From contig NZ_JAUSUW010000013.1 of the NCBI RefSeq assembly GCF_030814435.1, positions 1 through 64,000 on the forward strand: a stretch of DNA of 64,000 nucleotides, given 5' to 3'. Of the stretch, positions 1 through 64,000 are shown one piece after another; the first letter of the stretch is position 1, and each line of letters starts with the position of its first letter. The notes beneath the pieces were generated by a model. It had not been told where the DNA came from. It did no database searches and saw only the letters and a list, made by a program, of their open reading frames with translations. Both the position numbers and the translations under genes were made by a program. The DNA is from Peteryoungia aggregata LMG 23059. Lineage in GTDB: Bacteria; Pseudomonadota; Alphaproteobacteria; Rhizobiales; Rhizobiaceae.

Positions 1-51
1 ACGAAAATCTACGAACAAAACACCACCTGAGCGCGCACCTTAGAAACTGGA

Positions 52-80
52 AAACCCGCCGAGGAAAAATCGGCGGGTTT
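52..80. terminator. Intergenic hairpin, likely terminator of a gene left of the window
   Basis: A perfect 11-bp inverted repeat (52-62 pairs with 70-80, AAACCCGCCGA / TCGGCGGGTTT) encloses a 7-base A-rich loop. The arms begin with A and end with T, so it could terminate transcription from either side. The gene it serves to the left lies outside the window. On the right, the minus-strand gene at 138-317 ends close by, so the hairpin may be shared. Confidence 0.7.
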
Positions 81-137
81 GTCAGCGGTCTGAGGCCGGC
101 GTTCTCGCCGGCCTTTGACTTTGTAGAAACCGGATGC

Positions 138-317
138 TCAATCCGGACCGACATCGGTTCCGCCAGAGCCGACCTCTGGCAGCGACCCCGTCCCCGGCGT
201 CTTCATCGGGTCCTGAAGCTCCGGCTTGTCGTGCGGCCCCGCCGCAGGCATGGTCTCTGCGGTCGATTTTTCTCCGCTGGGCTGGCGCTTCCGCGCCTTT
301 TCGATGTCTTCGGTCAT
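138..317 (-). CDS. Small disordered hydrophilic protein (59 aa), function unknown
   Basis: The 59-residue product is rich in Gly, Pro, Glu, Asp and Lys, has no membrane segment, and ends with motifs such as KPELQDPMKTPGTGSLPE. I recall similar short C-terminal motifs from small rhizobial hypothetical proteins, but I cannot run a search. The ATG at 317 was chosen because a GGAG ribosome-binding site lies about 7 bases upstream on the minus strand; the open frame continues much further upstream without such support. Upstream, the minus strand contains GGAAC followed 17 bases later by GGTT, a weak match to the alphaproteobacterial EcfG promoter GGAAC-N16/17-CGTT, so a stress role is possible but unproven. 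Confidence 0.6.
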   Translation of the reverse strand: MTEDIEKARKRQPSGEKSTAETMPAAGPHDKPELQDPMKTPGTGSLPEVGSGGTDVGPD

Positions 318-528
318 GGAACGTCTCCGAGTGTGAGACGGAGAAACCTGCAGCCGGACCTCAAAGTTCCACCTCCCCGACACGCCTTGCAGAAAGAAGA
401 GCAAGACGGGCCGACCAGGCCTGCCCTCGGGCAGGTTGACGACAGACCTTGCGGTCAAAACCAACAAGACCGCCTTGTGTGGCCTGAAAGCGCTCCTACA
501 TCTCCGCAGTGACAGGAGATCGACATCA

Positions 529-1167
529 ATGAACAGCGCAACGCCGAATGACGAACCGGCCGCAGAGACCGGCGTAGCCTCGCGACGACTTGCCAGGCTC
601 AGAGCCCATGCCACCGAAGCCGGATCCGTCAGCCTCGACGAGTTGATGTCCGCGATGGGCCGAAGCAGCATTGCCTTTGCGATCCTGATCCTGTCCCTTC
701 CGGCGCTGACCCCGATCCCCGGTCCGTTCGGCTTTGTCTTCGGCAGCTGCCTTGCCATTGTCTCCCTGCAGATCATCGCCGGCTTCAGGCGCATATGGCT
801 GCCGCAGTTCCTCGGTCGCCGCCAGGTTTCAGGCGGCACCATCGACCTCATGGTCCGCTACACCGCCCCCATGGTCGCACGTGTCGAAACGCTCTTGCGC
901 AAGAACCGCATGCGCCATTTTGCAGGACCGAGAGCCCAGGCGTTCCTGGGCGTGCCGGTGCTTCTGCTCGCGATCGCAGTTGCACTTCCGATCCCCTTCG
1001 GCAATCTCCTTCCCGTCGCAGCCCTGGTGATGATCGCACTCGGCCTCATGGAACGGGACGGTCTCGTCGCCATTCTCGGCGTTGCCATGGGCGTTGTTGC
1101 GCTCGGTGCGACCGGCGGTCTCGTCTATGCCGCAGCCTGGGGGCTGGGCTCGATTGTAGGCCCTTGA
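529..1167 (+). CDS. exoD: ExoD-family exopolysaccharide synthesis membrane protein
   Basis: The 212-residue protein resembles the ExoD family, named for a Sinorhizobium gene whose loss affects exopolysaccharide and alkaline tolerance. The N-terminal 30 residues are polar. A hydrophobic block around residues 45-85 contains the family-typical LPALTPIPGP and FGSC motifs. A C-terminal half with hydrophobic stretches near residues 140-160, 165-180 and 185-210 follows, including a VALPIPFGN segment. ATG 529 has AGGAG about 10 bases upstream (514-518); an earlier in-frame start at 436 lacks one. The gene stands alone, 54 bases before the sigma factor gene. The exact biochemical role of ExoD proteins is not known. 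Confidence 0.8.
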   Translation: MNSATPNDEPAAETGVASRRLARLRAHATEAGSVSLDELMSAMGRSSIAFAILILSLPALTPIPGPFGFVFGSCLAIVSLQIIAGFRRIWLPQFLGRRQVSGGTIDLMVRYTAPMVARVETLLRKNRMRHFAGPRAQAFLGVPVLLLAIAVALPIPFGNLLPVAALVMIALGLMERDGLVAILGVAMGVVALGATGGLVYAAAWGLGSIVGP

Positions 1168-1186
1168 AAAAAATCTTGCGGCAGAT

Positions 1187-1212
1187 GGAATAGGATTGCC
1201 TCGGGCTCCGTA
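1187..1212 (+). promoter_or_regulatory. Candidate ECF-type promoter upstream of the sigma factor gene
   Basis: GGAAT (1187-1191), a 17-base spacer and CGTA (1209-1212) resemble the GGAAC-N16/17-CGTT promoter recognised by alphaproteobacterial ECF sigma factors of the general stress class. It sits just before the ATG at 1222, so a transcript from it would have almost no leader. This suggests autoregulation, but the match is inexact (4/5 and 3/4). Confidence 0.35.
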
Positions 1213-1221
1213 TACAGGGGT

Positions 1222-1767
1222 ATGACGACGAACTCGAACCCGTTCAATGTAATTGGCCAGCTCGCAGCCCTGCGACGCTACGCCCGTTCGCTCGTCAAAA
1301 ACGCTGATGAAGCGGAAGATCTCGTTCAAGACGCACTGGTCCGTGCGCTGGAACGCAAGTCGACTTTCCGGAGCGGCGCAAGCATCCGCAACTGGTTGAT
1401 GTCGATCGTGCACAACACCCATATAGACCGCCTTCGTCACGACCGCGCAGTCAATAGGCGTCATGATGCGGCGCTCGAATTGGCCGATAGCGTCGCACCT
1501 GCAGGCCAGGAGCACTCTGTCAGGCTCGCTCAGGTGCGTGACGCCTTCCTGTCTCTGCCGGAAGACCAGCGCGAAGCACTGCATCTCGTGGCCATCGAAG
1601 AGCTCTCCTATCAGGAAGCCGCAGATGTGCTGAACATCCCTGTCGGCACGCTGATGTCCCGCGTCTCTCGCGCCCGCGCCCGTCTTCGGGCGATGGAAGG
1701 CGGCGAGGAGGCAAGCGCCGTGCCCCACCTCAGAATCGTTGGAGGAAACCCCGATGACCAGCAATGA
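1222..1767 (+). CDS. ECF-family RNA polymerase sigma factor
   Basis: The 181-residue protein has the two-domain plan of a group 4 sigma factor. Region 2 lies around residues 12-75, with the core-binding ALRRYARSLVKNADEAEDLV segment and the -10-reading SIRNWLMSIVHN segment. Region 4 lies around residues 105-165, with LSLPEDQREAL, the helix-turn-helix LSYQEAADVLNIPVGTLMSR and a basic end. There is no C-terminal extension. It overlaps by 14 bases the next gene, which encodes a membrane protein of anti-sigma type, so the two form a regulatory pair. The ATG is preceded only by CAGGGGT at too short a distance for a good ribosome-binding site, in keeping with a leaderless or weakly translated message. 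Confidence 0.9.
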   Translation: MTTNSNPFNVIGQLAALRRYARSLVKNADEAEDLVQDALVRALERKSTFRSGASIRNWLMSIVHNTHIDRLRHDRAVNRRHDAALELADSVAPAGQEHSVRLAQVRDAFLSLPEDQREALHLVAIEELSYQEAADVLNIPVGTLMSRVSRARARLRAMEGGEEASAVPHLRIVGGNPDDQQ

Positions 1768-2527
1768 TCCCGTGATCGAGGCCGACCTGCACGCCTATGT
1801 CGACGACCAGCTGGATGTCGGGCGTCGCATCGAGGTCGAGGCCTATCTGTCGGAGAACCCGGCGATTGCCGCCAAGGTCATGGCCGATCTGCGGGTGCGC
1901 GACGAATTGCGGCTGGCGCTTGCGGGGATGCCGGCAGTCGTGCGTCAGGATACGCGCGAGGCGGCGCGTGCGCTGGAAAGCGCCTTCAATCGCCCACGCA
2001 CCGTCGATGTGATGCGCCGCGCAGCTGCGGTCGTTCTTCTCGTCGGTGCCGGCTGGATCGCTCATGGCTGGATCGCGCCCGGCAGCATCGGCGAAGTGGT
2101 GGCCTCGGTCCCGCCGCCGCAATTCGTCGAGGAAGCCATGCGCGCCCATCAGACGGCAGAACTGCGCGAGCAGATGTCGTCCCAGGCAGAAGTGAGCCGT
2201 TTCGACCCGGCTGAGATCCGTTCGGCGACAGCGATCGTGCTGCCCACGATGCCGGCAGAATGGTCCGTGCGCGACGCGCAGGTTTTCCCCTCCACCTACG
2301 GCCCGAGCGTCGAGCTCGAAGTGGAGCCCCAATCCGGCGAGAGGCTGTCCCTCTTCGCCGTCCGGCCTGGCAATTTCTCTGTTCAGCAGGTGCTGCTGAA
2401 GCAGGAAGGCCAGACCAACGCCGCCTACTGGCAGATCGGCGAGGTTGCCTACGCGCTGATCTCCGAAACCGAAAATGCGGACAAGCTGGCCGAACAGGCC
2501 CGCAAGCTTGCCCGTACCCTTTACTGA
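1754..2527 (+). CDS. Membrane anti-sigma factor partner of the ECF sigma factor
   Basis: This 257-residue protein has an N-terminal cytoplasmic segment with LHAYVDDQLDVGRR and EAYLSENP motifs, typical of proteobacterial anti-sigma domains. One membrane helix follows near residues 90-115 (AAAVVLLVGAGWIAHGWIAPG), then a periplasmic domain of about 140 residues. The N-terminal domain lacks the His-x3-Cys-x2-Cys zinc motif of ZAS anti-sigma factors, so it is a metal-free variant. ATG 1754 has GGAGG at 1741-1745. The 14-base overlap with the sigma gene implies coupled translation and balanced amounts. The signal sensed is unknown. Confidence 0.8.
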   Translation: MTSNDPVIEADLHAYVDDQLDVGRRIEVEAYLSENPAIAAKVMADLRVRDELRLALAGMPAVVRQDTREAARALESAFNRPRTVDVMRRAAAVVLLVGAGWIAHGWIAPGSIGEVVASVPPPQFVEEAMRAHQTAELREQMSSQAEVSRFDPAEIRSATAIVLPTMPAEWSVRDAQVFPSTYGPSVELEVEPQSGERLSLFAVRPGNFSVQQVLLKQEGQTNAAYWQIGEVAYALISETENADKLAEQARKLARTLY

Positions 2528-2547
2528 TCCCAAGGAGGTAATTGACT

Positions 2548-3267
2548 ATGGATCCTATCCAGAACCGCTTCGGCTACGGCGCTCAGGCCCAGTCCGCAGC
2601 ACTTTTCGACGAAGGTCTGCGCAAGCACATGCTGCGCGTTTACAACTACATGGGCCTCGGCTTGGTCATCACCGGCATCGTCGCCTTCGTGGTCAGCCAG
2701 ACGCCGGCCCTCTACGTGCCGATCTTCTCGACCCCGCTCAAGTGGGTCGTGATGCTGGCGCCGCTCGCCTTCGTCTTCTTCTTCTCGTTCCGCATTCACG
2801 CGATGTCGGCCGCAACTGCCCAGATGGCCTTCTGGGCCTTCGCAGCCGTGATGGGTCTGTCGCTGTCGTCCGTGTTCCTGGTCTTCACCGGAACCTCGAT
2901 CGCCCGCACTTTCTTCATCACCGCAACCATGTTCGGCGCGATGAGCCTCTACGGCTACACGACGAAGCGTGACCTGTCGAAGTTCGGCTCGTTCCTGATG
3001 ATGGGTCTGATCGGTGTCGTCATCGCCTCGATCGTCAACATCTTCCTTGGTTCGAGCGCCCTGCAGTTCGCGATCTCGGTGATCGGCGTCGTCGTCTTCG
3101 TCGGCCTGACCGCCTGGGATACCCAGAACATCAAGGAACAGTATGCCGAGAACGTCGACCAGGAGAGCCAGCAGAAGCTCGCCGTCTTCGGCGCTTTGTC
3201 GCTCTACCTCAACTTCGTCAACCTGTTCCAGCTGCTGCTGAGCCTCACCGGCCAGCGCGAAGAATAA
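2548..3267 (+). CDS. Bax inhibitor-1 / YccA-family inner-membrane protein
   Basis: The 239-residue protein has an N-terminal soluble stretch (DPIQNRFGYGAQAQSAA), then seven hydrophobic segments, as in the BI-1/YbhL/YccA family of channel-like membrane proteins. Typical features are YNYMGLGLVITGIVAF in the first helix and the conserved GLTAWDTQNIKEQY after the sixth. An ATG at 2548 with AGGAGGT 8 bases upstream is preferred over a TTG at 2542, which is too close to that site. The gene lies 20 bases after the anti-sigma gene, so read-through is possible, and is closed by the strong hairpin at 3301-3330. Confidence 0.9.
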   Translation: MDPIQNRFGYGAQAQSAALFDEGLRKHMLRVYNYMGLGLVITGIVAFVVSQTPALYVPIFSTPLKWVVMLAPLAFVFFFSFRIHAMSAATAQMAFWAFAAVMGLSLSSVFLVFTGTSIARTFFITATMFGAMSLYGYTTKRDLSKFGSFLMMGLIGVVIASIVNIFLGSSALQFAISVIGVVVFVGLTAWDTQNIKEQYAENVDQESQQKLAVFGALSLYLNFVNLFQLLLSLTGQREE

Positions 3268-3300
3268 GATAAAAACGCGTCGGGAGAACGCTTTGAAAAG

Positions 3301-3330
3301 AAAACGCCCGGGTTAAGGCCCGGGCGTTTT
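3301..3330. terminator. Bidirectional terminator between the Bax-inhibitor gene and rhaI
   Basis: A 12-bp perfect stem (AAAACGCCCGGG at 3301-3312 with CCCGGGCGTTTT at 3319-3330) and a 6-base loop form a textbook intrinsic terminator. A tract of A on the left and T on the right lets it work in both directions. It separates two convergent genes. Confidence 0.9.
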
Positions 3331-3354
3331 CACGAGATGAAACCGAGATCCAGT

Positions 3355-4647
3355 TCAGACGATACCGCCGGAGCCGCCCTTGACCGCCGGACGCTCGGCC
3401 GCAACACGGGCCCGGTAGCCGCTCGCACGATAGGTCGCGACCGGATCAATTGCGCCGCCTGCCCGGCGCCGCGCTTCAGCAAGGATCGGCTCGACATCGG
3501 TGCGATAGGCACGCTTCAGTGTTTCCGTCGCCATCAGCGCGTCATTGCCGCTCTGGTACCCTTCGAGAGCCGCACGATCGACGAGCAGAGCCTGGGCATA
3601 GGCCCGCCGGATTTCGTTGGCACTCGAAATCAGGCTTTCGATCGGATCCGTCACATTATGGCTCTGGTCGATCATATGTGCCGGATGAAAGCCCTTCACA
3701 CCCCGATGCTCGGCATCAACAAGTTCGTTGAACACGAGGAACAGCCGGTAGGGTTCGACCGATCCGGCATCCAGATCGTCATCACCATATTTCGAGTCAT
3801 TGAAGTGGAAGCCGCCGAGCTTGCCGAACTGGATCAGGCGCGCAACGATCATCTCGATGTTCGTGTTCGGGCCATGATGCCCGAGGTCGACGAGGCAATA
3901 GGCTTTCTCGCCGAGCGTCTGGGCGATGAGATAGTTCGTGCCCCAATCCTGCACGACGGTGGAATAGAAGGCCGGCTCGTACATCTTGTGCTCGGAGAAC
4001 AGCCGCCAGTCATCCGGCAGCGCCTTGTAGATGTCGCGCATCCCATCGAGATAACGCTCGAACTGGCGGGTGAAATTGCTCTGGCCGGGGAAATTGGACC
4101 CATCGCCGATCCAGACGGTCAACGCCTTGGAGCCGAGTGCGGCACCGAGTTCGATGCATTCGATATTATGCTCGACCGCCTGACGGCGGGTCGCTGCGTC
4201 CACATGGCTGAGCGAACCGTATTTGTAGGAATGCGCCTGATCGGCGCCATCCGAGAAGGTGTTCGAGTTCATCGCATCAAAGCCGAGGCCCAGCGCATCC
4301 GCCTTGGCCTTCAGCTCCTTCGGATCAGCCTTGTCCCAGGGGATATGCAGCGAGACCGTCGGCGTCGCCCGGGTCAATTGCTGGATGACGCCGCAATCGT
4401 CGAGCTTGTCGAAGATGTGGCGCGGCTCGCCCAACCCGGGAAAGCGGGCGAAACGTGTGCCCCCGGTCCCGACACCCCAGGAGGGAACGGCCACGAAGAA
4501 TTCCGCGACCTTGGCGGTCACCGCCTCAATATCGATGGAGCTACGCGCGAGCTTCTCACCCAGCGCCTGATAGTCGCTGCGAAGAGCCGCCTCGCGCCTG
4601 TCGTTTTCCGCCGCGACGATATCGGCGGTAATTCGGATTTCGCTCAT
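3355..4647 (-). CDS. rhaI: L-rhamnose isomerase
   Basis: The 430-residue sugar isomerase converts L-rhamnose to L-rhamnulose, the first catabolic step, in the cytoplasm. The length matches the Pseudomonas stutzeri-type L-rhamnose isomerase. The TIM-barrel metal-site features are visible: SEHKMYEPAFYST, CLVDLGHHGPNTNIE and GGFHFNDSKYGDDDLDAGS carry the expected Glu, Asp and His ligands. The ATG at 4647 was chosen because GGAGG lies directly upstream; an in-frame GTG at 4659 overlaps that site. The gene points the same way as rhaD but is separated from it by about 275 bases that hold the oppositely oriented pmp3-like gene. Confidence 0.93.
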   Translation of the reverse strand: MSEIRITADIVAAENDRREAALRSDYQALGEKLARSSIDIEAVTAKVAEFFVAVPSWGVGTGGTRFARFPGLGEPRHIFDKLDDCGVIQQLTRATPTVSLHIPWDKADPKELKAKADALGLGFDAMNSNTFSDGADQAHSYKYGSLSHVDAATRRQAVEHNIECIELGAALGSKALTVWIGDGSNFPGQSNFTRQFERYLDGMRDIYKALPDDWRLFSEHKMYEPAFYSTVVQDWGTNYLIAQTLGEKAYCLVDLGHHGPNTNIEMIVARLIQFGKLGGFHFNDSKYGDDDLDAGSVEPYRLFLVFNELVDAEHRGVKGFHPAHMIDQSHNVTDPIESLISSANEIRRAYAQALLVDRAALEGYQSGNDALMATETLKRAYRTDVEPILAEARRRAGGAIDPVATYRASGYRARVAAERPAVKGGSGGIV

Positions 4648-4665
4648 TCTTTCCTCCACCTCGCG

Positions 4666-4690
4666 CGAACGATTGTCATCGAAGCGCGTT
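4666..4690 (+). promoter_or_regulatory. Candidate EcfG-type stress promoter for the Pmp3-like gene
   Basis: CGAAC (4666-4670), a 16-base spacer and CGTT (4687-4690) match the alphaproteobacterial EcfG consensus GGAAC-N16/17-CGTT at 8 of 9 positions. It ends 33 bases before the ATG at 4724, a usual distance. Pmp3 family genes are commonly induced by osmotic or general stress, which agrees with the site. Confidence 0.5.
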
Positions 4691-4723
4691 TATCTGCAAT
4701 CTCGAACAATAGACGGAGCCACT

Positions 4724-4882
4724 ATGGACGTTCTTCGCATTCTGCTTGCCATTCTCCTGCCGCCACTCGGCGTTTTCCTTCAGGTCGGAATCGGCCTGCA
4801 TTTCTGGCTGAACATTCTGCTGACGCTGTTCGGCTATATCCCCGGCATCATTCACGCCATCTGGGTGATCATCCGCAAGTGA
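4724..4882 (+). CDS. YqaE/Pmp3-family small membrane protein (52 aa)
   Basis: The 52-residue protein consists of two membrane helices (LLAILLPPLGVFLQVG and FWLNILLTLFGYIPGIIHAIWVI) with the family signature LPPLGVF and the GYIPGIIHA motif of stress-induced Pmp3/YqaE proteolipids, which in yeast and plants affect membrane potential and salt tolerance. ATG 4724 has GGAG 5 bases upstream. The gene lies on the opposite strand between rhaI and rhaD and has no link to rhamnose use, so it looks like an insertion into the rhaDI unit. Confidence 0.9.
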   Translation: MDVLRILLAILLPPLGVFLQVGIGLHFWLNILLTLFGYIPGIIHAIWVIIRK

Positions 4883-4921
4883 GCGGTCCCGCGGCATTTG
4901 CGCCGCGAGCGCCTCGGGAGA

Positions 4922-7018
4922 TCAGCGTGTAAAGCTCTGCGCGTTGCCGGCATCGACATTGATGATGTTGCCGGTCGATTTCGCGGAAAGGTCCGATGCC
5001 AGGAAGTAGATCGCCTCGGCGATGTCCTCCGGGAAGACATTGAGCTTCAGCATCGAGCGGTTACGGTAGTGCTCCTCGAGATCGGTGACTTCGATCTTCG
5101 AGGAGGCTGCCCGCTGCTCGCGCCACTCACCGTTCCAGATCTTCGAACCGCGAAGAACCGCGTCCGGATTGACCGTGTTCACCCGGATGCCAGCATCTGC
5201 CCCTTCGAGCGCCAGGCAGCGGGCGAGATGGATCTCGGCAGCCTTTGCCGTGCAATAAGCGGACGCATTCGGCGAGGAAGCAAGCCCGTTCTTCGAGGCA
5301 ACGAAGACGATGTTGCCGCCGAGCTTCTGACGCCGGAACAGACGGAAGGCCTCGCGCGAAACCAGGAAATAGCCGGTTGCCAGGATGCTGATATTCTTGT
5401 CCCACATCGCAAGCGTCGTGTCTTCGACCGGTGCAGACGAGGCGATCCCGGCATTCGACACGAGGATATCGACGCCACCGAATTCCACACAGGCTTCGGC
5501 GAAGGAACGGATAACCGCATCTTCACGCGTCACGTCGAGCTGAACGGAGCGGACCACATCCGCGCCATGTCTCTTCGAGAAGTCGGCGACCGTCTGCTCC
5601 AGTGCCGCCGCGTCAATATCGGCCAGCACCACGCAGGCCCCTTCCGCCATCAGCCGGTCGGCGGTCGCCCGGCCGATGCCGCCGGCGCCGCCGGTGACGA
5701 AGGCAACGCGGCCGGCCAGGCTTTTCGGCTTCGGCATGCGCTGCAGCTTTGCCTCTTCGAGCAGCCAGTATTCGATGTCGAAAGCTTCCTGCTCCGGCAG
5801 ACCCTGATATTCGGAGACCGTCGAAGCGCCACGCATGACGTTGATCGCATTGACGTAGAACTCACCGGCAATGCGGGCCGTCGCCTTGTCCTTGGCAAAG
5901 GACAGCATGCCAACGCCGGGAACCAGGAAGATCACCGGGTTCGGATCGCGGATGGCAGGCGAATTTTCGTGTTTGCAGGTCACGTAGTAGCGCGTGTAGT
6001 CGGCGCGATAGGCTTCGAGCGCCTTGTCGAGGCCGGCAAGAACCGCATCGACATCAGGCTTTGCCGGATCGAAATCGACGATCAGCGGCCGGATCTTCGT
6101 GCGCAGGAAATGGTCCGGGCAGGACGTCCCGAGCGCGCCAAGCGGCTGCAGATGGCTGGAATTGACAAATTCAAGCACGGCACCATGGTCGTCGAAATGG
6201 CCGAGCTTGCGCTCGCCCTTGCCGATCCGTCCGCGGATCTCCGGCATCAGGCGCGCGGCAATCGCGCGGCGTTCCTCTGCCGGCAGGCTCTTCGATACCG
6301 CACCACCGAAGATCGTCTTGCCCTCGGTCTCCTTGGCAAACCACTCGATCGCCTTGTTGATGATCTCAAGCGTCAGCAGGTAGCAATCCTTGGCGTCATC
6401 CGCCCAGGTGAACAGGCCATGGCTTTCGAGCACCACGCCCTTGGCGGTCGGATTGGCCTTCACAAAGGCTTCGAGGTCGAGACCCAGCTGGAAGCCGGGA
6501 CGCCGCCAGGGCAGCCAGCCGATCTCGGAGCCGAAGATTTTCTGGGTCAATTCCTTCGAATTCTTCGAGGCCGCAATCGCGATGATCGCGTCCGGATGCA
6601 TATGATCGACATGCGTGAACGGCACGAAACCATGCAGCGGCGTATCGATCGAGGCCGCGCGCGGATTGAGGTTGAAGGTGCAATGCGGCAGGAAGCCGAC
6701 CATGCGGTCTTCGTCGTGCACACCCTGATAGATGCCCTTCAGCGCTTCGAGCTTCTCCTGATAGAGCGTCGCAAAACCGTCGAGCTTGATCGTTCCGACG
6801 TCGCCGCCCGAGCCCTTGACCCAGAGAACCTTGACCGTCTGCCCCGTCAGCGGATCGATTTCCATCACCTTGGCAGAGGTGTTGCCGCCGCCGTAATTGG
6901 TGATGCGCTTGTCGGCACCTAAAAGATTGGAACGGTAAAGAAGCTTGCCGGGCTCATCCAGCTTGGCCGCCTGGGCATCATCCCAACGGTTTTCGAGAAG
7001 GCGGGTTTGGCCCGTCAT
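4922..7018 (-). CDS. rhaD: Bifunctional rhamnulose-1-phosphate aldolase / short-chain dehydrogenase
   Basis: The 698-residue fusion has a class II aldolase N-terminal half and a short-chain dehydrogenase C-terminal part. The aldolase half (about residues 20-420) carries the zinc-binding HVDHMHPD motif and a second SHGLFTW motif. The dehydrogenase part (about residues 430-698) has the nucleotide-binding TGGAGGIGRA loop, the SNAG motif and the catalytic Tyr-x3-Lys in YCTAK. It cleaves L-rhamnulose 1-phosphate to dihydroxyacetone phosphate and L-lactaldehyde, and the fused dehydrogenase is thought to oxidise the lactaldehyde. This fusion is the known rhizobial RhaD form. ATG 7018 has GGGAGGA upstream; longer reading to 7111 lacks one and would cover the operator. 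Confidence 0.93.
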   Translation of the reverse strand: MTGQTRLLENRWDDAQAAKLDEPGKLLYRSNLLGADKRITNYGGGNTSAKVMEIDPLTGQTVKVLWVKGSGGDVGTIKLDGFATLYQEKLEALKGIYQGVHDEDRMVGFLPHCTFNLNPRAASIDTPLHGFVPFTHVDHMHPDAIIAIAASKNSKELTQKIFGSEIGWLPWRRPGFQLGLDLEAFVKANPTAKGVVLESHGLFTWADDAKDCYLLTLEIINKAIEWFAKETEGKTIFGGAVSKSLPAEERRAIAARLMPEIRGRIGKGERKLGHFDDHGAVLEFVNSSHLQPLGALGTSCPDHFLRTKIRPLIVDFDPAKPDVDAVLAGLDKALEAYRADYTRYYVTCKHENSPAIRDPNPVIFLVPGVGMLSFAKDKATARIAGEFYVNAINVMRGASTVSEYQGLPEQEAFDIEYWLLEEAKLQRMPKPKSLAGRVAFVTGGAGGIGRATADRLMAEGACVVLADIDAAALEQTVADFSKRHGADVVRSVQLDVTREDAVIRSFAEACVEFGGVDILVSNAGIASSAPVEDTTLAMWDKNISILATGYFLVSREAFRLFRRQKLGGNIVFVASKNGLASSPNASAYCTAKAAEIHLARCLALEGADAGIRVNTVNPDAVLRGSKIWNGEWREQRAASSKIEVTDLEEHYRNRSMLKLNVFPEDIAEAIYFLASDLSAKSTGNIINVDAGNAQSFTR

Positions 7019-7105
7019 GACATCCTCCCTGCATTGATTTTCATGAGCAGTCAGCGACGGCTCATCTCCTTCTTGTTCGCAGGTATCGCGCAGCCATCCC
7101 GCGAT

Positions 7106-7178
7106 TGTCAATCAGTTTCGATCATTTCTTTTCATTGTGCGATGCAATATAATTATTTTTGATCGTTTCTGATTGACA
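7106..7178. promoter_or_regulatory. Divergent rhaD-rhaR control region with long inverted repeat
   Basis: TGTCAATCAGTTTCGATCA (7106-7124) and the reverse complement of 7160-7178 agree at 16 of 19 positions, the mismatches being only a central TTT/AAA. A spacer of 35 bases lies between the arms. Each arm contains an outward-facing TTGACA -35 box (minus strand 7111-7106, plus strand 7173-7178). The plus one is followed after 17 bases by ATAAAT (7196-7201). A repressor bound to both arms would block rhaD and rhaR promoters together, which fits autoregulation and control by RhaR. Confidence 0.65.
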
Positions 7179-7219
7179 GCGTAAAAACATTACGAATAAA
7201 TCAGCGTCAGGAGGACCCC

Positions 7220-8032
7220 ATGCACGAACGCGAACGCCATCGCATTATTCTGAGCGCGATCCAGGAAAAGCCTGTGATCACGGTGCAGGACATTGCCGAG
7301 CTGACCGAGGCTTCAGAAGCCACGATCCGCCGCGACATCGCCTCGCTTCATGTGCAGGGAAAGCTGAGGCGCGTCCGTGGTGGCGCCGAGGCAGTCCACC
7401 CACCGCAGCTCGGCAATCTCGCAGCACGCCCCTTCCGCGTTTCCGAATCGGTCAACATCGATAAGAAACGCGCAATTGCGCGCGCAGCCGTCGATCTCTG
7501 CGAAGAAGGCGATTCGATCATCATCAATGGCGGCACCACCACCTTCCAGATGGTGCATTTCATGTCGGCCCGCCGCCTGCAGGTGATGACCAATTCCTTC
7601 GCCATTGCCGAGCATCTGGTGAAGCATTCGAAATGCACGGTTTCGGTTCCAGGCGGCGCGATCTACCGCGACCAGAGCCTGATCCTGTCGCCTTTCGACA
7701 ACGACGCGATCCGCAATTTCTACGCCCGCCGCATCTTCATCGGCGCGCAGGGCATCAATGCACTCGGTGTGATGGAATCGGATGCTCTCGTCATCCAGAG
7801 CGAACAGAAGCTGGTGCGCCAGGCCGAAGAGCTGATTGTCATGGTGGACTCCAGCAAGTTCGCCAAGCGCTCCAGCCTGATCCTGTGTGCGCTCGACAAG
7901 GTCTCGACGATCATCACCGATGACGGAATTTCCGACGAGGCGGCCAATATGGTCACCGACGCCGGCGTAAGGCTCATGACCGTGAAGCCGATGGCTTCTG
8001 CGGCAAGGGAGGATACCTCGTCGGTCGCCTAG
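7220..8032 (+). CDS. rhaR: DeoR-family transcriptional repressor of rhamnose genes
   Basis: The 270-residue regulator has an N-terminal winged helix (VITVQDIAELTEASEATIRRDIASL, about residues 15-45, with the GKLRRVRGGAE wing typical of DeoR proteins). Its C-terminal sensor domain contains the sugar-phosphate-binding INGGTTT and VDSSKF motifs. ATG 7220 follows AGGAGG. It is first in the rhaRSTPQUK operon and divergent from rhaD. In Rhizobium leguminosarum the homologue represses the rhamnose operons; the inducer is probably a phosphorylated or free intermediate. The inverted repeat at 7106-7178 is its likely operator. Confidence 0.9.
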   Translation: MHERERHRIILSAIQEKPVITVQDIAELTEASEATIRRDIASLHVQGKLRRVRGGAEAVHPPQLGNLAARPFRVSESVNIDKKRAIARAAVDLCEEGDSIIINGGTTTFQMVHFMSARRLQVMTNSFAIAEHLVKHSKCTVSVPGGAIYRDQSLILSPFDNDAIRNFYARRIFIGAQGINALGVMESDALVIQSEQKLVRQAEELIVMVDSSKFAKRSSLILCALDKVSTIITDDGISDEAANMVTDAGVRLMTVKPMASAAREDTSSVA

Positions 8033-8083
8033 AGGAGGCGCCGGGAGGGAGAGTAAAGCAGTTCATCAACCTGGGAGGATAAT

Positions 8084-9079
8084 ATGAAACTGACAAAAAT
8101 GTTGCTGGCCGGTGCAGCTATTGCACTCGCAACCATGGGCTCGGCCGCACAGGCCGCCGACATGAAGATCGCGCTCGTGGTCAAGTCGCTCGGCATCGGC
8201 TTCTTTGAAGCTGCCAACAAGGGCGCGCAGGAAGCAGCCAAGGAACTGGGCGGCGTGGAAGTGATCTATACCGGCCCGACCTCGACCACGGCCGAAGGCC
8301 AGATCGAAGTCATCAACTCGCTGATCGCCCAGGGCGTCGACGCCATCGCGATTTCGGCAAACGACCCGGACGCAGTTGTCCCGGCCCTGAAGAAGGCCAT
8401 GGAACGCGGCATCAAGGTCATCTCCTGGGATTCAGGCGTAGCGCCTGAAGGCCGTATCATGCACCTCAACCCGTCATCGAACGCGCTGATCGGCAAGATG
8501 TGCCTGCAGCTCGCCGCCAACCACCTGCCGGATGGTAAGGGTGACTTCGCCATCCTGTCCGCCACCACCACCTCGACCAACCAGAACATCTGGATCGAGG
8601 AAATGAAGGCACAGTTGAAGGACTTCCCCGGCCTGAACCTCGTGACCACGGTCTATGGTGACGACCTTGCCGACAAGAGCTACCGCGAAGCGAACGGCCT
8701 CCTGACCTCGCAGCCGAACGTCAAGGTCATCGTCGCCCCGACAACGGTCGGCGTTCTCGCCGCCTCGCAGGCCGTCAAGGATGCCGGCAAGATCGGCGAC
8801 GTCTACGTCACCGGCCTCGGCCTGCCGTCCGAAATGGCGGGCGCCATCCAGTCGGGTGCCACGAAGGAATTCGCCATCTGGAACCCGATCGACCTCGGCT
8901 ACTCCGCCACCCAGATCGCCTATCGTCTTGCCAAGGGCGAAACAGATGCGGCTCCAGGTTCGGAAATCGAAGCCGGCCGCATGGGCAAGATCAAGGTTGG
9001 TGACGGTGGCGAAGCCGCCATGGCCGATCCCTTCGTATACGACGCCTCGAACATCGAGGAATTCTCCAAGATCTTCTGA
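8084..9079 (+). CDS. rhaS: Rhamnose ABC transporter substrate-binding protein
   Basis: The 331-residue periplasmic protein of the ribose/rhamnose-binding type (peripla_BP_4) has a signal peptide of about 24 residues ending AQAA, then the mature start DMKIALVVKSLG. Family features include the GFFEAANKGAQEAA helix, the DAIAISANDP motif and SWDSG. ATG 8084 is preceded by GGGAGGATA. It is the receptor for the RhaTPQ importer. A stable hairpin directly follows the stop codon, which is usual for binding-protein genes that must be expressed above the membrane components. Confidence 0.92.
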   Translation: MKLTKMLLAGAAIALATMGSAAQAADMKIALVVKSLGIGFFEAANKGAQEAAKELGGVEVIYTGPTSTTAEGQIEVINSLIAQGVDAIAISANDPDAVVPALKKAMERGIKVISWDSGVAPEGRIMHLNPSSNALIGKMCLQLAANHLPDGKGDFAILSATTTSTNQNIWIEEMKAQLKDFPGLNLVTTVYGDDLADKSYREANGLLTSQPNVKVIVAPTTVGVLAASQAVKDAGKIGDVYVTGLGLPSEMAGAIQSGATKEFAIWNPIDLGYSATQIAYRLAKGETDAAPGSEIEAGRMGKIKVGDGGEAAMADPFVYDASNIEEFSKIF

Positions 9080-9094
9080 TCTCGGCGGACCAGA

Positions 9095-9116
9095 CCCGGC
9101 GGCTCAAGCCGCCGGG
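9095..9116 (+). promoter_or_regulatory. Intercistronic hairpin after rhaS
   Basis: A perfect 9-bp GC stem (CCCGGCGGC at 9095-9103 with GCCGCCGGG at 9108-9116) closes a TCAA tetraloop, 15 bases after the rhaS stop and just before rhaT. There is no U-rich tract to make it a full terminator. It more likely protects the rhaRS part of the message or partly attenuates transcription, raising binding protein over ATPase. Confidence 0.65.
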
Positions 9117-9138
9117 ATTTCACTCATTCGGTAAGCAC

Positions 9139-10674
9139 ATGATGACCGTTCAATCTGCCAAGCTCGCGGCGGGCGCGATCCCGGCTGGCGAGTCCATTCT
9201 CGAAATGCGGGGCATTTCCCAGATCTTCCCGGGCGTAAAGGCTCTGGATCGGGTCGATATCGCCCTCTATCCGGGCAAGGTAACCGCGCTGATCGGCGAG
9301 AACGGCGCCGGCAAGTCGACACTGGTCAAGATCCTCACAGGCATCTATCGCCCGAACGAGGGCGAGATCCTGATCGACGGCAAGCCGACCACCTTCGCCA
9401 ATGCGCAGGACGCCATCGACGCAGGTGTGACCGCCATCCACCAGGAGACGGTGCTCTTCGACGAACTGACCGTCGGCGAAAACATCTTCCTCGGCCACGC
9501 GCCGCGTACCCGCTTCGGGCTGATCGACTGGCGCACCATCAACGATCGCTCCCGGGCCCTGATGAAGGCGCTGGAAAGCGACATCGATCCGACAACCAAG
9601 CTCAAGGACTTCTCGATCGCCCAGCGCCATCTCGTCGCGATTGCCCGCGCACTCTCCGTCGATGCCCGTATCGTCATCATGGACGAGCCGACGGCCGCCT
9701 TGTCTCGCAAGGAGATCGACGATCTTTTCCGCATCGTCGAGGGCCTGAAGCGCCAGGGCAAGGCCATCCTCTTCATCAGCCACAAGTTCGACGAACTCTA
9801 TGAAATCGCCGACAACTACGCCGTCTTCCGCGATGGCCGCATGGTCGGCTCCGGCGTTCTCAAGGACACGCCGCAGGACGAGATCGTCCGGATGATGGTC
9901 GGCCGCGACGTGCACGAGGTCTTCCCGAAAACGGAGGCTGTGATCGGCGCGCCGGTCCTCAGTGTCGTAGGCTACAGCCACGAAACCGAATTCCGCGACA
10001 TCAGCTTTACCCTCAGCAAGGGCGAGATCCTTGGCGTCTACGGTCTGATCGGTGCCGGTCGTTCCGAGCTCTGCCAGTCGATCTTCGGTATAAACAGGCC
10101 CAAATCCGGCAGGTTGGAACTCGAAGGTCGCGAGATTGCCATTCGCAACACTTCAGATGCGATCACAGCCGGCATCGTCTATGTGCCCGAGGAGCGCGGT
10201 CGCCATGGCCTGGCGCTCGAGCTGCCGATCTATCAGAACATCTCCCTGCCCTCGCTGATCCGCACCTCGGTCGCCGGCTTCCTGAAGGCAACCAATGAGC
10301 TCAAGCTCGCCCGGCGCTTCGCCGAGAGGCTCGACCTGCGTGCGGCCGCCCTCTCCGTGCCGGTCGGCACGCTCTCGGGCGGCAATCAGCAGAAGGTCGT
10401 GATCGGCAAGTGGCTCGCCACCTCGCCCAAGGTCATCATTCTCGATGAACCGACGAAGGGCATCGACATCGGCTCGAAGGCTGCCGTTCATGCTTTCATC
10501 TCGGAACTCGCCGGCGAAGGCCTGTCGATCATCATGATCTCGTCGGAACTGCCGGAAATCCTCGGCATGTCGGATCGCGTCATGGTCATGCGTGAGGGCC
10601 TGCAGGCCGGTATTTTCGAGCGCGAAGGCCTGACCGCAGAGACGCTTGTGCGCGCCGCCACCGGCAATGCGTGA
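9139..10674 (+). CDS. rhaT: Rhamnose ABC transporter, double-domain ATP-binding protein
   Basis: The 511-residue ATPase of the RbsA/XylG class has two ATP-binding cassettes. The first shows Walker A GENGAGKST (about residue 54), signature-like FSIAQRHLVAIARAL and Walker B IVIMDEPTAALS. The second has a degenerate Walker A GLIGAGRSEL, the signature LSGGNQQK and Walker B VIILDEPTKGID. Such degeneracy in one half is usual for this class. It energises rhamnose uptake through RhaP and RhaQ. The start is ATG 9139 or the adjacent ATG 9142, with only a weak GGTAAG upstream. In rhizobia the symbol rhaT denotes this ATPase, not the enterobacterial proton symporter. Confidence 0.93.
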   Translation: MMTVQSAKLAAGAIPAGESILEMRGISQIFPGVKALDRVDIALYPGKVTALIGENGAGKSTLVKILTGIYRPNEGEILIDGKPTTFANAQDAIDAGVTAIHQETVLFDELTVGENIFLGHAPRTRFGLIDWRTINDRSRALMKALESDIDPTTKLKDFSIAQRHLVAIARALSVDARIVIMDEPTAALSRKEIDDLFRIVEGLKRQGKAILFISHKFDELYEIADNYAVFRDGRMVGSGVLKDTPQDEIVRMMVGRDVHEVFPKTEAVIGAPVLSVVGYSHETEFRDISFTLSKGEILGVYGLIGAGRSELCQSIFGINRPKSGRLELEGREIAIRNTSDAITAGIVYVPEERGRHGLALELPIYQNISLPSLIRTSVAGFLKATNELKLARRFAERLDLRAAALSVPVGTLSGGNQQKVVIGKWLATSPKVIILDEPTKGIDIGSKAAVHAFISELAGEGLSIIMISSELPEILGMSDRVMVMREGLQAGIFEREGLTAETLVRAATGNA

Positions 10675-10683
10675 GGAATGACA

Positions 10684-11676
10684 ATGCAGAACCTTTTGAA
10701 AAACCGGGAAATGTTGTTGGGTCTGATCATCATCGGCATGATCATGAGCTTCACCACGCGCGCGCCCAATTTCGCCACGCCTGAAAACCTGGTGACGATC
10801 TTCAACGACACCTCGATCCTGATCATCCTGGCACTCGGCCAGATGGTCGTGATCCTGACCAAGTCGATCGACCTCTCGGTTGCCGCCAATCTCGCCTTTA
10901 CCGGCATGGCAGTCGCCATGCTCGACAGCGCCTATCCCGGCCTGCCACTCGCACTGCTCGTTCTCATCGCGGTCGGCATTGGTGCAGCCCTCGGCGCAAT
11001 CAACGGCTTCCTCGTCTGGGCCCTGCAGATCCCGCCGATCGTCGTCACGCTCGGCACGCTCACAATCTATCGCGGCATGAGCTTCGTGCTCTCGGGCGGC
11101 GCCTGGGTGAATGCCCATCAGATGCAGCCGGACTTTCTCGGCGTGCCGCGCCTGCCGGTGCTGGGGCTGCCGATCCTCTCCTGGGTCGCGGTCGCGGTCA
11201 TCCTGCTGATCGGCTTCATTCTCGCCCGCACCGCCTTCGGTCGCTCGGCCTATGCCGCCGGCGGCAATCCGGTCGCAGCCATCTATGCCGGCATTGATGT
11301 CGGCCGGGCCCGCTTCCTGGCTTTCGTGCTTTCAGGCGCGCTGGCCGGCCTCTCCGGTTACCTCTGGGTTTCGCGTTATGCGGTCGCCTATGTCGATATC
11401 GCCGCCGGCTTCGAGCTCGACAGTGTCGCGGCCTGCGTCATCGGCGGCATCTCGATTGCAGGTGGCATCGGCACCGTGATCGGCACGGTCTTGGGCGCGC
11501 TCTTCCTGGGGGTCATCAAGAATGCGCTCCCCGTCATCGGCATTTCGCCCTTCGCCCAGATGGCAATCTCCGGCATCGTCATCGTGCTCGCTGTCGTCTT
11601 CAACGCCCGCGCCGAACGAAAGAAGGGCCGTATCATCCTGCGCGACCGCGCAGCCGGAAAGGAGGTGACCGCATGA
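10684..11676 (+). CDS. rhaP: Rhamnose ABC transporter permease 1
   Basis: The 330-residue RbsC-family permease has about eight to ten hydrophobic segments. It carries the family motifs ILALGQMVVILTKSIDLSV early, PPIVVTLGTLTIYRG in the middle and ARFLAFVLSGALAGLSG late. ATG 10684 is preferred because GAGGA ends 6 bases upstream; ATG 10678 touches that site. The gene begins a few bases after rhaT and overlaps rhaQ by 4 bases, so the operon is translationally coupled. It pairs with RhaQ to form the membrane channel. Confidence 0.92.
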   Translation: MQNLLKNREMLLGLIIIGMIMSFTTRAPNFATPENLVTIFNDTSILIILALGQMVVILTKSIDLSVAANLAFTGMAVAMLDSAYPGLPLALLVLIAVGIGAALGAINGFLVWALQIPPIVVTLGTLTIYRGMSFVLSGGAWVNAHQMQPDFLGVPRLPVLGLPILSWVAVAVILLIGFILARTAFGRSAYAAGGNPVAAIYAGIDVGRARFLAFVLSGALAGLSGYLWVSRYAVAYVDIAAGFELDSVAACVIGGISIAGGIGTVIGTVLGALFLGVIKNALPVIGISPFAQMAISGIVIVLAVVFNARAERKKGRIILRDRAAGKEVTA

Positions 11677-12683
11677 GCACTGCAGCCGAACAGACAAAGC
11701 GCGTCATCCCAGACCGTCTCGAAACGCCGTTCCGCCGATTGCTTGGCAGCTGGGAGGTTCTGCTCTTCTGCGTGGCGATCCTGATCTTCATCGCCAATTC
11801 GTTTGCCTCACCTTATTTCCTGAACGCCTGGAACCTGTCGGACGCCACCTTCAATTTCACGGAAAAGGCGCTGATCGCCTTTGCCATGGCGCTGCTGATC
11901 ATCGCTGGCGAGATCGACCTCTCGGTTGCCGCGATCATCGCGCTCGCTTCGACCGCCATGGGCTATGCCGCACAGCTGGGCGTCGGGGCACCCGGTCTGG
12001 TCGCGATCGGGATCACCACCGGCCTTGCCTGTGGCGCCTTCAACGGCCTGCTCGTCGCCGGCCTCAAGCTGCCCTCGATCGTCGTGACCATCGGCACGAT
12101 GAGCCTTTTCCGCGGCATCTCCTATCTGGTTCTCGGCGATCAGGCCTTCGGCAAATATCCGCCGGAATTTGCCTTCTTCGGCCAGGGTTACGTCTTCTGG
12201 GTCATCTCCTTCGAATTCGTGCTCTTCCTGGTCATGGCACTGCTCTTCGCCATCCTCCTGCACCGGACGAATTTCGGCCGACATGTCTATGTCATCGGCA
12301 ACAACCCGCTGGCGGCCCGCTTCTCCGGCATCCCGGTCGAGCGCGTGAAGTTCATCCTATTCCTGCTGACCGGCCTGATGAGCGGCATCGCCGCCGTCTG
12401 CCTCACTTCGCGCCTCGGCTCGACCCGCCCCTCGATCGCTCAAGGCTGGGAGCTTGAAGTCGTCACCATGGTCGTGCTCGGCGGCGTCTCCATCCTCGGC
12501 GGTTCGGGCACCATCGCCGGTGTCGTCATCGCCGCCTTCGTCATGGGCCTCGTCACCTTCGGCCTTGGCCTTCTCAACGTGCCGGGCATCGTCATGTCGA
12601 TCTTCATCGGCCTGCTCTTGATCATCACCATTGCCCTGCCGATCATCGCGCGGCGTATCAAGCATGCGAGGAACGCCGGATGA
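11673..12683 (+). CDS. rhaQ: Rhamnose ABC transporter permease 2
   Basis: The 336-residue RbsC-family permease has a polar N-terminal 25 residues followed by multiple membrane helices. Motifs [33 protein letters not shown] and [14 protein letters not shown] parallel those of RhaP, showing that the two are paralogous halves of a heterodimer. It overlaps rhaP at the 5' end and rhaU at the 3' end by ATGA-type 4-base overlaps. Confidence 0.92.
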
Positions 12684-13003
12684 GCGAGACCGAACGCCAC
12701 GTCTTCAAGATGAAGCTCAATCCCGGCATGGAGGCGGAGTACAAAAAGCGCCATGACGAGATCTGGCCTGAACTGGTCGACCTCCTGCACGATGCCGGCA
12801 TCAGCGACTACACGATCCATCTCGACCCAGAGACCAACCTGCTGATCGGTGTCCTGACCCGTACCCTGAGCCACGGCATGGCGGACCTTCCGTCTCACCC
12901 GGTGATGAAGCGCTGGTGGGGCCACATGGCCGACATCATGGCCACCAATCCTGACAACTCCCCCTGGGCGGTCGACCTGAAGCCCGTCTTTCATATGCCA
13001 TGA
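12680..13003 (+). CDS. rhaU: L-rhamnose mutarotase
   Basis: The 107-residue protein of the RhaM/RhaU (DUF718) family interconverts alpha and beta anomers of L-rhamnose so that import and isomerisation keep pace. The characteristic [10 protein letters not shown] segment holds the catalytic histidine, near residue 24, and the C-terminal [11 protein letters not shown] holds the paired tryptophans of the active site. The length equals the family norm. It is coupled by 4-base overlaps to rhaQ and rhaK. Confidence 0.95.
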
Positions 13004-14379
13004 GCCAGTCCTTCGAACGCATAGCGGTCATCGACATTGGCAAAACCAATGCAAAGGTCGTCGTGGTGGATGCGGCGACGGGCACCGAGCTCGCCGTCCG
13101 CAGGACCGCAAACACCGTCCTACCGGGGCCGCCCTATCCGCATTTCGATGCTGAGGCACTCTGGGCCTTCATCCTGGACGCGCTTGCGGAATTTGCGGCG
13201 AAACCGGGCGTCGATGCCGTGTCGATCACCACCCACGGCGCATCGGCGGCCCTGCTTGATGAGAAGGGCAACCTGGCGCTTCCGCTGCTCGACTACGAGT
13301 ACACCTATCCCGAATCCATCATCGAGGCCTATCGCAGTCTCAGACCCGATTTCTCCCGCACCTTCTCGCCTGGACTGACGGGGGGGCTTAATCTTGGCGC
13401 GCAACTGCATTTCCAGAAGAGCGTCTTCCCGGAGTTATTCGCCGGGGTAAGGACGATCCTCACCTATCCGCAATACTGGGCCTACCGGCTGACAGGCATC
13501 GCGGCCAACGAACGCTCGTCACTCGGCTGCCACACCGATCTCTGGCTCCCCTTCGAAGGACGATATTCGGATCTTGTCGACAGGCTGGGAATCCGCGAGC
13601 GGATGGCGCCCCTGCGCTCCGCCTTCGATGCCCTCGGACCGATCAGACCGGACATTGCCGGATCGCTCGGCCTGCCATCATCCGTTCCCGTATACTGCGG
13701 CATCCACGATTCCAACGCCTCGCTGCTGCCGCATCTCGTCGGCTTCGGCAGCCCCTGCACGGTCGTGTCGACCGGCACATGGGTTATCAGTTTCGGTGTC
13801 GGCGCTCAGCCGGCAGGGCTCGATCCGTCACGCGATACGCTTGTCAACGTCGATGCCAACGGAGCGCCCGTCCCCTCGGCCCGTTTCATGGGCGGCCGGG
13901 AATGGGATTTGCTCACCCGTGACATCCCGCCCGTCAAGCCGGAGGAGGAACAGACTGCCGTGCCGACCGTGCTCGCCTCAAGAGCCATGATCCTGCCAAG
14001 CGCCGTCGACGGAAGTGGCCCTTTCCCGAATGCGCGTTGGTGTTGGCACAATGAACCGCATGGACCGGCCGAGCGTCGCGCAACCGCGAGCCTCTACGAA
14101 GCACTCATGACCAAGACTTGTCTCGACCTGATCCGCGCCCAGGGACCGATCATCGTCGAGGGGCCCTTCGCACGCAACAAGGTCTACCTTGAAGCCTTGC
14201 AGGGCCTCATGGGCACCCCCGTCCACGCCTCGGAAACCACGACCGGTACCGCCATTGGTGCCGCCTTGCTCACTGGCATCACCGCGCCAGCAAAGTTGCG
14301 CCAGGTGTCGCCCGCAAAGCCGATGCAGGTTCTGGCAGATTACGCCGCCGAATGGCTGCAAAGAACGATGGTACGGTAA
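13000..14379 (+). CDS. rhaK: Rhamnulokinase-type FGGY carbohydrate kinase
   Basis: The 459-residue kinase belongs to the FGGY/hexokinase-fold family. The N-terminal phosphate-1 loop [16 protein letters not shown] is present. The domain-linking part contains [17 protein letters not shown] and VVSTGTW, and the C-terminal [10 protein letters not shown] completes the adenosine site. It phosphorylates L-rhamnulose to the 1-phosphate that RhaD cleaves. In R. leguminosarum the homologue is also needed for rhamnose transport. It is last in the operon, overlapping rhaU by 4 bases. No clear terminator follows; degraded oxidase sequence begins almost at once. Confidence 0.92.
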
Positions 14380-14395
14380 ACACGGGATAGCCGAT

Positions 14396-14743
14396 GTGCG
14401 CGGTTCGCTGGTCTCTTCAGCGGCAACCACGTCCAACCTCTTGGTGGGCCTGCTGTTCACACTGGCCCCGCTGGTTTTCATCCTCTCGGAGAGCCCGTTA
14501 CCGGAAAGCCAGGCGGCTCTGGCCTCGGTCTTCGCGGTGCATGTCTACGTCATGCTGCATGCCGCCATCGGTGTCGTTTTGGCAGGCTACGGCCTCTGGC
14601 GCTGGCGGACGGGTTTCATCTCGTTTCACAGTTCGCTCGATCTTGCGATCGGACGGCTCTGGCAGGACTACACAGCCATCATCGACCTTGTCGGCCTTGC
14701 CTTTCCGTTCGCATTTGAGCGCCTCGGGCAGACAGGAGGTTGA
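14396..14743 (+). pseudogene. C-terminal remnant resembling cytochrome c oxidase subunit I/III
   Basis: An open frame of about 115 codons without a convincing start (a GTG at 14396 has no ribosome-binding site) encodes hydrophobic segments LLVGLLFTLAPLVFILSE and HVYVMLHAAIGVVLAGYGLW, then RWRTGFIS, SLDLAIGRLWQDYTA and another hydrophobic stretch. The R-x-GFxSxxxxLDLxxxxLWxDYTA pattern is what I know from the tail of fused cytochrome c oxidase subunit I+III proteins. The catalytic subunit I part is absent, so this looks like the 3' end of a deleted gene that rhaK now abuts. It could instead be a short independent membrane protein. Confidence 0.45.
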
Positions 14744-14744
14744 G

Positions 14745-14908
14745 ATGCAGCCCGCCTCCCCTTCATTGCCATGCTATCGGGGTTCGTCGGTTGGTCTGTC
14801 GCGTTCCTGATGATCTATGCGGCTCAGGCGACAGGCTGCCGATTGGGCTGGCAGGAGATGGCACTGGGCCCAGTCTCAGCACTCCGCCTGCTGCACGCTA
14901 CCGCTTAA
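14745..14908 (+). pseudogene. Small membrane protein gene of the oxidase locus, frameshifted
   Basis: An ATG at 14745 with a perfect AGGAGGT upstream starts one base after the preceding stop codon, as in a tightly packed operon, yet its frame ends after 21 codons. One extra C in the C-run near 14757-14761 would join MQPASP to a frame encoding FIAMLSGFVGWSVAFLMIY, AAQATGCRLGW and SALRLLHATA, ending at the TAA 14906-14908 (about 54 aa). Small proteins of this kind accompany cytochrome oxidase subunits in alphaproteobacteria. The lesion may be real decay, consistent with the truncated neighbour, or a homopolymer sequencing error. Confidence 0.45.
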
Positions 14909-15002
14909 CTGATCCATATGGCCGCGATCGCGGCTGGAAACAGCGACAGGTCCGGAGCATGCCACGGCAACCCGAGGCAATGCCTTCGTGTGCGGTCTCG
15001 TT

Positions 15003-15137
15003 TCAGAGAACGAAGAGGAGCACGGCAATGAAACCGATGGAGGTTGCGGCAGCGATCATGGCGAGCCGCTGACGACAAATCTCAAGGGATTGTCTCGAAC
15101 GGTGGTCCCCAAACAGCCTGGCGATTGCTTGCGACAT
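15003..15137 (-). CDS. Small single-helix membrane protein (44 aa), function unknown
   Basis: A 44-residue product has a basic N-terminal half (RLFGDHRSRQSLEICRQR) followed by one C-terminal membrane helix (MIAAATSIGFIAVLLFVL), so it would be a tail-anchored type. ATG 15137 has GGAG 6 bases upstream on the minus strand. A TTGACT 17 bases before AAAATA lies further upstream and could be its promoter. I do not recognise the family. It sits alone between the oxidase remnant and the DMT exporter. Confidence 0.45.
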   Translation of the reverse strand: MSQAIARLFGDHRSRQSLEICRQRLAMIAAATSIGFIAVLLFVL

Positions 15138-15469
15138 GGCAGTCTCCGTTGAAGCGAGGCCACTCATTGGCCTACGCCGATATTGACATATTTTCGTCAC
15201 AATCCGCCCGAAGTCAATAATCACGACTAGATTGGTATTCTAAAGAGTCATCCCGGCGCGGAACGCTCTGCCTCGTTCTCCGATCCGGCCTCGTGGAGTG
15301 TTCCGACACCAGCAAGCACGCAGGTCAGCGAAATCTGAAACCGCATATCCCACGATGCTGTCCGACAACATGATCATGCTGTAGGGATGCTGAAAGACTG
15401 CATCGGATACTGCAATCGCGCAGCCCGATCCAACATCGCCGTTCCGGCACAGCGATCACCGGAGAAACC
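15138..15469. other. Intergenic region, no gene seen
   Basis: About 330 bases separate the small minus-strand protein from the DMT transporter. I see no convincing reading frame on either strand. An AT-rich stretch around 15176-15250 presumably holds divergent promoters. GGAGAAACC just before 15470 is the ribosome-binding site of the transporter gene. Confidence 0.6.
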
Positions 15470-16390
15470 ATGACGCCCGCATATTCCGGACCAGTATCCA
15501 TCAGACTTTCCAGTATGGCTGGACCGGCGGTCATGCTGCTCGGCATGCTGCTCTTTGCATTGAACGATGCCATGGGAAAATGGCTGGTTGCGAGCTATGG
15601 TCTGGGCCAGATAATCTTCATCCGCAGCGTTGCGGCCCTGATCATACTGGCACCCTTTCTCTGGATGGCCGAACGCAAACCGATTTTGGAGGCGGAACGT
15701 CCTGGGCTTCAGCTTGCCAGGGTCGTCCTTTCCACGCTCGAACTCTTCTGCTTCTATTATGCAGTGATGTATCTGCCCTTGGCCGACGTCATGACCTATT
15801 GGCTCGCCGCCCCGATTTATGTCGCTGCCGCCGCGCCCTTCCTTCTCGGCGAAAAGGTCGGCTGGCGCCGCTGGACGGCGATTGCGCTCGGCTTCGTCGG
15901 CGTCATCATCACGCTTGAACCGTCGAGCGCCATGTTCACCATGCCGGCCCTGATCTCCATCATCGGCACTGCGGCCTTTGCCTTCATGATGCTGTCGGGC
16001 CGAAGCCTGAGGAACACGCCGGACAAGACGCTGGTTCTTTTCCAGACGGCTGGCGCAGGTCTGGCCGGACTGGTCTTTGCACCGTTCGACTGGACACCTC
16101 TGACGTCGATCACCGAGATCCTGCTGCTGGGCCTGCTCGGCATCGTCGCCATGAGCGCACACATGCTGGTCAACCGCGCGCTCAAGATCTCGGATGCGGC
16201 AACGGTCGCGCCACTGCAATACACCCTGCTTCTGTGGGCCGTGGTCTTCGGCTACCTGTTCTTCGATGAGGTTCCACGCGTCACCATGGTGATCGGCGCC
16301 TCGCTGATTGTCGGGTCTGGCCTTTTCATCTTCTTCCGCGAGCAACAACTGAAGAAGCGCGACACGGTCCTGCCCTCTGTGCCCGAATGA
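15470..16390 (+). CDS. EamA/DMT-superfamily inner-membrane exporter
   Basis: The 306-residue protein has ten hydrophobic segments in two EamA repeats of about 140 residues each. Typical pieces include LLFALNDAMGKWLV in helix 1, the FYYAVMYLPLADVMTYWLAAPI segment of the first repeat, and SAHMLVNRALKISDAATVAPLQY in the second. It belongs to the drug/metabolite transporter superfamily, whose members export amino acids, nucleosides or drugs. The substrate cannot be read from the sequence. ATG 15470 follows a GGAG site. It stands as a single gene. Confidence 0.85.
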   Translation: MTPAYSGPVSIRLSSMAGPAVMLLGMLLFALNDAMGKWLVASYGLGQIIFIRSVAALIILAPFLWMAERKPILEAERPGLQLARVVLSTLELFCFYYAVMYLPLADVMTYWLAAPIYVAAAAPFLLGEKVGWRRWTAIALGFVGVIITLEPSSAMFTMPALISIIGTAAFAFMMLSGRSLRNTPDKTLVLFQTAGAGLAGLVFAPFDWTPLTSITEILLLGLLGIVAMSAHMLVNRALKISDAATVAPLQYTLLLWAVVFGYLFFDEVPRVTMVIGASLIVGSGLFIFFREQQLKKRDTVLPSVPE

Positions 16391-16501
16391 GGCGCTGCCA
16401 CCCCGACCTCCATGAGTGAGCGATGGACGACGACTGGCGCGGCACGCCCCGGGAAATCACGCATGAATCGTCGTGCGAGTAACGACCTTGATCACACGTC
16501 C

Positions 16502-17671
16502 TCATGCCTTATCGAGAAGCCCCCGCACAGCCAGATTCCGGAACAGCGCCCGCGAGCCAAAGCTCCATTCGTCGCAAACGTCTGTTCGGTCGACCCAGTT
16601 GATCAGCCGTCCGAGCGTCGGTGTGGCGATTTCGACGCGGTCCCCAACCTCGTGCGTGAAACCCTGACCGGGTCCACGACGGTCCTTGACCGGTGCAAAC
16701 ATCGTCCCGAGGAACAGGACAGCGCCGTCGGGATACTGATGGTTTCGATTGCGCAATTGCGAGACGAGATTTTCAGGTGACCGGCTGATCGCCTCCATGG
16801 GGCTCTCCCCCTTCATCTCGAAACCGTCCTCTCCTTGCACCAGCAGCGAGACCCGCACCGTGCGCAACACGTCGAGCGTGAAGTTGCCGTGGAAGAGCCG
16901 GACGAAGGGGCCGATCGAACACGAGGCATTGTTGTCCTTTGCTTTCCCCAGAAGCAGGGCCGATCGGCCTTCGACGTCACGCAAATTGACGTCATTGCCG
17001 AGCGTCGCGCCAATGATCTTGCCGTCTGAACGCACGGCAAGGACGATTTCCGGTTCGGGATTGTTCCACTCGGAGATCGGATGAATACCGACGGTGTCGC
17101 CACATGTGACAGAGGACATAGGCTGTGCCTTCGTGAAGATCTCGGCATCCGGCCCGATTCCGACTTCGAGATACTGAGACCAGAGGCCCATCTCCTTCAG
17201 CAGCTCCTTCACCTTCGCCGCCTGCGCGGACCCGGCGACAAGTCCCCTGAGGCTGTCCCCCAGCACCGGCGCGAGCTTCTCGCGGATGGCCTGGGAGCGC
17301 CCTGCATCCCCTCTCGCCTGCTCCTCGATGACACGTTCCAGCATGCTGTCGGCGAAGGTGACACCGGCAGCCTTCACCGCCTGCAGATCGATGGGGGCGA
17401 GAAGCCGACCCAGAGCACCTGAAAGAAAATCGTCGAGTTTGCCAAGACAGGCTGAACTCGGAAGCGACACAAGACGCTCCGCAAGGTTCTCGATTTCGAA
17501 GAGACCGGATGAGGTCGCCGACAGGCTGGTGAGGTCGAACACCTGTCCACCTCGAACAAGAACAGGGCACGGACCACCGGCCGCATCGGACCAGACACGA
17601 CCAACCAGAACGGCCTCAGACGCGTCTTCGGGCAAGATATCCAAAGATTTCAGGCTATGTTGGCGCAACAA
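16502..17671 (-). CDS. FAH-fold hydrolase/dehydratase, XylX-like 2-keto-3-deoxy sugar-acid enzyme
   Basis: The 389-residue member of the fumarylacetoacetate hydrolase family is close in length to Caulobacter XylX, the 2-keto-3-deoxy-xylonate dehydratase. Metal-site and fold motifs are visible: EPEIVLAV (Glu-x-Glu type), ATLGNDVNLRDVEGRS and GKAKDNNASCSIGPF. The start is an unusual TTG at 17671, chosen because GGGAGGAGG lies 6-7 bases upstream. The gene lies next to a GntR regulator and an IlvD/Edd dehydratase that would produce a 2-keto-3-deoxy acid, which fits a dehydratase or hydrolase step in sugar-acid breakdown. The exact substrate is not shown. Confidence 0.75.
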   Translation of the reverse strand: MLRQHSLKSLDILPEDASEAVLVGRVWSDAAGGPCPVLVRGGQVFDLTSLSATSSGLFEIENLAERLVSLPSSACLGKLDDFLSGALGRLLAPIDLQAVKAAGVTFADSMLERVIEEQARGDAGRSQAIREKLAPVLGDSLRGLVAGSAQAAKVKELLKEMGLWSQYLEVGIGPDAEIFTKAQPMSSVTCGDTVGIHPISEWNNPEPEIVLAVRSDGKIIGATLGNDVNLRDVEGRSALLLGKAKDNNASCSIGPFVRLFHGNFTLDVLRTVRVSLLVQGEDGFEMKGESPMEAISRSPENLVSQLRNRNHQYPDGAVLFLGTMFAPVKDRRGPGQGFTHEVGDRVEIATPTLGRLINWVDRTDVCDEWSFGSRALFRNLAVRGLLDKA

Positions 17672-17722
17672 GATGGACCTCCTCCCTGTCCCCGGCAGCG
17701 ACGCTCCCGTCGCCCCACCCTA

Positions 17723-17741
17723 TTGTCAGGGTGTCTGACAA
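17723..17741. promoter_or_regulatory. Candidate GntR operator before the FAH-family gene
   Basis: TTGTCAG (17723-17729) and CTGACAA (17735-17741) form a perfect 7-bp inverted repeat with a 5-base spacer, 52 bases upstream of the TTG start at 17671. FadR-subfamily GntR proteins bind short palindromes with TNGT/ACNA edges, and a GntR gene lies next door. The same core word TCAGACAA / TTGTCTGA recurs before the denD-like gene (19340-19387). Confidence 0.6.
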
Positions 17742-17835
17742 CTTTCTTCGCTTTTTGATAATGGCATGTTCTCGAACTGTCCACCCCGGATGGCCGCATC
17801 GGGAAAAACCCATGCAGCCCCCCCGGAAAACGACG

Positions 17836-18564
17836 TCAGAACTGCTCGAGACTGAGGTCGATGCGGCTGGCGGCACCATGCAGATGAGCACGCATGGCCT
17901 CCCGGGCAGCAGTCGGATTTCGGCTCGCAATGGCGTCCCTCAGACGAACATGCTCGGTGATGGTCACCTCGACGATCTCCTCCAGTACCGCGCGCGAACG
18001 GGCGGCATCGATCGCCATGCTGATGCGTTCGGCAATGAAGCCGATGAACAGTGCAAAATACTCGTTATGCGTCGCCTCGGCCACGGCACGATGAAATGCG
18101 AGGTCGGCCACGATGCCCTGTTCGGACCACTTCTCGGCACCGGTCATGCGCGACAGCGCATCGTCGATCCGGTTGAGATCGGTGGGTGTATGATGCACGG
18201 CGGCAAGTCCTGCTGCCTCGATCTCAAGTGGAACGCGGAGCTGGAAGAGTGCCCGGAAACTCTGCGGCTCGAAAAGTTCCCCGTCCTTGATCCGGATGGG
18301 TCGAGCGGATGGCTCGCTGACAAAAGCACCGACACCCTGGCGCGTTTCGACAAGCCCCTCGTTGCGCAACTGGGCGATCGCCTCGCGCACCACAGAACGG
18401 CTGACCCCCAGCGTCTTCGCAAGCACATGCTCGGTCGGCAACCTCTCGCCCGGCTTCAGGCGTCCTTGATGGATCTCTTCGGCCAACTGCACGGCGATCC
18501 GGGCCGGCAGATGCTCGCTGCGCCGGATTTGCCCGAAACTGATTTGCCCGATATCGATCGACAT
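17836..18564 (-). CDS. GntR-family (FadR subfamily) transcriptional regulator
   Basis: The 242-residue regulator has an N-terminal winged helix (residues about 20-85) with GERLPTEHVLAKTLGVSRSV and the wing RQGVGAFVSEP. An all-helical FCD ligand domain follows (about 100-235) with metal-ligand positions suggested by DLAFHRAVAEATHN and EHVRLRDAI. FadR-type members usually respond to sugar acids or other organic acids. The gene lies between the FAH-family gene and the sugar-acid dehydrogenase operon, and similar palindromes precede both, so it probably controls both sides. Confidence 0.88.
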   Translation of the reverse strand: MSIDIGQISFGQIRRSEHLPARIAVQLAEEIHQGRLKPGERLPTEHVLAKTLGVSRSVVREAIAQLRNEGLVETRQGVGAFVSEPSARPIRIKDGELFEPQSFRALFQLRVPLEIEAAGLAAVHHTPTDLNRIDDALSRMTGAEKWSEQGIVADLAFHRAVAEATHNEYFALFIGFIAERISMAIDAARSRAVLEEIVEVTITEHVRLRDAIASRNPTAAREAMRAHLHGAASRIDLSLEQF

Positions 18565-18597
18565 AGCCTGATATCTCCCTGTCTCTGCATGGGTATT

Positions 18598-19231
18598 TCA
18601 TGAATCCGGGCCAAAATTCAATTGGCAACCCGAGCTCATCACGAGGCAGAGATCGACTGCGCGCTTGATGGCGGTCAACAGCGGCGCCTGCGGGGGCGGC
18701 GAACGTGACAGGAAATCCGGTTTCTTCAGACGCCCGATCCCATGTTCAGCACTGATCGAACCACCGAAATCATCGGGAACAGCATTGATGGCTCCCTTTG
18801 CCTCGTAAACGCGGCCATGAATCTCCTCGTGCGAAAGCCCCGCTGGCGGCAGCACGTTAAGATGTCTGTTGCCGTCACCGACATGACCATGGGAGACGCT
18901 AAGCCAGAGCCGGGACAGGGGGCACCGAGACATCGGTCCGCAGATGCGGTCCACGCCTTGTCCGCCCCGCATTCATACCATCCCGGAACAGCCATAAGTT
19001 CATCGCCTGAGCTTCCGAGGTCGCGATGACCCCATCGAGCTCCAGCCCGTCCTCCATCACGCCGTCGAGAAATCCATGCATGAGATCCTCGATATCCACC
19101 GGACAGGAGCCGGAAATCTCCATCAGCCCGTAGGCCGGATAGGGACCGCCTAGGGGCACGGCGAGATCCGACATTGCCTCACGAACCAGGGTGAAGGCCA
19201 TCGGAAGCATGAATTCGACGGTGGACATCAG
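18598..19231 (-). pseudogene. Decayed FAD-linked oxidase (GlcD / D-lactate dehydrogenase type), C-terminal remnant
   Basis: Two frames together encode the C-terminal half of an FAD-binding oxidoreductase. The first (about 19231-18899) has the GGPYPAYGLMEISG and VIATSEAQAMNLWLFRDGM segments and stops after TDVSVP. The second, in another frame, resumes with SHGHVGDGNRHLNVLP, the flavin-domain signature, and GGSISAEHGIGRLK, ending near 18598. Only about 12 codons separate the two blocks, where I expect about 35-40 residues, so a deletion and a frameshift have occurred. The N-terminal FAD-binding part is missing. It lies inside the sugar-acid cluster and was probably once one of its dehydrogenases. 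Confidence 0.8.
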
Positions 19232-19339
19232 GTCGCAGCAGTCCCGCCTTGCACACCGATACAACGTGATCGTGTCTTTCGGCGCCCCGGGCGGACATGC
19301 ATCCAACAATGGGGTTTTCAAGCCGACGACCTAGGGTTA

Positions 19340-19387
19340 TCAGACAACCTTACAAATTCCTTTTTTTGGCGCACGGCCTTGTCTGAT
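19340..19387. promoter_or_regulatory. Paired GntR-type operator sites before the denD-like operon
   Basis: TCAGACAA (19340-19347) and its exact reverse complement TTGTCTGA (19380-19387) lie 32 bases apart, 41-88 bases upstream of the ATG at 19428. The first copy is within an imperfect palindrome GTTATCAGACAAC (19336-19348). The words match those at 17723-17741 beside the FAH-family gene. This ties both transcription units to the neighbouring GntR regulator. Confidence 0.6.
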
Positions 19388-19427
19388 TGTCGGGGCAAGC
19401 GGATGAATGGAACGGGAGGAAAAGAAA

Positions 19428-20411
19428 ATGCATGTCCTGATTATTGGCGCAGCCGGCATGATCGGGCGCAAGCTGGCGGAGCGACTGTCGCGTGACGGCG
19501 CACTTAGCGGACACGCACTAGAGGCGATGACCCTCGTCGATGTCGTGACGCCGGAGCCCCCGGCAGCGTTCGACGGCAAGGTGACGCTCCATACGGTCGA
19601 CCTCTCCGAACCTGAAGCGTCAGCAACGCTGATCGCATCGCGACCCGACGTGATCTTCCATCTGGCGGCCATCGTGTCCGGCGAGGCGGAACTGGACTTC
19701 GAACGCGGCTATCGCATCAATCTGGACGGGACGCGTCATCTGTTCGAGGCGGTTCGTCTCGCACATGCGCAAGACGGTTACAGGCCACGGCTTGTATTCA
19801 CCTCCTCGATTGCGGTGGTCGGCGCACCTCTCCCATTTCCGATCCCGGACGATTTTCACACGACACCGCTCACCAGTTACGGTACCCAGAAGGCGATCTG
19901 CGAACTCTTGCTGTCGGACTACTCGCGCAAGGGTTACTTCGATGGCATCGGGATCCGCCTCCCGACCATCTGCATTCGTCCCGGCAAGCCGAACAAGGCG
20001 GCATCGAGCTTCTTCTCCAGCATCCTGCGTGAACCGCTGGTGGGCCGGGAGGCCGTTCTGCCGGTGGGCGACGAGGTCCGTCATTGGCACGCCTCACCTC
20101 GGTCTGCCGTCGGCTTTCTCCTCCATGGTGCAACGATCGACCTGGAAGAGGTGGGGCCGCGCCGCAACCTGTCCATGCCGGGAGTCAGCGCCACCGTCGG
20201 GGAACAGATCGAGGCATTGCGACGGACAGCGGGTGACAAGGCGGTGAAGCTGATACGCCGCAAACCGGATGAAATGATCATGCGGATCTGTGCCGGCTGG
20301 GCAGCTGGTTTCGAGGCGACCCGCGCACGCGCACTCGGCTTTGCGGCAGAAACGTCCTTCGACGAGATCATCCGCATCCATATCGAGGACGAGTTGGGAG
20401 GTATGCTGTGA
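19428..20411 (+). CDS. denD: D-erythronate dehydrogenase-like extended SDR
   Basis: The 327-residue extended short-chain dehydrogenase has the NAD-binding GAAGMIGRKLAERL loop at the N-terminus, the VIFHLAAIVSGEAELDFERG segment, the TSSIAVVG strand and the catalytic SYGTQK (Tyr-x3-Lys). It follows the DenD pattern, NAD-dependent D-erythronate dehydrogenases that oxidise four-carbon sugar acids, but relatives acting on other aldonates exist. ATG 19428 has GGGAGGA upstream. It starts a three-gene operon with the next two genes, joined by 4-base overlaps. Confidence 0.65.
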   Translation: MHVLIIGAAGMIGRKLAERLSRDGALSGHALEAMTLVDVVTPEPPAAFDGKVTLHTVDLSEPEASATLIASRPDVIFHLAAIVSGEAELDFERGYRINLDGTRHLFEAVRLAHAQDGYRPRLVFTSSIAVVGAPLPFPIPDDFHTTPLTSYGTQKAICELLLSDYSRKGYFDGIGIRLPTICIRPGKPNKAASSFFSSILREPLVGREAVLPVGDEVRHWHASPRSAVGFLLHGATIDLEEVGPRRNLSMPGVSATVGEQIEALRRTAGDKAVKLIRRKPDEMIMRICAGWAAGFEATRARALGFAAETSFDEIIRIHIEDELGGML

Positions 20412-21307
20412 GCATGGATACAAGAAGCCGGATCGCCTTCATCGGCACAGGCCTCATGGGGGCTCCGATGGTGCGTCGGTTGCTGGCTGCGGGATTCGCG
20501 GTCACGGTCTGGAACAGAGATGGACGAAAGGCAGAAGCGCTCGTTTCCGCAGGCGCGAGGAATGCGTCGACGGCAAGAGAAGCCGCGAGCGGCGCCGACA
20601 TTGTCTTCACCATGCTCTCAGACGGAACAGCCGTCGGCGAGGTCCTGTTTTCGGCAGGCGTCGCGGACGCCCTGAGGCCAGGCGGCACGGTGATCGATAC
20701 CTCTTCGATTGCCCCGCCGATCGCCAGAGACCATGCTGCACGCCTTGCCGAACGCGGGATCGCCCATGTGGACGCACCTGTCTCCGGCGGTGTTGTCGGC
20801 GCAGAAGCCGGCACGCTGGCCATCATGGCCGGCGGCGAGGCAGACGTGATTGCGGGGCTGTCAGGGGTTTTCGCCCCCCTCGGTCGTGTGACCCATGTCG
20901 GCCCCTCCGGAGCCGGGCAGATCTGCAAGCTGGCCAACCAGCAGATCGTCGCCATCACCATCGGCGCCGTGGCGGAAGCCATGATGCTGGTCGAGGCCGG
21001 CGGCGCATCACGGGCGAAGTTTCGCGAGGCGATCCGTGGCGGCTTTGCAGAAAGCCGGATCCTAGAGCTGCACGGCCAGCGGATGGTCGAGCGCCGTTTT
21101 GAACCGGGCGGACCCTCGCGCCTGCAGTTGAAGGACCTGAACGCAGTCGCCGCCATGGCACAGTCCCTGGGATTGCACCTGCCGCTGACTGCAGACATTC
21201 GCGAGGCGTTTGAGGCATTCGTCGCCGACGGGCATGGCGATACCGACCATAGCGGCCTGCTCCTTCACCTGGAAAAAATCAATGATCGCGGGGAGAATGA
21301 CCGATGA
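20408..21307 (+). CDS. 3-hydroxyisobutyrate / tartronate-semialdehyde reductase-type dehydrogenase
   Basis: The 299-residue beta-hydroxyacid dehydrogenase has the NAD(P)-binding FIGTGLMGAPMVRRL motif, the substrate-binding DAPVSGGVVGAEAGTL signature and the catalytic lysine region GAGQICKLANQ. Relatives include GarR, LtnD (L-threonate dehydrogenase) and 3-hydroxyisobutyrate dehydrogenase. The first codon is GTG 20408, 6 bases after GGAGG and overlapping the denD-like stop; ATG 20414 is the alternative. Its operon context favours a sugar-acid substrate. Confidence 0.75.
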   Translation: MSMDTRSRIAFIGTGLMGAPMVRRLLAAGFAVTVWNRDGRKAEALVSAGARNASTAREAASGADIVFTMLSDGTAVGEVLFSAGVADALRPGGTVIDTSSIAPPIARDHAARLAERGIAHVDAPVSGGVVGAEAGTLAIMAGGEADVIAGLSGVFAPLGRVTHVGPSGAGQICKLANQQIVAITIGAVAEAMMLVEAGGASRAKFREAIRGGFAESRILELHGQRMVERRFEPGGPSRLQLKDLNAVAAMAQSLGLHLPLTADIREAFEAFVADGHGDTDHSGLLLHLEKINDRGENDR

Positions 21308-23088
21308 CTGACACGAAGAAGCCGGGCCGGCGCTTGCGATCACAGGACTGGTTCGACAATCCCGATCACCTCGACATGACGGCGCTGTATCTTGAGCGTT
21401 TCATGAACTACGGCACGACGCCGGAGGAACTCCGCTCCGGCAGACCGATCATCGGGATCGCCCAGTCGGGTTCGGACATCAATCCGTGCAACCGCCACCA
21501 CCTGGATCTGGCCAAGCGGGTACGCGACGGCATCCGGGATGCCGGTGGCATCCCCATCGAGTTTCCCTCGCACCCGCTCTTTGAAAACTGCAAGCGTCCG
21601 ACCGCCGCCCTCGATCGCAATCTCGCCTATCTCGGACTGGTGGAATTGCTCTATGGCTATCCGTTCGATGGTGTCGTGCTCACCACCGGCTGCGACAAGA
21701 CCACGCCTTCAGCCCTGATGGCGGCCTCGACCGTCGATATTCCCGCGATCGTGCTTTCAGGCGGACCCATGCTGGATGGTTGGCATGATGGCGAACGCGT
21801 CGGGTCAGGCACGGTGATATGGCGGTCCCGCCGTAAATATGCAGCGGGAGAGATTACCCGCGAGGAGTTTCTCGAACGCGCCCTGGATTCTGCACCCTCC
21901 CCCGGCCACTGCAACACCATGGGCACGGCCTCGACGATGAATGCCATGGCTGAGGCCCTCGGCATGTCCCTGACCGGCTGCGCCGCCATCCCGGCCGCCT
22001 ATCGCGAGCGGGGACAGATGGCCTACCGAACAGGACGGCGAGTCGTGGAACTGGTCCTGGAAAACATTCGCCCCTCCGACATCCTGACGCGCGAAGCCTT
22101 TCTCAACGCCATCCGCGTAAACTCGGCCATCGGCGGTTCGACCAACGCACAGCCGCATATGATGGCGATGGCCAAGCATGCAGGCGTCGAACTTCTACCG
22201 GAGGACTGGCAGGTTCACGGCTTCGACATTCCGCTGCTCGCCAATGTCCAGCCGGCGGGTGCCTATCTCGGCGAGGGCTTCCATCGCGCAGGCGGCGTGC
22301 CGGCCATCATGTGGGAGCTGCTCCAGGCCGGAAGACTCGAGGCAAGCTGTCCGACGGTGACCGGACAAACCATGGGAGAAAACCTTGAAGGCCGAGAGGC
22401 AACCGATCGCGAGGTCATCAAGCCCTATCACGCACCGATGAAGGAGCGCGCCGGCTTCCTCGTGCTCAGAGGCAACCTTTTCGATTTCGCCATCATGAAG
22501 ACGAGTGTCATATCCGACGGTTTTCGACAGCGTTATCTGCAGCAACCGGGTCGGGAAGGCGTATTCGAGGGCCGTGCCATCGTCTTTGACGGCTCGGAAG
22601 ACTACCACCGACGCATCAATGATCCATCGCTCGACATCGACGAAACCTGTATTCTCGTCATCCGCGGTGCCGGTCCCCTGGGTTGGCCGGGGTCGGCCGA
22701 GGTCGTCAACATGCAGCCGCCGGATCATCTGATAAGACGCGGCATCATGAGCCTGCCCACTATTGGCGACGGCCGCCAGTCCGGCACCGCCGACAGCCCG
22801 TCGATCCTCAACGCATCTCCGGAAAGTGCAGCCGGCGGCGGGCTTGCCTGGATCAGGACCGGCGACGTGATCAGGATCGACCTCGAGCACGGGCGCTGCG
22901 ACATGATCGTGGACGAGGTCGAGATCGCCCGACGTCGAAGCGAAGGCATTCCACCGGTGCCTGCAGACGCCACCCCCTGGCAAAGGCTCTATCGACAGAC
23001 AGTGACCCAGCTGTCCGACGGCGCGACGATCCGCGGTGCGGAAGAATTCCATAAAATCTCCGACACGCCGCCTCGGCACAATCACTGA
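21304..23088 (+). CDS. IlvD/Edd-family sugar-acid dehydratase
   Basis: The 594-residue dehydratase belongs to the IlvD/Edd family, in the branch with L-arabonate and D-xylonate dehydratases, whose usual length is 580-600. Visible cluster and metal-ligand regions are SDINPCNRHH, TTGCDKTTPSALMA and GHCNTMGTASTMNAM, which supply the Fe-S cysteines, then NSAIGGSTNA and GPLGWPGSAEV. It removes water from an aldonate to give the 2-keto-3-deoxy acid. The FAH-family enzyme at 16502-17671 could act next, as XylD and XylX do in Caulobacter. It overlaps the preceding gene by 4 bases. Confidence 0.85.
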   Translation: MTDTKKPGRRLRSQDWFDNPDHLDMTALYLERFMNYGTTPEELRSGRPIIGIAQSGSDINPCNRHHLDLAKRVRDGIRDAGGIPIEFPSHPLFENCKRPTAALDRNLAYLGLVELLYGYPFDGVVLTTGCDKTTPSALMAASTVDIPAIVLSGGPMLDGWHDGERVGSGTVIWRSRRKYAAGEITREEFLERALDSAPSPGHCNTMGTASTMNAMAEALGMSLTGCAAIPAAYRERGQMAYRTGRRVVELVLENIRPSDILTREAFLNAIRVNSAIGGSTNAQPHMMAMAKHAGVELLPEDWQVHGFDIPLLANVQPAGAYLGEGFHRAGGVPAIMWELLQAGRLEASCPTVTGQTMGENLEGREATDREVIKPYHAPMKERAGFLVLRGNLFDFAIMKTSVISDGFRQRYLQQPGREGVFEGRAIVFDGSEDYHRRINDPSLDIDETCILVIRGAGPLGWPGSAEVVNMQPPDHLIRRGIMSLPTIGDGRQSGTADSPSILNASPESAAGGGLAWIRTGDVIRIDLEHGRCDMIVDEVEIARRRSEGIPPVPADATPWQRLYRQTVTQLSDGATIRGAEEFHKISDTPPRHNH

Positions 23089-23223
23089 CGCGCAACACGG
23101 ACATCATTTGTTCGCGTTCGAAGCAGACAGATCGGCAAAATACCGCCGGAAGATCAGTCCATAGTGGAACTGACCGACGGAGAAATCATTCAAGCCTCCA
23201 TCAGCATATCCATGGAGGCACAG

Positions 23224-23508
23224 ATGAAACCCGTTCTTGAACTGCTTGCCGGCACGAGCGTCGCAGTCGGCATCGTGGTCGGCGGCGTGGCCCTTGCGTC
23301 CGCCGCCCTTGAACCGGCGGGACAACCGCATCGGTTTGACGGCCTTGACCTGCAGGACCTCTGGACAGCCGAGCCCGTCGTGGTCGACCGCAACAAGCAG
23401 AACTACGAGAGGCTCGCCCCACGTTATGCAAGCCACGTCGTGATGAGCGCGCCCAGACACACGCTCCGAAAGCGCCCCGGCGCTGCCGGCAACATCCGCC
23501 TTGAGTGA
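23224..23508 (+). CDS. Small protein with one N-terminal membrane or signal helix (94 aa)
   Basis: The 94-residue product has a short N-terminus, then a hydrophobic segment LLAGTSVAVGIVVGGVALASA (membrane anchor or uncleaved signal). A polar tail with DLQDLWTAEPVVVDRNKQNYERL follows. ATG 23224 has GGAGG 6 bases upstream (23213-23217). GGAAC at about 23165 and CATT 16 bases later weakly resemble an EcfG stress promoter. I do not recognise a named family. It lies downstream of the dehydratase but 135 bases away and need not belong to that operon. Confidence 0.5.
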   Translation: MKPVLELLAGTSVAVGIVVGGVALASAALEPAGQPHRFDGLDLQDLWTAEPVVVDRNKQNYERLAPRYASHVVMSAPRHTLRKRPGAAGNIRLE

Positions 23509-23976
23509 CATCGACATCCTGATGACGGTTTCGGTGGAAAGAGGCGAAACCGACACTGCCTTGGAGGGCATCCTGTCGCCGCATCCGGCCGTTCGGGAAA
23601 AACATGTCCCGATTTCTGGCCCCTTCAGGGACACAGACGGGCAGCTTCTCAATCCATTGGCGAATGGAGGACACCCTTCTGGCGCTCGATTGGCGGGAAG
23701 AAATTCGTGAAACGCAAATGACTGCGCCGCGGCTGCAAGGGTTCTGCAGCAAATTGGCGCGCACAAGCGCCACATATCAATTGGGGGGAAGCATTGATTT
23801 TGATCGGGCCGCGACCGGACTTAACATTGCGCTCGAGGCTGCGGCAGAGCAGTTGACCCGATAGGCGTAATCTCATGTCTTGGCGAACCTGGCAGCACGT
23901 GTCCCAGAGGCTCACGCGTTGTGCGCAGATACCACGTCAGGGCGCCCGAAGAGCGCCCCTTGTCACCGCTAGTAGC
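23509..23976. other. Region of about 470 bases with no supported gene
   Basis: Short frames exist on both strands but none combines a ribosome-binding site, a credible start and protein-like composition. No repeat, insertion-sequence end or clear terminator was noticed. Confidence 0.5.
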
Positions 23977-24141
23977 TCAGTAGCGCGGAAAGTCGGCCGG
24001 ATTGATTCCGAGGGTCTTGAGATGATGGTCCTTTGGACGACGATGTCCCTCGACAGCAGCCGCTGCGGAGCTTGCTGCGCCAAGAACGGCGATCGCACGA
24101 CCGAGGAAACCCTGCTGGATGGACTTGCGGAGGCTAGACAT
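23977..24141 (-). CDS. Small basic protein (54 aa), function unknown
   Basis: The 54-residue product starts with an amphipathic segment (MSSLRKSIQQGFLGRAIAVLG), then an Ala-rich stretch and a charged tail ending LKTLGINPADFPRY. The tail resembles the ending of short rhizobial DUF1127-like proteins (helix, then L-x-x-L/I-G-hydrophobic-x-x-x-D). ATG 24141 is preceded by a weak GAGC site; a TTG 27 bases upstream is an alternative. It is monocistronic, opposite to its left neighbour. Confidence 0.5.
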   Translation of the reverse strand: MSSLRKSIQQGFLGRAIAVLGAASSAAAAVEGHRRPKDHHLKTLGINPADFPRY

Positions 24142-24282
24142 TTCTTTGCTCGCTTTCTTCGTTTGCAAGCAGAAGATGATACTCCGACGGTGGAATTACA
24201 ATGGACGGAAAGTCACGCCAGCCATGCAGCCGATGCAGGCCGAGTTAATCAGACCCTGCATCGGCACATGGTAATTTAGGCA

Positions 24283-25800
24283 TCAGTCTTCACTGGCTGC
24301 AACCTGGGCCAGTACCTGCCCCTTGCCCCGCGCCCGAAGGATCATCGGAACAAAGAGCGCGATGGCCGCAAGCGCCAGCAAGATGGCAGCAATCGGCGAG
24401 GTGACGAGCACGGTCGCATCACCCTGGCTGATCGACAAAGCACGACGCAGCTGTTGCTCGGCCATCGGCCCGAGGATCAGGCCGACGATGACAGGCGCGA
24501 TCGGATACCCGAAAACACGCATGATGTAACCGAGCACACCGAAGGTGAGAAGGAGGCCGAGTTCGAATACAGACGGGTTAGCACCGATCGTGCCGAGTGT
24601 CGCGAACACGAGAATGCCAGAATAGAGCCACGGCTTCGGAATGGTCAGCAGGCGCACCCACAGACCGATCAGCGGCAGGTTCAGCACCAGCAGCATGAAG
24701 TTGGCGATCAGCAGCGATGCGATCAGACCCCAGACCAGCTGCGGATTGGTCGCGAACAGAAGCGGTCCCGGCTGCAAGCCGAATTGCTGGAAGCCGGCAA
24801 GCATGATCGCGGCGGTGGCCGTGGTCGGCAGACCGAGCGTCAGCAGCGGTACCAACGTTCCGGCAGCGGAGGCATTGTTTGCGGCTTCAGGACCCGCAAC
24901 ACCTTCGATGGCACCGTGACCGAATTCCTCGAGATGCTTCGAGAAGTTCTTCTCTGCGGAATAGGACAGGAAGCTCGAGACATCCGCGCCGCCTGCGGGC
25001 ATTGCACCGATCGGGAAGCCGATCGCTGTGCCACGAAGCCAGGGTTTCCAGGAGCGTTTCCAATCGGACTTGGTCATCCAGAGCGAACCGCGCACCGCCT
25101 CGACCTTGTCAGGAGCCCGGGCACCTTGCGCGGCCACATAGAGTGTTTCGCCGATCGCGAACATCGCCACCGCGAGTGTCGTCACTTCGAGACCGTCCAG
25201 AAGGTCCGGCACGCCGAAGCTGAGACGGGTCTGGCCGGTGAGCTGGTCGATGCCCACGATCGAAAAGGCGAGGCCGATGAACAGCGCCGTCAGGCCGCGT
25301 AGCGTGGAGTCCCCGAAGGCTGCGGACACCGTGACGAAGGCCAGCACCATCAGGGCGAAGTACTCTCTTGGCCCGAAGGACAGAGCGAACTTGACGACAT
25401 AGGGTGCGATGAAGGCCAGCGAGATGGTCGCAAGCAATCCCGCGACAAAGGACCCGATCGCCGCCGTGGCAAGTGCTGGCCCCCCGCGTCCGGCCCGGGC
25501 CATCTTGTTGCCCTCGAGCGCCGTGACTATGGAAGCACTTTCGCCTGGTGTGTTCAGCAGGATCGACGTCGTCGAGCCGCCATACATGCCGCCGTAATAG
25601 ATGCCGGCGAACATGATCAGCGAGCCGGCAGGATCGAGTTGGTACGTGACCGGCAACAGCAGGGCCACGGTGAGCGCCGGACCAATGCCCGGCAAGACGC
25701 CGACAAGTGTGCCGAGCGTGACGCCGATCAGCGCATAGAACAGGTTGATCGGCTGAGCGGCGATCGCCAGCCCCTGGAGAAGGAAATCAAACGTATTCAC
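24283..25800 (-). CDS. tctA: Tripartite tricarboxylate transporter large membrane subunit
   Basis: The 505-residue TctA protein has about eleven to twelve membrane helices. Diagnostic motifs are [33 protein letters not shown] and the repeated helix motif [13 protein letters not shown] near the end. It is the ion-coupled transport subunit of a TTT importer for a carboxylate. The start is GTG 25800 after AGGGG. It is last in the tctCBA operon on the minus strand, 10 bases after tctB. Confidence 0.9.
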
Positions 25801-25810
25801 GGGGTTCCCC

Positions 25811-26305
25811 TCAGAAGAACAGCCGCTCGAGTGGACCCGCCGGCAAGGACAGTTGCAGGAAGCGCGCGAAAATGATCCACACGACGAAGGAGAGTGCGAT
25901 GCCCGCAGGCAGCGAAATCCAGAACTTTCTCTTGCCGAACCCGGCAGCGGTCATGGCAAACAGAATACCGGTGGCAATCGAGAAGCCGGCAGTCTTCAAA
26001 AGCAGCATCTGCGCGGCAAGTCCCGCGACGATGAACAGGACAGGGGGGAGCTCCTGATGATCCCGCGCCGGAAAATCGCGACGCAACGCAGCGAAGACTG
26101 TCCAGACGCCGAGCACGATCAGACCGAATGCAATGCCCTTGGGCACTGTCGCCGGACCGATGCCGGAATAGAGATTGCCGCCTTGCAACCGCGCAACGTC
26201 GAAGAAGATCAGGCCCGCAATCGCGAACATCACCAGAGCGATGGCCAGCGCCGCCCAATCAGGGCGGCGCGTGCGATGTCCGGAAGAGCGTTCTTCCATG
26301 CTCAT
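25811..26305 (-). CDS. tctB: Tripartite tricarboxylate transporter small membrane subunit
   Basis: The 164-residue TctB protein has four membrane helices: [35 protein letters not shown], a central pair around [22 protein letters not shown], and a final [15 protein letters not shown]. Length and topology are normal for the family, which shows little sequence conservation. Its ATG overlaps the tctC stop by 4 bases, so the two are translationally coupled. It holds the assembly together with TctA. Confidence 0.85.
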
Positions 26306-27246
26306 TTCACGAGCCCGATGTCTTTCAGGATCGCTTCGGTCGCGGTGATGTCCTTGGCGAGCTGCTCTTCGAAGGCGGCGCCGGACAGATAGGTGTCCTG
26401 CCAGTTTTTCGTCTTCAGCGTTTCCTGCCAGCCGGCGGATTTCGCAAGCTTTTCAACGTCAGCCTGGATGGCAGCCTTCTGCTCGTCGGTCAGGCCAGGA
26501 GCTGCAGCGACCATGCGCCAATTCTGCAAGACGACGTCGAGGCCGCTTTCCTTCAGCGTCGGCGCGTCGGCACCGGCAATACGTTCCGCGCTGGAGACGG
26601 CAAGCAGACGAAGCGCGCCGGCAGCGACCTGGGCCTGGAATTCGCCATAGCTGGAAATGCCGACCGTCACCTGGCCACCAAGGATGGCAGCAAGCGCTTC
26701 ACCACCGCCCGAATAGGCGATGTAGTTGATCTTCGTCGGATCGACGCCGGCGGCCTTTGCGATCAGGCCGGCACCGATGTGGTCCACGCCGCCGGCAGAG
26801 CCGCCAGCCCAGGACACCGAACCCGGATCGGCCTTCAGCTTTTCGACCAGCTGGCCGATGTTCTGGATATCGGAATTGGCAGGAACGACGATCGCCTCGT
26901 ATTCGCCGGTGAGGCGTGCGATCGGCGTGACGTCGGCCAGCGTGACCGGCGACTGGTTGGTCAGGATCGCGCCTACCATGACGTAGCCGCCGACGATGAG
27001 GGCGTTCGGATTGCCCTTCTGCTGGCTGGCGAACTGCGCGAGCCCGATGGTGCCACCGGCGCCTGGAACGTTCATGACCTGGACGTTGCTGGAAACGCCT
27101 TCAGACTGCATCACCGCCTGCAGCGAGCGGGCCGTCTGGTCCCAGCCGCCGCCGGGCGCTGCCGGAGCCATGATCGTGTAGTCGGCGGCTGCGGCCGGAA
27201 GGGCCAGCGCGCCTGCGAGAATAGATGCCAGGAAAAAGTGCTTCAA
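26302..27246 (-). CDS. tctC: Tripartite tricarboxylate transporter substrate-binding protein
   Basis: The 314-residue Bug/TctC family periplasmic receptor has a signal peptide of about 20 residues ([18 protein letters not shown]), then the family motifs [16 protein letters not shown] and [14 protein letters not shown] that bind the carboxylate via backbone loops. Codon 27246 is a TTG start. It has GGAGG 7 bases upstream and no in-frame ATG fits better. It is first in the operon. No dedicated regulator or two-component system lies next to it, and the substrate (citrate, tartrate or another carboxylate) is not evident. Confidence 0.9.
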
Positions 27247-27492
27247 GATAGTCCTCCACCATCAATGCGGCTCTTGCCGCTTTCAACTGATCTGTGGGGA
27301 GAATGCGGGTTCCCCCAATACGGCGCGAACCGTTCCAGGCAATGCCTGCTCCTCCCGTGTCCCATCTGCCCCGCCTCCACGGAACGATGTGACCATACGC
27401 CCTATCAGCAGAACCTGTCACCCACCTGTCACCGCAGTGCAGAGAGGCTTCGGATCAGAACGGGAAGGAAAGGTTGGAAACGCACCCGCCGA

Positions 27493-29565
27493 TCAGGAGG
27501 CGTGCACCTGGTCGTTGAGGTCGCGCACGAGCCGCTGGTGGCTGCGCAGGCTGATCAGCACATCGCCGAAACGGACGAGCCCCTGACCGGCCAGCATATC
27601 CTTGAGCTTGATGAAGACGTCGGCCGTCGCAATGGCATCACCCAGCGCGGTATGTCGGTCCTCGTCCTCGATGTGAACTCCAAGGCGAACGGCCAGCGCA
27701 TCGAGAGTATGGGTCTCGGCCGGGCCGAAGGCGGTCGCCGACACGAGAACCGTATCGAGAATAGGATGCAGGAAACGCAGCCCTATTTCCTTTTCCCGCC
27801 TGTAGAGAAACTCCATGTCGAAGGGCGCATTATGCGCGACGAGAACCGCGCCCTCTGCGAAACGATGGAACTGCCGTATGGCCTCCTGAACGCTGACGGC
27901 ATCGGCGACCATTGCATCGCTGACACCGTGGATCGCTGTTGCCGAGCCCGGGATCGGTCGGCCAGGATTGACGAGCAGATTGAACACCTCGCTCTTCACG
28001 CGCTTTCCATTGACGATCCGCACGGCCGCAATCTGGACGATCTCGTCGCCCTGCTCGGGCAGAAGCCCCGTCGTCTCGGTGTCGAAGACCACATAGGTCA
28101 GTGCATCGAGGCGAGCCTCGGAGAGCTTGTCGTACTGCATGCGGGACAACAGGTCGAAATCATAGACCACGTGGCGGGACAGGTCGGTTCCCATGGGGCG
28201 AAGCTTTTCGATCGGCCGCAGCCGCGTCAAGATCGCCGGACGCCCCGCCAGGAACCCGACCGAGAGCGTGTTGCCATGCGCCCTCAGAATTGTCTCGCTG
28301 GTCACCCCACCGTCATAGACTGGTTCGTTCAGCCACGCCTGCAAGGCCTCTGGTGTGACCGGCGTGCCCGACCAGGAGATCGCCAGCTCGGCCGCATCCC
28401 CGACCTCAGAGATCACGAGGTGGAACTGTGCTGCCGATGTCGCGCCGTTCACCCGCGCTGCGACGTGGGCCAGAAGGCTGACGATGTCGAACGCATTGCA
28501 GCGGACGGCAACCTCCGCAGCCTCCGTGTCCAGCGACAGTCCGAGTCCGTGCAACTCCCGACGCAATTGGCTAGCGAGCTCCCGCGCATCCGTTGGCGAC
28601 ATCGGCCAGCCATCGGATCGGCAACTCTCGAAGCGGGCTTCCAGTCCGTCCAGAATCGTGTCGAGCGTCTCGATATCCGATCGGATGACATCATCCGTCA
28701 GGTGACGCTCTGCCTGGTCGGCGGCAAGCCTGCGCAACCGGGACACTGACGGTCGAATCTGCAGGAAGACATCACCCAGGAGCACATCACGCCTGGCATA
28801 GGCTGCCACTTCCGTCGTGACGTCGCGCAAGGTCATCACATAGGCCCCGCCATCGCCGCCATTGTCGCTGGCAAGCCGCATGCGACCAGCGAGACGACTT
28901 TGACCACAGGGGCTGAGACAGATGAACTCCACCACAGCGTCGGGATCAGCACTCTCGATCAGCCTGTGATGCGCGTCCCGGATCGGACCTTCGCTGAGAT
29001 AGTCGAAGACGTTGCGGTCAAGGCAGACAGGGCGTGGTGAACCGGCCAGCATCTGTCGGGCCACGCCGTTGTAAAAGACGAGATGATGGCGAGCGGTACA
29101 CAGCAGAACCGCCGGCGGCACATCGGCAAGCAGCTGCTCGAGCTTGTTCTTGTCCGAGGAGAGCCGCGCTGTTTCGCGTTGCAATGTTTCAGCAAGGGCC
29201 CCGCGGGTTTGTGCAATCGTTGCAGCCGTAGCCGAGGCAGCCGCAGCCAGGTCGCCGAGATAGCGCGCATCATCCGCCGCAAAGTCATGGGCGACATCGG
29301 CATGGGCTCTCGCCCGCATCGCCGAGGCCACCTTGTCGATGGGACGGGCGATATGCGTGTCGAAGAGAAACCAGATCCAGGTCACGAGCGCCAGGATAAG
29401 GAAACCGGCTGCGACCGCCCCCTGCACGAAGGCGTTCAGCATGTCAGGATTACCTTCGCGGTGGTAGCCAAACCACAAACCGACCGCCAATGCCGCAATG
29501 GCACCGGCCGCCAGTGCCACGAAAAACAGCAGGATACGTCCGCGGAGGCTGATCCTGGTCACCAT
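27493..29565 (-). CDS. Membrane-anchored HAMP-PAS / DEDDh 3'-5' exonuclease fusion
   Basis: The 690-residue protein starts with two membrane helices (about 10-30 and 47-68) and a HAMP-like linker (FDTHIARPIDKVASAMRARA). A coiled-coil stretch around 125-150 and a PAS-like domain (about 150-265) follow. A middle part (about 265-470) resembles a histidine-kinase dimerisation and ATPase region without the phospho-acceptor His box or recognisable N and G boxes. The C-terminus (about 490-670) is a DnaQ-type exonuclease with all DEDDh residues visible: FDTETTG (D495, E497), HNAPFD (D583) and RHTALGD (H638, D643). It lies downstream of the acetate-transport genes; such exonuclease proteins often accompany actP loci. 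Its substrate and signal are unknown. Confidence 0.85.
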   Translation of the reverse strand: MVTRISLRGRILLFFVALAAGAIAALAVGLWFGYHREGNPDMLNAFVQGAVAAGFLILALVTWIWFLFDTHIARPIDKVASAMRARAHADVAHDFAADDARYLGDLAAAASATAATIAQTRGALAETLQRETARLSSDKNKLEQLLADVPPAVLLCTARHHLVFYNGVARQMLAGSPRPVCLDRNVFDYLSEGPIRDAHHRLIESADPDAVVEFICLSPCGQSRLAGRMRLASDNGGDGGAYVMTLRDVTTEVAAYARRDVLLGDVFLQIRPSVSRLRRLAADQAERHLTDDVIRSDIETLDTILDGLEARFESCRSDGWPMSPTDARELASQLRRELHGLGLSLDTEAAEVAVRCNAFDIVSLLAHVAARVNGATSAAQFHLVISEVGDAAELAISWSGTPVTPEALQAWLNEPVYDGGVTSETILRAHGNTLSVGFLAGRPAILTRLRPIEKLRPMGTDLSRHVVYDFDLLSRMQYDKLSEARLDALTYVVFDTETTGLLPEQGDEIVQIAAVRIVNGKRVKSEVFNLLVNPGRPIPGSATAIHGVSDAMVADAVSVQEAIRQFHRFAEGAVLVAHNAPFDMEFLYRREKEIGLRFLHPILDTVLVSATAFGPAETHTLDALAVRLGVHIEDEDRHTALGDAIATADVFIKLKDMLAGQGLVRFGDVLISLRSHQRLVRDLNDQVHAS

Positions 29566-29572
29566 GGTTCCC

Positions 29573-30094
29573 TCACCCGGCCGAACATGCGATTTTCATG
29601 GCCGCATCGTCAGGCTCTACTTTGGTCCATTCTGCACCCACGAGGCTCCCATCATCGGCAATGCTGACATTCCCATCGACCAGATCGGCGCGGCGCGCAT
29701 TCTGGCAGTCAAAAACCACCTTGACCGGCGTCACCGGCTGCCAACGGGCCAACAGCAGAATATCAACCATGACCAGACCCGGCTGGTTCGGATGCCGCTT
29801 GGCAGCCTTCAGATCAACGGCCGTGAAACGCGTGGTCACAGGCTCAATATAGGACCACGGCCGCCAGAAGGCGGTCTGCTCATTCTTCCAGGAGACGACG
29901 ATCCCCGGCAACGCCAGATTCATCCGGTCAAACCAGCTGTATTCGCTCCAGATGGAATAGCTGAGCATACCGAGACCAGCCATCATTGGGACGATCCATT
30001 TTGGCAAAAACCCGCGGCTCAACCAGCGCAGCAACATCGCGACACCGGACAGGGCAACACCGGCGACGACCGCAGCGATCAACTCAAACAGCAT
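29573..30094 (-). CDS. Conserved small membrane protein of the actP locus (173 aa)
   Basis: The 173-residue protein has an N-terminal pair of hydrophobic segments (LIAAVVAGVALSGVAMLLRW and PMMAGLGMLSYSIW) followed by a soluble domain with PVTPVKVVFDCQNAR near the end. No named function is known to me. It sits 11 bases after the DUF294 gene and 7 bases before the exonuclease fusion, all on the minus strand, so the three are almost surely co-transcribed. Confidence 0.65.
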   Translation of the reverse strand: MLFELIAAVVAGVALSGVAMLLRWLSRGFLPKWIVPMMAGLGMLSYSIWSEYSWFDRMNLALPGIVVSWKNEQTAFWRPWSYIEPVTTRFTAVDLKAAKRHPNQPGLVMVDILLLARWQPVTPVKVVFDCQNARRADLVDGNVSIADDGSLVGAEWTKVEPDDAAMKIACSAG

Positions 30095-30105
30095 TCTTCA
30101 TTCCT

Positions 30106-31932
30106 TCAGACGGGCGCCCGACCGCCATTGGCGAGCGCCGATTGCATGGTGCGCACGACGACAAAAGCGTCGCGCAAATGGGACCGTTCGAAGTCTCCGA
30201 AATCATACGGTGCGAGGAAGTTATCCGGCTTTCGCCCGTCCCGCACCTGCCTGACCTGATTGCGCAGCCGCATATCGGCGATCAGGTCATAGGCGGCGAT
30301 CAGATCACGCGCTCCAGCGCCGGAAATGATCCCGGCTTCTTCCGCCGCAAGCAGGCGCGCACGCGTATTCACGGGCGCAAGTCTGCCGATCAGGGAATAG
30401 ACGCGTCCTAGATCGACAACAGGCACCACACCGTTGTGCTTCATGTCGATCTGGTTGCGATGCTCGCCGCTGCGGATCGTGGCAAAGCCCCTTAGGAGTC
30501 CGAGCGGTGGAGCATGCTTCAACGAGTTGCTGATCATATGCGCGGTGAAGATCGAGTTGCGGCTCGCATCTTCCAGAGTTTCTGCCTGCAGATCCTGGAA
30601 GAGTGACGACGCACCGCAGATCGGCCTGAGGTCGAACATCACGCTGGCCAGCATCTGCGCGGTCGGATCCGGCTTGTAGATCCAGTCACGGAAATAGCTC
30701 CGCCAGACCGAGACCGGCTGGCACCAGCGCGGATTGGTCGCCATCATGTCACCCGGGCAATAAAAATATCCGCAGATATCGAGGCCCCGACTAACCTTGG
30801 CGGCAAGCTGCTGGAACCAGGGCATGTCCTCAGGCTCCACCCCGTCTTCGATGAAGATGCAGTTGTCCTGATCACTCACACCGCTCTGTTCCTGCCGCCC
30901 CTGGCTGCCGCAGGCAAGCCAGACATAGGGCACCGGCGGCGGCCCAAGCTCACGCTCGGCGAGCATGATCAGCCGCCGTGTGACACTGTCAGCAATGTCG
31001 GTGATCAGGCGGGTCACCACCTCGTGGGCATTGTTGCTGCCGACGAGCTGAACGAGCAGTTGCGGGATGCGCGCCGTGATCGCGCGCATGTCCTCCGCGC
31101 TTTCGGCCGACGCAATGTCACGGATCAACTGGGCAGAACTGATGGCATGGAAGCGAATGAGGTCCGTTTGGGTGATCATCCCCACCAGCCTGTCGCCTTC
31201 GACGACCGGAAGATGACCGACACGGCGTTCTAGCATCAGGTGCAGGATGTCGGAGCCCAGAGCCTCCCCCGGCAGCCCGACCGGATCCGGCGTCATCACG
31301 GCAGAAACCGGTGTTGTATCGGGGTTCAAGCCCTCTGCAAGCACGCGCCCAGTCAGGTCGCGCGTCGTGAGGATGCCGAGAAAACGACCGTTATCGACGA
31401 CGCCGAGACTCGAGACGTGTCGTTCGCGCATCAGGGTGGCAGCAGAACGGACTGTGTCGGAGGAGGCACAAACGATCGGCGGTCGCGACATCAGCTCGCT
31501 CACCTTCTGGATCGCCATATCGCCGCGCCGCGCATCGGCAAAGCGCCCACGGGTGAAGAAGCGGGAAAAGACAGCCTGCTCCTGCATCAACCGATGGAAC
31601 TCGTCCTTCGGCAACATCAGCAGGGTGCAGTCGGAGCGCGCTGTCGCAGTCGTTGCTGCGAAACCGTCCGACAACAGACCACGTTCACCAAACGAATTTC
31701 GAGCGGCAAGCTCGGAGACCACCGTATTCGCGGCATCGAGGATTTCCACCGCACCATCCATGATGAGGTAGATGCCGGCCAACACGTTGCCCCGGTGATA
31801 GATTTCAGAACCTTTGGAAAAGGAGACTTGTTCGAAGCGGCTGGAAACCAGCTCGATCTGGTCCCTCGGGAGACTGTCATAGGGATGGACGGTCTCAAGA
31901 AACATCAGCACGTCGGATTGTGCCTGGGACAT
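30106..31932 (-). CDS. cNMP-binding / CBS / DUF294 nucleotidyltransferase-like protein
   Basis: The 608-residue cytoplasmic protein has three recognisable parts. A cyclic-nucleotide-binding fold (about residues 15-130) contains GAVEILDAANTVVSEL and SFGERGLLS. A CBS pair (about 150-270) contains the paired VMTPDPV and LPVVEGDRLVGMITQTDL motifs. A DUF294 nucleotidyltransferase-like domain carries the GSQGRQEQSGVSDQDN signature, and a DUF294 C-terminal helical domain follows. It resembles proteins that flank actP and acs in many proteobacteria and may sense adenylate state, but no reaction is proven. ATG 31932 has GAGG upstream; GTG 31947 is the alternative. Confidence 0.88.
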   Translation of the reverse strand: MSQAQSDVLMFLETVHPYDSLPRDQIELVSSRFEQVSFSKGSEIYHRGNVLAGIYLIMDGAVEILDAANTVVSELAARNSFGERGLLSDGFAATTATARSDCTLLMLPKDEFHRLMQEQAVFSRFFTRGRFADARRGDMAIQKVSELMSRPPIVCASSDTVRSAATLMRERHVSSLGVVDNGRFLGILTTRDLTGRVLAEGLNPDTTPVSAVMTPDPVGLPGEALGSDILHLMLERRVGHLPVVEGDRLVGMITQTDLIRFHAISSAQLIRDIASAESAEDMRAITARIPQLLVQLVGSNNAHEVVTRLITDIADSVTRRLIMLAERELGPPPVPYVWLACGSQGRQEQSGVSDQDNCIFIEDGVEPEDMPWFQQLAAKVSRGLDICGYFYCPGDMMATNPRWCQPVSVWRSYFRDWIYKPDPTAQMLASVMFDLRPICGASSLFQDLQAETLEDASRNSIFTAHMISNSLKHAPPLGLLRGFATIRSGEHRNQIDMKHNGVVPVVDLGRVYSLIGRLAPVNTRARLLAAEEAGIISGAGARDLIAAYDLIADMRLRNQVRQVRDGRKPDNFLAPYDFGDFERSHLRDAFVVVRTMQSALANGGRAPV

Positions 31933-31981
31933 CCCGTTTGCCCTCACTTGGCGCTATTGAGCCGCGAATGACTGAGGGACA

Positions 31982-32008
31982 GGAGGGGCGACTCTGCGCC
32001 GCCCCTCC
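31982..32008 (-). terminator. Hairpin downstream of actP-like gene
   Basis: A perfect 9-bp stem (GGAGGGGCG 31982-31990 with CGCCCCTCC 32000-32008) with a 9-base loop lies between the actP-like stop at 32021 and the start of the CBS/DUF294 gene. No U tract follows on the minus strand. It may reduce transcription of the downstream sensor genes relative to the transporter rather than stop it. Confidence 0.55.
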
Positions 32009-32020
32009 CGATCATTTCGA

Positions 32021-33787
32021 TCAGTGACCGGTTGCCTGACCAGCGCCGCGCGGAACGCGGATGGATTCGACGAGATCCTGGACATGCTTCGGCGGAGCCT
32101 GGGTCATCATCGACACGAGATAGGCCGTGCCGAAGTTGAGCAGTGCGCCGATCGGGCCAAACGCCGTCGGCGGGATGCCGAAGATGTAGTTGGCCGGAAC
32201 GTTTTCGAGCATGTTGGTGCCTGCGACGAAGAACCAGCCCAGATAGGTGAACAGGTACAAGCAGGTAACCACGAGGCCGACGATCATGCCAAGCGTGGCG
32301 CCGAGCGAGTTGATGCGCTTCGAGAAGATGCCCATCATCAGAGCCGGGAAGATCGTCGCAGCAGCAAGACCGAAGGCGAGTGCGACGGTCTGCGCCGCGA
32401 AGCCCGGCGGGTTGAGGCCGAGCAGGGTTGCGACCAGGATCGCGCCTGCCATGGCGATACGCGCCGCCAGAAGCTCACCCTTTTCCGAGATATCCGGCTT
32501 CAGGAAGTCCTTGATCAGGTCGTGACTGATCGCAGACGAGATCGCGAGCAGCAGGCCGGCAGCGGTCGACAGAGCGGCTGCAAGACCGCCAGCAGCGATG
32601 AGAGCGATAACCCAGCCCGGCAGCTGTGCGATTTCCGGGTTGGCGAGAACGAGGATGTCGTTGTTGATCGTCAGCTCGTTGCCCGTCCAGCCACGCTCGG
32701 CAGCCGTGGCGGCAAAGCCTTCGGACTTGTCGTTGTAGTACTGGATACGGCCGTCGCCATTCTTGTCTTCAAACTTCAGAAGACCCGTGACTTCCCAGTT
32801 GCGCATCCAGTCCGGACGCTCGTCGTAAAGGACGGCTTCCTGCTGCGTGCCACCCGGGAAGATGGTGTCGATGATGTTCAGGCGTGCCATGGCGCCTACG
32901 GCAGGAGCACTGAGGTAGAGCAAGGCGATGAAGATCAGCGCCCAACCAGCGGACCAACGAGCATCCGAGACCTTCGGAACCGTGAAGAAGCGGATGATGA
33001 CGTGCGGCAGACCGGCCGTACCGATCATCAGCGACAGGGTGAACAGGGTCATGTTGAGCATGGAGCCCTGGGCTGTGTAAGCGTTGAAGCCGAGGTCGGT
33101 GACGACCTGGTCAAGCTTCTGCAAGAGCGGCAGCGCAGATTCCGTGTGCGTGCCGAAGAGGCCGAACCACGGGATCGGGTTGCCGGTCAGCTGCAGCGAA
33201 ATGAAGACCGCCGGGATGGTGTAGGCGATGATCAGAACGATGTACTGGGCGACCTGCGTATAGGTGATGCCCTTCATGCCGCCGAGAACCGCGTACACGA
33301 AGACCACGGCAGACGCGATCCAGAGACCGGTCGAAACATCGACTTCGAGGAAGCGCGAGAAGGCGACGCCAGCGCCTGTCATCTGGCCGATAACGTAAGT
33401 GACCGAGATGATGATCAGGCAGACGACAGCCGTCAGGCGAGCGCCCTGGCTGTAGAAGCGGTCACCGATAAACTGCGGAACGGTGTATTTGCCGAACTTG
33501 CGCAGGTAGGGTGCAAGCAGGAGCGCGAGCAGCACGTAGCCGCCAGTCCAGCCCATGAGGAAGGTAGAGTTACCATAACCGACGGTGGCAATAAGGCCGG
33601 CCATGGAGATGAAGGAGGCCGCAGACATCCAGTCGGCAGCGGTTGCCATGCCGTTCATGACCGGGTTGACGCCGCGGTTTGCAGCGTAGAACTCGGCCGT
33701 GGTACCGGCACGAGCCCAGATGGCAATACCGATGTAGAGCGCGAAGGACGCGCCTACGATCAGCAGATTAAGTGTATACTGATCCAT
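32021..33787 (-). CDS. actP: ActP-like sodium:solute (acetate-type) symporter
   Basis: The 588-residue member of the sodium/solute symporter family is of the type named cation acetate symporter. About 13 hydrophobic segments are present. Motifs include FYAANRGVNPVMNGMATAADWMSAASFI in the first two helices, VIGQMTGAGVAFSRFLEV, GGMKGITYTQVAQYIVL, and GLAAALSTAAGLLLAISSAISHDL at the sodium site. A long soluble loop around residues 310-375 is inserted between helices, a feature of the DUF4212-associated subtype. The companion small gene lies 12 bases upstream. Acetate is the family-based guess; other short monocarboxylates are possible. Confidence 0.85.
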   Translation of the reverse strand: MDQYTLNLLIVGASFALYIGIAIWARAGTTAEFYAANRGVNPVMNGMATAADWMSAASFISMAGLIATVGYGNSTFLMGWTGGYVLLALLLAPYLRKFGKYTVPQFIGDRFYSQGARLTAVVCLIIISVTYVIGQMTGAGVAFSRFLEVDVSTGLWIASAVVFVYAVLGGMKGITYTQVAQYIVLIIAYTIPAVFISLQLTGNPIPWFGLFGTHTESALPLLQKLDQVVTDLGFNAYTAQGSMLNMTLFTLSLMIGTAGLPHVIIRFFTVPKVSDARWSAGWALIFIALLYLSAPAVGAMARLNIIDTIFPGGTQQEAVLYDERPDWMRNWEVTGLLKFEDKNGDGRIQYYNDKSEGFAATAAERGWTGNELTINNDILVLANPEIAQLPGWVIALIAAGGLAAALSTAAGLLLAISSAISHDLIKDFLKPDISEKGELLAARIAMAGAILVATLLGLNPPGFAAQTVALAFGLAAATIFPALMMGIFSKRINSLGATLGMIVGLVVTCLYLFTYLGWFFVAGTNMLENVPANYIFGIPPTAFGPIGALLNFGTAYLVSMMTQAPPKHVQDLVESIRVPRGAGQATGH

Positions 33788-33799
33788 TGTTGATCCGCC

Positions 33800-34060
33800 T
33801 TACTGCTCGTCGACGCCGAATTCGCGGTCGATCTTGTTCATGTACACCGAGTAGCCGAAAATCAGGACGATGAAGACAACGATCGAGCCTTGCTGGGCGA
33901 ACCAGAAGCCGAGATCGGTTCCACCGACGGCGATGCCGGAGAGAGCCGGACGGAGCAGGATACCGAATCCATAGGATACGATGGCCCAAATCGCCAGGCA
34001 GATGTAAATGACGCGAACGTTTGCTGACCAGTAAGCGTTGGACGAAGAATTTTCCGTCAC
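33800..34060 (-). CDS. DUF4212 small membrane subunit of the solute symporter
   Basis: The 86-residue DUF4212 protein has two membrane helices (VIYICLAIWAIVSYGFGILL and IVVFIVLIFGYSVYMNKI) and the AYWSANVRVIY start. The FAQQGSIVVF region before the second helix is typical. The start codon is GTG 34060, with GGGAGG 7-8 bases upstream. It is the functional analogue of YjcH beside ActP and is first in the minus-strand operon that runs to the exonuclease fusion. Confidence 0.9.
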   Translation of the reverse strand: MTENSSSNAYWSANVRVIYICLAIWAIVSYGFGILLRPALSGIAVGGTDLGFWFAQQGSIVVFIVLIFGYSVYMNKIDREFGVDEQ

Positions 34061-34539
34061 GAGTACTCCTCCCTTTCCTCGATGAGGCATCCCCCAGGGA
34101 CGCCGTTCCTCCTCGTCTGTCCCGCCATTCCATGTCCCACGGCGGAAAAGACAATTGTCTAGGAGTAACGAATCCGCCTGAGAACGTACATTCTCCGTTA
34201 GTCGCAGGGCGGACTGTCGACGTGACGCGTTGGATCGGGGCGAAACAGCAGCTGCTCGGGAACGGCACATGTTAAGATCCGATCAACCATGTCGATTAGA
34301 TCAGGCTTAGGACCTGCGTGAATTCGCTCATCCGAAAACTCCGAAATCTCCATTTGAAGAAGGCAACAAAATCAATCGTCTGACTGCAAGACTCTTGCGC
34401 CACACTCACCACTTGAACACCCCGCGCGCCGCGAACCCCTTAGCGATTTGCTAAGAAATACCCCCCTATTTGCCATGTGTTCCTTTTTGGGAAACGCCGC
34501 AGATGACGCTGCGGTGGGGTGAAACATGGGGTTTGGCAC
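34061..34539. other. Divergent control region between symporter operon and cellulose operon 1
   Basis: About 480 bases hold no gene. Near the cellulose side are two short inverted repeats. CTTAGC-N5-GCTAAG (34439-34455) is an operator candidate. CCGCAG-N6-CTGCGG (34497-34514) would form a small hairpin just before the bcsA1 start. I could not assign firm -35/-10 boxes. Confidence 0.5.
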
Positions 34540-36789
34540 ATGATGTGCACTGCACTGCCTGCAATCATTGCGGGCCTTTCTGGTGTTTTTCTGCTTTGGC
34601 TGCCGATCAGCCTTCAGGCGCAACTGGTCCTGAGTCTCACGATACTCGGACTCATGTTCATTTTCATGATGCGCCCGCAGAACAAGACGTTCCGCCTGAT
34701 GACATTCGTGTTCTCCGCAGTCCTAGCGTTGCGCTACGCTTTCTGGCGCACGACGGAGACGCTGCCGGACATCAACGAGCCGCTGAACTTCATCCCCGGC
34801 ATCATCCTTTACGCGGCGGAAATGTACTGCCTCGTGATGCTTGCAATCAATTTCTTCATCGTCGCAGATCCGCTGCAGCGCAGGCCTGCACCTCGCATGC
34901 CCGACGCCGAGAAGCCCACCGTCGACGTCTTCGTGCCGTCCTACAACGAATCCGCAGATCTGCTGGCTCTCACTCTGGCAGCAGCCAAGTCGATGAATTA
35001 TCCGGCCGACAAGCTCACGGTGTACCTGCTGGATGACGGCGGGACGGACGCCAAGTGCAGTCAGGCGGATCCGCGGGCCGCCCTTGCTGCCCGCCGTCGC
35101 CGTGAAGAATTGCAGGCGCTCTCCGCCGCCCTCGGCGTGCGTTATCACGCCCGTGCCGAAAACGCGCATGCAAAGGCCGGCAATCTGAACGCCGGGCTGG
35201 CGATCTCAACGGGCGAACTCGTGGTCGTGTTTGATGCCGACCACGCCCCCGTGCGTGAATTCCTCAACGAAACGGTCGGTTATTTTGCCAAGGATGAGAA
35301 GCTCTTCCTCGTCCAGACACCGCACTACTTCCTGAACCCCGATCCGCTTGAGAAGAACCTCCAGACGTTCGGCCGCATGCCGTCAGAGAACGAGATGTTC
35401 TACTCCGTCGTCCAGCGGGGCCTCGACAAGTGGAACGCCTCCTTCTTCTGCGGGTCGGCAGCTGTTCTGCGCCGCAAGGCGCTCAAGGAGACCGACGGTT
35501 TCTCTGGCCAGTCGATCACCGAGGACTGCGAGAGCGCCCTCGCACTGCATTGCCGCGGCTGGCACAGCATCTATGTCGACAAGCCACTGATCGCCGGACT
35601 GCAGCCGGAAACCCTCGTCTCCTTCATCGGCCAGCGGGTTCGCTGGGCGCAGGGCATGCTGCAGATCCTGACCCTCAACCGCCCCTTCCTCCAACGCGGC
35701 CTGACCACCGCGCAGCGCATCTGCTATGCGGGCACGAACCTGTTCTGGCTCTTCCCCTTGACCCGGCTGACCTTCATGTTCTCGCCGTTGCTGTACATCT
35801 TCTTTTCGCTGCAGATTTTCGAGGCCAACATCACCGAGTTCATCTGCTATTCGGTGACCTATCTGATCTCCTCCTTTGCCATGCAGAGCTATCTTTTCGG
35901 TCGTGTGCGTTGGCCCTGGGTTTCCGAACTCTATGAATATGTGCAGTCGGTCATGCTGTTCGGCGCGATCATCAGCGTCGTGCGCAACCCGCGCAAGCCG
36001 ACCTTCAACGTCACCTCGAAGGGGCAGACCCTTGACGAGAGCAAGCTTTCGCCGCTGGCGCGCCCCTACTTTCTGATCTTCTTCCTGCTGTTCGCCGCGA
36101 CCTGCTATGCCATCTGGCGCTATGCGACCGAGGCGATGCCATCAGAACTGCTGCTGATCGTCGCTGGCTGGAACATCATCAATATGGGCATCGCCGGTGC
36201 CGCGCTCGGCTCGGTATCGGAACGGCGCGAGCGGCGACGCAATCAGCGCCTCAACGTCCGCCGTCATGCGATCCTGCATGTCGATCGTGCCGCACACGCC
36301 GTCATCGTCGGCGACGTCTCAAGCGGCGGCCTGGCTCTGCAGTTCATCGACGGCAAGCCGGTCGACGGCATCGACAAGGGACAGGAAGCCATGGTCGAAA
36401 TCCGTCGCAATGGGCGCAGCATGCAAGTGCCGCTGGTCTGCCGCAGCGTCCTTCGCCGCAACGATGAAACGAGCTTCGGCTTTGCTTTCGCCGAACGGAC
36501 GCCGGAGACATTCATCGCCATAGCCGAAATGATGTATTGCGAGCAGCAGCCTCTGCAGGACCGTTGGAACAAGGTTCAGAAACACAAAGGCTTCTTCACG
36601 GGAACCCTCCGCTTCGCCGTCTGGACGGTGACCGAGACGCTGCGTGCCTTCAGTTACGCCCTGCGGCTGATCCGCGAAACGTCGGAAGTCTCGCATCCCG
36701 ATGCACCGATGGTGATCCGCCCTGCTACGACCTGCGACGACCCGGCCGTCTCCCAGCCGTCTTCCCTGCGAGGACCAGCCTATGCTTAA
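34540..36789 (+). CDS. bcsA: Cellulose synthase catalytic subunit 1 (PilZ-containing)
   Basis: The 749-residue inner-membrane GT2 glycosyltransferase polymerises UDP-glucose into beta-1,4-glucan. Two to four N-terminal membrane helices precede the catalytic domain, which shows DDGGTD (about residue 164), DADHAP (232), TEDCE (327) and QRVRW (365). Membrane helices and the gating loop FNVTSKG follow. The C-terminal PilZ domain keeps both c-di-GMP motifs: R570-x3-R574 and DVSSGG (from 592). A cytoplasmic tail of about 100 residues ends the protein. ATG 34540 has GGGG 8 bases upstream; GTG 34519 would add 7 residues. It heads the bcsA-bcsB-TPR-bcsN operon. Confidence 0.93.
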   Translation: MMCTALPAIIAGLSGVFLLWLPISLQAQLVLSLTILGLMFIFMMRPQNKTFRLMTFVFSAVLALRYAFWRTTETLPDINEPLNFIPGIILYAAEMYCLVMLAINFFIVADPLQRRPAPRMPDAEKPTVDVFVPSYNESADLLALTLAAAKSMNYPADKLTVYLLDDGGTDAKCSQADPRAALAARRRREELQALSAALGVRYHARAENAHAKAGNLNAGLAISTGELVVVFDADHAPVREFLNETVGYFAKDEKLFLVQTPHYFLNPDPLEKNLQTFGRMPSENEMFYSVVQRGLDKWNASFFCGSAAVLRRKALKETDGFSGQSITEDCESALALHCRGWHSIYVDKPLIAGLQPETLVSFIGQRVRWAQGMLQILTLNRPFLQRGLTTAQRICYAGTNLFWLFPLTRLTFMFSPLLYIFFSLQIFEANITEFICYSVTYLISSFAMQSYLFGRVRWPWVSELYEYVQSVMLFGAIISVVRNPRKPTFNVTSKGQTLDESKLSPLARPYFLIFFLLFAATCYAIWRYATEAMPSELLLIVAGWNIINMGIAGAALGSVSERRERRRNQRLNVRRHAILHVDRAAHAVIVGDVSSGGLALQFIDGKPVDGIDKGQEAMVEIRRNGRSMQVPLVCRSVLRRNDETSFGFAFAERTPETFIAIAEMMYCEQQPLQDRWNKVQKHKGFFTGTLRFAVWTVTETLRAFSYALRLIRETSEVSHPDAPMVIRPATTCDDPAVSQPSSLRGPAYA

Positions 36790-39088
36790 GAGAGATCTCA
36801 GCTGTTTCCTGTGCGGCGTTGCGGCACTCCTGGTAAGCGTCCAGGCACGCCCGACGATTGCCGCAGGCCTCGCCCCTGCCGAACTGGTGGCGGCAACGCC
36901 TCCCGCCGCCTCCACGCATGCTTCCGCCGGCAGCCGTCGCACTCTCCCCTTCCGTCAGTCAGCAGGGGACATGCGACTGGAGGGCGAGGATGCCGCGCGC
37001 GAGCTGAGCTTTCATCTGTCACCGGATCAGGTTGCCGGAGGTGGTGCTGTGCGTCTGAGTTACCTCAACGCGGTCTCGGTACTGCCAGACGACGCCGTTC
37101 TCGATGTCGAATTGAACGGAGAGCCCCTTGAGACGCTGCCCATCCGCTCGCCGAACGGGCCGATGACGCATGACCTGCCGGTTGCGGCGGCGAAGCTCGT
37201 GCCGGGCTGGAACACGGTTCGAATCCGGGCACGCCAGCATCATCGCATCGATTGCAGTGTCGATGCGAGCTACGAACTCTGGACCCAGATTGACCCGCTG
37301 GTCAGCGGCTTCGTCACCACGGTGGAACCAAAGGACGGTGATCTTGCGAGCCTTCTCTCGGTGGGGCGCAACGGGGACGGGGCGACAGAGATCCGGCTGA
37401 TCGCAAGCCCCGAGACGTCCCAGGCGACCGTTCGCGATAGCCTTTCCGTCGTGCAGACACTGGCGCTGGTACTGGGACGAAGCGACCTCGCCGTGACGGT
37501 CGGCGCGGAGGAAGGCCTGGGCCCTGGAATCGATCTGTATGTCGGCGATCCCAGCCGCATGGATCTCCCGCAATCTGCACGCGACACGCTCGCCGGCGCG
37601 CCACGCGGCCTTTTTGTCCGCCAGAATAACGGCGGACGCCTCGCCCTTACAATGCGTGCATCCAATACCAGCGAATTGCAGTCGCTTCTGCTGGCCGCAG
37701 TCAATGGCCCTCTGCTACCCCTGATCCGGGCGAACAGGGCGCAGGCCGAAGGATCAGCAATAGACGGTGCAACGCCGGCCACTCATGCTCTCTCGGATGT
37801 GGGATACCGAACGGCCCCCTTTGCCGGACGCCTCTTCCAGACCAGCTTCACCGTGATCATGCCGTCGGATTTCTATCCCGGCGACTACGCCACCGTCGAC
37901 CTGCATCTGAACGCGGCCACGGCACCGGGGCTTTCGCCCGGGACCCAGTTGCTCGTACGTGTCAACGAGCGTGCCGTTGCCACGCAGGTGCTCTACAATC
38001 CGGAAGGCATGACCCTGAAGGACAAGCCTCTGGAACTGCCGCTGCGCTCGTTCCATCCGGGCGTCAATCATGTCCGCATCCTCGCCGAGCTTCCCACGGC
38101 GGCTGACAAGGCCTGCGATCCCTCCACCCGGGACGAAGCACGCTCTCGCTTTCTCATGCTTCAGGAAACGACGGTCACCATACCACCCCTCGCCAGAGCC
38201 GGACGCCTGCCGGACCTTGCAGCCTTTGCCGGCACGTCCTTTCCCTTCAAGGGCTCGACTGGCTTCGATGTCTTTGTCGATGCAGCGACGCCGTCGCGAC
38301 TGGGATCTGCGCTCACCTTGCTTACGCGCATGGCAATCTCCGCAGGCCATCCCTTGCCGGCCGAAATCAGGATTGGCCGCCCGGATCCGCGTGCGCCGAC
38401 TGACGCTCTCGTCATCACGGCCAGCGGAGACATGCCCGAGAACGCGTCGCTCGAAGGTCGCAAGGGCGAGCGGTTGCAACCATTCATCACCGACGCATTG
38501 ACGACAGCATCGGTAGCCGGGCAATCCGAAGACAGCCGCCGCCTGTCGGACTCGGAGGCCTTGTTGAGTGCATTCCAGGTCGAGACGCGACTTGAGGAGG
38601 ATCAGCGCTCCCTCAAAAGCCGTGCGACGAGCTGGTTTGCCGAGGCCTCCACAACCGTCAACCGCTGGCTCAGCTACAAGGAGATCGGGCGCGACGACAT
38701 CCATGTTGATTCCCGTGACCGGATGATCAGCGTCAGACAAGTGCGGGCGCCCGAAAGCGACGCCGTTTGGACGATCGTTGCCGCAAGTGACGAGACCTCG
38801 CTCGCCTCGGGTATGAGCACCCTCACCGGACCTGCGACATGGATGTCGCTGGAGGGCGGGGAAGCGATCATTCGACATTCGGATAGCAAGCTCGTGACGC
38901 TCCAGCCGGACGCCTACAGCTTCTTCCCCATCACCGATACAAGCCCCGCCAATCTGAGACGCCTCGCAGCCGCCTGGCTGTCCGATAACTTCGTTGTCTA
39001 TGTCGCGCTCGTCGTCATCCTGATGGGCGGGTTTGGCTGGTGGGTCGGATACATCGTGCCGCGCAAGGGCGTGAGGACAGTCGAATGA
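36782..39088 (+). CDS. bcsB: Cellulose synthase periplasmic subunit 1
   Basis: The 768-residue BcsB family protein guides the nascent glucan across the periplasm. It has an N-terminal signal peptide (FLCGVAALLVSVQARPTIAA). The body has the duplicated carbohydrate-binding and flavodoxin-like domain plan: DVELNGEPLETLPI and DCSVDASYELWTQIDP in the first half, DFYPGDYATVDLHLNA in the second. A C-terminal membrane anchor (FVVYVALVVILMGGFGWWVGYIV) would pack against BcsA. ATG 36782 overlaps the bcsA end by 8 bases. The same DCSV-x-A-x-YELWTQIDP motif occurs in the second BcsB. Confidence 0.9.
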   Translation: MLKRDLSCFLCGVAALLVSVQARPTIAAGLAPAELVAATPPAASTHASAGSRRTLPFRQSAGDMRLEGEDAARELSFHLSPDQVAGGGAVRLSYLNAVSVLPDDAVLDVELNGEPLETLPIRSPNGPMTHDLPVAAAKLVPGWNTVRIRARQHHRIDCSVDASYELWTQIDPLVSGFVTTVEPKDGDLASLLSVGRNGDGATEIRLIASPETSQATVRDSLSVVQTLALVLGRSDLAVTVGAEEGLGPGIDLYVGDPSRMDLPQSARDTLAGAPRGLFVRQNNGGRLALTMRASNTSELQSLLLAAVNGPLLPLIRANRAQAEGSAIDGATPATHALSDVGYRTAPFAGRLFQTSFTVIMPSDFYPGDYATVDLHLNAATAPGLSPGTQLLVRVNERAVATQVLYNPEGMTLKDKPLELPLRSFHPGVNHVRILAELPTAADKACDPSTRDEARSRFLMLQETTVTIPPLARAGRLPDLAAFAGTSFPFKGSTGFDVFVDAATPSRLGSALTLLTRMAISAGHPLPAEIRIGRPDPRAPTDALVITASGDMPENASLEGRKGERLQPFITDALTTASVAGQSEDSRRLSDSEALLSAFQVETRLEEDQRSLKSRATSWFAEASTTVNRWLSYKEIGRDDIHVDSRDRMISVRQVRAPESDAVWTIVAASDETSLASGMSTLTGPATWMSLEGGEAIIRHSDSKLVTLQPDAYSFFPITDTSPANLRRLAAAWLSDNFVVYVALVVILMGGFGWWVGYIVPRKGVRTVE

Positions 39089-41136
39089 TGAGAAGCACTT
39101 TCGCAGCAGCACTCTGTGCAAGCACTATCCTGGCCACACTCCTGCTGGCAGTGCCATCCCGGGCGACACCGCTGGTCGCGCCGCGGGCTGCCTCGACCAT
39201 GGCGGCGCCGACGCCGGACCTTCCGGCACAACCTGCAACGCCACCGACAGCACCCAAGCCCGACACCGTCGATCTCGCGGCTCTCTACTACTATGCCAGG
39301 AGTGGTGAAAGCGCGCGCGTCGAAGCAGAGACGCGCCGCCTGGAACTGAAGTTCCCGGGTTTCACCATCCCGACCGATCTCTATGCGCCCGAAAATGGCG
39401 ATCAGGTCGACGAGACCACACTGTGGCAACTCTACGAGCGTGACGACTATGCCGGGATCGATCAGGAGATCAGTCGCATCGCAGCGGCCAATCCGGGATG
39501 GGAACCGTCGGCTGATTTTCGGGCGAAGCTCGAGCGCCGCAAGATGCGTCTGGCGATGACGACTGCACATACAGCAAGGGATTTCGCGACAGTCATCCGC
39601 GAGGGTGCCAATCTCGATGCTACGCAGGAAGCCGAGATCGATCTGCTCTGGATGCTCATCGACGCCTACAGGGCAAACGGGATGCATGAACCGCTGACAA
39701 TGCTGTATCGCGGCATCCTGTTTCGTCCACCGGAGAAAACTTTATCCGACGACCTGATCCTGACAACCTTGCGCAAGGCGATGCAGGATGTTCCGGCGGC
39801 CCAGTTGCGCGAGGCCATTCAGATTCTCTCCTCGAAGCCCGATCTGGCGCTCGCTATGACGGCTCTGCGTCTCGATCTGATGCGGCGAGAGATCGGCGAC
39901 TACGTTGCCGACGCCTCAGGCATGTCGATCCCGACGGCCGAGACCATTTCGGCGATCCGGCAGGTGGCCGAGATGGAGCGGAACCCGAAGGATCTGGGAC
40001 TGATGGGCTGGTATGCGCTGAAAAGCGACAAGCCGGAGGAAGCAGCCCGCTGGTTCGAGCAGATGATGCAGCACGGAGCAAACGCAGAAGCCGTGCGCGG
40101 CCTCGCCGTGAGCCTGGGACATCGCGGCAAGGAGGACCAAGCCTTCACCTTCGTGTCCTCGCATCTCGAACTGCTGCAGGACGACGATGCGTTCCTGCTC
40201 GATCAGCTCTCCTATCCCTTCCGCAGCGAGGTCAGGACGGATCTCGAGGACCGCGTTGTCACGCGCTATTCCGAAGCAATTCAGAAGACGGAATCCGCAG
40301 ACCATGCACGCCTGCTCGGCTGGTACGCCTACAATTCACGCCAGTTCGAGCCGGCCAGGGCCTGGTTCACAAGGGCCTTCGAATGGAAGCCCGAAGCTGA
40401 TAGCCTGAAGGGGCTCGTCCTGTCTGCGACGCGCCTCGGCCAGAAGGCTGAGGTCAGCGACCTGCGCGAAAAACATGCCGGTGCCTACGCCGCCGTCTTC
40501 GATGAGATCCGGTCAGCGCTCGAACCGAAGGGCAAGGGTGGCAAGCCGGTGAGCGCCCCCACGGGCGTTCAGCCACGTTACGCCTCGAGCCTGCAGAAGA
40601 AGGACTATGGCGCCTGCATCTCCGAACTGCGGACGCTCGAAGCGAAGGCAGCCTTGCGTCCGGATGCTGTCGTGATCAAGGGTTGGTGCCTGCTCGGCCT
40701 GAACCATCTGGCGGAGGCACGGCAGGCCTTCATGCAAGGCCTTGCAGACGGTGGCGGCAAGTCAGACGATGCCGCCTACGGGCTCGGGCTCACATTGCTT
40801 CGCTCAAATCTCACCGATGATGCAGAAGCCCTGCTGATGCGGCAGAACCTGACGCCATTGCGGGAACGGGAACTGCGGGCAGAGATGCTGTGGCAGAAGG
40901 CACGCGCCGCCTTCGATCGCAAACAGTACCGCCAGACGCTCGATGCCCTCAACGCGCGTCTGCAGATCATGCCGGAGCCGGTTGGCATCAGCCAGATGCG
41001 CGCCTGGAGCCACTACCACCTCGGCAATCTCGCCCAGTCTCGCGCAATTTTTGCGCAACTCAACCAGGTGGTGGCGGACCCTGCGAACAGCCGGGGCATT
41101 GCAGCGATCAACGAACGCATGGGGATCACACGATGA
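39085..41136 (+). CDS. Periplasmic TPR protein of cellulose operon 1 (BcsK-like?)
   Basis: The 683-residue protein has a signal peptide (AAALCASTILATLLLAVPSRA), a Pro/Ala-rich linker, then an all-helical body with TPR-like repeats, for example MGWYALKSDKPEEAARWFEQ, LGWYAYNSRQFEPARAWFT and KGWCLLGLNHLAEARQAFMQ. No C-terminal beta-barrel region is visible, so it is not a full BcsC exporter. It resembles the TPR proteins called BcsK in alphaproteobacterial cellulose loci, but I am not certain of that name. Its N-terminal domain is clearly paralogous to the protein at 49625-51538. ATG 39085 overlaps the bcsB stop. Confidence 0.75.
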   Translation: MMRSTFAAALCASTILATLLLAVPSRATPLVAPRAASTMAAPTPDLPAQPATPPTAPKPDTVDLAALYYYARSGESARVEAETRRLELKFPGFTIPTDLYAPENGDQVDETTLWQLYERDDYAGIDQEISRIAAANPGWEPSADFRAKLERRKMRLAMTTAHTARDFATVIREGANLDATQEAEIDLLWMLIDAYRANGMHEPLTMLYRGILFRPPEKTLSDDLILTTLRKAMQDVPAAQLREAIQILSSKPDLALAMTALRLDLMRREIGDYVADASGMSIPTAETISAIRQVAEMERNPKDLGLMGWYALKSDKPEEAARWFEQMMQHGANAEAVRGLAVSLGHRGKEDQAFTFVSSHLELLQDDDAFLLDQLSYPFRSEVRTDLEDRVVTRYSEAIQKTESADHARLLGWYAYNSRQFEPARAWFTRAFEWKPEADSLKGLVLSATRLGQKAEVSDLREKHAGAYAAVFDEIRSALEPKGKGGKPVSAPTGVQPRYASSLQKKDYGACISELRTLEAKAALRPDAVVIKGWCLLGLNHLAEARQAFMQGLADGGGKSDDAAYGLGLTLLRSNLTDDAEALLMRQNLTPLRERELRAEMLWQKARAAFDRKQYRQTLDALNARLQIMPEPVGISQMRAWSHYHLGNLAQSRAIFAQLNQVVADPANSRGIAAINERMGITR

Positions 41137-41921
41137 AAGCCTCCACCATCAGCCTCGTGGCTCTGCTTGCACTCACGGGCTGCAACACCGTCGAGGATCC
41201 TTACCTGGATGGCATCGCGTCGGCAGTTCCCGCAAGCGCGACAGGCAATCGCGAACTTCCCCCCCATCTAGCTCTGGCCACGCTGACGACGCTGGGAGAA
41301 ACACCGATCAGCGTCCGCCAGACGACGGTCGGCGGCGTCACCAGCCAGGTCATCGCCTATCGCAGCACAACAACAATCCCGGGCGAGAACAGGCTGACGG
41401 TTGCCACCGGCACAGCGGCAACGGCGGCGTTCCGGCGCGGACCAAGCCGTGCCGAGCTTGCACGGGAACTCGCATCCGAGTTTCCCGGGATCCGGATGAG
41501 CCTCGACCCGGTCGTGCGCCAAAACGGCTACGGCCCCTACGGGGTCGCGACAGGCAGGGTGAGCGAACGCGGAGCCTGCGTCTACGCCTGGCAGACGATT
41601 GACAAGGCTGCCAGGACGACTGGCGAGGAGGCCTCGGCAATCCGCCTTCGCTACTGCCACCCCGCCCTGGGAACGGAGGTGCTTGCCGGTCTGCTCTCGG
41701 GATTATCCTTTGGCGGCGCCAATGTGGCAGCTATCGCGACCGCCACGACATCCTATGCCTATGCAACCGGTGCGCCTGTAGCCGATCCCGTTCCCGTAGC
41801 GGCCACGATGAAGGCTGAGATCAGTGCAGGGACACCGGCCGCAAGAGAGGCTGCAGACACCTCCACATCCCACGAAACGTCAGGCACGAAGCCATCCGTC
41901 ACGATACCGATGCCGGACTGA
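41133..41921 (+). CDS. bcsN: BcsN-like cellulose biosynthesis lipoprotein
   Basis: The 262-residue protein has a short lipoprotein signal with lipobox LTGC (Cys 17), so it is anchored to a membrane facing the periplasm. The body fits the BcsN family of alphaproteobacterial cellulose operons: ISVRQTTVGGVTSQVIAYRS, PGENRLTV and a conserved CVYAWQTI followed by RLRYC. Two cysteines could pair. A Gly/Ala-rich stretch (SGLSFGGANVAAIAT) precedes a disordered tail. It is last in operon 1 and overlaps the TPR gene by 4 bases. Operon 2 has no copy. The molecular role is unknown. Confidence 0.8.
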   Translation: MKASTISLVALLALTGCNTVEDPYLDGIASAVPASATGNRELPPHLALATLTTLGETPISVRQTTVGGVTSQVIAYRSTTTIPGENRLTVATGTAATAAFRRGPSRAELARELASEFPGIRMSLDPVVRQNGYGPYGVATGRVSERGACVYAWQTIDKAARTTGEEASAIRLRYCHPALGTEVLAGLLSGLSFGGANVAAIATATTSYAYATGAPVADPVPVAATMKAEISAGTPAAREAADTSTSHETSGTKPSVTIPMPD

Positions 41922-41964
41922 CCCATCCGGCTTTGCATCCTTTCGACAGGGGAAAGACCACCGG

Positions 41965-42312
41965 TCAGCGAAGAAGCCGTTGCAGCCGGGGCCGAACGCG
42001 CAGGAAACCCCGGTAGGCGGCTTCGAACGCGGGTGTGGCGGGCGCCCAGCCGGCCAGCAGGCCGAGCGGACGCAGCAGGGGTATGGCGCGCCACATTGCC
42101 GCAAATGCCTGCGCGCCCGACAGGAGCGTCCCCTTTTCGTCTGCGTGAAACCGGGACAGGATTTCCGCCCGGTCGATCGGGCACCCCTGGGAAAGGTCGC
42201 AGGCATCGACGAACCGGATCGCGCCGCGCCGGTCGAGGCGTTTCATCAGGGCGATCTCGCGCTGGCACAGGGGACAATTGCTATCGAACCAGATGGTGAC
42301 CTGAGGATTCAT
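41965..42312 (-). CDS. DUF393 (DCC-family) thioredoxin-like protein
   Basis: The 115-residue protein of the DCC/DUF393 family shows the signature WFDSNCPLCQREI with a thioredoxin-type Cys-x2-Cys pair near residues 13-16. RFVDACDLSQG follows, then a C-terminal helical part (MWRAIPLLRPLGLLAGW). Members are predicted disulfide oxidoreductases or simple binding proteins. ATG 42312 has GAGAA upstream. It lies between the two cellulose operons on the opposite strand. Confidence 0.85.
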   Translation of the reverse strand: MNPQVTIWFDSNCPLCQREIALMKRLDRRGAIRFVDACDLSQGCPIDRAEILSRFHADEKGTLLSGAQAFAAMWRAIPLLRPLGLLAGWAPATPAFEAAYRGFLRVRPRLQRLLR

Positions 42313-42418
42313 GGCTTTTCTCGATGTCGCATGTGGACCTGACTCCAATATGGGGTCAGAAATCCTGTATGGACAGTGCGGCCCCATGCCGCGAGCCGGA
42401 CGGTCCCACCCTCACGCC

Positions 42419-43492
42419 TTAGGACGCGATGGCCTTTGCATCCCGCCCGACGACCGCCAGCTGGGACAGGAGCTGGTTTCGCCATTGATCCAGTTTCGGA
42501 GAAGACGCGTCGTCGGCGACCAGGCCCCCGTTCGCCTCCTGAATGGCACCGTCCCGATAGGCTGTCGGGGAGCACCCGAACCGGGTCATGAACAGTTGTC
42601 GCATGTTGGTCTGGCTACCCAACCCGCTCAAGCGCGCAATGTCCTTGATCTTCCGCTCACCGGCTTTGAGCATTTCGCAGGCGTAGCTCAAGCGGACAGA
42701 GAGCACGAATTCACCCACTGTCTGACCCGTTTTCTGTTTAAACGCCCGAGACAGAGTCTTCTCGCTCATGGCCACCATATCAGCCAGCTTTCCGACGCTC
42801 AGATCAGCGGATGGATTTGCCATTACCCATTCCTGAACACGCTCCACCGGGCTGCCAGAATCGAAACTGGGAAAAACTGGGCGACTGCCGAAACGCATCT
42901 CCGCACTGAGCAGGCGCGCACCAAATCGACGCGCGACTTCTCCGGCGACGGACCGACCAAGGTCCTCCTCGATCAGCGAGAGCGACAGGGCAAGGCCCGC
43001 AGAACTGCCACGTGCACTCCAGATCTTGCCGCTCTTGTGAACATCCGAATGCGGCTCGACGATAGTCTGCGAGCAAAGTGTGGTCAGGCGCGCCTGGACG
43101 TCCCCCTCCGCCACCACGGTGTGACCGCGAGTAAGCCCCGCCGCAGCGGCGAATAAAATCCCGTTGCCAAAGGTTGCGATGCGCCGGACGGCAGGCGCCC
43201 GCCTGGCAAGGAATTCAATGATCCGCAGATCGTGATCCTGCAAAGTGACGAATGCGCCGTCAGGGATGACCAGGGTATCAACCTCTGATGGTGCATTATT
43301 CAAATTGTGAACTGCACTGAAACGGATCCACGGCTCATCCGGCTGAACGGCTTCATAGCCTGCGGCGCATGTCGTGAGCACATAGGAACGCCCATCGGCC
43401 ACCTCGCAGGCATGCCGCAGACTCTCCATTACGGACGCCAGTTCCAACATTCCGCAATTGCTGCGCAGCACAATCATGACTGTACGCGTCAT
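42419..43492 (-). CDS. AraC-family regulator with GATase1/DJ-1-like sensor (GlxA type)
   Basis: The 357-residue regulator has an N-terminal class I glutamine-amidotransferase-like domain (about residues 1-190). The usual nucleophile-elbow region is GNGILFAAAAGL, with no Cys at the turn, so it probably binds rather than hydrolyses a ligand. The C-terminal AraC DNA-binding domain (about 215-320) has both helix-turn-helices, including VGKLADMVAMSEKTLSRAFKQ and KDIARLSGLGSQTNMRQLF. ATG 43492 has GAGG about 10 bases upstream. It is divergent from cellulose operon 2, so that operon is a plausible target, though this is only positional. Confidence 0.85.
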   Translation of the reverse strand: MTRTVMIVLRSNCGMLELASVMESLRHACEVADGRSYVLTTCAAGYEAVQPDEPWIRFSAVHNLNNAPSEVDTLVIPDGAFVTLQDHDLRIIEFLARRAPAVRRIATFGNGILFAAAAGLTRGHTVVAEGDVQARLTTLCSQTIVEPHSDVHKSGKIWSARGSSAGLALSLSLIEEDLGRSVAGEVARRFGARLLSAEMRFGSRPVFPSFDSGSPVERVQEWVMANPSADLSVGKLADMVAMSEKTLSRAFKQKTGQTVGEFVLSVRLSYACEMLKAGERKIKDIARLSGLGSQTNMRQLFMTRFGCSPTAYRDGAIQEANGGLVADDASSPKLDQWRNQLLSQLAVVGRDAKAIAS

Positions 43493-44011
43493 CGAGCAGA
43501 CACCTCGACCTAGGTCTTCCATGTAAACGATTGTTAACGAATAAGAAAATTAATTATAAAAAAACAGTAAATCAATTTTCAGAACAGTCATACTGAATCA
43601 AATCGGCACATAAGATTAATTCATACGTATAGCTGCCGATTCATCGCGCAGAACATTGCTTAATAGAATGAATTCTGCGTTTTATTTATCGTTTTTGGAA
43701 CAATATCAATTCACAACATGAACCTTTTTTGGGCGTATATTTGGCCTATTTGACTAAAATTCTATGTTGCACCGCAACTATCTCGACAATCTCCGACAGG
43801 ATTCGGACAACTGACGAAGCGGCCTCGCCGGGGGCCTTCACATTCTCCCCGATCCATACCTAACGTTAACCCGAGATTAACCTCGCCACGGCCTGCGGGG
43901 CCTGTCGAGTTTCTGGTGCATGCACTCCAAGGATGTATTTGCTGGGATAGGACGGTGCCCATGGCGCCTGGCGGGGCAATCGACGATCGAACTCATGAGG
44001 AGTCCAAAGTC
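43493..44011. other. AT-rich control region upstream of cellulose operon 2
   Basis: The stretch 43525-43770 is strikingly AT-rich compared with its surroundings and holds no gene. It includes A tracts, the 8-bp palindrome ATACGTAT (about 43623-43630) and TTGACT near 43750, a possible -35 box. Such regions upstream of rhizobial polysaccharide genes often bind silencers of the MucR or H-NS kind. An open frame runs into this region from bcsA2 (to 43916), but no ribosome-binding site supports a start there. Confidence 0.55.
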
Positions 44012-46243
44012 GTGCGAGAAATAGTTCGCTATGCTGCCTGGCTGGCCATCGTTATCGCGATGTTCCTGCTCGTTGCGCAGCCCGTCGGCCATTCGGCCCG
44101 ATTCAACCTGTCAGTCATCGTCATCGTCATTTTGGCTGCGATCATGCTTCTGAAGCTTGATGGCTTCTGGCGGCATGTGTTCCTCGCGCTGGCGAGTGTC
44201 GTCATCCTCCAGTATGCATACTGGCGCACAACCAGCACGCTGCCACCTGTCGAAGACCTCTATTCCTTCATCCCAGGTATCATCCTCTATGCGGCAGAGA
44301 TGTATTGCATCCTGATGCTCGGCATCAGCCTGTTTGTCGTGGCAGACCCGATCGACAGGCCAAGAGCGCCGCAACTGGATGACGACGAAAGCCCCAATGT
44401 CGATGTCTTCATCCCGACCTATAACGAAGATCGGGAAATCCTGGCCCTGACCGTGGCCGCTGCCAAGGCGATGGATTACCCGGCGGACAAGTTCACCGTC
44501 TACCTGCTCGATGATGGTGGTACGGATCAGAAGCGCAACAGCGACGATCCGGTGGCCGCGGCCAAGGCAACGGAACGCGCCACGATCCTCAAGGATCTGT
44601 GCAGCGACCTCGGCGCCGTTTACATGACACGCGCAGAAAACGTCCACGCAAAGGCCGGCAACCTCAACGCTGCCCTGTGGCGGACGCATGCCGACCTCGT
44701 TGTGGTCTTCGATGCCGACCACGCACCGGAGCGCAACTTCCTGCGGGAAACGGTCGGCCATTTCCTTGAGGACGAACGTCTTTTCCTCGTCCAGACGCCA
44801 CACTTCTTCTCCAACCCGGACCCGATCGAACGCAATCTCGGGACCTTCGGTCGAATGCCATCCGAAAACGAAATGTTCTACGGCAAGATCCAGAAGGGTC
44901 TCGACCGCTGGAACGCGTCGTTCTTCTGCGGCTCGGCCGCAGTGCTGCGCCGCGAAGCCCTGGAAGAGGTGGGTGGTTTCTCCGGCATCACCATCACGGA
45001 GGATTGCGAGACAGCCCTCGAACTCCATGCGCGCGGCTGGAACAGTCTCTATGTGGAAAAACCACTGATCTCGGGCCTGCAGCCGGAAACCTTCGCCAGC
45101 TTCGTCGGGCAGCGCTCTCGCTGGTGCCAGGGCATGGTCCAGATCCTTATGCTGAAGAACCCGCTTTTCAAGCGCGGCCTGTCTCTGCCACAGCGGCTGA
45201 GCTACATTTCCAGCTCGCTCTTCTGGTTCTTCCCCTTCGTGCGTGCGGTCTTCTTCGTCGCGCCCCTGCTCTTCATTCTCTTCGACATGAAGATCTTCGT
45301 CGCATCCTTCGAGGACTTCTTCGCCTACACGATCATGTATCTGATCGTCGGCGAGATGGTGCGCACCTATCTCTATGGCAGCGTCCGCTGGCCATGGATT
45401 TCCGAAATCTACGAGTATGTGCAGTCGGTCTATCTCTTCCAGGCCATTGTCAGCGTGCTGATGAAGCCGAGGAGCCCGACATTCAAGGTCACCGCCAAGG
45501 GCGTGTCGCTGAAGCATGATCGGTTATCAGAGCTGTCTCTGCCGTATTTCATCATCTTCGGCATTTTGAGCTTCACTCTGTTCGTGGCCGCCTATCGCTA
45601 CAACACCGAGCCGGAAATCTCGAGCCTGCTCCTGATCGTTGGGGCCTGGAACTGGATGAACCTGATGATCGCCGGCTGCGCGCTGGGTGTCGTCACCGAA
45701 CGCAGCCAGGATCTCTCCGGCGTGGAACTGCCGCTGCGCACCACTGTCGAACTCCAGTTCGGTGAGACTGTCCTGCGCGGTGCGGTCACCGAGGCTTCAG
45801 CCCAGGGTGCCAAGCTGATTCCGGCACAAGGCTCTGCCCGCAATCTCCGCAAGGGCGAATATGGCCGGCTTCAGCTGCTCAGCGTCTCCTCGAACCTGCT
45901 TGTCACCTCGCTGCCCGTCAGCATCGCGGGTGCCACACCGGGCGAGGATGGGGCAATCAGCCTGCGTTTCGATCCGGAGCCGCACCACTTCCCGATCATT
46001 GCCGAACTCCTGATGCACGACATGTCGGTGGTGCGCGAACAACGTGCGCTGCGCCAGCGCCCGAAAAGCATCATCGCCGGAAGCCTTCGCATCCTCCGTT
46101 GGGCCATTACCTGCCCGCTCGCGGCCATCGGCGTCGCGCTCGGCGGCAAGCCGGACGACAAGGTAGAGCCACAAAGACTGAAACCCCTCGCCGGCGCGGC
46201 TCTGGCCGCTGCCCCGGTCCGTCATCGGGAGGCTGGAGAATGA
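44012..46243 (+). CDS. bcsA: Cellulose synthase catalytic subunit 2 with degenerate PilZ domain
   Basis: The 743-residue GT2 cellulose synthase is strongly similar to the product of 34540-36789. Catalytic motifs are intact: DDGGTD (about residue 167), DADHAP (234), TEDCE (329), QRSRW (367) and the gating-loop FKVTAKG. In the PilZ region the c-di-GMP residues are gone: the arginine pair is replaced by TERSQDLSGVELPLRTTVEL, and D/N-x-S-x2-G is EASAQG (594). The chosen start is GTG 44012, with GAGGAG about 9 bases upstream. It gives the same N-terminal spacing as the first copy. An open frame extends to ATG 43916 without support. Confidence 0.92.
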   Translation: MREIVRYAAWLAIVIAMFLLVAQPVGHSARFNLSVIVIVILAAIMLLKLDGFWRHVFLALASVVILQYAYWRTTSTLPPVEDLYSFIPGIILYAAEMYCILMLGISLFVVADPIDRPRAPQLDDDESPNVDVFIPTYNEDREILALTVAAAKAMDYPADKFTVYLLDDGGTDQKRNSDDPVAAAKATERATILKDLCSDLGAVYMTRAENVHAKAGNLNAALWRTHADLVVVFDADHAPERNFLRETVGHFLEDERLFLVQTPHFFSNPDPIERNLGTFGRMPSENEMFYGKIQKGLDRWNASFFCGSAAVLRREALEEVGGFSGITITEDCETALELHARGWNSLYVEKPLISGLQPETFASFVGQRSRWCQGMVQILMLKNPLFKRGLSLPQRLSYISSSLFWFFPFVRAVFFVAPLLFILFDMKIFVASFEDFFAYTIMYLIVGEMVRTYLYGSVRWPWISEIYEYVQSVYLFQAIVSVLMKPRSPTFKVTAKGVSLKHDRLSELSLPYFIIFGILSFTLFVAAYRYNTEPEISSLLLIVGAWNWMNLMIAGCALGVVTERSQDLSGVELPLRTTVELQFGETVLRGAVTEASAQGAKLIPAQGSARNLRKGEYGRLQLLSVSSNLLVTSLPVSIAGATPGEDGAISLRFDPEPHHFPIIAELLMHDMSVVREQRALRQRPKSIIAGSLRILRWAITCPLAAIGVALGGKPDDKVEPQRLKPLAGAALAAAPVRHREAGE

Positions 46244-48561
46244 TCAGACAACGCGCCATCTGGCTGGCGACGACAGGCCTGCTGCTTGCAGGCTCCCCGT
46301 CGACCGCCGCCACACCCGGTGGATTCATCCTGGCGCCGCAAACTGCGCCCCAGGCTGAAACCAAGGAATACTTTCAGGACGAGAACCAGATCCGTCGCCT
46401 GATCGCAGACAAACGGGACCTCTTCTTCCCCGGCGAAACAGCCAATCGGGAATACCCCTTCGTCGTCTTGCCATCCGAAATGACAGGATCAGCCAAGCTC
46501 ATCCTGACGCTGCAGACGGCGATTTCAGTGGCGCCCGAACGGTCGGCAATGCGCATATTTGTCAACGACCGAGACATCGGAACAGTCAACCTGAAGTCGG
46601 GTGACGCTCATCAGGTCGAGCTTGAGCTCCCGAAGGGGCTGCTGCAACCGGGGTACAATGCCGTAACGGTCTTGCTCGATCAGTCACACCGTGTCGACTG
46701 CTCGGTGGAAGCAACCTACGAGCTCTGGACCCAGATCGATCCCGCCAGCAGCGGTTTCGTCTTCACACGCAATGCCAAGGACGACCCGAGCGACGTCTCC
46801 ACCCTGCTCGCTTATAGCCGCGACGTGAACGGCCATGCCGCCATCAACGGGATGATACCCCGAGGCGCAGCAGGCGAAGACATCAATCGCACGTTTGCGG
46901 TGGTTCAGGTTCTCTCGATACTCGGTCACTTCGACCGCCCCGTCGTGACGGTCGGAAACGAGCACGGCTCTGGCCCCGGGATCGATCTCGTGGTCGGGAC
47001 GTTCGGCACTGTCCGCGACCTGATCGGCGCGACACCCGAACAGGCAGGCGTACAGTTCGACATCGACCCTGCGAGCGGCCGCAGCCGCATGATCGTCGCA
47101 GCCCGAACGGCGGATGAGTTGGCATCGACAATCCGCGATTTCACTCTGCGTGCGCAGACCGAGATGACCGACGGTTCACCCCAGGGCCGCCGTGCACTCG
47201 GCAATCGCCGCGGCCGCCTGCTGGAGTCCGGCAGCGAAAACACGCTCGCCGAGCTGGGTTTTGTCTCGCGCCCCTTCGCCGGCCGCCATTTCGAGCAGTC
47301 GATCACGTTCAGCCTTCCTGCCGATTTCTATCCCGGCGACTATGGAGCCGCCACCTTCAAGCTGAATGCTGAATATGCCGCAGGCCTGTCGCCAAGCGCG
47401 CAGATGGTCGTTCGCGCGAATGGTGACACCGTCGCCAACATCCGGCTCGGCGAAGGTCGCTCCGGCCGCATCGAAGGACAGGTTTTGCCCATCCCGCTCG
47501 ACAAGCTGCGTCCCGGCTACAATGTGATCGAGTTCGAGGCGGAACTGTCCAATGCAGCAGACGCCGTGTGTGATCCAGCCACTCTCGGAAACCCGACGGC
47601 ACGCTTCTTCATCAAGGGCGACAGCACATTGAACATCCCCGCCTTCGCACAGATTGGCCACGCGCCCGATCTGGCGGTCGTGTCTGCCGGCAAGGCAGGC
47701 TTCGGCGGCGGCGATACGGCAACACCACTTTATGTAGAGGGCATGGACAATGACATGCTGGGGGCAGCAGGCAGCTTCCTCGCCAAGATGGCCTATGCCT
47801 CGCGGCAGGTGAGCCTCGTCTCCGTAACCTCCGGCTGGCCGCTCGATCGTCAGGGGCCGTTGCTGGCCTTCGGCAGCTTCTCCGGTTTCTCCAGCCAGCT
47901 CAGGTCCGACCTTGGCATTGATCTTAGCCCGGTCTCCAGCAACCTTGCGCTCTCGCTGGATGAAAATCAGCCAGAATCCCAGGGAGCGCAGGCAGAGCAA
48001 GCCGCACCTGCCCTCTCGGTGGATGGTGCGCAGGTGCAGGCCGACGACGACCGCCCGACTTCGCTGGTCGCGCGGCTCAAAGATGGCCTTGGCGCCATCT
48101 TCGAGGGAACGAAGGTCCGGGTGCAGATCCAGGCTGCGGAACTGGGCCTGATGGATGACCCGACCGTATTGAACAACGATACTGTCTATCAGGTCGCCAA
48201 TGAGGCCGACATGCTCGTTGCACAGCGTCTGGTCAACGACCGGGATGCCTGGACCGTGGTCGCCTTTCGCAATCCCGAAACACTCAGCGAGGGCATGCGA
48301 AGCATGGCGCAGGCGGATGTCTGGGGTCGTCTCGGGGGGGCAGTGAACACCCTGACCCTCGACGGCACCGTTGTCGACCGAAAGATGTCGGCACACGAGC
48401 GTCTTTATGAGACCAAACCGCTCAGCCTTCAGAACGGCCGCCTCATCGTGGCGGGCTGGTTCTCCAACAACGCCCGTGAGTTCACCATCGCCCAGATCCT
48501 GGTAGCCATCCTGCTCGGCGTCTCGACCTACATCGTACTGCGGCAGGGACGCAAATCGTGA
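46240..48561 (+). CDS. bcsB: Cellulose synthase periplasmic subunit 2
   Basis: The 773-residue second BcsB has an N-terminal signal peptide (IWLATTGLLLAGSPSTAAT), then two repeats of carbohydrate-binding and flavodoxin-like domains with MRIFVNDRDIGTVNL, VDCSVEATYELWTQIDP and DFYPGDYGAATFKLNA. A C-terminal membrane helix (FTIAQILVAILLGVSTYIVL) follows. A Glu/Gln/Ala-rich low-complexity loop lies around residues 570-610. The ATG overlaps the bcsA2 stop by 4 bases and the following bcsZ start overlaps its own stop. Confidence 0.9.
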   Translation: MIRQRAIWLATTGLLLAGSPSTAATPGGFILAPQTAPQAETKEYFQDENQIRRLIADKRDLFFPGETANREYPFVVLPSEMTGSAKLILTLQTAISVAPERSAMRIFVNDRDIGTVNLKSGDAHQVELELPKGLLQPGYNAVTVLLDQSHRVDCSVEATYELWTQIDPASSGFVFTRNAKDDPSDVSTLLAYSRDVNGHAAINGMIPRGAAGEDINRTFAVVQVLSILGHFDRPVVTVGNEHGSGPGIDLVVGTFGTVRDLIGATPEQAGVQFDIDPASGRSRMIVAARTADELASTIRDFTLRAQTEMTDGSPQGRRALGNRRGRLLESGSENTLAELGFVSRPFAGRHFEQSITFSLPADFYPGDYGAATFKLNAEYAAGLSPSAQMVVRANGDTVANIRLGEGRSGRIEGQVLPIPLDKLRPGYNVIEFEAELSNAADAVCDPATLGNPTARFFIKGDSTLNIPAFAQIGHAPDLAVVSAGKAGFGGGDTATPLYVEGMDNDMLGAAGSFLAKMAYASRQVSLVSVTSGWPLDRQGPLLAFGSFSGFSSQLRSDLGIDLSPVSSNLALSLDENQPESQGAQAEQAAPALSVDGAQVQADDDRPTSLVARLKDGLGAIFEGTKVRVQIQAAELGLMDDPTVLNNDTVYQVANEADMLVAQRLVNDRDAWTVVAFRNPETLSEGMRSMAQADVWGRLGGAVNTLTLDGTVVDRKMSAHERLYETKPLSLQNGRLIVAGWFSNNAREFTIAQILVAILLGVSTYIVLRQGRKS

Positions 48562-49646
48562 AGATCCGTCTCCACATGTCCGCCTTGGTTCTTGGCGGCG
48601 CCCTGATCGCCGGCGCCGCCACGGCTATGTTGCCGCAGCCACAGGAAAACGTCGCAGCCGACATCGCCGCCGGTGCCTGGCTCTTCTACCAGCACAATTT
48701 CGTCACTGACGAAGGGCGCGTGGTCGACAATCGCGCCGGCGGCATCAGCCATAGCGAAAGCCAGGGTTATGGCATGCTGATGGCCGAGGCGGCTGACGAT
48801 CGCGACAGCTTCGACCGCATATGGTCATGGACACGCGCCAATCTTTTCGTCCGGGATGACGGGCTCGCCGTTTGGCGATGGGATCCATCCCACGCCCCAC
48901 CCGTGACGGATCGCAACAACGCAACCGATGGCGACCTTCTGATTGCATGGGCCCTGATGCGCGCCGGCCAACGCTGGAACGAACCGGATCTCCAGCGCGA
49001 GGCCCGCCGCATCGCCGAAGCGATCGTGACAAGGACGACCATCGACACCGACTACGGCCTCGTCCTGTTGCCGGGTGTGCAGGGTTTTGGCCGCAACGAG
49101 CAATCGGACGGTCCCGTGATCAACATGTCCTATTGGATCTTTCCTGCTCTGGTCGATCTCGGTCGCTTGACGGGCCGCTTCCCGGCAGAAGAGCTGATGG
49201 ACAGCGGCGTTTCCCTGTTGCGGGACGCCCGCTTCGGCCCCGCCAGGTTGCCGGCCGACTGGCTGTCGCTCTCCGGCGACATGCCACGGCCCGCCAGTGG
49301 TTACCCGTCGCAGTTCGGCTACGATGCGATCCGGGTCCCCCTCTACCTCGCCTGGTATTCACGCGACTATCCAGACATTCTGGAAGTTTTTGCCGCGCAT
49401 TGGAAACAGTTCGGCAAGGCGTCGATGTCCGTGGTGGAACTCGCCACTGCGACCCGGCTCTCGCCAATGCCCGACCCCGGCTACCAGGCCGTGGCCGCAC
49501 TCGTCGAATGCAGCCTGGGACGTCGCCCAGACATCACCCAGCTCTCTGACTTCAGCTCCCAAGACTACTACCCCGCCACGCTCCATGTGCTGAGCCTCAT
49601 GGCTATCGCTGAAAGGTACCCCACATGTTTGACCGATTTCCCCTGA
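48558..49646 (+). CDS. bcsZ: Periplasmic endo-1,4-beta-glucanase, GH8
   Basis: The 362-residue glycoside hydrolase family 8 cellulase is of the BcsZ/CelC type. A signal peptide (SALVLGGALIAGAATA) precedes the catalytic (alpha/alpha)6 domain. The general-acid Glu lies in SHSESQGYGMLMA, near residue 67, and the catalytic Asp in NNATDGDLLIAWAL, near 121. Other family residues are seen in NMSYWIFPAL and SQFGYDAIRVPLYLAW. The start is GTG 48558, overlapping the bcsB2 stop by 4 bases. Such enzymes trim or edit nascent cellulose and are needed for normal export. It is the only bcsZ in the two operons. Confidence 0.93.
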   Translation: MKIRLHMSALVLGGALIAGAATAMLPQPQENVAADIAAGAWLFYQHNFVTDEGRVVDNRAGGISHSESQGYGMLMAEAADDRDSFDRIWSWTRANLFVRDDGLAVWRWDPSHAPPVTDRNNATDGDLLIAWALMRAGQRWNEPDLQREARRIAEAIVTRTTIDTDYGLVLLPGVQGFGRNEQSDGPVINMSYWIFPALVDLGRLTGRFPAEELMDSGVSLLRDARFGPARLPADWLSLSGDMPRPASGYPSQFGYDAIRVPLYLAWYSRDYPDILEVFAAHWKQFGKASMSVVELATATRLSPMPDPGYQAVAALVECSLGRRPDITQLSDFSSQDYYPATLHVLSLMAIAERYPTCLTDFP

Positions 49647-51538
49647 AAACAGCCCTGTTTGTCGGTGTCTGCATCTCGATCCCGATCAGCCAGGCAACCG
49701 GTGACAACGCCACGAACTATCCCGCAATGGGGCTGGTTCTGCCCGGCTCCGCCACGTTGTCGAACGCCTCTGCTCCGGCAGGCGGCCAGCCGGCCATGCC
49801 GGTTTTCGATCCGCTGGCCGGAGTAACCACGGCACCTGCCGTTCAAGCCGTCGTGCCAACGACGCTCCCCGCCCCGCAACCCGTGATGCCGGCTGCGCCG
49901 GCACCGGCGCAGGTCGTTCTGCCCGCCCAGTTACCCGTCGCCGTGACACCCGCAACAACGGTGGCCGTACAGCCGACGGCTCCGGTCATTCGCGAGGTTG
50001 CGCCGGGCGAAAACCCCTTCGGACCAACCGCTGCGACCACGGCGAGGAGACCGGCGGCACAGCTGCCGGCGGCCAGCACCCTTCCGCCGGCTGACCTTGC
50101 GCCCTCGAGAGAGAGCGTTGAGCAACAGATCGCCAAGCTCGGTCAGCAGACAGAGCAGCCGGGCGCATCGCCCCGACCGGAAGTCGACGAAACCGCCTTG
50201 CGCTACTATGCGCAGACGCGTGACCTCAAGCGCCTCGGCGCCGAGTTGCGCCGCCTCAAGACGCTCTATCCGGACTGGGACGCGCCGGAAGATCTCTTCG
50301 ATGCTCCGACCAACATCTCGGAACAGCCTCTTTGGGACATCTTCGGCAGCGGAGACTATGTTCGGGTGCGCACCGAGATCGCCCGGTTGCAGAGCGAAAA
50401 CCCAAACTGGAAGCCCAGCCAGGAATTGCTCGACAAGCTTGCGCTTGCCGAAACCCGCCGGCTGATGGAACGCGCTCACGCCCAGCGCAATTGGGGCCAG
50501 GTCGTCACTCTCGCCGAGGCCACGCCGCAACTGATGGTCTGCGCCGAGATGAACACCATGTGGATCACGGCAGAGTCTCTCGCCCAGTCGCGTGACTACG
50601 CCCGAGCCTTCGATCTCTACAAACATATCGTAACCACCTGCGAGGAGCCCAACGAGCGCCTGTCGACGGTCCAGAAGGCCAGCCTTCTCCTTCCTGAAGC
50701 GGGCACACGCTCGCCGGTCGCGCTCGGCAACATCCTTCCTGATGGCACGGGCGAATTCGACAATGTCTCCTTCGACCTTGTCCGCCGCAAGATGGGTCTC
50801 GTCGCCCAGGGCAGCGGACCGGCAAGCGCATTGACGATCGATGAACTGCAACGGTTCAGCGACTTCGTCCAGCGCTCGTTCTCCGCGAATGACGCAGAAC
50901 TCTTCGGCTGGTTCTACTATGGCCAACAGAGTTGGGAGGCATCGTATCACTGGTTCGTCAGCGCAACCCGGATGACCACCAACCCGAAGAGCATTGAGGG
51001 CGTCATCCTCACGCTGCGCAATCTCGATCACCGTGACGAGGCACTCCAGCTCGCCCGGCAATATGCGGCGCAGACACCGGAATTGAAGAAGATCTACATC
51101 GAGCTTGTGTCAGCCGGATTGACGGATCAGGAAACGCCTCTCGCGCTTGACGAAAAGGAACTGAAAACGCTCGAGGGCTATGTCTTCGAACAGAAGTCGG
51201 CATTGGGTGCGCAGGCGCTCGGCTGGCATCGCCTCGAAACCAAGGCGACAAAGGAAGCGGCCCGTCTTTTCCAGCAATCCGTCGAATGGGAAGCCACCGA
51301 AGGCGGCGTGACCGGCCTTGCTGTTGTCGCAGCTCGTGCCAAGAACTGGGGCCGTGTCGCAGCGATCAAGAAGCAGTATGGCGCAAAGTTCGCATCACTC
51401 GACAACGTCAAGGTCTACCGTCCGGCAGCCACACCCAAGACCATCAAGCCGAAACCCCAGGAAAAGCCCAATCTGCTCACCTGGCTCCTGCAGAAGGACA
51501 AGCGCGAGGAGAAGAAGGGCCGTGTCGAAACCGAATAA
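49625..51538 (+). CDS. Periplasmic TPR protein of cellulose operon 2 (paralogue of the operon 1 protein)
   Basis: The 637-residue protein has a signal peptide (KTALFVGVCISIPISQATG) and a Pro/Ala/Val-rich linker of about 150 residues, likely disordered. A helical body follows with TPR-like units such as FGWFYYGQQSWEASYHWFV and LGWHRLETKATKEAARLFQQ. The tail is Lys-rich. Its first helical domain matches the operon 1 TPR protein in LRYYA, E-x-RRL, LWDIF, GDYVRVRTEIARL and NPNWKPS. There is no beta-barrel. It overlaps bcsZ by 22 bases. It probably forms a periplasmic scaffold between the synthase and the outer membrane, by analogy with the TPR part of BcsC. Confidence 0.75.
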   Translation: MFDRFPLKTALFVGVCISIPISQATGDNATNYPAMGLVLPGSATLSNASAPAGGQPAMPVFDPLAGVTTAPAVQAVVPTTLPAPQPVMPAAPAPAQVVLPAQLPVAVTPATTVAVQPTAPVIREVAPGENPFGPTAATTARRPAAQLPAASTLPPADLAPSRESVEQQIAKLGQQTEQPGASPRPEVDETALRYYAQTRDLKRLGAELRRLKTLYPDWDAPEDLFDAPTNISEQPLWDIFGSGDYVRVRTEIARLQSENPNWKPSQELLDKLALAETRRLMERAHAQRNWGQVVTLAEATPQLMVCAEMNTMWITAESLAQSRDYARAFDLYKHIVTTCEEPNERLSTVQKASLLLPEAGTRSPVALGNILPDGTGEFDNVSFDLVRRKMGLVAQGSGPASALTIDELQRFSDFVQRSFSANDAELFGWFYYGQQSWEASYHWFVSATRMTTNPKSIEGVILTLRNLDHRDEALQLARQYAAQTPELKKIYIELVSAGLTDQETPLALDEKELKTLEGYVFEQKSALGAQALGWHRLETKATKEAARLFQQSVEWEATEGGVTGLAVVAARAKNWGRVAAIKKQYGAKFASLDNVKVYRPAATPKTIKPKPQEKPNLLTWLLQKDKREEKKGRVETE

Positions 51539-51543
51539 CTCCC

Positions 51544-51573
51544 GCCAGTCTGCGCGAACAGGCGCAGACTGGC
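51544..51573. terminator. Terminator of cellulose operon 2, followed by a second hairpin
   Basis: GCCAGTCTGCGC (51544-51555) and GCGCAGACTGGC (51562-51573) form a perfect 12-bp stem with a 6-base loop, just after the TPR stop. A second hairpin, AGAAGCCGG (51589-51597) with CCGGCTTCT (51612-51620), lies closer to the convergent ABC ATPase gene and probably ends that transcript. The two convergent units thus have separate stops. Confidence 0.8.
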
Positions 51574-51656
51574 GCACCTTGAAACGGAAGAAGCCGGCAG
51601 ACCATCGTCTCCCGGCTTCTGTGTCAGGACGTCAACAAGCCCTGTAGGCAGGAGCC

Positions 51657-52748
51657 TTACCGGATCCTTTGCCCCTCGGCATCGAACAGGAAGCTCGTCC
51701 CGGCGTCGACACCAACGGTGATCTCGTCGCCCAATCGGCCGCCATGCCGTCGCTCTTCCTGCTCGATGATGATCTGTTCGCCGGGCACAGTATGGGCGTA
51801 GACATAACTGGTATTGCCCAGATGCTCGACAACGTCGACATGCACCGTCAGTTGCGCATCGCCGCTCCCGGCGGGATGGAAGTGCTCGGGCCGGATACCC
51901 AGGGTGACGGCCTCCCCAACCTTCGGCCCATGGGCACAGGCCAGGGTGAGCTGCGTGTCGGGCCGCACCTTGAGCGCCACGGTCACCTGGCCGACCGCCG
52001 GATGCGCGACGACCTTGGCCGGCAGAAAATTCATCTTCGGGGAGCCGATAAAGCCTGCAACAAACATGTTGTCGGGATCGTCGTAGAGCATGAGCGGCGC
52101 TCCGACCTGCTCGACAATGCCGCCGCGCATGACGACGATCTTGTCGGCCAGCGTCATCGCCTCGACCTGGTCATGCGTGACATAGACGATCGTGGCGTTC
52201 AGCTCCTTGTGCAGCCGGGCGATCTCGACACGCATATGCACGCGCAGTTCCGCGTCGAGGTTGGAGAGCGGCTCATCGAAGAGGAAAACGTCAGGCTGAC
52301 GCACGATGGCACGGCCGATGGCGACGCGCTGGCGCTGACCACCGGACAGAGCCTTGGGCTTGCGATCCATAAGCGCGTCGAGTTCGAGGATCTTTGCGGC
52401 AGCGTTCACCCGCCGCTCGATCTCGTCCTTCGCCATGCCAGCAAAGCGGAGCGCAAAGCCCATGTTCTCGCGCACGGTCATGTGCGGATAAAGCGCATAG
52501 GTCTGGAACACCATGGCAATGCCACGCTTGGACGGATCGACATCGTTCATCACGGTGCCGCCGATGGTCAGCTCACCGGAGGAGATATCCTCAAGCCCTG
52601 CGATCATCCGGAGCAGCGTGGACTTGCCGCAGCCGGACGGACCGACGAAGACAACGAATTCCCCGGAGGAAACCTCAAGATTCACCCCTTTGATGACCTC
52701 GAGCGAGCCATAGGACTTGCGGATATCGGTGAGCCGGACCTCTGCCAT
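51657..52748 (-). CDS. Sugar ABC transporter ATP-binding protein (MalK/UgpC type)
   Basis: The 363-residue ATPase of the CUT1 sugar importer class shows Walker A GPSGCGKST, signature LSGGQRQRVAIGRAI, Walker B VFLFDEPLSNLD and the switch His in VTHDQVEA. A C-terminal OB-fold regulatory domain (about 235-360) contains LGIRPEHF. ATG 52748 has GAGG 6 bases upstream; the longer frame to 52805 overlaps the GH2 gene and lacks a site. It is last in the operon with the substrate-binding protein, two permeases and the GH2 enzyme, and powers that importer. Confidence 0.93.
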   Translation of the reverse strand: MAEVRLTDIRKSYGSLEVIKGVNLEVSSGEFVVFVGPSGCGKSTLLRMIAGLEDISSGELTIGGTVMNDVDPSKRGIAMVFQTYALYPHMTVRENMGFALRFAGMAKDEIERRVNAAAKILELDALMDRKPKALSGGQRQRVAIGRAIVRQPDVFLFDEPLSNLDAELRVHMRVEIARLHKELNATIVYVTHDQVEAMTLADKIVVMRGGIVEQVGAPLMLYDDPDNMFVAGFIGSPKMNFLPAKVVAHPAVGQVTVALKVRPDTQLTLACAHGPKVGEAVTLGIRPEHFHPAGSGDAQLTVHVDVVEHLGNTSYVYAHTVPGEQIIIEQEERRHGGRLGDEITVGVDAGTSFLFDAEGQRIR

Positions 52749-52759
52749 GTAAGCCTCGC

Positions 52760-55003
52760 TCAGGTGACGTTGAAGGTGATGCGTTTGGTCCCGAAGGGAC
52801 GGCAAGTCGCAGTCAGCGTCAATTGGCCGGCTTCGTTTCCGGCTTCGACATAGACGCCAACGGCGCCACCCTTGAAGGAGAGCAGCGAGGGGCCGACGAT
52901 ACGGCCCGGGCCCTCAAGCGAGACCTCGACCGGATCGTCGAAGAAGCCCAAGACATTGCCGCCCTGATCGAGCGCACGCAGGATCACGCGAACCGTGTCC
53001 TTCTCGCCAGACCTGAGCTCTGTGTCATCAGCCGCGATCTCAAGTGTCGTCGGAAGCGGATCGGCCGGCAGATGGCGGCGGACCACTTCCTCGCCGTTGA
53101 TAAAGCCGACGAGCTCGCCATCCCGCCAGGTCATGCCCCATTCGCCGAATTCCTCCGGCGTCACCATGCTGTGGTCGAGAATGCAGGGCGGATGCGGCAG
53201 ATGCGGATAGGTCTTCGTATCGGGTTCGATCCGCTTGACGATCTGGCCCATGCGGATTTCGACATAGTCGCAATTGGTGAGCACGATCAGCGGCAACACG
53301 CCGCCGATATTGCGCTCACCACGCGCCCAGAAGCTGACCGGCTGAAGCACGATCCCGTGCTTCGGATCGCCCTGCGAGGCATAGGCGTAACCGGCGAATT
53401 TCGGCTCGCGATACATGTCGGTGACGCCGTGATAGCAGATGCGGTCGCCGGAGCCGAAATCCTTGTGCGTGTTGTAGTCGAACATGCACCAGCCGGTGGA
53501 GCCTGATATCGACGGGTCGCCGGCAGCAGCATTGAGGATCGCCAGATGCCGGCCGACATGTTCAGCCTGCCGCTGCTCCTGGTCGAAGCGTTTGGTCGGA
53601 TACATGTGACCGCCATATTCGGTGATCATGTAGGGCACCTTGCGGTCGAGCCCTGTCACCTCGCGCTGCTCGCGCAGCACCAGGCGCTCCCGGTTATGCC
53701 CCGGCATTTCCTCCATGCCGAGAATGAAGTCGTTCATTGTGTAGACGTCTTCGAGCAGCTCGCTCTCGGTGATGTAGCGCACGCCGCCTGTCTGGCGGGT
53801 CGTATCGAGCGACCGCGCCATGGCATTCGTCGCGACATAGAAGTCGTGAGAGTCCTGGCTCTCGTTGATGCGCACGCCCCAGATGATGATCGAGGGATGG
53901 TTCCAGTCGCGCTCGATCATGCGGCGGACGTTCTGAACGCTCTCCGCCTTCCAGCTATCACCGCCGATATGCTGCCAGCCGGGGATCTCTTCGAAGACCA
54001 GCAGGCCGATCTCGTCGCAACGGTCGAGGAAGTATTTCGACTGCGGGTAGTGCGAGGTCCGGGCGATGTTGCAGGCCAGATCGAACTTCAGGATATCGGC
54101 ATCCTTCTCCTGACCACGCCGGCCCATGGCATAGCCGAGATGCGGCCAGGCCTGGTGACGGTTGAGGCCGCGCAGCTTGACGACGCGACCGTTCAGCTTG
54201 AAGCCGTCGATGGTGTATTCGGCAGAGCGGAAGCCGAAACGGCTTGTCACGGCATCGGCACCGGCTGCTGTCTCCAATGTCACCGTGAGGTGATAGAGAG
54301 CGGGATTGTCGATATCCCAGAGCGTGATGCCCTGAAGTCCGGAAAAGCCGAGCGAGACCTCTGCGCCTGATACGGTCGCCTCGGTCCGCGCGATCTCCTG
54401 ACCTGCACCATCTTTCAGAACAGCCGTGACCTTGCCCGAAAGCGCCTGATCGGTCGGATTGGAAATCCAGACCTTCGCCGTCACCTGCTTGGTTTCATCA
54501 AGCACATCCGGCGTCTCGATCTTGACGTTGGCGATCGAAACCGGCGCGGTGACCTTGAGCCAGACATCACGATAGATGCCGGCATAGGTGAGATAGTCGA
54601 TCACGCCGCCGAAGGGCGGGATTTCGGGGTTTTCCGAACCGTCGATCTTCACCGTCAGCAGGTTGTTGCCGGCCTTCAGATGCGGCGTGAGCCTAGCCTC
54701 GAAAGGTGTGTAGCCATCCTTGTGCGCAGTGATCTCGGTGCCGTTGAGATAGACAACGCTATCAGCCATGGCGCCGTCGAAGACCAGCGAGACTTCTTTG
54801 CCGTCGAAACGCGGATCCCACGAGATGACCTTCTGATAGGTAAAGGCCTTCTGATAGCTCTTCTCGTCGAAATAATTATAGGGCAGCTCGACCGCCGTAT
54901 GGGGAAGCTGGACCGTCTCGCCGGACTGCGAAGCCGAAGCAAAACCCGGCTCAAACCCGGCGCGGAAGGTCCAATCCTTGTTGAAAGTCTCAATAATGCG
55001 CAT
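52760..55003 (-). CDS. Glycoside hydrolase family 2 (beta-galactosidase-type)
   Basis: The 747-residue GH2 enzyme has the standard order: a sugar-binding jelly roll (FRAGFEPGFAS to DVWLKV, about 1-160), an immunoglobulin-like domain (about 165-260), the TIM barrel (about 265-560) and C-terminal beta domains. The acid/base Glu is in IIWGVRINESQD and the nucleophile Glu in YMITEYGGHMYP; KLRGLNRHQAWP is the family signature region. No signal peptide is present, so it acts in the cytoplasm on imported oligosaccharide. The bond cleaved (beta-galactoside, beta-glucuronide or other) cannot be fixed from motifs. It is encoded between the permease and ATPase genes. Confidence 0.85.
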   Translation of the reverse strand: MRIIETFNKDWTFRAGFEPGFASASQSGETVQLPHTAVELPYNYFDEKSYQKAFTYQKVISWDPRFDGKEVSLVFDGAMADSVVYLNGTEITAHKDGYTPFEARLTPHLKAGNNLLTVKIDGSENPEIPPFGGVIDYLTYAGIYRDVWLKVTAPVSIANVKIETPDVLDETKQVTAKVWISNPTDQALSGKVTAVLKDGAGQEIARTEATVSGAEVSLGFSGLQGITLWDIDNPALYHLTVTLETAAGADAVTSRFGFRSAEYTIDGFKLNGRVVKLRGLNRHQAWPHLGYAMGRRGQEKDADILKFDLACNIARTSHYPQSKYFLDRCDEIGLLVFEEIPGWQHIGGDSWKAESVQNVRRMIERDWNHPSIIIWGVRINESQDSHDFYVATNAMARSLDTTRQTGGVRYITESELLEDVYTMNDFILGMEEMPGHNRERLVLREQREVTGLDRKVPYMITEYGGHMYPTKRFDQEQRQAEHVGRHLAILNAAAGDPSISGSTGWCMFDYNTHKDFGSGDRICYHGVTDMYREPKFAGYAYASQGDPKHGIVLQPVSFWARGERNIGGVLPLIVLTNCDYVEIRMGQIVKRIEPDTKTYPHLPHPPCILDHSMVTPEEFGEWGMTWRDGELVGFINGEEVVRRHLPADPLPTTLEIAADDTELRSGEKDTVRVILRALDQGGNVLGFFDDPVEVSLEGPGRIVGPSLLSFKGGAVGVYVEAGNEAGQLTLTATCRPFGTKRITFNVT

Positions 55004-55012
55004 GAATAAGTC

Positions 55013-55834
55013 CTATTTCACGGAGCCGAGCATGCCCTGCACGAATTGGCGTTGCATGGCGAAGAAGACGAGAAGGGTGGGAAGGGTGGCGAGGATCGTG
55101 CCGATCATCACGGTGCCGTATTCGGGCGAATAGGCGGAGGCGAGCGAGGACACGACCAGCGTGATCGTCTTGGTGTCATTCGACTGCAGCACGATCAGCG
55201 GCCAGAGATAATTGTTCCAGTTCAGCATGAAGACGATGACGAAGGCCGCCGCATAGGTGGAGCGCATCACCGGAACATAAATGTAGAAGAAGATCTGCCA
55301 CTCCTTCAGCCCGTCCACCTTGGCCGCATCACGAAGCTCGGTCGGAAAGGCTTTTGAGGCCTGGCGGAAATAGAAGATGATGAAGGCGGACGCGATCATC
55401 GGCAGCATGATCGCGATATGGGTGTTGAGCAGCCCCGCCTGCCCCATCAGCATGAAGAGCGGGATCATCAGCGCCGCAAACGGCACCATCAGCGTCAAGA
55501 GGATCACGGTATAGACCCGTTCGCGCAGCTTTGAGCGGAACATCTCGAAGCCGTAGCCGGCAAGCGACGAGACGAGCAGCGTCAGCGCCGTGCCGACAAG
55601 CGCGATCTTCACCGAATTCCAGAACACCAGCGGCACATCCACCTGGGCGAAGAAGGACGCGATGTTGTCGAAGAGCGCCGTACCGAAGGTGACCTTGCCG
55701 CGCACGATCTCGCTCGTGGTGTTGGTCGCGCCGATCACCATCCAGATGAACGGAAAGATCGAGAGGAAGGCGGCAAGCGACAGCACGGCATACTGCACGA
55801 TGTCGGGCAGCCGGCGGCGAAGCATTGTCATCAT
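55013..55834 (-). CDS. Sugar ABC transporter permease (MalG type)
   Basis: The 273-residue CUT1 permease has six membrane helices. The EAA-type cytoplasmic loop is RDAAKVDGLKEWQIFFYIYVPVM, and the first helix is YAVLSLAAFLSIFPFIWMV. It ends with the short MalG-like tail FVQGMLGSVK. It overlaps the preceding permease gene by 4 bases (ATGA) and lies 9 bases before the GH2 gene. It forms the transmembrane channel with the MalF-like partner. Confidence 0.9.
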   Translation of the reverse strand: MMTMLRRRLPDIVQYAVLSLAAFLSIFPFIWMVIGATNTTSEIVRGKVTFGTALFDNIASFFAQVDVPLVFWNSVKIALVGTALTLLVSSLAGYGFEMFRSKLRERVYTVILLTLMVPFAALMIPLFMLMGQAGLLNTHIAIMLPMIASAFIIFYFRQASKAFPTELRDAAKVDGLKEWQIFFYIYVPVMRSTYAAAFVIVFMLNWNNYLWPLIVLQSNDTKTITLVVSSLASAYSPEYGTVMIGTILATLPTLLVFFAMQRQFVQGMLGSVK

Positions 55835-56727
55835 CGACGTTCCCTCGCGGCATAGAATTGCAGGAAGGAGAGGACCGCCACCATCAGCACGATGACATAG
55901 GAGACGGTTGCCGCATAACCGAAGCTCGGCATGAAGCGGAAGGTAAGGTTGTAGATGTAGAGCGACAGCGTCAGCGTCGAATCCGCAGGCCCACCTTTGC
56001 CTTCGGTGAAGTTGTACACCTCGTCGAACAGCTGCAGCGTGCCGATTGTCGAGGTGATCGTGGTAAACAGGATCACCGGTTTCAACATCGGGATGGTGAG
56101 AAACGCAAAGCGCCCCCAGGACGGCACGCCATCAATCTTCGCCGCCTCATAGATCGACCGGTCGATATTCTGCAGCGCCGCCAGATAGAAGATCATGTTG
56201 TAGCCGGTCCAGCGCCAGGTGATGGCGATGATGATCAGGACCTTGGCCCAGAAGGGGTCTGTGAGCCACCCGATCGGCTCGCCGATGATGCCGATCGTAA
56301 GCAGCGTGTTGTTCACCACGCCATCGAGCGAGAACATGCTCTTGAACAGGATCGAGTAGGCGACCAGCGACGAAACGCAGGGCAGGAAGATCATGGTCCG
56401 GAACAGGCCGGAATAACGCAGCTTCGGATTGTTCAGCATGGCCGCCAGGATCAGCGCCATGGTGATCATGATCGGCACCTGGACGACGAAGAAGATGACG
56501 GTGTTTTCCAGCGCCTTCCAGAAGACGGGATCGTTCCACAGACGTACGAGATTACCGGTGCCCGAGAACTTCAGCATCATCCCGCGTCCCGAATAGAAGG
56601 ACAGCGCGAGAGAACGCAGGATCGGATAGAGCATGAAGAGCGAGATCAGCACGAGGGCGGGCGCGACGAACAGCCATCCGTTCACGTCGTAATAGCGTCT
56701 CAGGCTGGATCTGGATGTGGTGGCCAT
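55831..56727 (-). CDS. Sugar ABC transporter permease (MalF type)
   Basis: The 298-residue CUT1 permease has six membrane helices. Its loop is YEAAKIDGVPSWGRFAFLTIPML, and LFVAPALVLISLFMLYPILRSL is helix 1. ATG 56727 has GGGGATA upstream; an earlier GTG at 56757 is unsupported. It begins the membrane part of the operon, about 130 bases after the binding-protein gene. That gap holds a strong hairpin. Confidence 0.9.
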   Translation of the reverse strand: MATTSRSSLRRYYDVNGWLFVAPALVLISLFMLYPILRSLALSFYSGRGMMLKFSGTGNLVRLWNDPVFWKALENTVIFFVVQVPIMITMALILAAMLNNPKLRYSGLFRTMIFLPCVSSLVAYSILFKSMFSLDGVVNNTLLTIGIIGEPIGWLTDPFWAKVLIIIAITWRWTGYNMIFYLAALQNIDRSIYEAAKIDGVPSWGRFAFLTIPMLKPVILFTTITSTIGTLQLFDEVYNFTEGKGGPADSTLTLSLYIYNLTFRFMPSFGYAATVSYVIVLMVAVLSFLQFYAARERR

Positions 56728-56779
56728 GCGGTATCCCCGAACCCGATCAGTGGTCACTGAACCTTGATATGTGAAGGGA

Positions 56780-56807
56780 AGCCGCGCGGCGCTTGCGCCG
56801 CACGGCT
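56780..56807 (-). promoter_or_regulatory. Intercistronic hairpin after the sugar-binding protein gene
   Basis: AGCCGcGCGGCGC (56780-56792) pairs with GCGCCGCaCGGCT (56795-56807), one mismatch, giving a long GC-rich stem. On the transcribed minus strand it lies between the binding-protein stop (56857) and the MalF-like start. Between it and the stop codon, GGCCTGACCC is directly repeated (about 56821-56843). As after rhaS, it likely stabilises the binding-protein message or limits read-through. Confidence 0.6.
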
Positions 56808-56856
56808 CCGGGAGGACAGGGGCCTGACCCGAAGGCCTGACCCCTGTGGGATGGGT

Positions 56857-58125
56857 TTACTGGATCTGACCGGCGGCCTGATCTTCGATCGCCTTCAGGA
56901 CGTCATCGACAGGCGTTCCCTTGAGCAGCGCCGGGAAGTTTGCCGTGACAGCCGTGTCCAGCTCGTTGGTGAAGATGCCGTAGTTGACGGCCGGCACCTG
57001 GACGAGCCAATCGGCAAAGTTCTGCCAGACCGTCTGGCCGCCGAAGAAGTCGTCTGGCTTCTGATAGGCTTCGCCGGTGCGGGCGGCGAGCAGCGAGCCG
57101 ACGGCGCCGCGCTCGGTCAGGATTTTCTGATAGAAGTCGAGATCCTTGGCATAGACTTCATTGAGGAAGTCGATTGCTTCGTCCTTTTCAGCGGAAGCCT
57201 CAAGCACATACCAGCTCGAACCACCGAGGTTGGAGGCGGCGGTCGCGCCGTCGATGCCAAGCTTCGGAATGGCGGTCAGGGCCCACTTGCCGGCCTGATC
57301 GGGCTGCGCCTTGACGGTGCCGGTGATCCAGACACCAAGCAGGACGGCGGCGACATCGCCGGAGGTGAAGGCGTTGACGCCGTCGTTCCAGCCGCTGGTC
57401 GGCTTCGCCACGCCTTCGTTGACGATCCGCGCCTGGGTTTCGAGGGCTGCCTTCAGCGCGGCGTTGCCTGTGATGTTGAGGCTGCCATCGTCCTTGAAAT
57501 ACCACTGGCCGCCGGACTGCATCATGATGCGGATCAGGCCGCCGTCGTTGCTGTCGAGCGCCATCATCTCATGACCGGTCTTGGCCTTCACGTCCTTGCC
57601 GATCTCGATGAAGCGATCCCAGGTCAGGTTCTCCATGTCGGAGGCCTTGTAACCTGCCTGCTCCAGATAGTCCTTGCGGTAGTAGAGGCCGGTCACGCCG
57701 GAATCGAAGGGAACACCATAGACCTGGCCCTCGAGGGTCATCAGGTCGACCTTGTATTTGGCAAAACCGGAATAATCGATCTTGTCGGTCAGCGCAGCGA
57801 ACGAGCCGGGGAAGGACTGCAGATATTTCTGCGCGCCGTAATCCTCGATAAGAACGATATCCGGCAGCGTGTCGGTCATGCCGGACGCCAGACCCGTCTG
57901 CAGCTTCTGTTCGACATCGGCCTTGGCGAAGTCGACGATGTTGAATGTCGTGCCGGGATTCTTGGCCGTATAACGCGCCGCAGCTTCCTGCATGATGGCG
58001 ACGTTGAAATTCGGATCCCAGCACCAGATGGTGACTTCGCCGGCAAATGCGGCGGAACTTGCGAAAAATGCAACGCCTGCACAGGCTGACGCCAGTGAGC
58101 GCTTGAAACCACTCAGATTATCCAT
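56857..58125 (-). CDS. Sugar ABC transporter substrate-binding protein (CUT1)
   Basis: The 422-residue family 1 extracellular solute-binding protein has a signal peptide of about 29 residues (ASACAGVAFFASSAAFA), and the mature protein starts GEVTIWCWDPNFN. Family motifs include YTAKNPGTTFNIVDF, TLPDIVLIEDYG, GVPFDSGVTGLYYRKD and SGDVAAVLLGVW. ATG 58125 follows GGGAGGA. It is the first gene of the operon SBP-permease-permease-GH2-ATPase. The ligand is presumably an oligosaccharide or glycoside split by the GH2 enzyme. A palindromic LacI-type operator lies 85 bases upstream. Confidence 0.92.
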   Translation of the reverse strand: MDNLSGFKRSLASACAGVAFFASSAAFAGEVTIWCWDPNFNVAIMQEAAARYTAKNPGTTFNIVDFAKADVEQKLQTGLASGMTDTLPDIVLIEDYGAQKYLQSFPGSFAALTDKIDYSGFAKYKVDLMTLEGQVYGVPFDSGVTGLYYRKDYLEQAGYKASDMENLTWDRFIEIGKDVKAKTGHEMMALDSNDGGLIRIMMQSGGQWYFKDDGSLNITGNAALKAALETQARIVNEGVAKPTSGWNDGVNAFTSGDVAAVLLGVWITGTVKAQPDQAGKWALTAIPKLGIDGATAASNLGGSSWYVLEASAEKDEAIDFLNEVYAKDLDFYQKILTERGAVGSLLAARTGEAYQKPDDFFGGQTVWQNFADWLVQVPAVNYGIFTNELDTAVTANFPALLKGTPVDDVLKAIEDQAAGQIQ

Positions 58126-58210
58126 GTCTTCCTCCCTTGAAACACTGACCCCGGCAGCCTCTTCCCGCTGCCTTGCGGTCACTATTCCCGAAAACCTGGA
58201 GAGTGCCAAG

Positions 58211-58231
58211 AAAATTTTTACTAAATATTTT
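58211..58231. promoter_or_regulatory. LacI-family operator upstream of the GH2/ABC operon
   Basis: AAAATTTTTACTAAATATTTT (21 bases here, arms of 10 around a central C) is a near-perfect palindrome, 9 of 10 paired positions. It lies between the LacI gene and the binding-protein gene. The half-site AAAATATTTAC recurs at 59405-59415, 54 bases upstream of the LacI start, matching the palindrome consensus exactly. This supports control of both the operon and the regulator by the LacI protein. Confidence 0.7.
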
Positions 58232-58280
58232 GTGCACTGCGGTAAGTACCTGTGATTCCACAACCTGCCGTCGAAAGCGA

Positions 58281-59351
58281 TCAGAAAATCGATGGCTTTT
58301 TTGCACTGCCTCGCCAGACCATCTCGGTCGGCAGCGTCACATGCTTGGAATAGTCCCGACCGTTCAGCCGCTCGACCAGGAGATCGACCGCCACCTCGCC
58401 GATCAGTTCGCCCGGAATGCGCATGGTGGATAGCGGCGGGGTCAGAAACTGCGCCACGGGAATGTCGTTGAACGCCACGACGGCAATATCGTCGGGAATG
58501 GAGAGCCCCGCTTCCTGTATGGCCCGGTAAGCGCCGATCGCCATGTTGTCGTTCGCCGCAACGATCGCATCTGGCCGCTCATCCAGGGCAAGCAGAGATT
58601 TCGCCTGTTGGTAGCCCGTTTCCAGCCGCAGATTTTGCCCGAAGCGTTCGCTCTGGCCAAGCGCCATCAGTTCCGGACGGTAGCGCCCTCGCGTCTCGTG
58701 CCATTCGATAAAGGCCTTGCAGCGCTGCTCGCCATGCATCAGGGCGTCGTTGTCCATCAACTCATACCCGCCAACGAAACCGATCCGGCGATAACCAGTC
58801 TGGTCCAGGCTGTCCAGGATGACTGTCGTAGCCTCACCGAGATCGGCGCGAACGCAGTCGAATTGCGGCATGCGCGGATTGTAGTCGGCCATGACCAGAT
58901 GCGGACAGACCTTGGCCATCGCCTCGATTTCGGCCTTCGGGTGGTGCCCGACGACGACGGTTGCCGAAATGCCCGTCAGCATGGCCAGATCCACGGGCAC
59001 ATCCGGGTTGAAGACGCGCGCGATCTCGATCTTGTACTCGCGGCAGCGGGCCTCGATGCCAAGGCGGACGCCGACATAATAGGGATCGACCAGTTCCTCC
59101 TGCGGCGCAAGGAAATGCACGATGGCGATATTCGCTGGCACCTCCGCATGGCTCGCCATTGGGATTGTCAGCGGGGGCATCTGGGCGTTCTTGCGTGCTC
59201 GCGGCGTCGCATAGTTGAGCGCCTCTGCCGTCTCGATGATCGCCTGCCGCTTGGCTTCCGACACCGAAAGTGTCTGGTCATAGTTCAAGACGCGCGACAC
59301 CGTGCCGGAGGAGACGCCGACCGCCTGCGCAATTTCCTTGATTGTCACCAC
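58281..59351 (-). CDS. LacI-family transcriptional regulator
   Basis: The 356-residue LacI/GalR regulator has an N-terminal helix-turn-helix (TIKEIAQAVGVSSGTVSRVLNYD, residues 2-24, with the hinge helix after ARKN). A periplasmic-binding-like sensor follows (about 70-350) with RIGFVGGYE, DAIVAANDNMAIGAYRAIQEAG and VVAFNDIPVAQFLTPPLSTM motifs. The start is GTG 59351, with GAGGG upstream. It is transcribed in the same direction as the ABC/GH2 operon and probably represses it; a matching half-operator near its own start suggests autoregulation. Confidence 0.92.
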   Translation of the reverse strand: MVTIKEIAQAVGVSSGTVSRVLNYDQTLSVSEAKRQAIIETAEALNYATPRARKNAQMPPLTIPMASHAEVPANIAIVHFLAPQEELVDPYYVGVRLGIEARCREYKIEIARVFNPDVPVDLAMLTGISATVVVGHHPKAEIEAMAKVCPHLVMADYNPRMPQFDCVRADLGEATTVILDSLDQTGYRRIGFVGGYELMDNDALMHGEQRCKAFIEWHETRGRYRPELMALGQSERFGQNLRLETGYQQAKSLLALDERPDAIVAANDNMAIGAYRAIQEAGLSIPDDIAVVAFNDIPVAQFLTPPLSTMRIPGELIGEVAVDLLVERLNGRDYSKHVTLPTEMVWRGSAKKPSIF

Positions 59352-59529
59352 GGCGGCCTGCCCTCCTCAAACTGCCTCCTCGGAAGGCTGGGTAAAACCT
59401 CCGGAAAATATTTACTAGGCCACAGAAGTGTCGGAGACAACCCAAAACCGGCTGTGGCGCTGAACACGCTGCCGGCACCTGAGACGAGAGGGCGAAGATC
59501 GAGCAGGGACCTCACTCGAATGGCCAGGC

Positions 59530-60153
59530 TCAGGGAGAGCGCCTGCGCGCCACGATATAGGGGTTCTGGCGGTGCTTGCCGAAGACCGTTTGGTCGACGA
59601 TTTCGAAGCCGGCCTTTTCAAGAGACTGACGCAAGCCGGCGACGGTGAAGCCATGGACGGCGGGAAACAGACCCAGGGCTCGCAGCACGGTGAAAAGGCC
59701 GCGCCATCGTGTGCCCAGATCACCAAAGCACCAGGTCTTGGTAATCAGCAGGCCACCGGGCTTCAGGCTCGCATGGATGAGGGCCAGAACGGCATGCGGG
59801 TCATCAAGGAGATGCAGGACATTAAACGCACAGATCGCATCGAAAGGCGCATCATCAAAGGCATCCTCGGCATCGACGAGGACAAAGCGGAGGTTGTCAC
59901 CGGCTGGCTTCGCTCTGGCGATCTCGATCATCTGCGCAGAAAAGTCCGTTGCCTTCCACTCCTGCACGCCAGGCGCCAGGCGGATGGCCACTCCACCGGT
60001 GCCACATCCCAGTTCAAGCACGCGATCCGAAGGCGCAAGGCGCGCAGCGACATCGGTCAGCATGGCTTCATAGGCAGCGACATCCTGGATCTGACGTGCC
60101 GCATAGCGCCGGGCGATCCTGTTCCAGAACCTCTGCTGCCTTTCGTGGCTCAT
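59530..60153 (-). CDS. SAM-dependent class I methyltransferase
   Basis: The 207-residue Rossmann-fold methyltransferase has motif I VLELGCGTGGVAI (about residue 45), the acidic motif II region in the KATDFSAQMIEIAR loop, and motif IV CAFNVLHLLDDP. It is of the Methyltransf_11/25 type with no recognisable substrate domain. ATG 60153 has GAAGGA 6 bases upstream; the frame extends upstream without support. It lies 10 bases after the TauE gene in a three-gene minus-strand operon with a persulfide-type hydrolase, so a small thiol or sulfide is one possible substrate, by context only. Confidence 0.8.
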   Translation of the reverse strand: MSHERQQRFWNRIARRYAARQIQDVAAYEAMLTDVAARLAPSDRVLELGCGTGGVAIRLAPGVQEWKATDFSAQMIEIARAKPAGDNLRFVLVDAEDAFDDAPFDAICAFNVLHLLDDPHAVLALIHASLKPGGLLITKTWCFGDLGTRWRGLFTVLRALGLFPAVHGFTVAGLRQSLEKAGFEIVDQTVFGKHRQNPYIVARRRSP

Positions 60154-60163
60154 GCGCTGTCCT

Positions 60164-60958
60164 TCACCCAACGGGAACGATCGCGGCACTGCTCTTGTAG
60201 AGAACATAGAGCGCGACGATGACGATAACACCGGCAAAGATGCGGTTGAGCAGGTTTCGACGGGCCGCAAGGCGCGTGGCCAGCAGCATGCCACCGAGCC
60301 CGCCGAAAACGCCGCCCAGGACAAACTCTGCAGCGATCTGCCAGTCGATGAGGCCCGAGGCAGCGTAGTTCAGGGCCGTTGCCAGTCCGAAGGTCCCGAC
60401 GGCAAGCAGGGAAGACCCGATTGCGTTGATCATCGGCATGCCCGTCGCAAGCATCAGCGCAGGCACGATCAGGAACCCGCCGCCAATCCCGAAGAAACCC
60501 GAGGCCGCGCCCGCCACCAGTGCGATGCCCGCTGTCTTCAGACATGTCAGGCGATCTGCCCTCGGAGCACCCGAAAGGACAGCCGCCCTCGGACGCAGCA
60601 TCATGACAGCGACGCCCAGCATCAGCAGGCCGAACAGAAACAGCAATCGCTCGCCGTCGAAGGCTTTGCCGAGACTGGAGCCGATCAGCGCGCCAACGGT
60701 GCCTGTCGCTGCGAAGACGATGGCACAACGCCACCATACATGCCCCTTGCGCGCATGGCCGATCAGATTGGCATAGGCATTGATCGACACAGCCAGGGCA
60801 CCGGTCCCGATCGCCACATGCGGTTGGCCAACGCCGACAACATAGAGGAGAAGCGGCGTCGCCAGAATAGACCCGCCACCACCGATCAGGCCCAGCGAGA
60901 AGCCGACGAGCCCGCCCGAACCGATCGCCGCCAGGCTCTGGGGGATGATGTCGATCAT
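60164..60958 (-). CDS. TauE/SafE-family anion exporter
   Basis: The 264-residue inner-membrane protein has eight hydrophobic segments in two repeats. The TauE/SafE signature glycine-rich motifs GLIGGGGSILATPLLLY and GFFGIGGGFLIVPALML are at the starts of the two halves. Family members export sulfite, sulfoacetate or similar anions. The ATG at 60958 overlaps the stop of the upstream hydrolase gene by 4 bases, so their products are made together. Export of sulfite produced by that hydrolase would be a simple reading. Confidence 0.88.
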   Translation of the reverse strand: MIDIIPQSLAAIGSGGLVGFSLGLIGGGGSILATPLLLYVVGVGQPHVAIGTGALAVSINAYANLIGHARKGHVWWRCAIVFAATGTVGALIGSSLGKAFDGERLLFLFGLLMLGVAVMMLRPRAAVLSGAPRADRLTCLKTAGIALVAGAASGFFGIGGGFLIVPALMLATGMPMINAIGSSLLAVGTFGLATALNYAASGLIDWQIAAEFVLGGVFGGLGGMLLATRLAARRNLLNRIFAGVIVIVALYVLYKSSAAIVPVG

Positions 60959-61833
60959 TCCCACGCGGCTCCAGACAAGGCATCGAGCGGGATCTTGATG
61001 TAGCGCCGGCCGTTCGTTTCCGGCTCCGGCAGGCGCCCACCCCGGATATTGACCTGCAATGCATGCAGGATCAGCTTCGGCATCGGCAGAGTCTTGTCCC
61101 GCGCGTCGCGCAACGCAACGAAAGCGGCCTCGTCCTTGCCGGCGACGTGCGGATTGTCGCGCTGCTGTTCGGCAACCGAGCTCTCCCACATGGGTGCCCG
61201 CCCGCCCGGCTGGTAGTCGTGACCGGTAAACAGCCGGGTGTCTTCAGGCAGGGAGAGAATCTCCTGAATCGACGCCCAGAGCCGCCTCGAACTGCCGCCG
61301 GGAAAGTCGGCCCGGGCAGTGCCGCTATCGGGCATGAACAATGTGTCATGGATGAACGCCGCATCCCCGATGACATAGGTGATCGAGGCCAGCGTGTGGC
61401 CGGGGGAAAAGAGCACGCGACCGGACAACTCGCCCACGTAAAACGTATCCCCTGCGGAAAACAGACGATCCCACTGTGCCCCGTCCGCCGGGAAATCGGG
61501 CCAGTTGTAGATCTCCTTCCAGAGCTCCTGCACCTCGATCACATGTTGACCGATCGCCGTCGGCGCCCCCGTTCGCCCCTTGAGATACTGAGCTGCGGAC
61601 AGATGGTCCGCATGCGGATGCGTGTCGAGAATCCACTCAACGGTGAGCTCCTTCTCGGCAATATGGGCCAAGATCGCATCGGCACTGTGTGTATCCGTGG
61701 TACCGGCCTTCTCGTCGTAATCAAGCACTGGATCGATGATCGCACATTTGCCCGTTGCCGGATCACTGACCACATACTGGATGCTGAAGGTCCGTGGATC
61801 ATAGAAACCCTTAACCTCTGGCTTTGCGGTCAT
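60955..61833 (-). CDS. MBL-fold hydrolase, persulfide dioxygenase-like (Blh/ETHE1 type)
   Basis: The 292-residue metallo-beta-lactamase-fold protein shows the metal motif THPHADHLSAAQYL (HxHxDH) and downstream ligands SPGHTLASI, FMPDSGTARADFPGG and FTGHDYQPGG. The Asp in the third motif and the single-iron style of ligands fit ETHE1-like persulfide dioxygenases, which oxidise glutathione persulfide to sulfite. ATG 61833 fits the usual family start (TAKPEVKGFYDP); ATG 61899 with GGAG is an in-frame alternative adding 22 residues. It leads a coupled operon with TauE and methyltransferase genes. Confidence 0.8.
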   Translation of the reverse strand: MTAKPEVKGFYDPRTFSIQYVVSDPATGKCAIIDPVLDYDEKAGTTDTHSADAILAHIAEKELTVEWILDTHPHADHLSAAQYLKGRTGAPTAIGQHVIEVQELWKEIYNWPDFPADGAQWDRLFSAGDTFYVGELSGRVLFSPGHTLASITYVIGDAAFIHDTLFMPDSGTARADFPGGSSRRLWASIQEILSLPEDTRLFTGHDYQPGGRAPMWESSVAEQQRDNPHVAGKDEAAFVALRDARDKTLPMPKLILHALQVNIRGGRLPEPETNGRRYIKIPLDALSGAAWE

Positions 61834-61961
61834 GTCTGTATCCTTCTTCTGCCATTCAAACTGAACCGGCGCTTCGACAGCCGACGGGATCTCTGCCATG
61901 CCGGCGCTCCAATGCCGATTGCAACGCCGCCGCCCCTCCCGGGCATGGCTCGCCACAAAAC

Positions 61962-61977
61962 ATATGTTAATACATAT
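61962..61977. promoter_or_regulatory. AT-rich palindrome, candidate operator of the sulfur operon
   Basis: ATATGT (61962-61967) and ACATAT (61972-61977) form a perfect inverted repeat around TAAT in a short AT-rich island, 129 bases upstream of the hydrolase start. The BigR/SqrR-type ArsR repressors that control sulfide-detoxification operons in Agrobacterium and relatives bind AT-rich palindromes of this kind. No bigR-like gene is visible nearby, so the regulator would be encoded elsewhere. The 315-base interval 61834-62148 holds nothing else recognised. Confidence 0.45.
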
Positions 61978-62148
61978 ATATTTAACGACGAAGATTGAAA
62001 GGGCAAGGGCCGCGAAATGCTGTGATCGCATTGCTCGGAAACCATGATGTGATCGCGGGACGACGCCCTGAGCGCTCGCGCGCACGATCTCCACCTCGCG
62101 AACATGGTTGTGGATCAGGCATGACCGGCTCGGCCAGCCCGGAAAGGG

Positions 62149-62904
62149 TCAGAGGACCAGGAGACTCGCCCCTGCAGCCTCGATCGCCTGGGCGATCTCG
62201 GCGGGTGGCGGCTTGTCGGTCGCCAGTTCGGTGATCGCATCGAAACCGCCGACGCGCACCAGCCCCTCTCGCCCGAACTTGCTGTGATCGGTCACCACCA
62301 GCGACCGCTTGCCCCGCGTCAGCACCATCCGGGCAAACTCTGCCTCGTCCAGATCGTAGTCCATGATACCGGCGGAATTCACCGCCCCCGTGGAGACGAT
62401 GGCATGGATGACGGAAAACCGGTTGACGAAATCGATCGCCGTCGTGCCGAAGGCTGCGCCATTGTCGCTGCGCAATTCTCCTCCCGCCATGTACACCTTG
62501 TTGCCATTCACCGTTGCCAGTGTGCGGGCAATGTCGGAGGAATTGGTCACCACCGTCAGGCGCCGGTGCTCCAGCAGGGCCCGCGCGAGGAAGCTCGTTG
62601 TGGTGCCGGTGTCCATCATGATGGAATCTCCATCACGGATCGTGGCGGCGACCATGGCGGCGATCATCCGCTTCGCATCGCTGTTCTCACGCATGCGCTT
62701 CTCGAAGGGCGCCTCCCCGATCGTCGTGGTCAGGCTCACCGCGCCATGCATCTTCACAACACTGCCACTACGCGCCAGCGGCTTGATGTCCCGACGAATG
62801 GTTTCGAGGGAAACGTTCAGTTTTCGCGCCAGTTCCGAAAGCGCGACCGTTCCGTCGTGCTGCAGCAATCGCAAGATGTCCCCGTGTCTCTTCGAAGGTG
62901 GCAC
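62149..62904 (-). CDS. DeoR-family transcriptional regulator
   Basis: The 251-residue DeoR regulator has a winged helix with DGTVALSELARKLNVSLETIRRDIKPL (about residues 15-42) and the wing VVKMHGAVSL. The C-terminal DeoR sensor domain carries MMDTGTTT, VVTNSSDIA and VVTDHSKFG phosphate-binding motifs. The start is GTG 62904 with CAGGAG 7 bases upstream; longer frames would run through the operator-like repeats. It is divergent from the ProX-type gene at 63146. It does not closely resemble RhaR beyond family motifs. Confidence 0.88.
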   Translation of the reverse strand: MPPSKRHGDILRLLQHDGTVALSELARKLNVSLETIRRDIKPLARSGSVVKMHGAVSLTTTIGEAPFEKRMRENSDAKRMIAAMVAATIRDGDSIMMDTGTTTSFLARALLEHRRLTVVTNSSDIARTLATVNGNKVYMAGGELRSDNGAAFGTTAIDFVNRFSVIHAIVSTGAVNSAGIMDYDLDEAEFARMVLTRGKRSLVVTDHSKFGREGLVRVGGFDAITELATDKPPPAEIAQAIEAAGASLLVL

Positions 62905-62970
62905 GCCGTTTCTCCTGTCCGTTGCGGCTCCTCTTGATAGCCAAGCCGATCGCATGCAGCAACCAGACAC

Positions 62971-63007
62971 CACAAAATCGGTCACAAAATCACAAAAAAC
63001 CACAAAA
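62971..63007. promoter_or_regulatory. Four CACAAAA repeats, candidate DeoR operator array
   Basis: CACAAAA occurs at 62971-62977, 62983-62989, 62991-62997 and 63001-63007, with start-to-start distances of 12, 8 and 10 bases, close to a helical turn. They lie in the divergent intergenic region between the DeoR regulator and the ProX-type gene. DeoR-family proteins often bind repeated short direct sites, so this is the likely operator for both genes. Confidence 0.6.
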
Positions 63008-63145
63008 CGACATTGACAAGGTCGAGCTCATGACCTGAGATTGCGGCATCGCACGCTCGTCTACAGATACAAAAGTACGGGGAACGACGACCGCGCGACT
63101 TGCCAGTTTCGATGATTTTCAACGGGCTCTACTGGGAGAACTCGA

Positions 63146-64000
63146 ATGCTCCACCTTGACCGCATGCCACGGCTCCTCGCCGGGACACTGATGATGGCTG
63201 CCACCCTGGCCATACCGGCCGCAGCACAGGAATCCGCAGACCCGATCAAGCTCACGCTGCACGACTGGACGGGCCAGTTGATCACCACACAGATCATGGG
63301 CGAGGTCCTGAAGAAGGCAGGATACTCGATCGAATATGTGCAGGCCGACTATCTCGCACAGTTCGCCGGTCTGGAATCGGGCGATCTCCACGTCGCGATG
63401 GAGATCTGGGCCACCACTGGCCAGGAGGCGCTGGAGACGGCGGTCGCGACCGGCAAGGTCGAGAATCTTGGCGAGACCGGCATGCAGGCCAAGGAAGAAT
63501 GGTGGTTTCCCGAATACATGAAGGAAAAATGCCCCGGCCTGCCGAACTGGGAAGCCCTCAAGGAGCCGGCTTGCGCGGAGGCGTTCTCCACCGCCGAAAC
63601 GGCTCCCAAGGGTCGCTACCTTGGCGGCCCGGTCACCTGGGGCGGCTTCGATGAAGAGCGGGTGGAAGCGCTGGACCTGCCTTTTGAGGTTGTCCACGCG
63701 GGAACGGACGCCGCCCTGTTCGCAGAACTGGAGAGCGCCTACCAACGCCAGGCACCGATCATGCTCTGGATCTACGCACCGCATTGGGCGCCGGCGAAAT
63801 ACAAGGGCGAATGGGTCGAATTCCCGACCTACACCGCAGAATGTTACAAGGATCCCAGCTGGGGATCGAACCCCGACCTCGCCTATGACTGCGGCAAGCC
63901 CTTCGGCCCGATCTGGAAGGCTGGCTGGGCTGGCGTGAAGGACAAGTGGCCGGGCGCCTACAAGAGCATCAAGGCCTTCAACGTCAACAACGACGAGATG
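63146..64000 (+). CDS. ProX/OpuAC-type ABC substrate-binding protein, cut by window end
   Basis: The visible 285 codons encode a signal peptide (LAGTLMMAATLAIPAAAQ) and an OpuAC-type binding domain with KLTLHDWTGQLITTQIMGE, SGDLHVAMEIWAT and APIMLWIYAPHWAP. The Trp and Tyr residues of that last segment would form the aromatic box for quaternary amines. Cysteines in EKCPGLP, ACAEAF, AECYKDP and YDCGKPFG may form disulfides. It probably binds glycine betaine, choline, carnitine or a related osmolyte. ATG 63146 has GGGAG upstream. The frame is open to base 64000; the 3' end and presumably the permease and ATPase genes lie beyond. Confidence 0.85.
   Translation, partial: MLHLDRMPRLLAGTLMMAATLAIPAAAQESADPIKLTLHDWTGQLITTQIMGEVLKKAGYSIEYVQADYLAQFAGLESGDLHVAMEIWATTGQEALETAVATGKVENLGETGMQAKEEWWFPEYMKEKCPGLPNWEALKEPACAEAFSTAETAPKGRYLGGPVTWGGFDEERVEALDLPFEVVHAGTDAALFAELESAYQRQAPIMLWIYAPHWAPAKYKGEWVEFPTYTAECYKDPSWGSNPDLAYDCGKPFGPIWKAGWAGVKDKWPGAYKSIKAFNVNNDEM

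Follow-up and report, generated by a model that had tools for sequence, protein, structure and literature searches.

It was as an activator of cellulose synthase that c-di-GMP was discovered, and its textbook receptor is the BcsA PilZ domain; R580 and E371 form an autoinhibitory salt bridge (residue positions are in Rhodobacter numbering throughout). The substitution R580A is reported to render BcsA constitutive (PMC5567048). RiGT2 of Romboutsia ilealis, a GT2 synthase with a PilZ fold and ~26% identity to C. sphaeroides BcsA, makes mixed-linkage glucan and is described as working without c-di-GMP yet requiring its PilZ domain (PMC10374906). BgsA of Sinorhizobium meliloti, a rhizobial synthase that likewise makes mixed-linkage glucan, is described as binding c-di-GMP without PilZ motifs (PMC5567048).

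Type III bcs operons have been characterized as those with no bcsD, bcsE or bcsG, often carrying bcsK instead of bcsC (PMC11470070). Those of the Rhizobiales, and celABC of Rhizobium, comprise the BcsA, BcsB, BcsZ, BcsK and BcsN families, with overlapping genes and no BcsC in the cluster; several Rhizobiales loci that we compared have the order N-A-B-Z-K. The cluster of Shinella zoogloeoides is given as bcsN-A-B-K, with bcsN named first and bcsZ not among the genes given (PMC9012009). Published examples exist of genomes with more than one bcs operon, differing in accessory genes (PMC7112194, PMC4806288, PMC3520766), including several acs operons per genome in Gluconacetobacter hansenii (PMC4806288), a paper whose main text never uses the word PilZ. 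In the survey among these, every duplicated operon is reported to lie at least 10 kb apart, and its definition demands >10 kb (PMC7112194).

Gene content of the two operons

The window, a 64,000-nucleotide stretch from a Rhizobium rosettiformans-group genome, contains two four-gene cellulose operons on the plus strand, at 34519-41921 and ~43916-51538. Operon 1 reads bcsA1-bcsB1-bcsK1-bcsN. It begins with the genes for the catalytic subunit, bcsA1 (34519-36789; TIGR03030, 1.7e-255), and the periplasmic subunit, bcsB1 (36782-39088; PF03170, 2.8e-39). These are followed by a bcsK1-like gene (39085-41136), recognized by TPR matches and its position 3' of bcsB, whose product gave no match to an outer-membrane porin family, and by bcsN (41133-41921; PF17038 [CBP_BcsN], 1.6e-30, 106.4 bits against a cut-off of 25.6), encoding a predicted lipoprotein with the lipobox LTGC. 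Operon 2 reads bcsA2-bcsB2-bcsZ-bcsK2. Its first gene, bcsA2 (43916-46243; TIGR03030, 5.4e-251), likely starts at the GTG at 44012, judging from an upstream GAGGAG and the alignment, and is followed by bcsB2 (46240-48561; PF03170, 2.7e-36) and the GH8 endoglucanase-family gene bcsZ (48558-49646; PF01270, 1.8e-53, 182.2 bits against a cut-off of 24; 142.4 bits with NCBIfam NF008305, below its cut-off of 299). The last gene is bcsK2-like (49625-51538), which is conserved at the operon end; its product has no Pfam match. Both BcsAs exceed the TIGR03030 cut-off of 699.1 bits (BcsA1, 849.4; BcsA2, 834.6) and are thus of the UDP-forming type. A DCC1-like thiol-disulfide oxidoreductase family gene (41965-42387, minus strand; PF04134, 5.1e-22) lies between the operons.

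The initial annotation, which proposed two bcsA-bcsB-TPR operons with overlapping genes, was correct for all eight genes, the overlaps being 8, 4 and 4 bases in operon 1 and 4, 4 and 22 bases in operon 2. Profile matches also agree with its assignment of BcsN to operon 1 only and BcsZ to operon 2 only: the whole genome has one GH8 match and one BcsN match, both inside the window. Its term "complete" suits the operons as type III operons with BcsK and fails with respect to BcsC, as none of the 10 genes at 34519-51538 matches bcsC, D, E or G. The arrangement had further been called unusual; pairs of bcs operons that differ in their accessory genes are already known, although a separation of only ~2 kb is shorter than any in the published survey (PMC7112194). 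Compared with other Rhizobiales type III operons, operon 1 has bcsN at its 3' end and lacks bcsZ, as the Shinella cluster does, whereas operon 2 has bcsZ, lacks bcsN and encodes a BcsA without c-di-GMP motifs. The new point here is the PilZ domain of that BcsA2.

The PilZ domain of BcsA2

We consider it fairly probable, as a joint reading, that the window holds two adjoining type III (BcsK-type) operons of two different Rhizobiales lineages, that operon 1 is gated by c-di-GMP, and that operon 2 encodes a paralogue that c-di-GMP no longer gates and whose output depends chiefly on transcription. The evidence comes chiefly from the PilZ domain. BcsA1 is matched by Pfam PilZ (PF07238, 1.4e-7) and has intact motifs (RRNQR and DVSSGG); both motifs are present in 20/20 members of its clade. 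BcsA2 is not matched by Pfam PilZ at E 0.01, and neither full motif, RxxxR or (D/N)x(S/A)xxG, occurs in any of the 29 rows of its lineage. R579, R580 and R584 are replaced by D, L and E in BcsA2, and D609 by E. Position 584 is Arg in 123/123 other BcsA rows and in 0/29 of the lineage, where it is mostly Glu, a charge reversal (21/29). The 123 rows count distinct sequences, of which a genome may contribute more than one, and the list of diagnostic columns rests on 113 of them, with outgroup rows omitted; a sequence cut at the locus end (L110), a copy of the window (L145) and four distant GT2 enzymes (L051_6017, L142, L143 and L144) were dropped before motifs were counted. Strict RxxxR is also absent from 18 of the 123 rows, all of which have R584 and the D/N motif, and two further rows (L071 and L102) lack the second motif.

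The catalytic and gating-loop motifs are conserved. BcsA2 shares its predicted whole fold, catalytic motifs, gating loop and E371 with Rhodobacter sphaeroides BcsA (PDB 4P00, 5EJ1), but lacks R579, R580, R584 and D609 of that protein's c-di-GMP site. Residues D179, D246, D248, E342-D343, Q379, R382-W383 and those of FxVTxK are identical in both groups, and the D, D, D, QxxRW and FxVTxK motifs are found in A1 and A2 rows alike. The BcsA2 fold model still shows six PilZ strands, and its top structural hit is c-di-GMP-bound R. sphaeroides BcsA (TM 0.90).

Under this joint reading, rising c-di-GMP would lead BcsA1, with its intact PilZ domain, to make cellulose. The substitutions strongly imply that BcsA2 does not bind c-di-GMP. 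With active-site and gating-loop motifs intact and the c-di-GMP contacts lost, BcsA2 would not be expected to be gated by c-di-GMP, and with R580 gone and E371 kept, its gate would not be locked by their salt bridge. That rule is not general in Rhizobiales, since 61 of the 123 other rows have Ala371 and 65 lack R580, with R584 kept. To the extent that motif loss predicts function, the earlier suggestion that the operons answer to different signals is borne out. Transcription would be the main determinant of operon 2 output, in the subclade of the window probably through the divergent AraC-type regulator; we infer constitutive gating of BcsA2, AraC control, and cellulose as the product. By analogy, BcsA2 may be likened to RiGT2 as a c-di-GMP-independent GT2 synthase with a PilZ fold, although RiGT2 is described as keeping its PilZ motifs (PMC10374906). 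More tentatively, at somewhat short of even confidence, BcsA2 may represent an old, selected Rhizobiaceae lineage of ungated, c-di-GMP-independent synthases that provides a second, transcription-controlled cellulose machine beside the gated one; in this second machine the PilZ domain, without ligand, would be retained as a structural element of an open gate. If true, the lineage would be a natural test of the role of PilZ without c-di-GMP, of the setting of the gating loop, and of how bacteria keep regulated and unregulated cellulose apart, and BcsA2-type synthases might function in hosts or extracts lacking c-di-GMP.

A second BcsA accompanies the motif-less one in 27 of the 29 genomes; in one (G016) it is split over two contigs. 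R584 and D/N609 are intact in all 26 partners whose PilZ part could be read, four of which (in G108, G193, G211 and G327) fail strict RxxxR. Tests of co-occurrence gave 7/8 versus 9/73 and 12/13 versus 2/24, with relatedness ignored and with many BcsAs in the 73 comparison genomes taken as motif-bearing from ~46-53% identity. The genome of the window encodes 45 GGDEF domains above the cut-off.

The alternative that survives best is ordinary redundancy, in which both operons respond to c-di-GMP, operon 2 by way of another site or a partner protein. BgsA offers an example of c-di-GMP binding at a site that is not PilZ (PMC5567048), so another site in BcsA2 is possible, and BcsA2 retains S611 (29/29), often G614 (20/29) and, in the model, the PilZ fold. 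BgsA shares with BcsA2 the lack of PilZ motifs but differs in a C-terminus described as not PilZ-like (PMC5567048). The loss of an otherwise invariant R584, together with that of both motifs throughout the lineage, makes redundancy unlikely in our judgment.

We find it very doubtful that operon 2 is in decay and yields no product. The missing PilZ motifs would fit decay, as would a bcsK2 in three pieces at one locus (L034) and two clusters in which no bcsZ was matched (L197 and L200), but all four genes have open reading frames in the window, as they do at the other subclade loci that are uncut, and dN/dS is far below 1 in both the GT and PilZ domains of BcsA2. Relaxed selection on this PilZ domain was rejected in favor of continued purifying selection: against four close relatives its dN/dS (0.04-0.10) is as low as that of BcsA1 (0.07-0.10), and more distant pairs gave 0.10-0.41 in A2 and 0.18-0.41 in A1, ratios that are rough because dS is ~1 in most pairs.

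A shade less probable still is that the product of operon 2 is another beta-1,4 polymer, such as the glucuronan made by R. rosettiformans DSM26376, for which the genes were called unknown in a 2023 paper (PMC10180729). R. rosettiformans W3, which may not be DSM26376, does have operon 2 as its sole BcsA-type operon; against this, the compared active-site motif positions do not differ from those of other BcsAs, a GH8 gene lies within operon 2, and the operon 2 type is also found in other genera. With its active-site motif positions unchanged, BcsA2 was rejected as a glucuronan synthase, and we retain the idea only as a low-ranking rival.

The region upstream of bcsA2

Divergent from bcsA2 lies an AraC/FtrA-type regulator gene (42419-43522, minus strand; HTH_18, 5e-20; FtrA model, 2.1e-33, below cut-off). 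An AraC-type gene occupies this position in 14/14 subclade loci (the window plus 13/13 fetched loci with upstream sequence), though at two (L042 and L051) its product is only 39-40% identical to that of the window. At a bit score >150, none was found upstream at 14 other loci of the lineage, and AraC is therefore not the general replacement control. The intergenic region (43523-44011) contains a block at ~43764-43812 that is conserved in a 13-locus alignment and may be a leader ORF or a regulator site. Its 16-base core has no other exact copy in the genome and, with up to two mismatches, three genome matches versus four for the reversed control. A promoter scan, with 4 candidates versus 3.2 expected, was uninformative, and a search for RNA switches gave no Rfam match above gathering score in the window.

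Origin of the operon pair

The paired proteins are well diverged: identity is ~48-50% between BcsA1 and BcsA2, 29% between the BcsBs, and 25% between the K proteins (over 460 aa, E 2.5e-35). BcsA2 is roughly as distant from BcsA1 as from common BcsA types (~46-54%). Quick trees built without bootstrap put A1 and A2 in clades of their own (SH-aLRT 100 for each), and neither BcsA tree pairs them as exclusive sisters. One BcsA tree, from which 14 of 101 rows were omitted as near-identical or distant, groups A1 and A2 with four other rows (support 90); this group is absent from the tree built without PilZ columns, and the neighbors of A1 differ between the two. In the latter tree all motif-less BcsAs are joined by a branch with support <80, and the label requires one change. 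In the BcsB tree, BcsB1 falls in the A1-type clade and BcsB2 in that of the motif-less BcsAs' partners (17 rows, support 100), a clade that adjoins the BcsBs paired with four motif-bearing relatives. A1 and A2 may share an old common ancestor. As the two copies are not mutual closest relatives in the BcsA or BcsB trees, a recent duplication in place, one reading of the duplication and divergence proposed in the initial annotation, is contradicted.

Genome arrangements point the same way. Among 12 genomes with both operons, four have them adjacent on the same strand (the window, G017, G055 and G058). In the other eight they are inverted and near each other (G016), divergent and ~20 kb apart (G025 and G052), separated by 2 Mb (G032), or carried on different contigs (G002, G005, G040 and G053). 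Within a 60-genome genus sample, operon 1 is the sole BcsA match >700 bits in seven genomes (G009, G010, G022, G031, G035, G037 and G041), all with BcsN and none with GH8. Operon 1 therefore does not need the BcsZ of operon 2, and the notion of one BcsZ serving both operons was dropped; that of a shared BcsN is countered by R. rosettiformans W3 (G036), in which operon 2 occurs by itself and BcsN gave no match. A recent tandem duplication that led to a division of labor, with BcsZ and BcsN shared, is thus the least probable reading, even though the adjacent pairs, the single BcsZ and BcsN of the genome and the support-90 group would suit it.

In a PLSDB plasmid search, the best matches to BcsA2 were all <60% identical. 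For BcsA1, one match (R. rosettiformans) reached 89% and four others fell at 60-80%, those listed including A. pseudoryzae, R. rhizoryzae and Shinella sp. PSBB067.

Two differently equipped cellulose synthase operons

The window carries two cellulose synthase (bcs) operons at the positions given in the initial annotation. Operon 1 (34519-41921) reads bcsA1-bcsB1-bcsK1-bcsN, and operon 2 reads bcsA2-bcsB2-bcsZ-bcsK2, from an ORF opening at 43916 (likely start GTG at 44012) to 51538; genes within both operons overlap by 4 to 22 bases. Two opposite-strand genes separate the operons: one is DCC1-like, and the other, divergent from bcsA2, encodes an AraC/FtrA-type regulator. The single GH8 match and the single BcsN match of the genome (4.83 Mb, 31 contigs) are both inside the window. 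Rhizobium rosettiformans W3 and R. rhizophilum 7209-2 are among the named close relatives.

The proposal that the operons arose by duplication and then diverged is not supported as far as a recent duplication in place is concerned. Counterparts in the two operons share 48% (BcsA), 29% (BcsB), and 25% (BcsK) identity, and BcsA2 is about as distant from BcsA1 (50% identity) as from the common rhizobial BcsAs. In a tree of 87 BcsA rows, BcsA1 (20 rows) and BcsA2 (22 rows) each form one clade (SH-aLRT 100), and the first partners of BcsA1 are three BcsAs from other families of the order (support 89, long branches). Both clades persist in a 72-row tree with the PilZ columns removed, where BcsA1 falls nearer the common type (support 85); this shift makes the deeper branching order unsure. 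BcsA1 and BcsA2 are exclusive sisters in neither tree, which counts against the proposal, while a 46-row group of the 87-row tree (support 90) that unites both with the three other-family BcsAs and one Roseibium row counts in its favor. The BcsB tree recovers the same clades as BcsA.

Among uncut loci, clade predicts gene order: A-B-K-N for BcsA1 and A-B-Z-K for BcsA2, with bcsZ unmatched in two BcsA2-type loci (L197 and L200). Many common-type loci have bcsN ahead of bcsA (e.g. N-A-B-Z-K). The division of accessory genes had been thought unusual; however, two bcs operons per genome, their unequal accessory genes, and PilZ residues that vary across BcsA clusters are already published (accessible portions of PMC7112194, PMC4806288, and PMC3520766), so the pair is of a known kind.

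Distribution across the genus

Among 60 genomes sampled from the genus, including the window's own, BcsA1 occurs in 21 and BcsA2 in 13, with both in 12. The operons are same-strand neighbors in four of these 12 (window, G017, G055, and G058); elsewhere they are near each other and inverted (G016), divergent and ~20 kb apart (G025, G052), 2 Mb apart (G032), or on separate contigs, so that no distance is assignable (G002, G005, G040, G053). Genome G041 has operon 1 at the same place without operon 2, and G036 (R. rosettiformans W3), the only one of the 60 with BcsA2 as its sole BcsA type, shows the reverse.

BcsA1 occurs without BcsA2 in nine genomes, seven of which have no further BcsA match over 700 bits. 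All seven encode BcsN and none has a GH8 match; thus, operon 1 exists without BcsZ, which argues against the suggestion that the operons share one BcsZ. In Shinella, cellulose-based flocs are described as supported by a cluster that holds bcsN, A, B, and K and lacks bcsZ (PMC9012009, in the part available).

Loss of the c-di-GMP site in the BcsA2 lineage

What is new, as judged from aligned sequences, is that a conserved BcsA lineage, paired with another BcsA, has lost the c-di-GMP site. Pfam PilZ matches BcsA1 and not BcsA2. Using R. sphaeroides BcsA numbering, applied via its relative L080, we set the BcsA2 lineage, represented by 29 rows from as many genomes, against 123 distinct rows of other BcsAs. 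Arg584 is present in all 123 others versus none of the 29, which have Glu (21), Ser (5), Gln, Asp, or Thr (one each), and Asp/Asn609 in 122 versus two. Neither full PilZ motif occurs in the lineage; the others have both (103), the second only (18), or the first only (2). S611 is kept in all 29 and E371 in 28, the remaining one having Asp, and the two groups agree in the catalytic aspartates, QxxRW, and the gating loop's FxVTxK motif. Thirteen positions separate the lineage from the others: nine fall in the GT/membrane part and are mostly conservative exchanges, whereas the four of the PilZ and C-terminal part (R584, G670, R726, Y730) are mostly non-conservative. The A-B-Z-K order, likewise without a bcsN match, is also that of the nearest motif-intact relatives (L198, L201, L202, L203) and so probably predates the motif loss. 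We found no report of the motif-less lineage in the literature searched, which is weak evidence of absence as subscription papers (e.g. Roemling and Galperin 2015) lay outside it.

In R. sphaeroides BcsA, an R580-E371 salt bridge shuts the gating loop, c-di-GMP at R580/R584 breaks the bridge, and an R580A change makes the enzyme constitutive (Morgan and others 2014, via the available text of PMC5567048 and PMC10374906). With E371 retained and Leu in place of R580, BcsA2 is expected neither to bind c-di-GMP in the R580/R584 manner nor to be locked by that bridge. The published bridge is not general in Rhizobiales, since 61 of the 123 other BcsA rows have Ala at 371; R580 is missing in 65. The synthase RiGT2, whose PilZ domain is needed for activity yet does not respond to c-di-GMP, offers a precedent for a PilZ-bearing synthase independent of c-di-GMP (PMC10374906, accessible portion).

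The PilZ domain of BcsA2 is not decaying, to judge from its predicted fold and low dN/dS. BcsA2 has six PilZ strands in its AlphaFold model, as does BcsA1, and the BcsA2 model matches c-di-GMP-bound R. sphaeroides BcsA with a TM of 0.90. Over four close comparisons, PilZ dN/dS is 0.04-0.10 in BcsA2 versus 0.07-0.10 in BcsA1, rough values because dS is near 1; it reaches about 0.4 in distant pairs of both groups alike.

A further BcsA accompanies the motif-less type in 27 of 29 genomes (exceptions G036 and G244). Of the 26 companions whose PilZ part was read, all have R584 and D/N609 intact and 22 have both strict motifs. A second BcsA is commoner in sampled genomes with the motif-less type than in those that lack it but have some BcsA: 12/13 versus 2/24 genomes in the genus sample and 7/8 versus 9/73 in the family sample, though these tests ignore relatedness and many comparison-genome BcsAs were placed by identity alone. 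In the window's genome, 45 GGDEF domains score above the cut-off.

In R. rosettiformans W3 (G036; L122, L037), the motif-less synthase is the only one; a strain of the species, DSM26376, is reported as a glucuronan maker, genes unknown (PMC10180729, in part). Rhizobium sp. SL86 has a third BcsA-like GT2 upstream of its operon 2 homolog (L051, from 6017), with 32% identity to BcsA2 and no PilZ motifs. In isolate R1607_A, the bcsK2 homolog is in three open pieces (L034, 15635 to past 17162), either broken or a sequencing error.

Upstream region of bcsA2

In the window, and in all 13 fetched loci of its subclade (the window's own branch of the lineage) with upstream sequence, the AraC-type gene lies upstream of bcsA2, and it stays with bcsA2 even where the operon sits elsewhere in the genome. 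It was not found at 14 other BcsA2-lineage loci, so control of bcsA2 transcription by this regulator is a proposal for the subclade alone. Within the araC-bcsA2 intergenic region, 11 of 13 aligned loci share a 48-base block (43764-43812) that is much better conserved than the sequence around it. In the window, though not in all relatives, the block can be read as ATG followed by 15 codons to TGA, and it also contains short palindromes.
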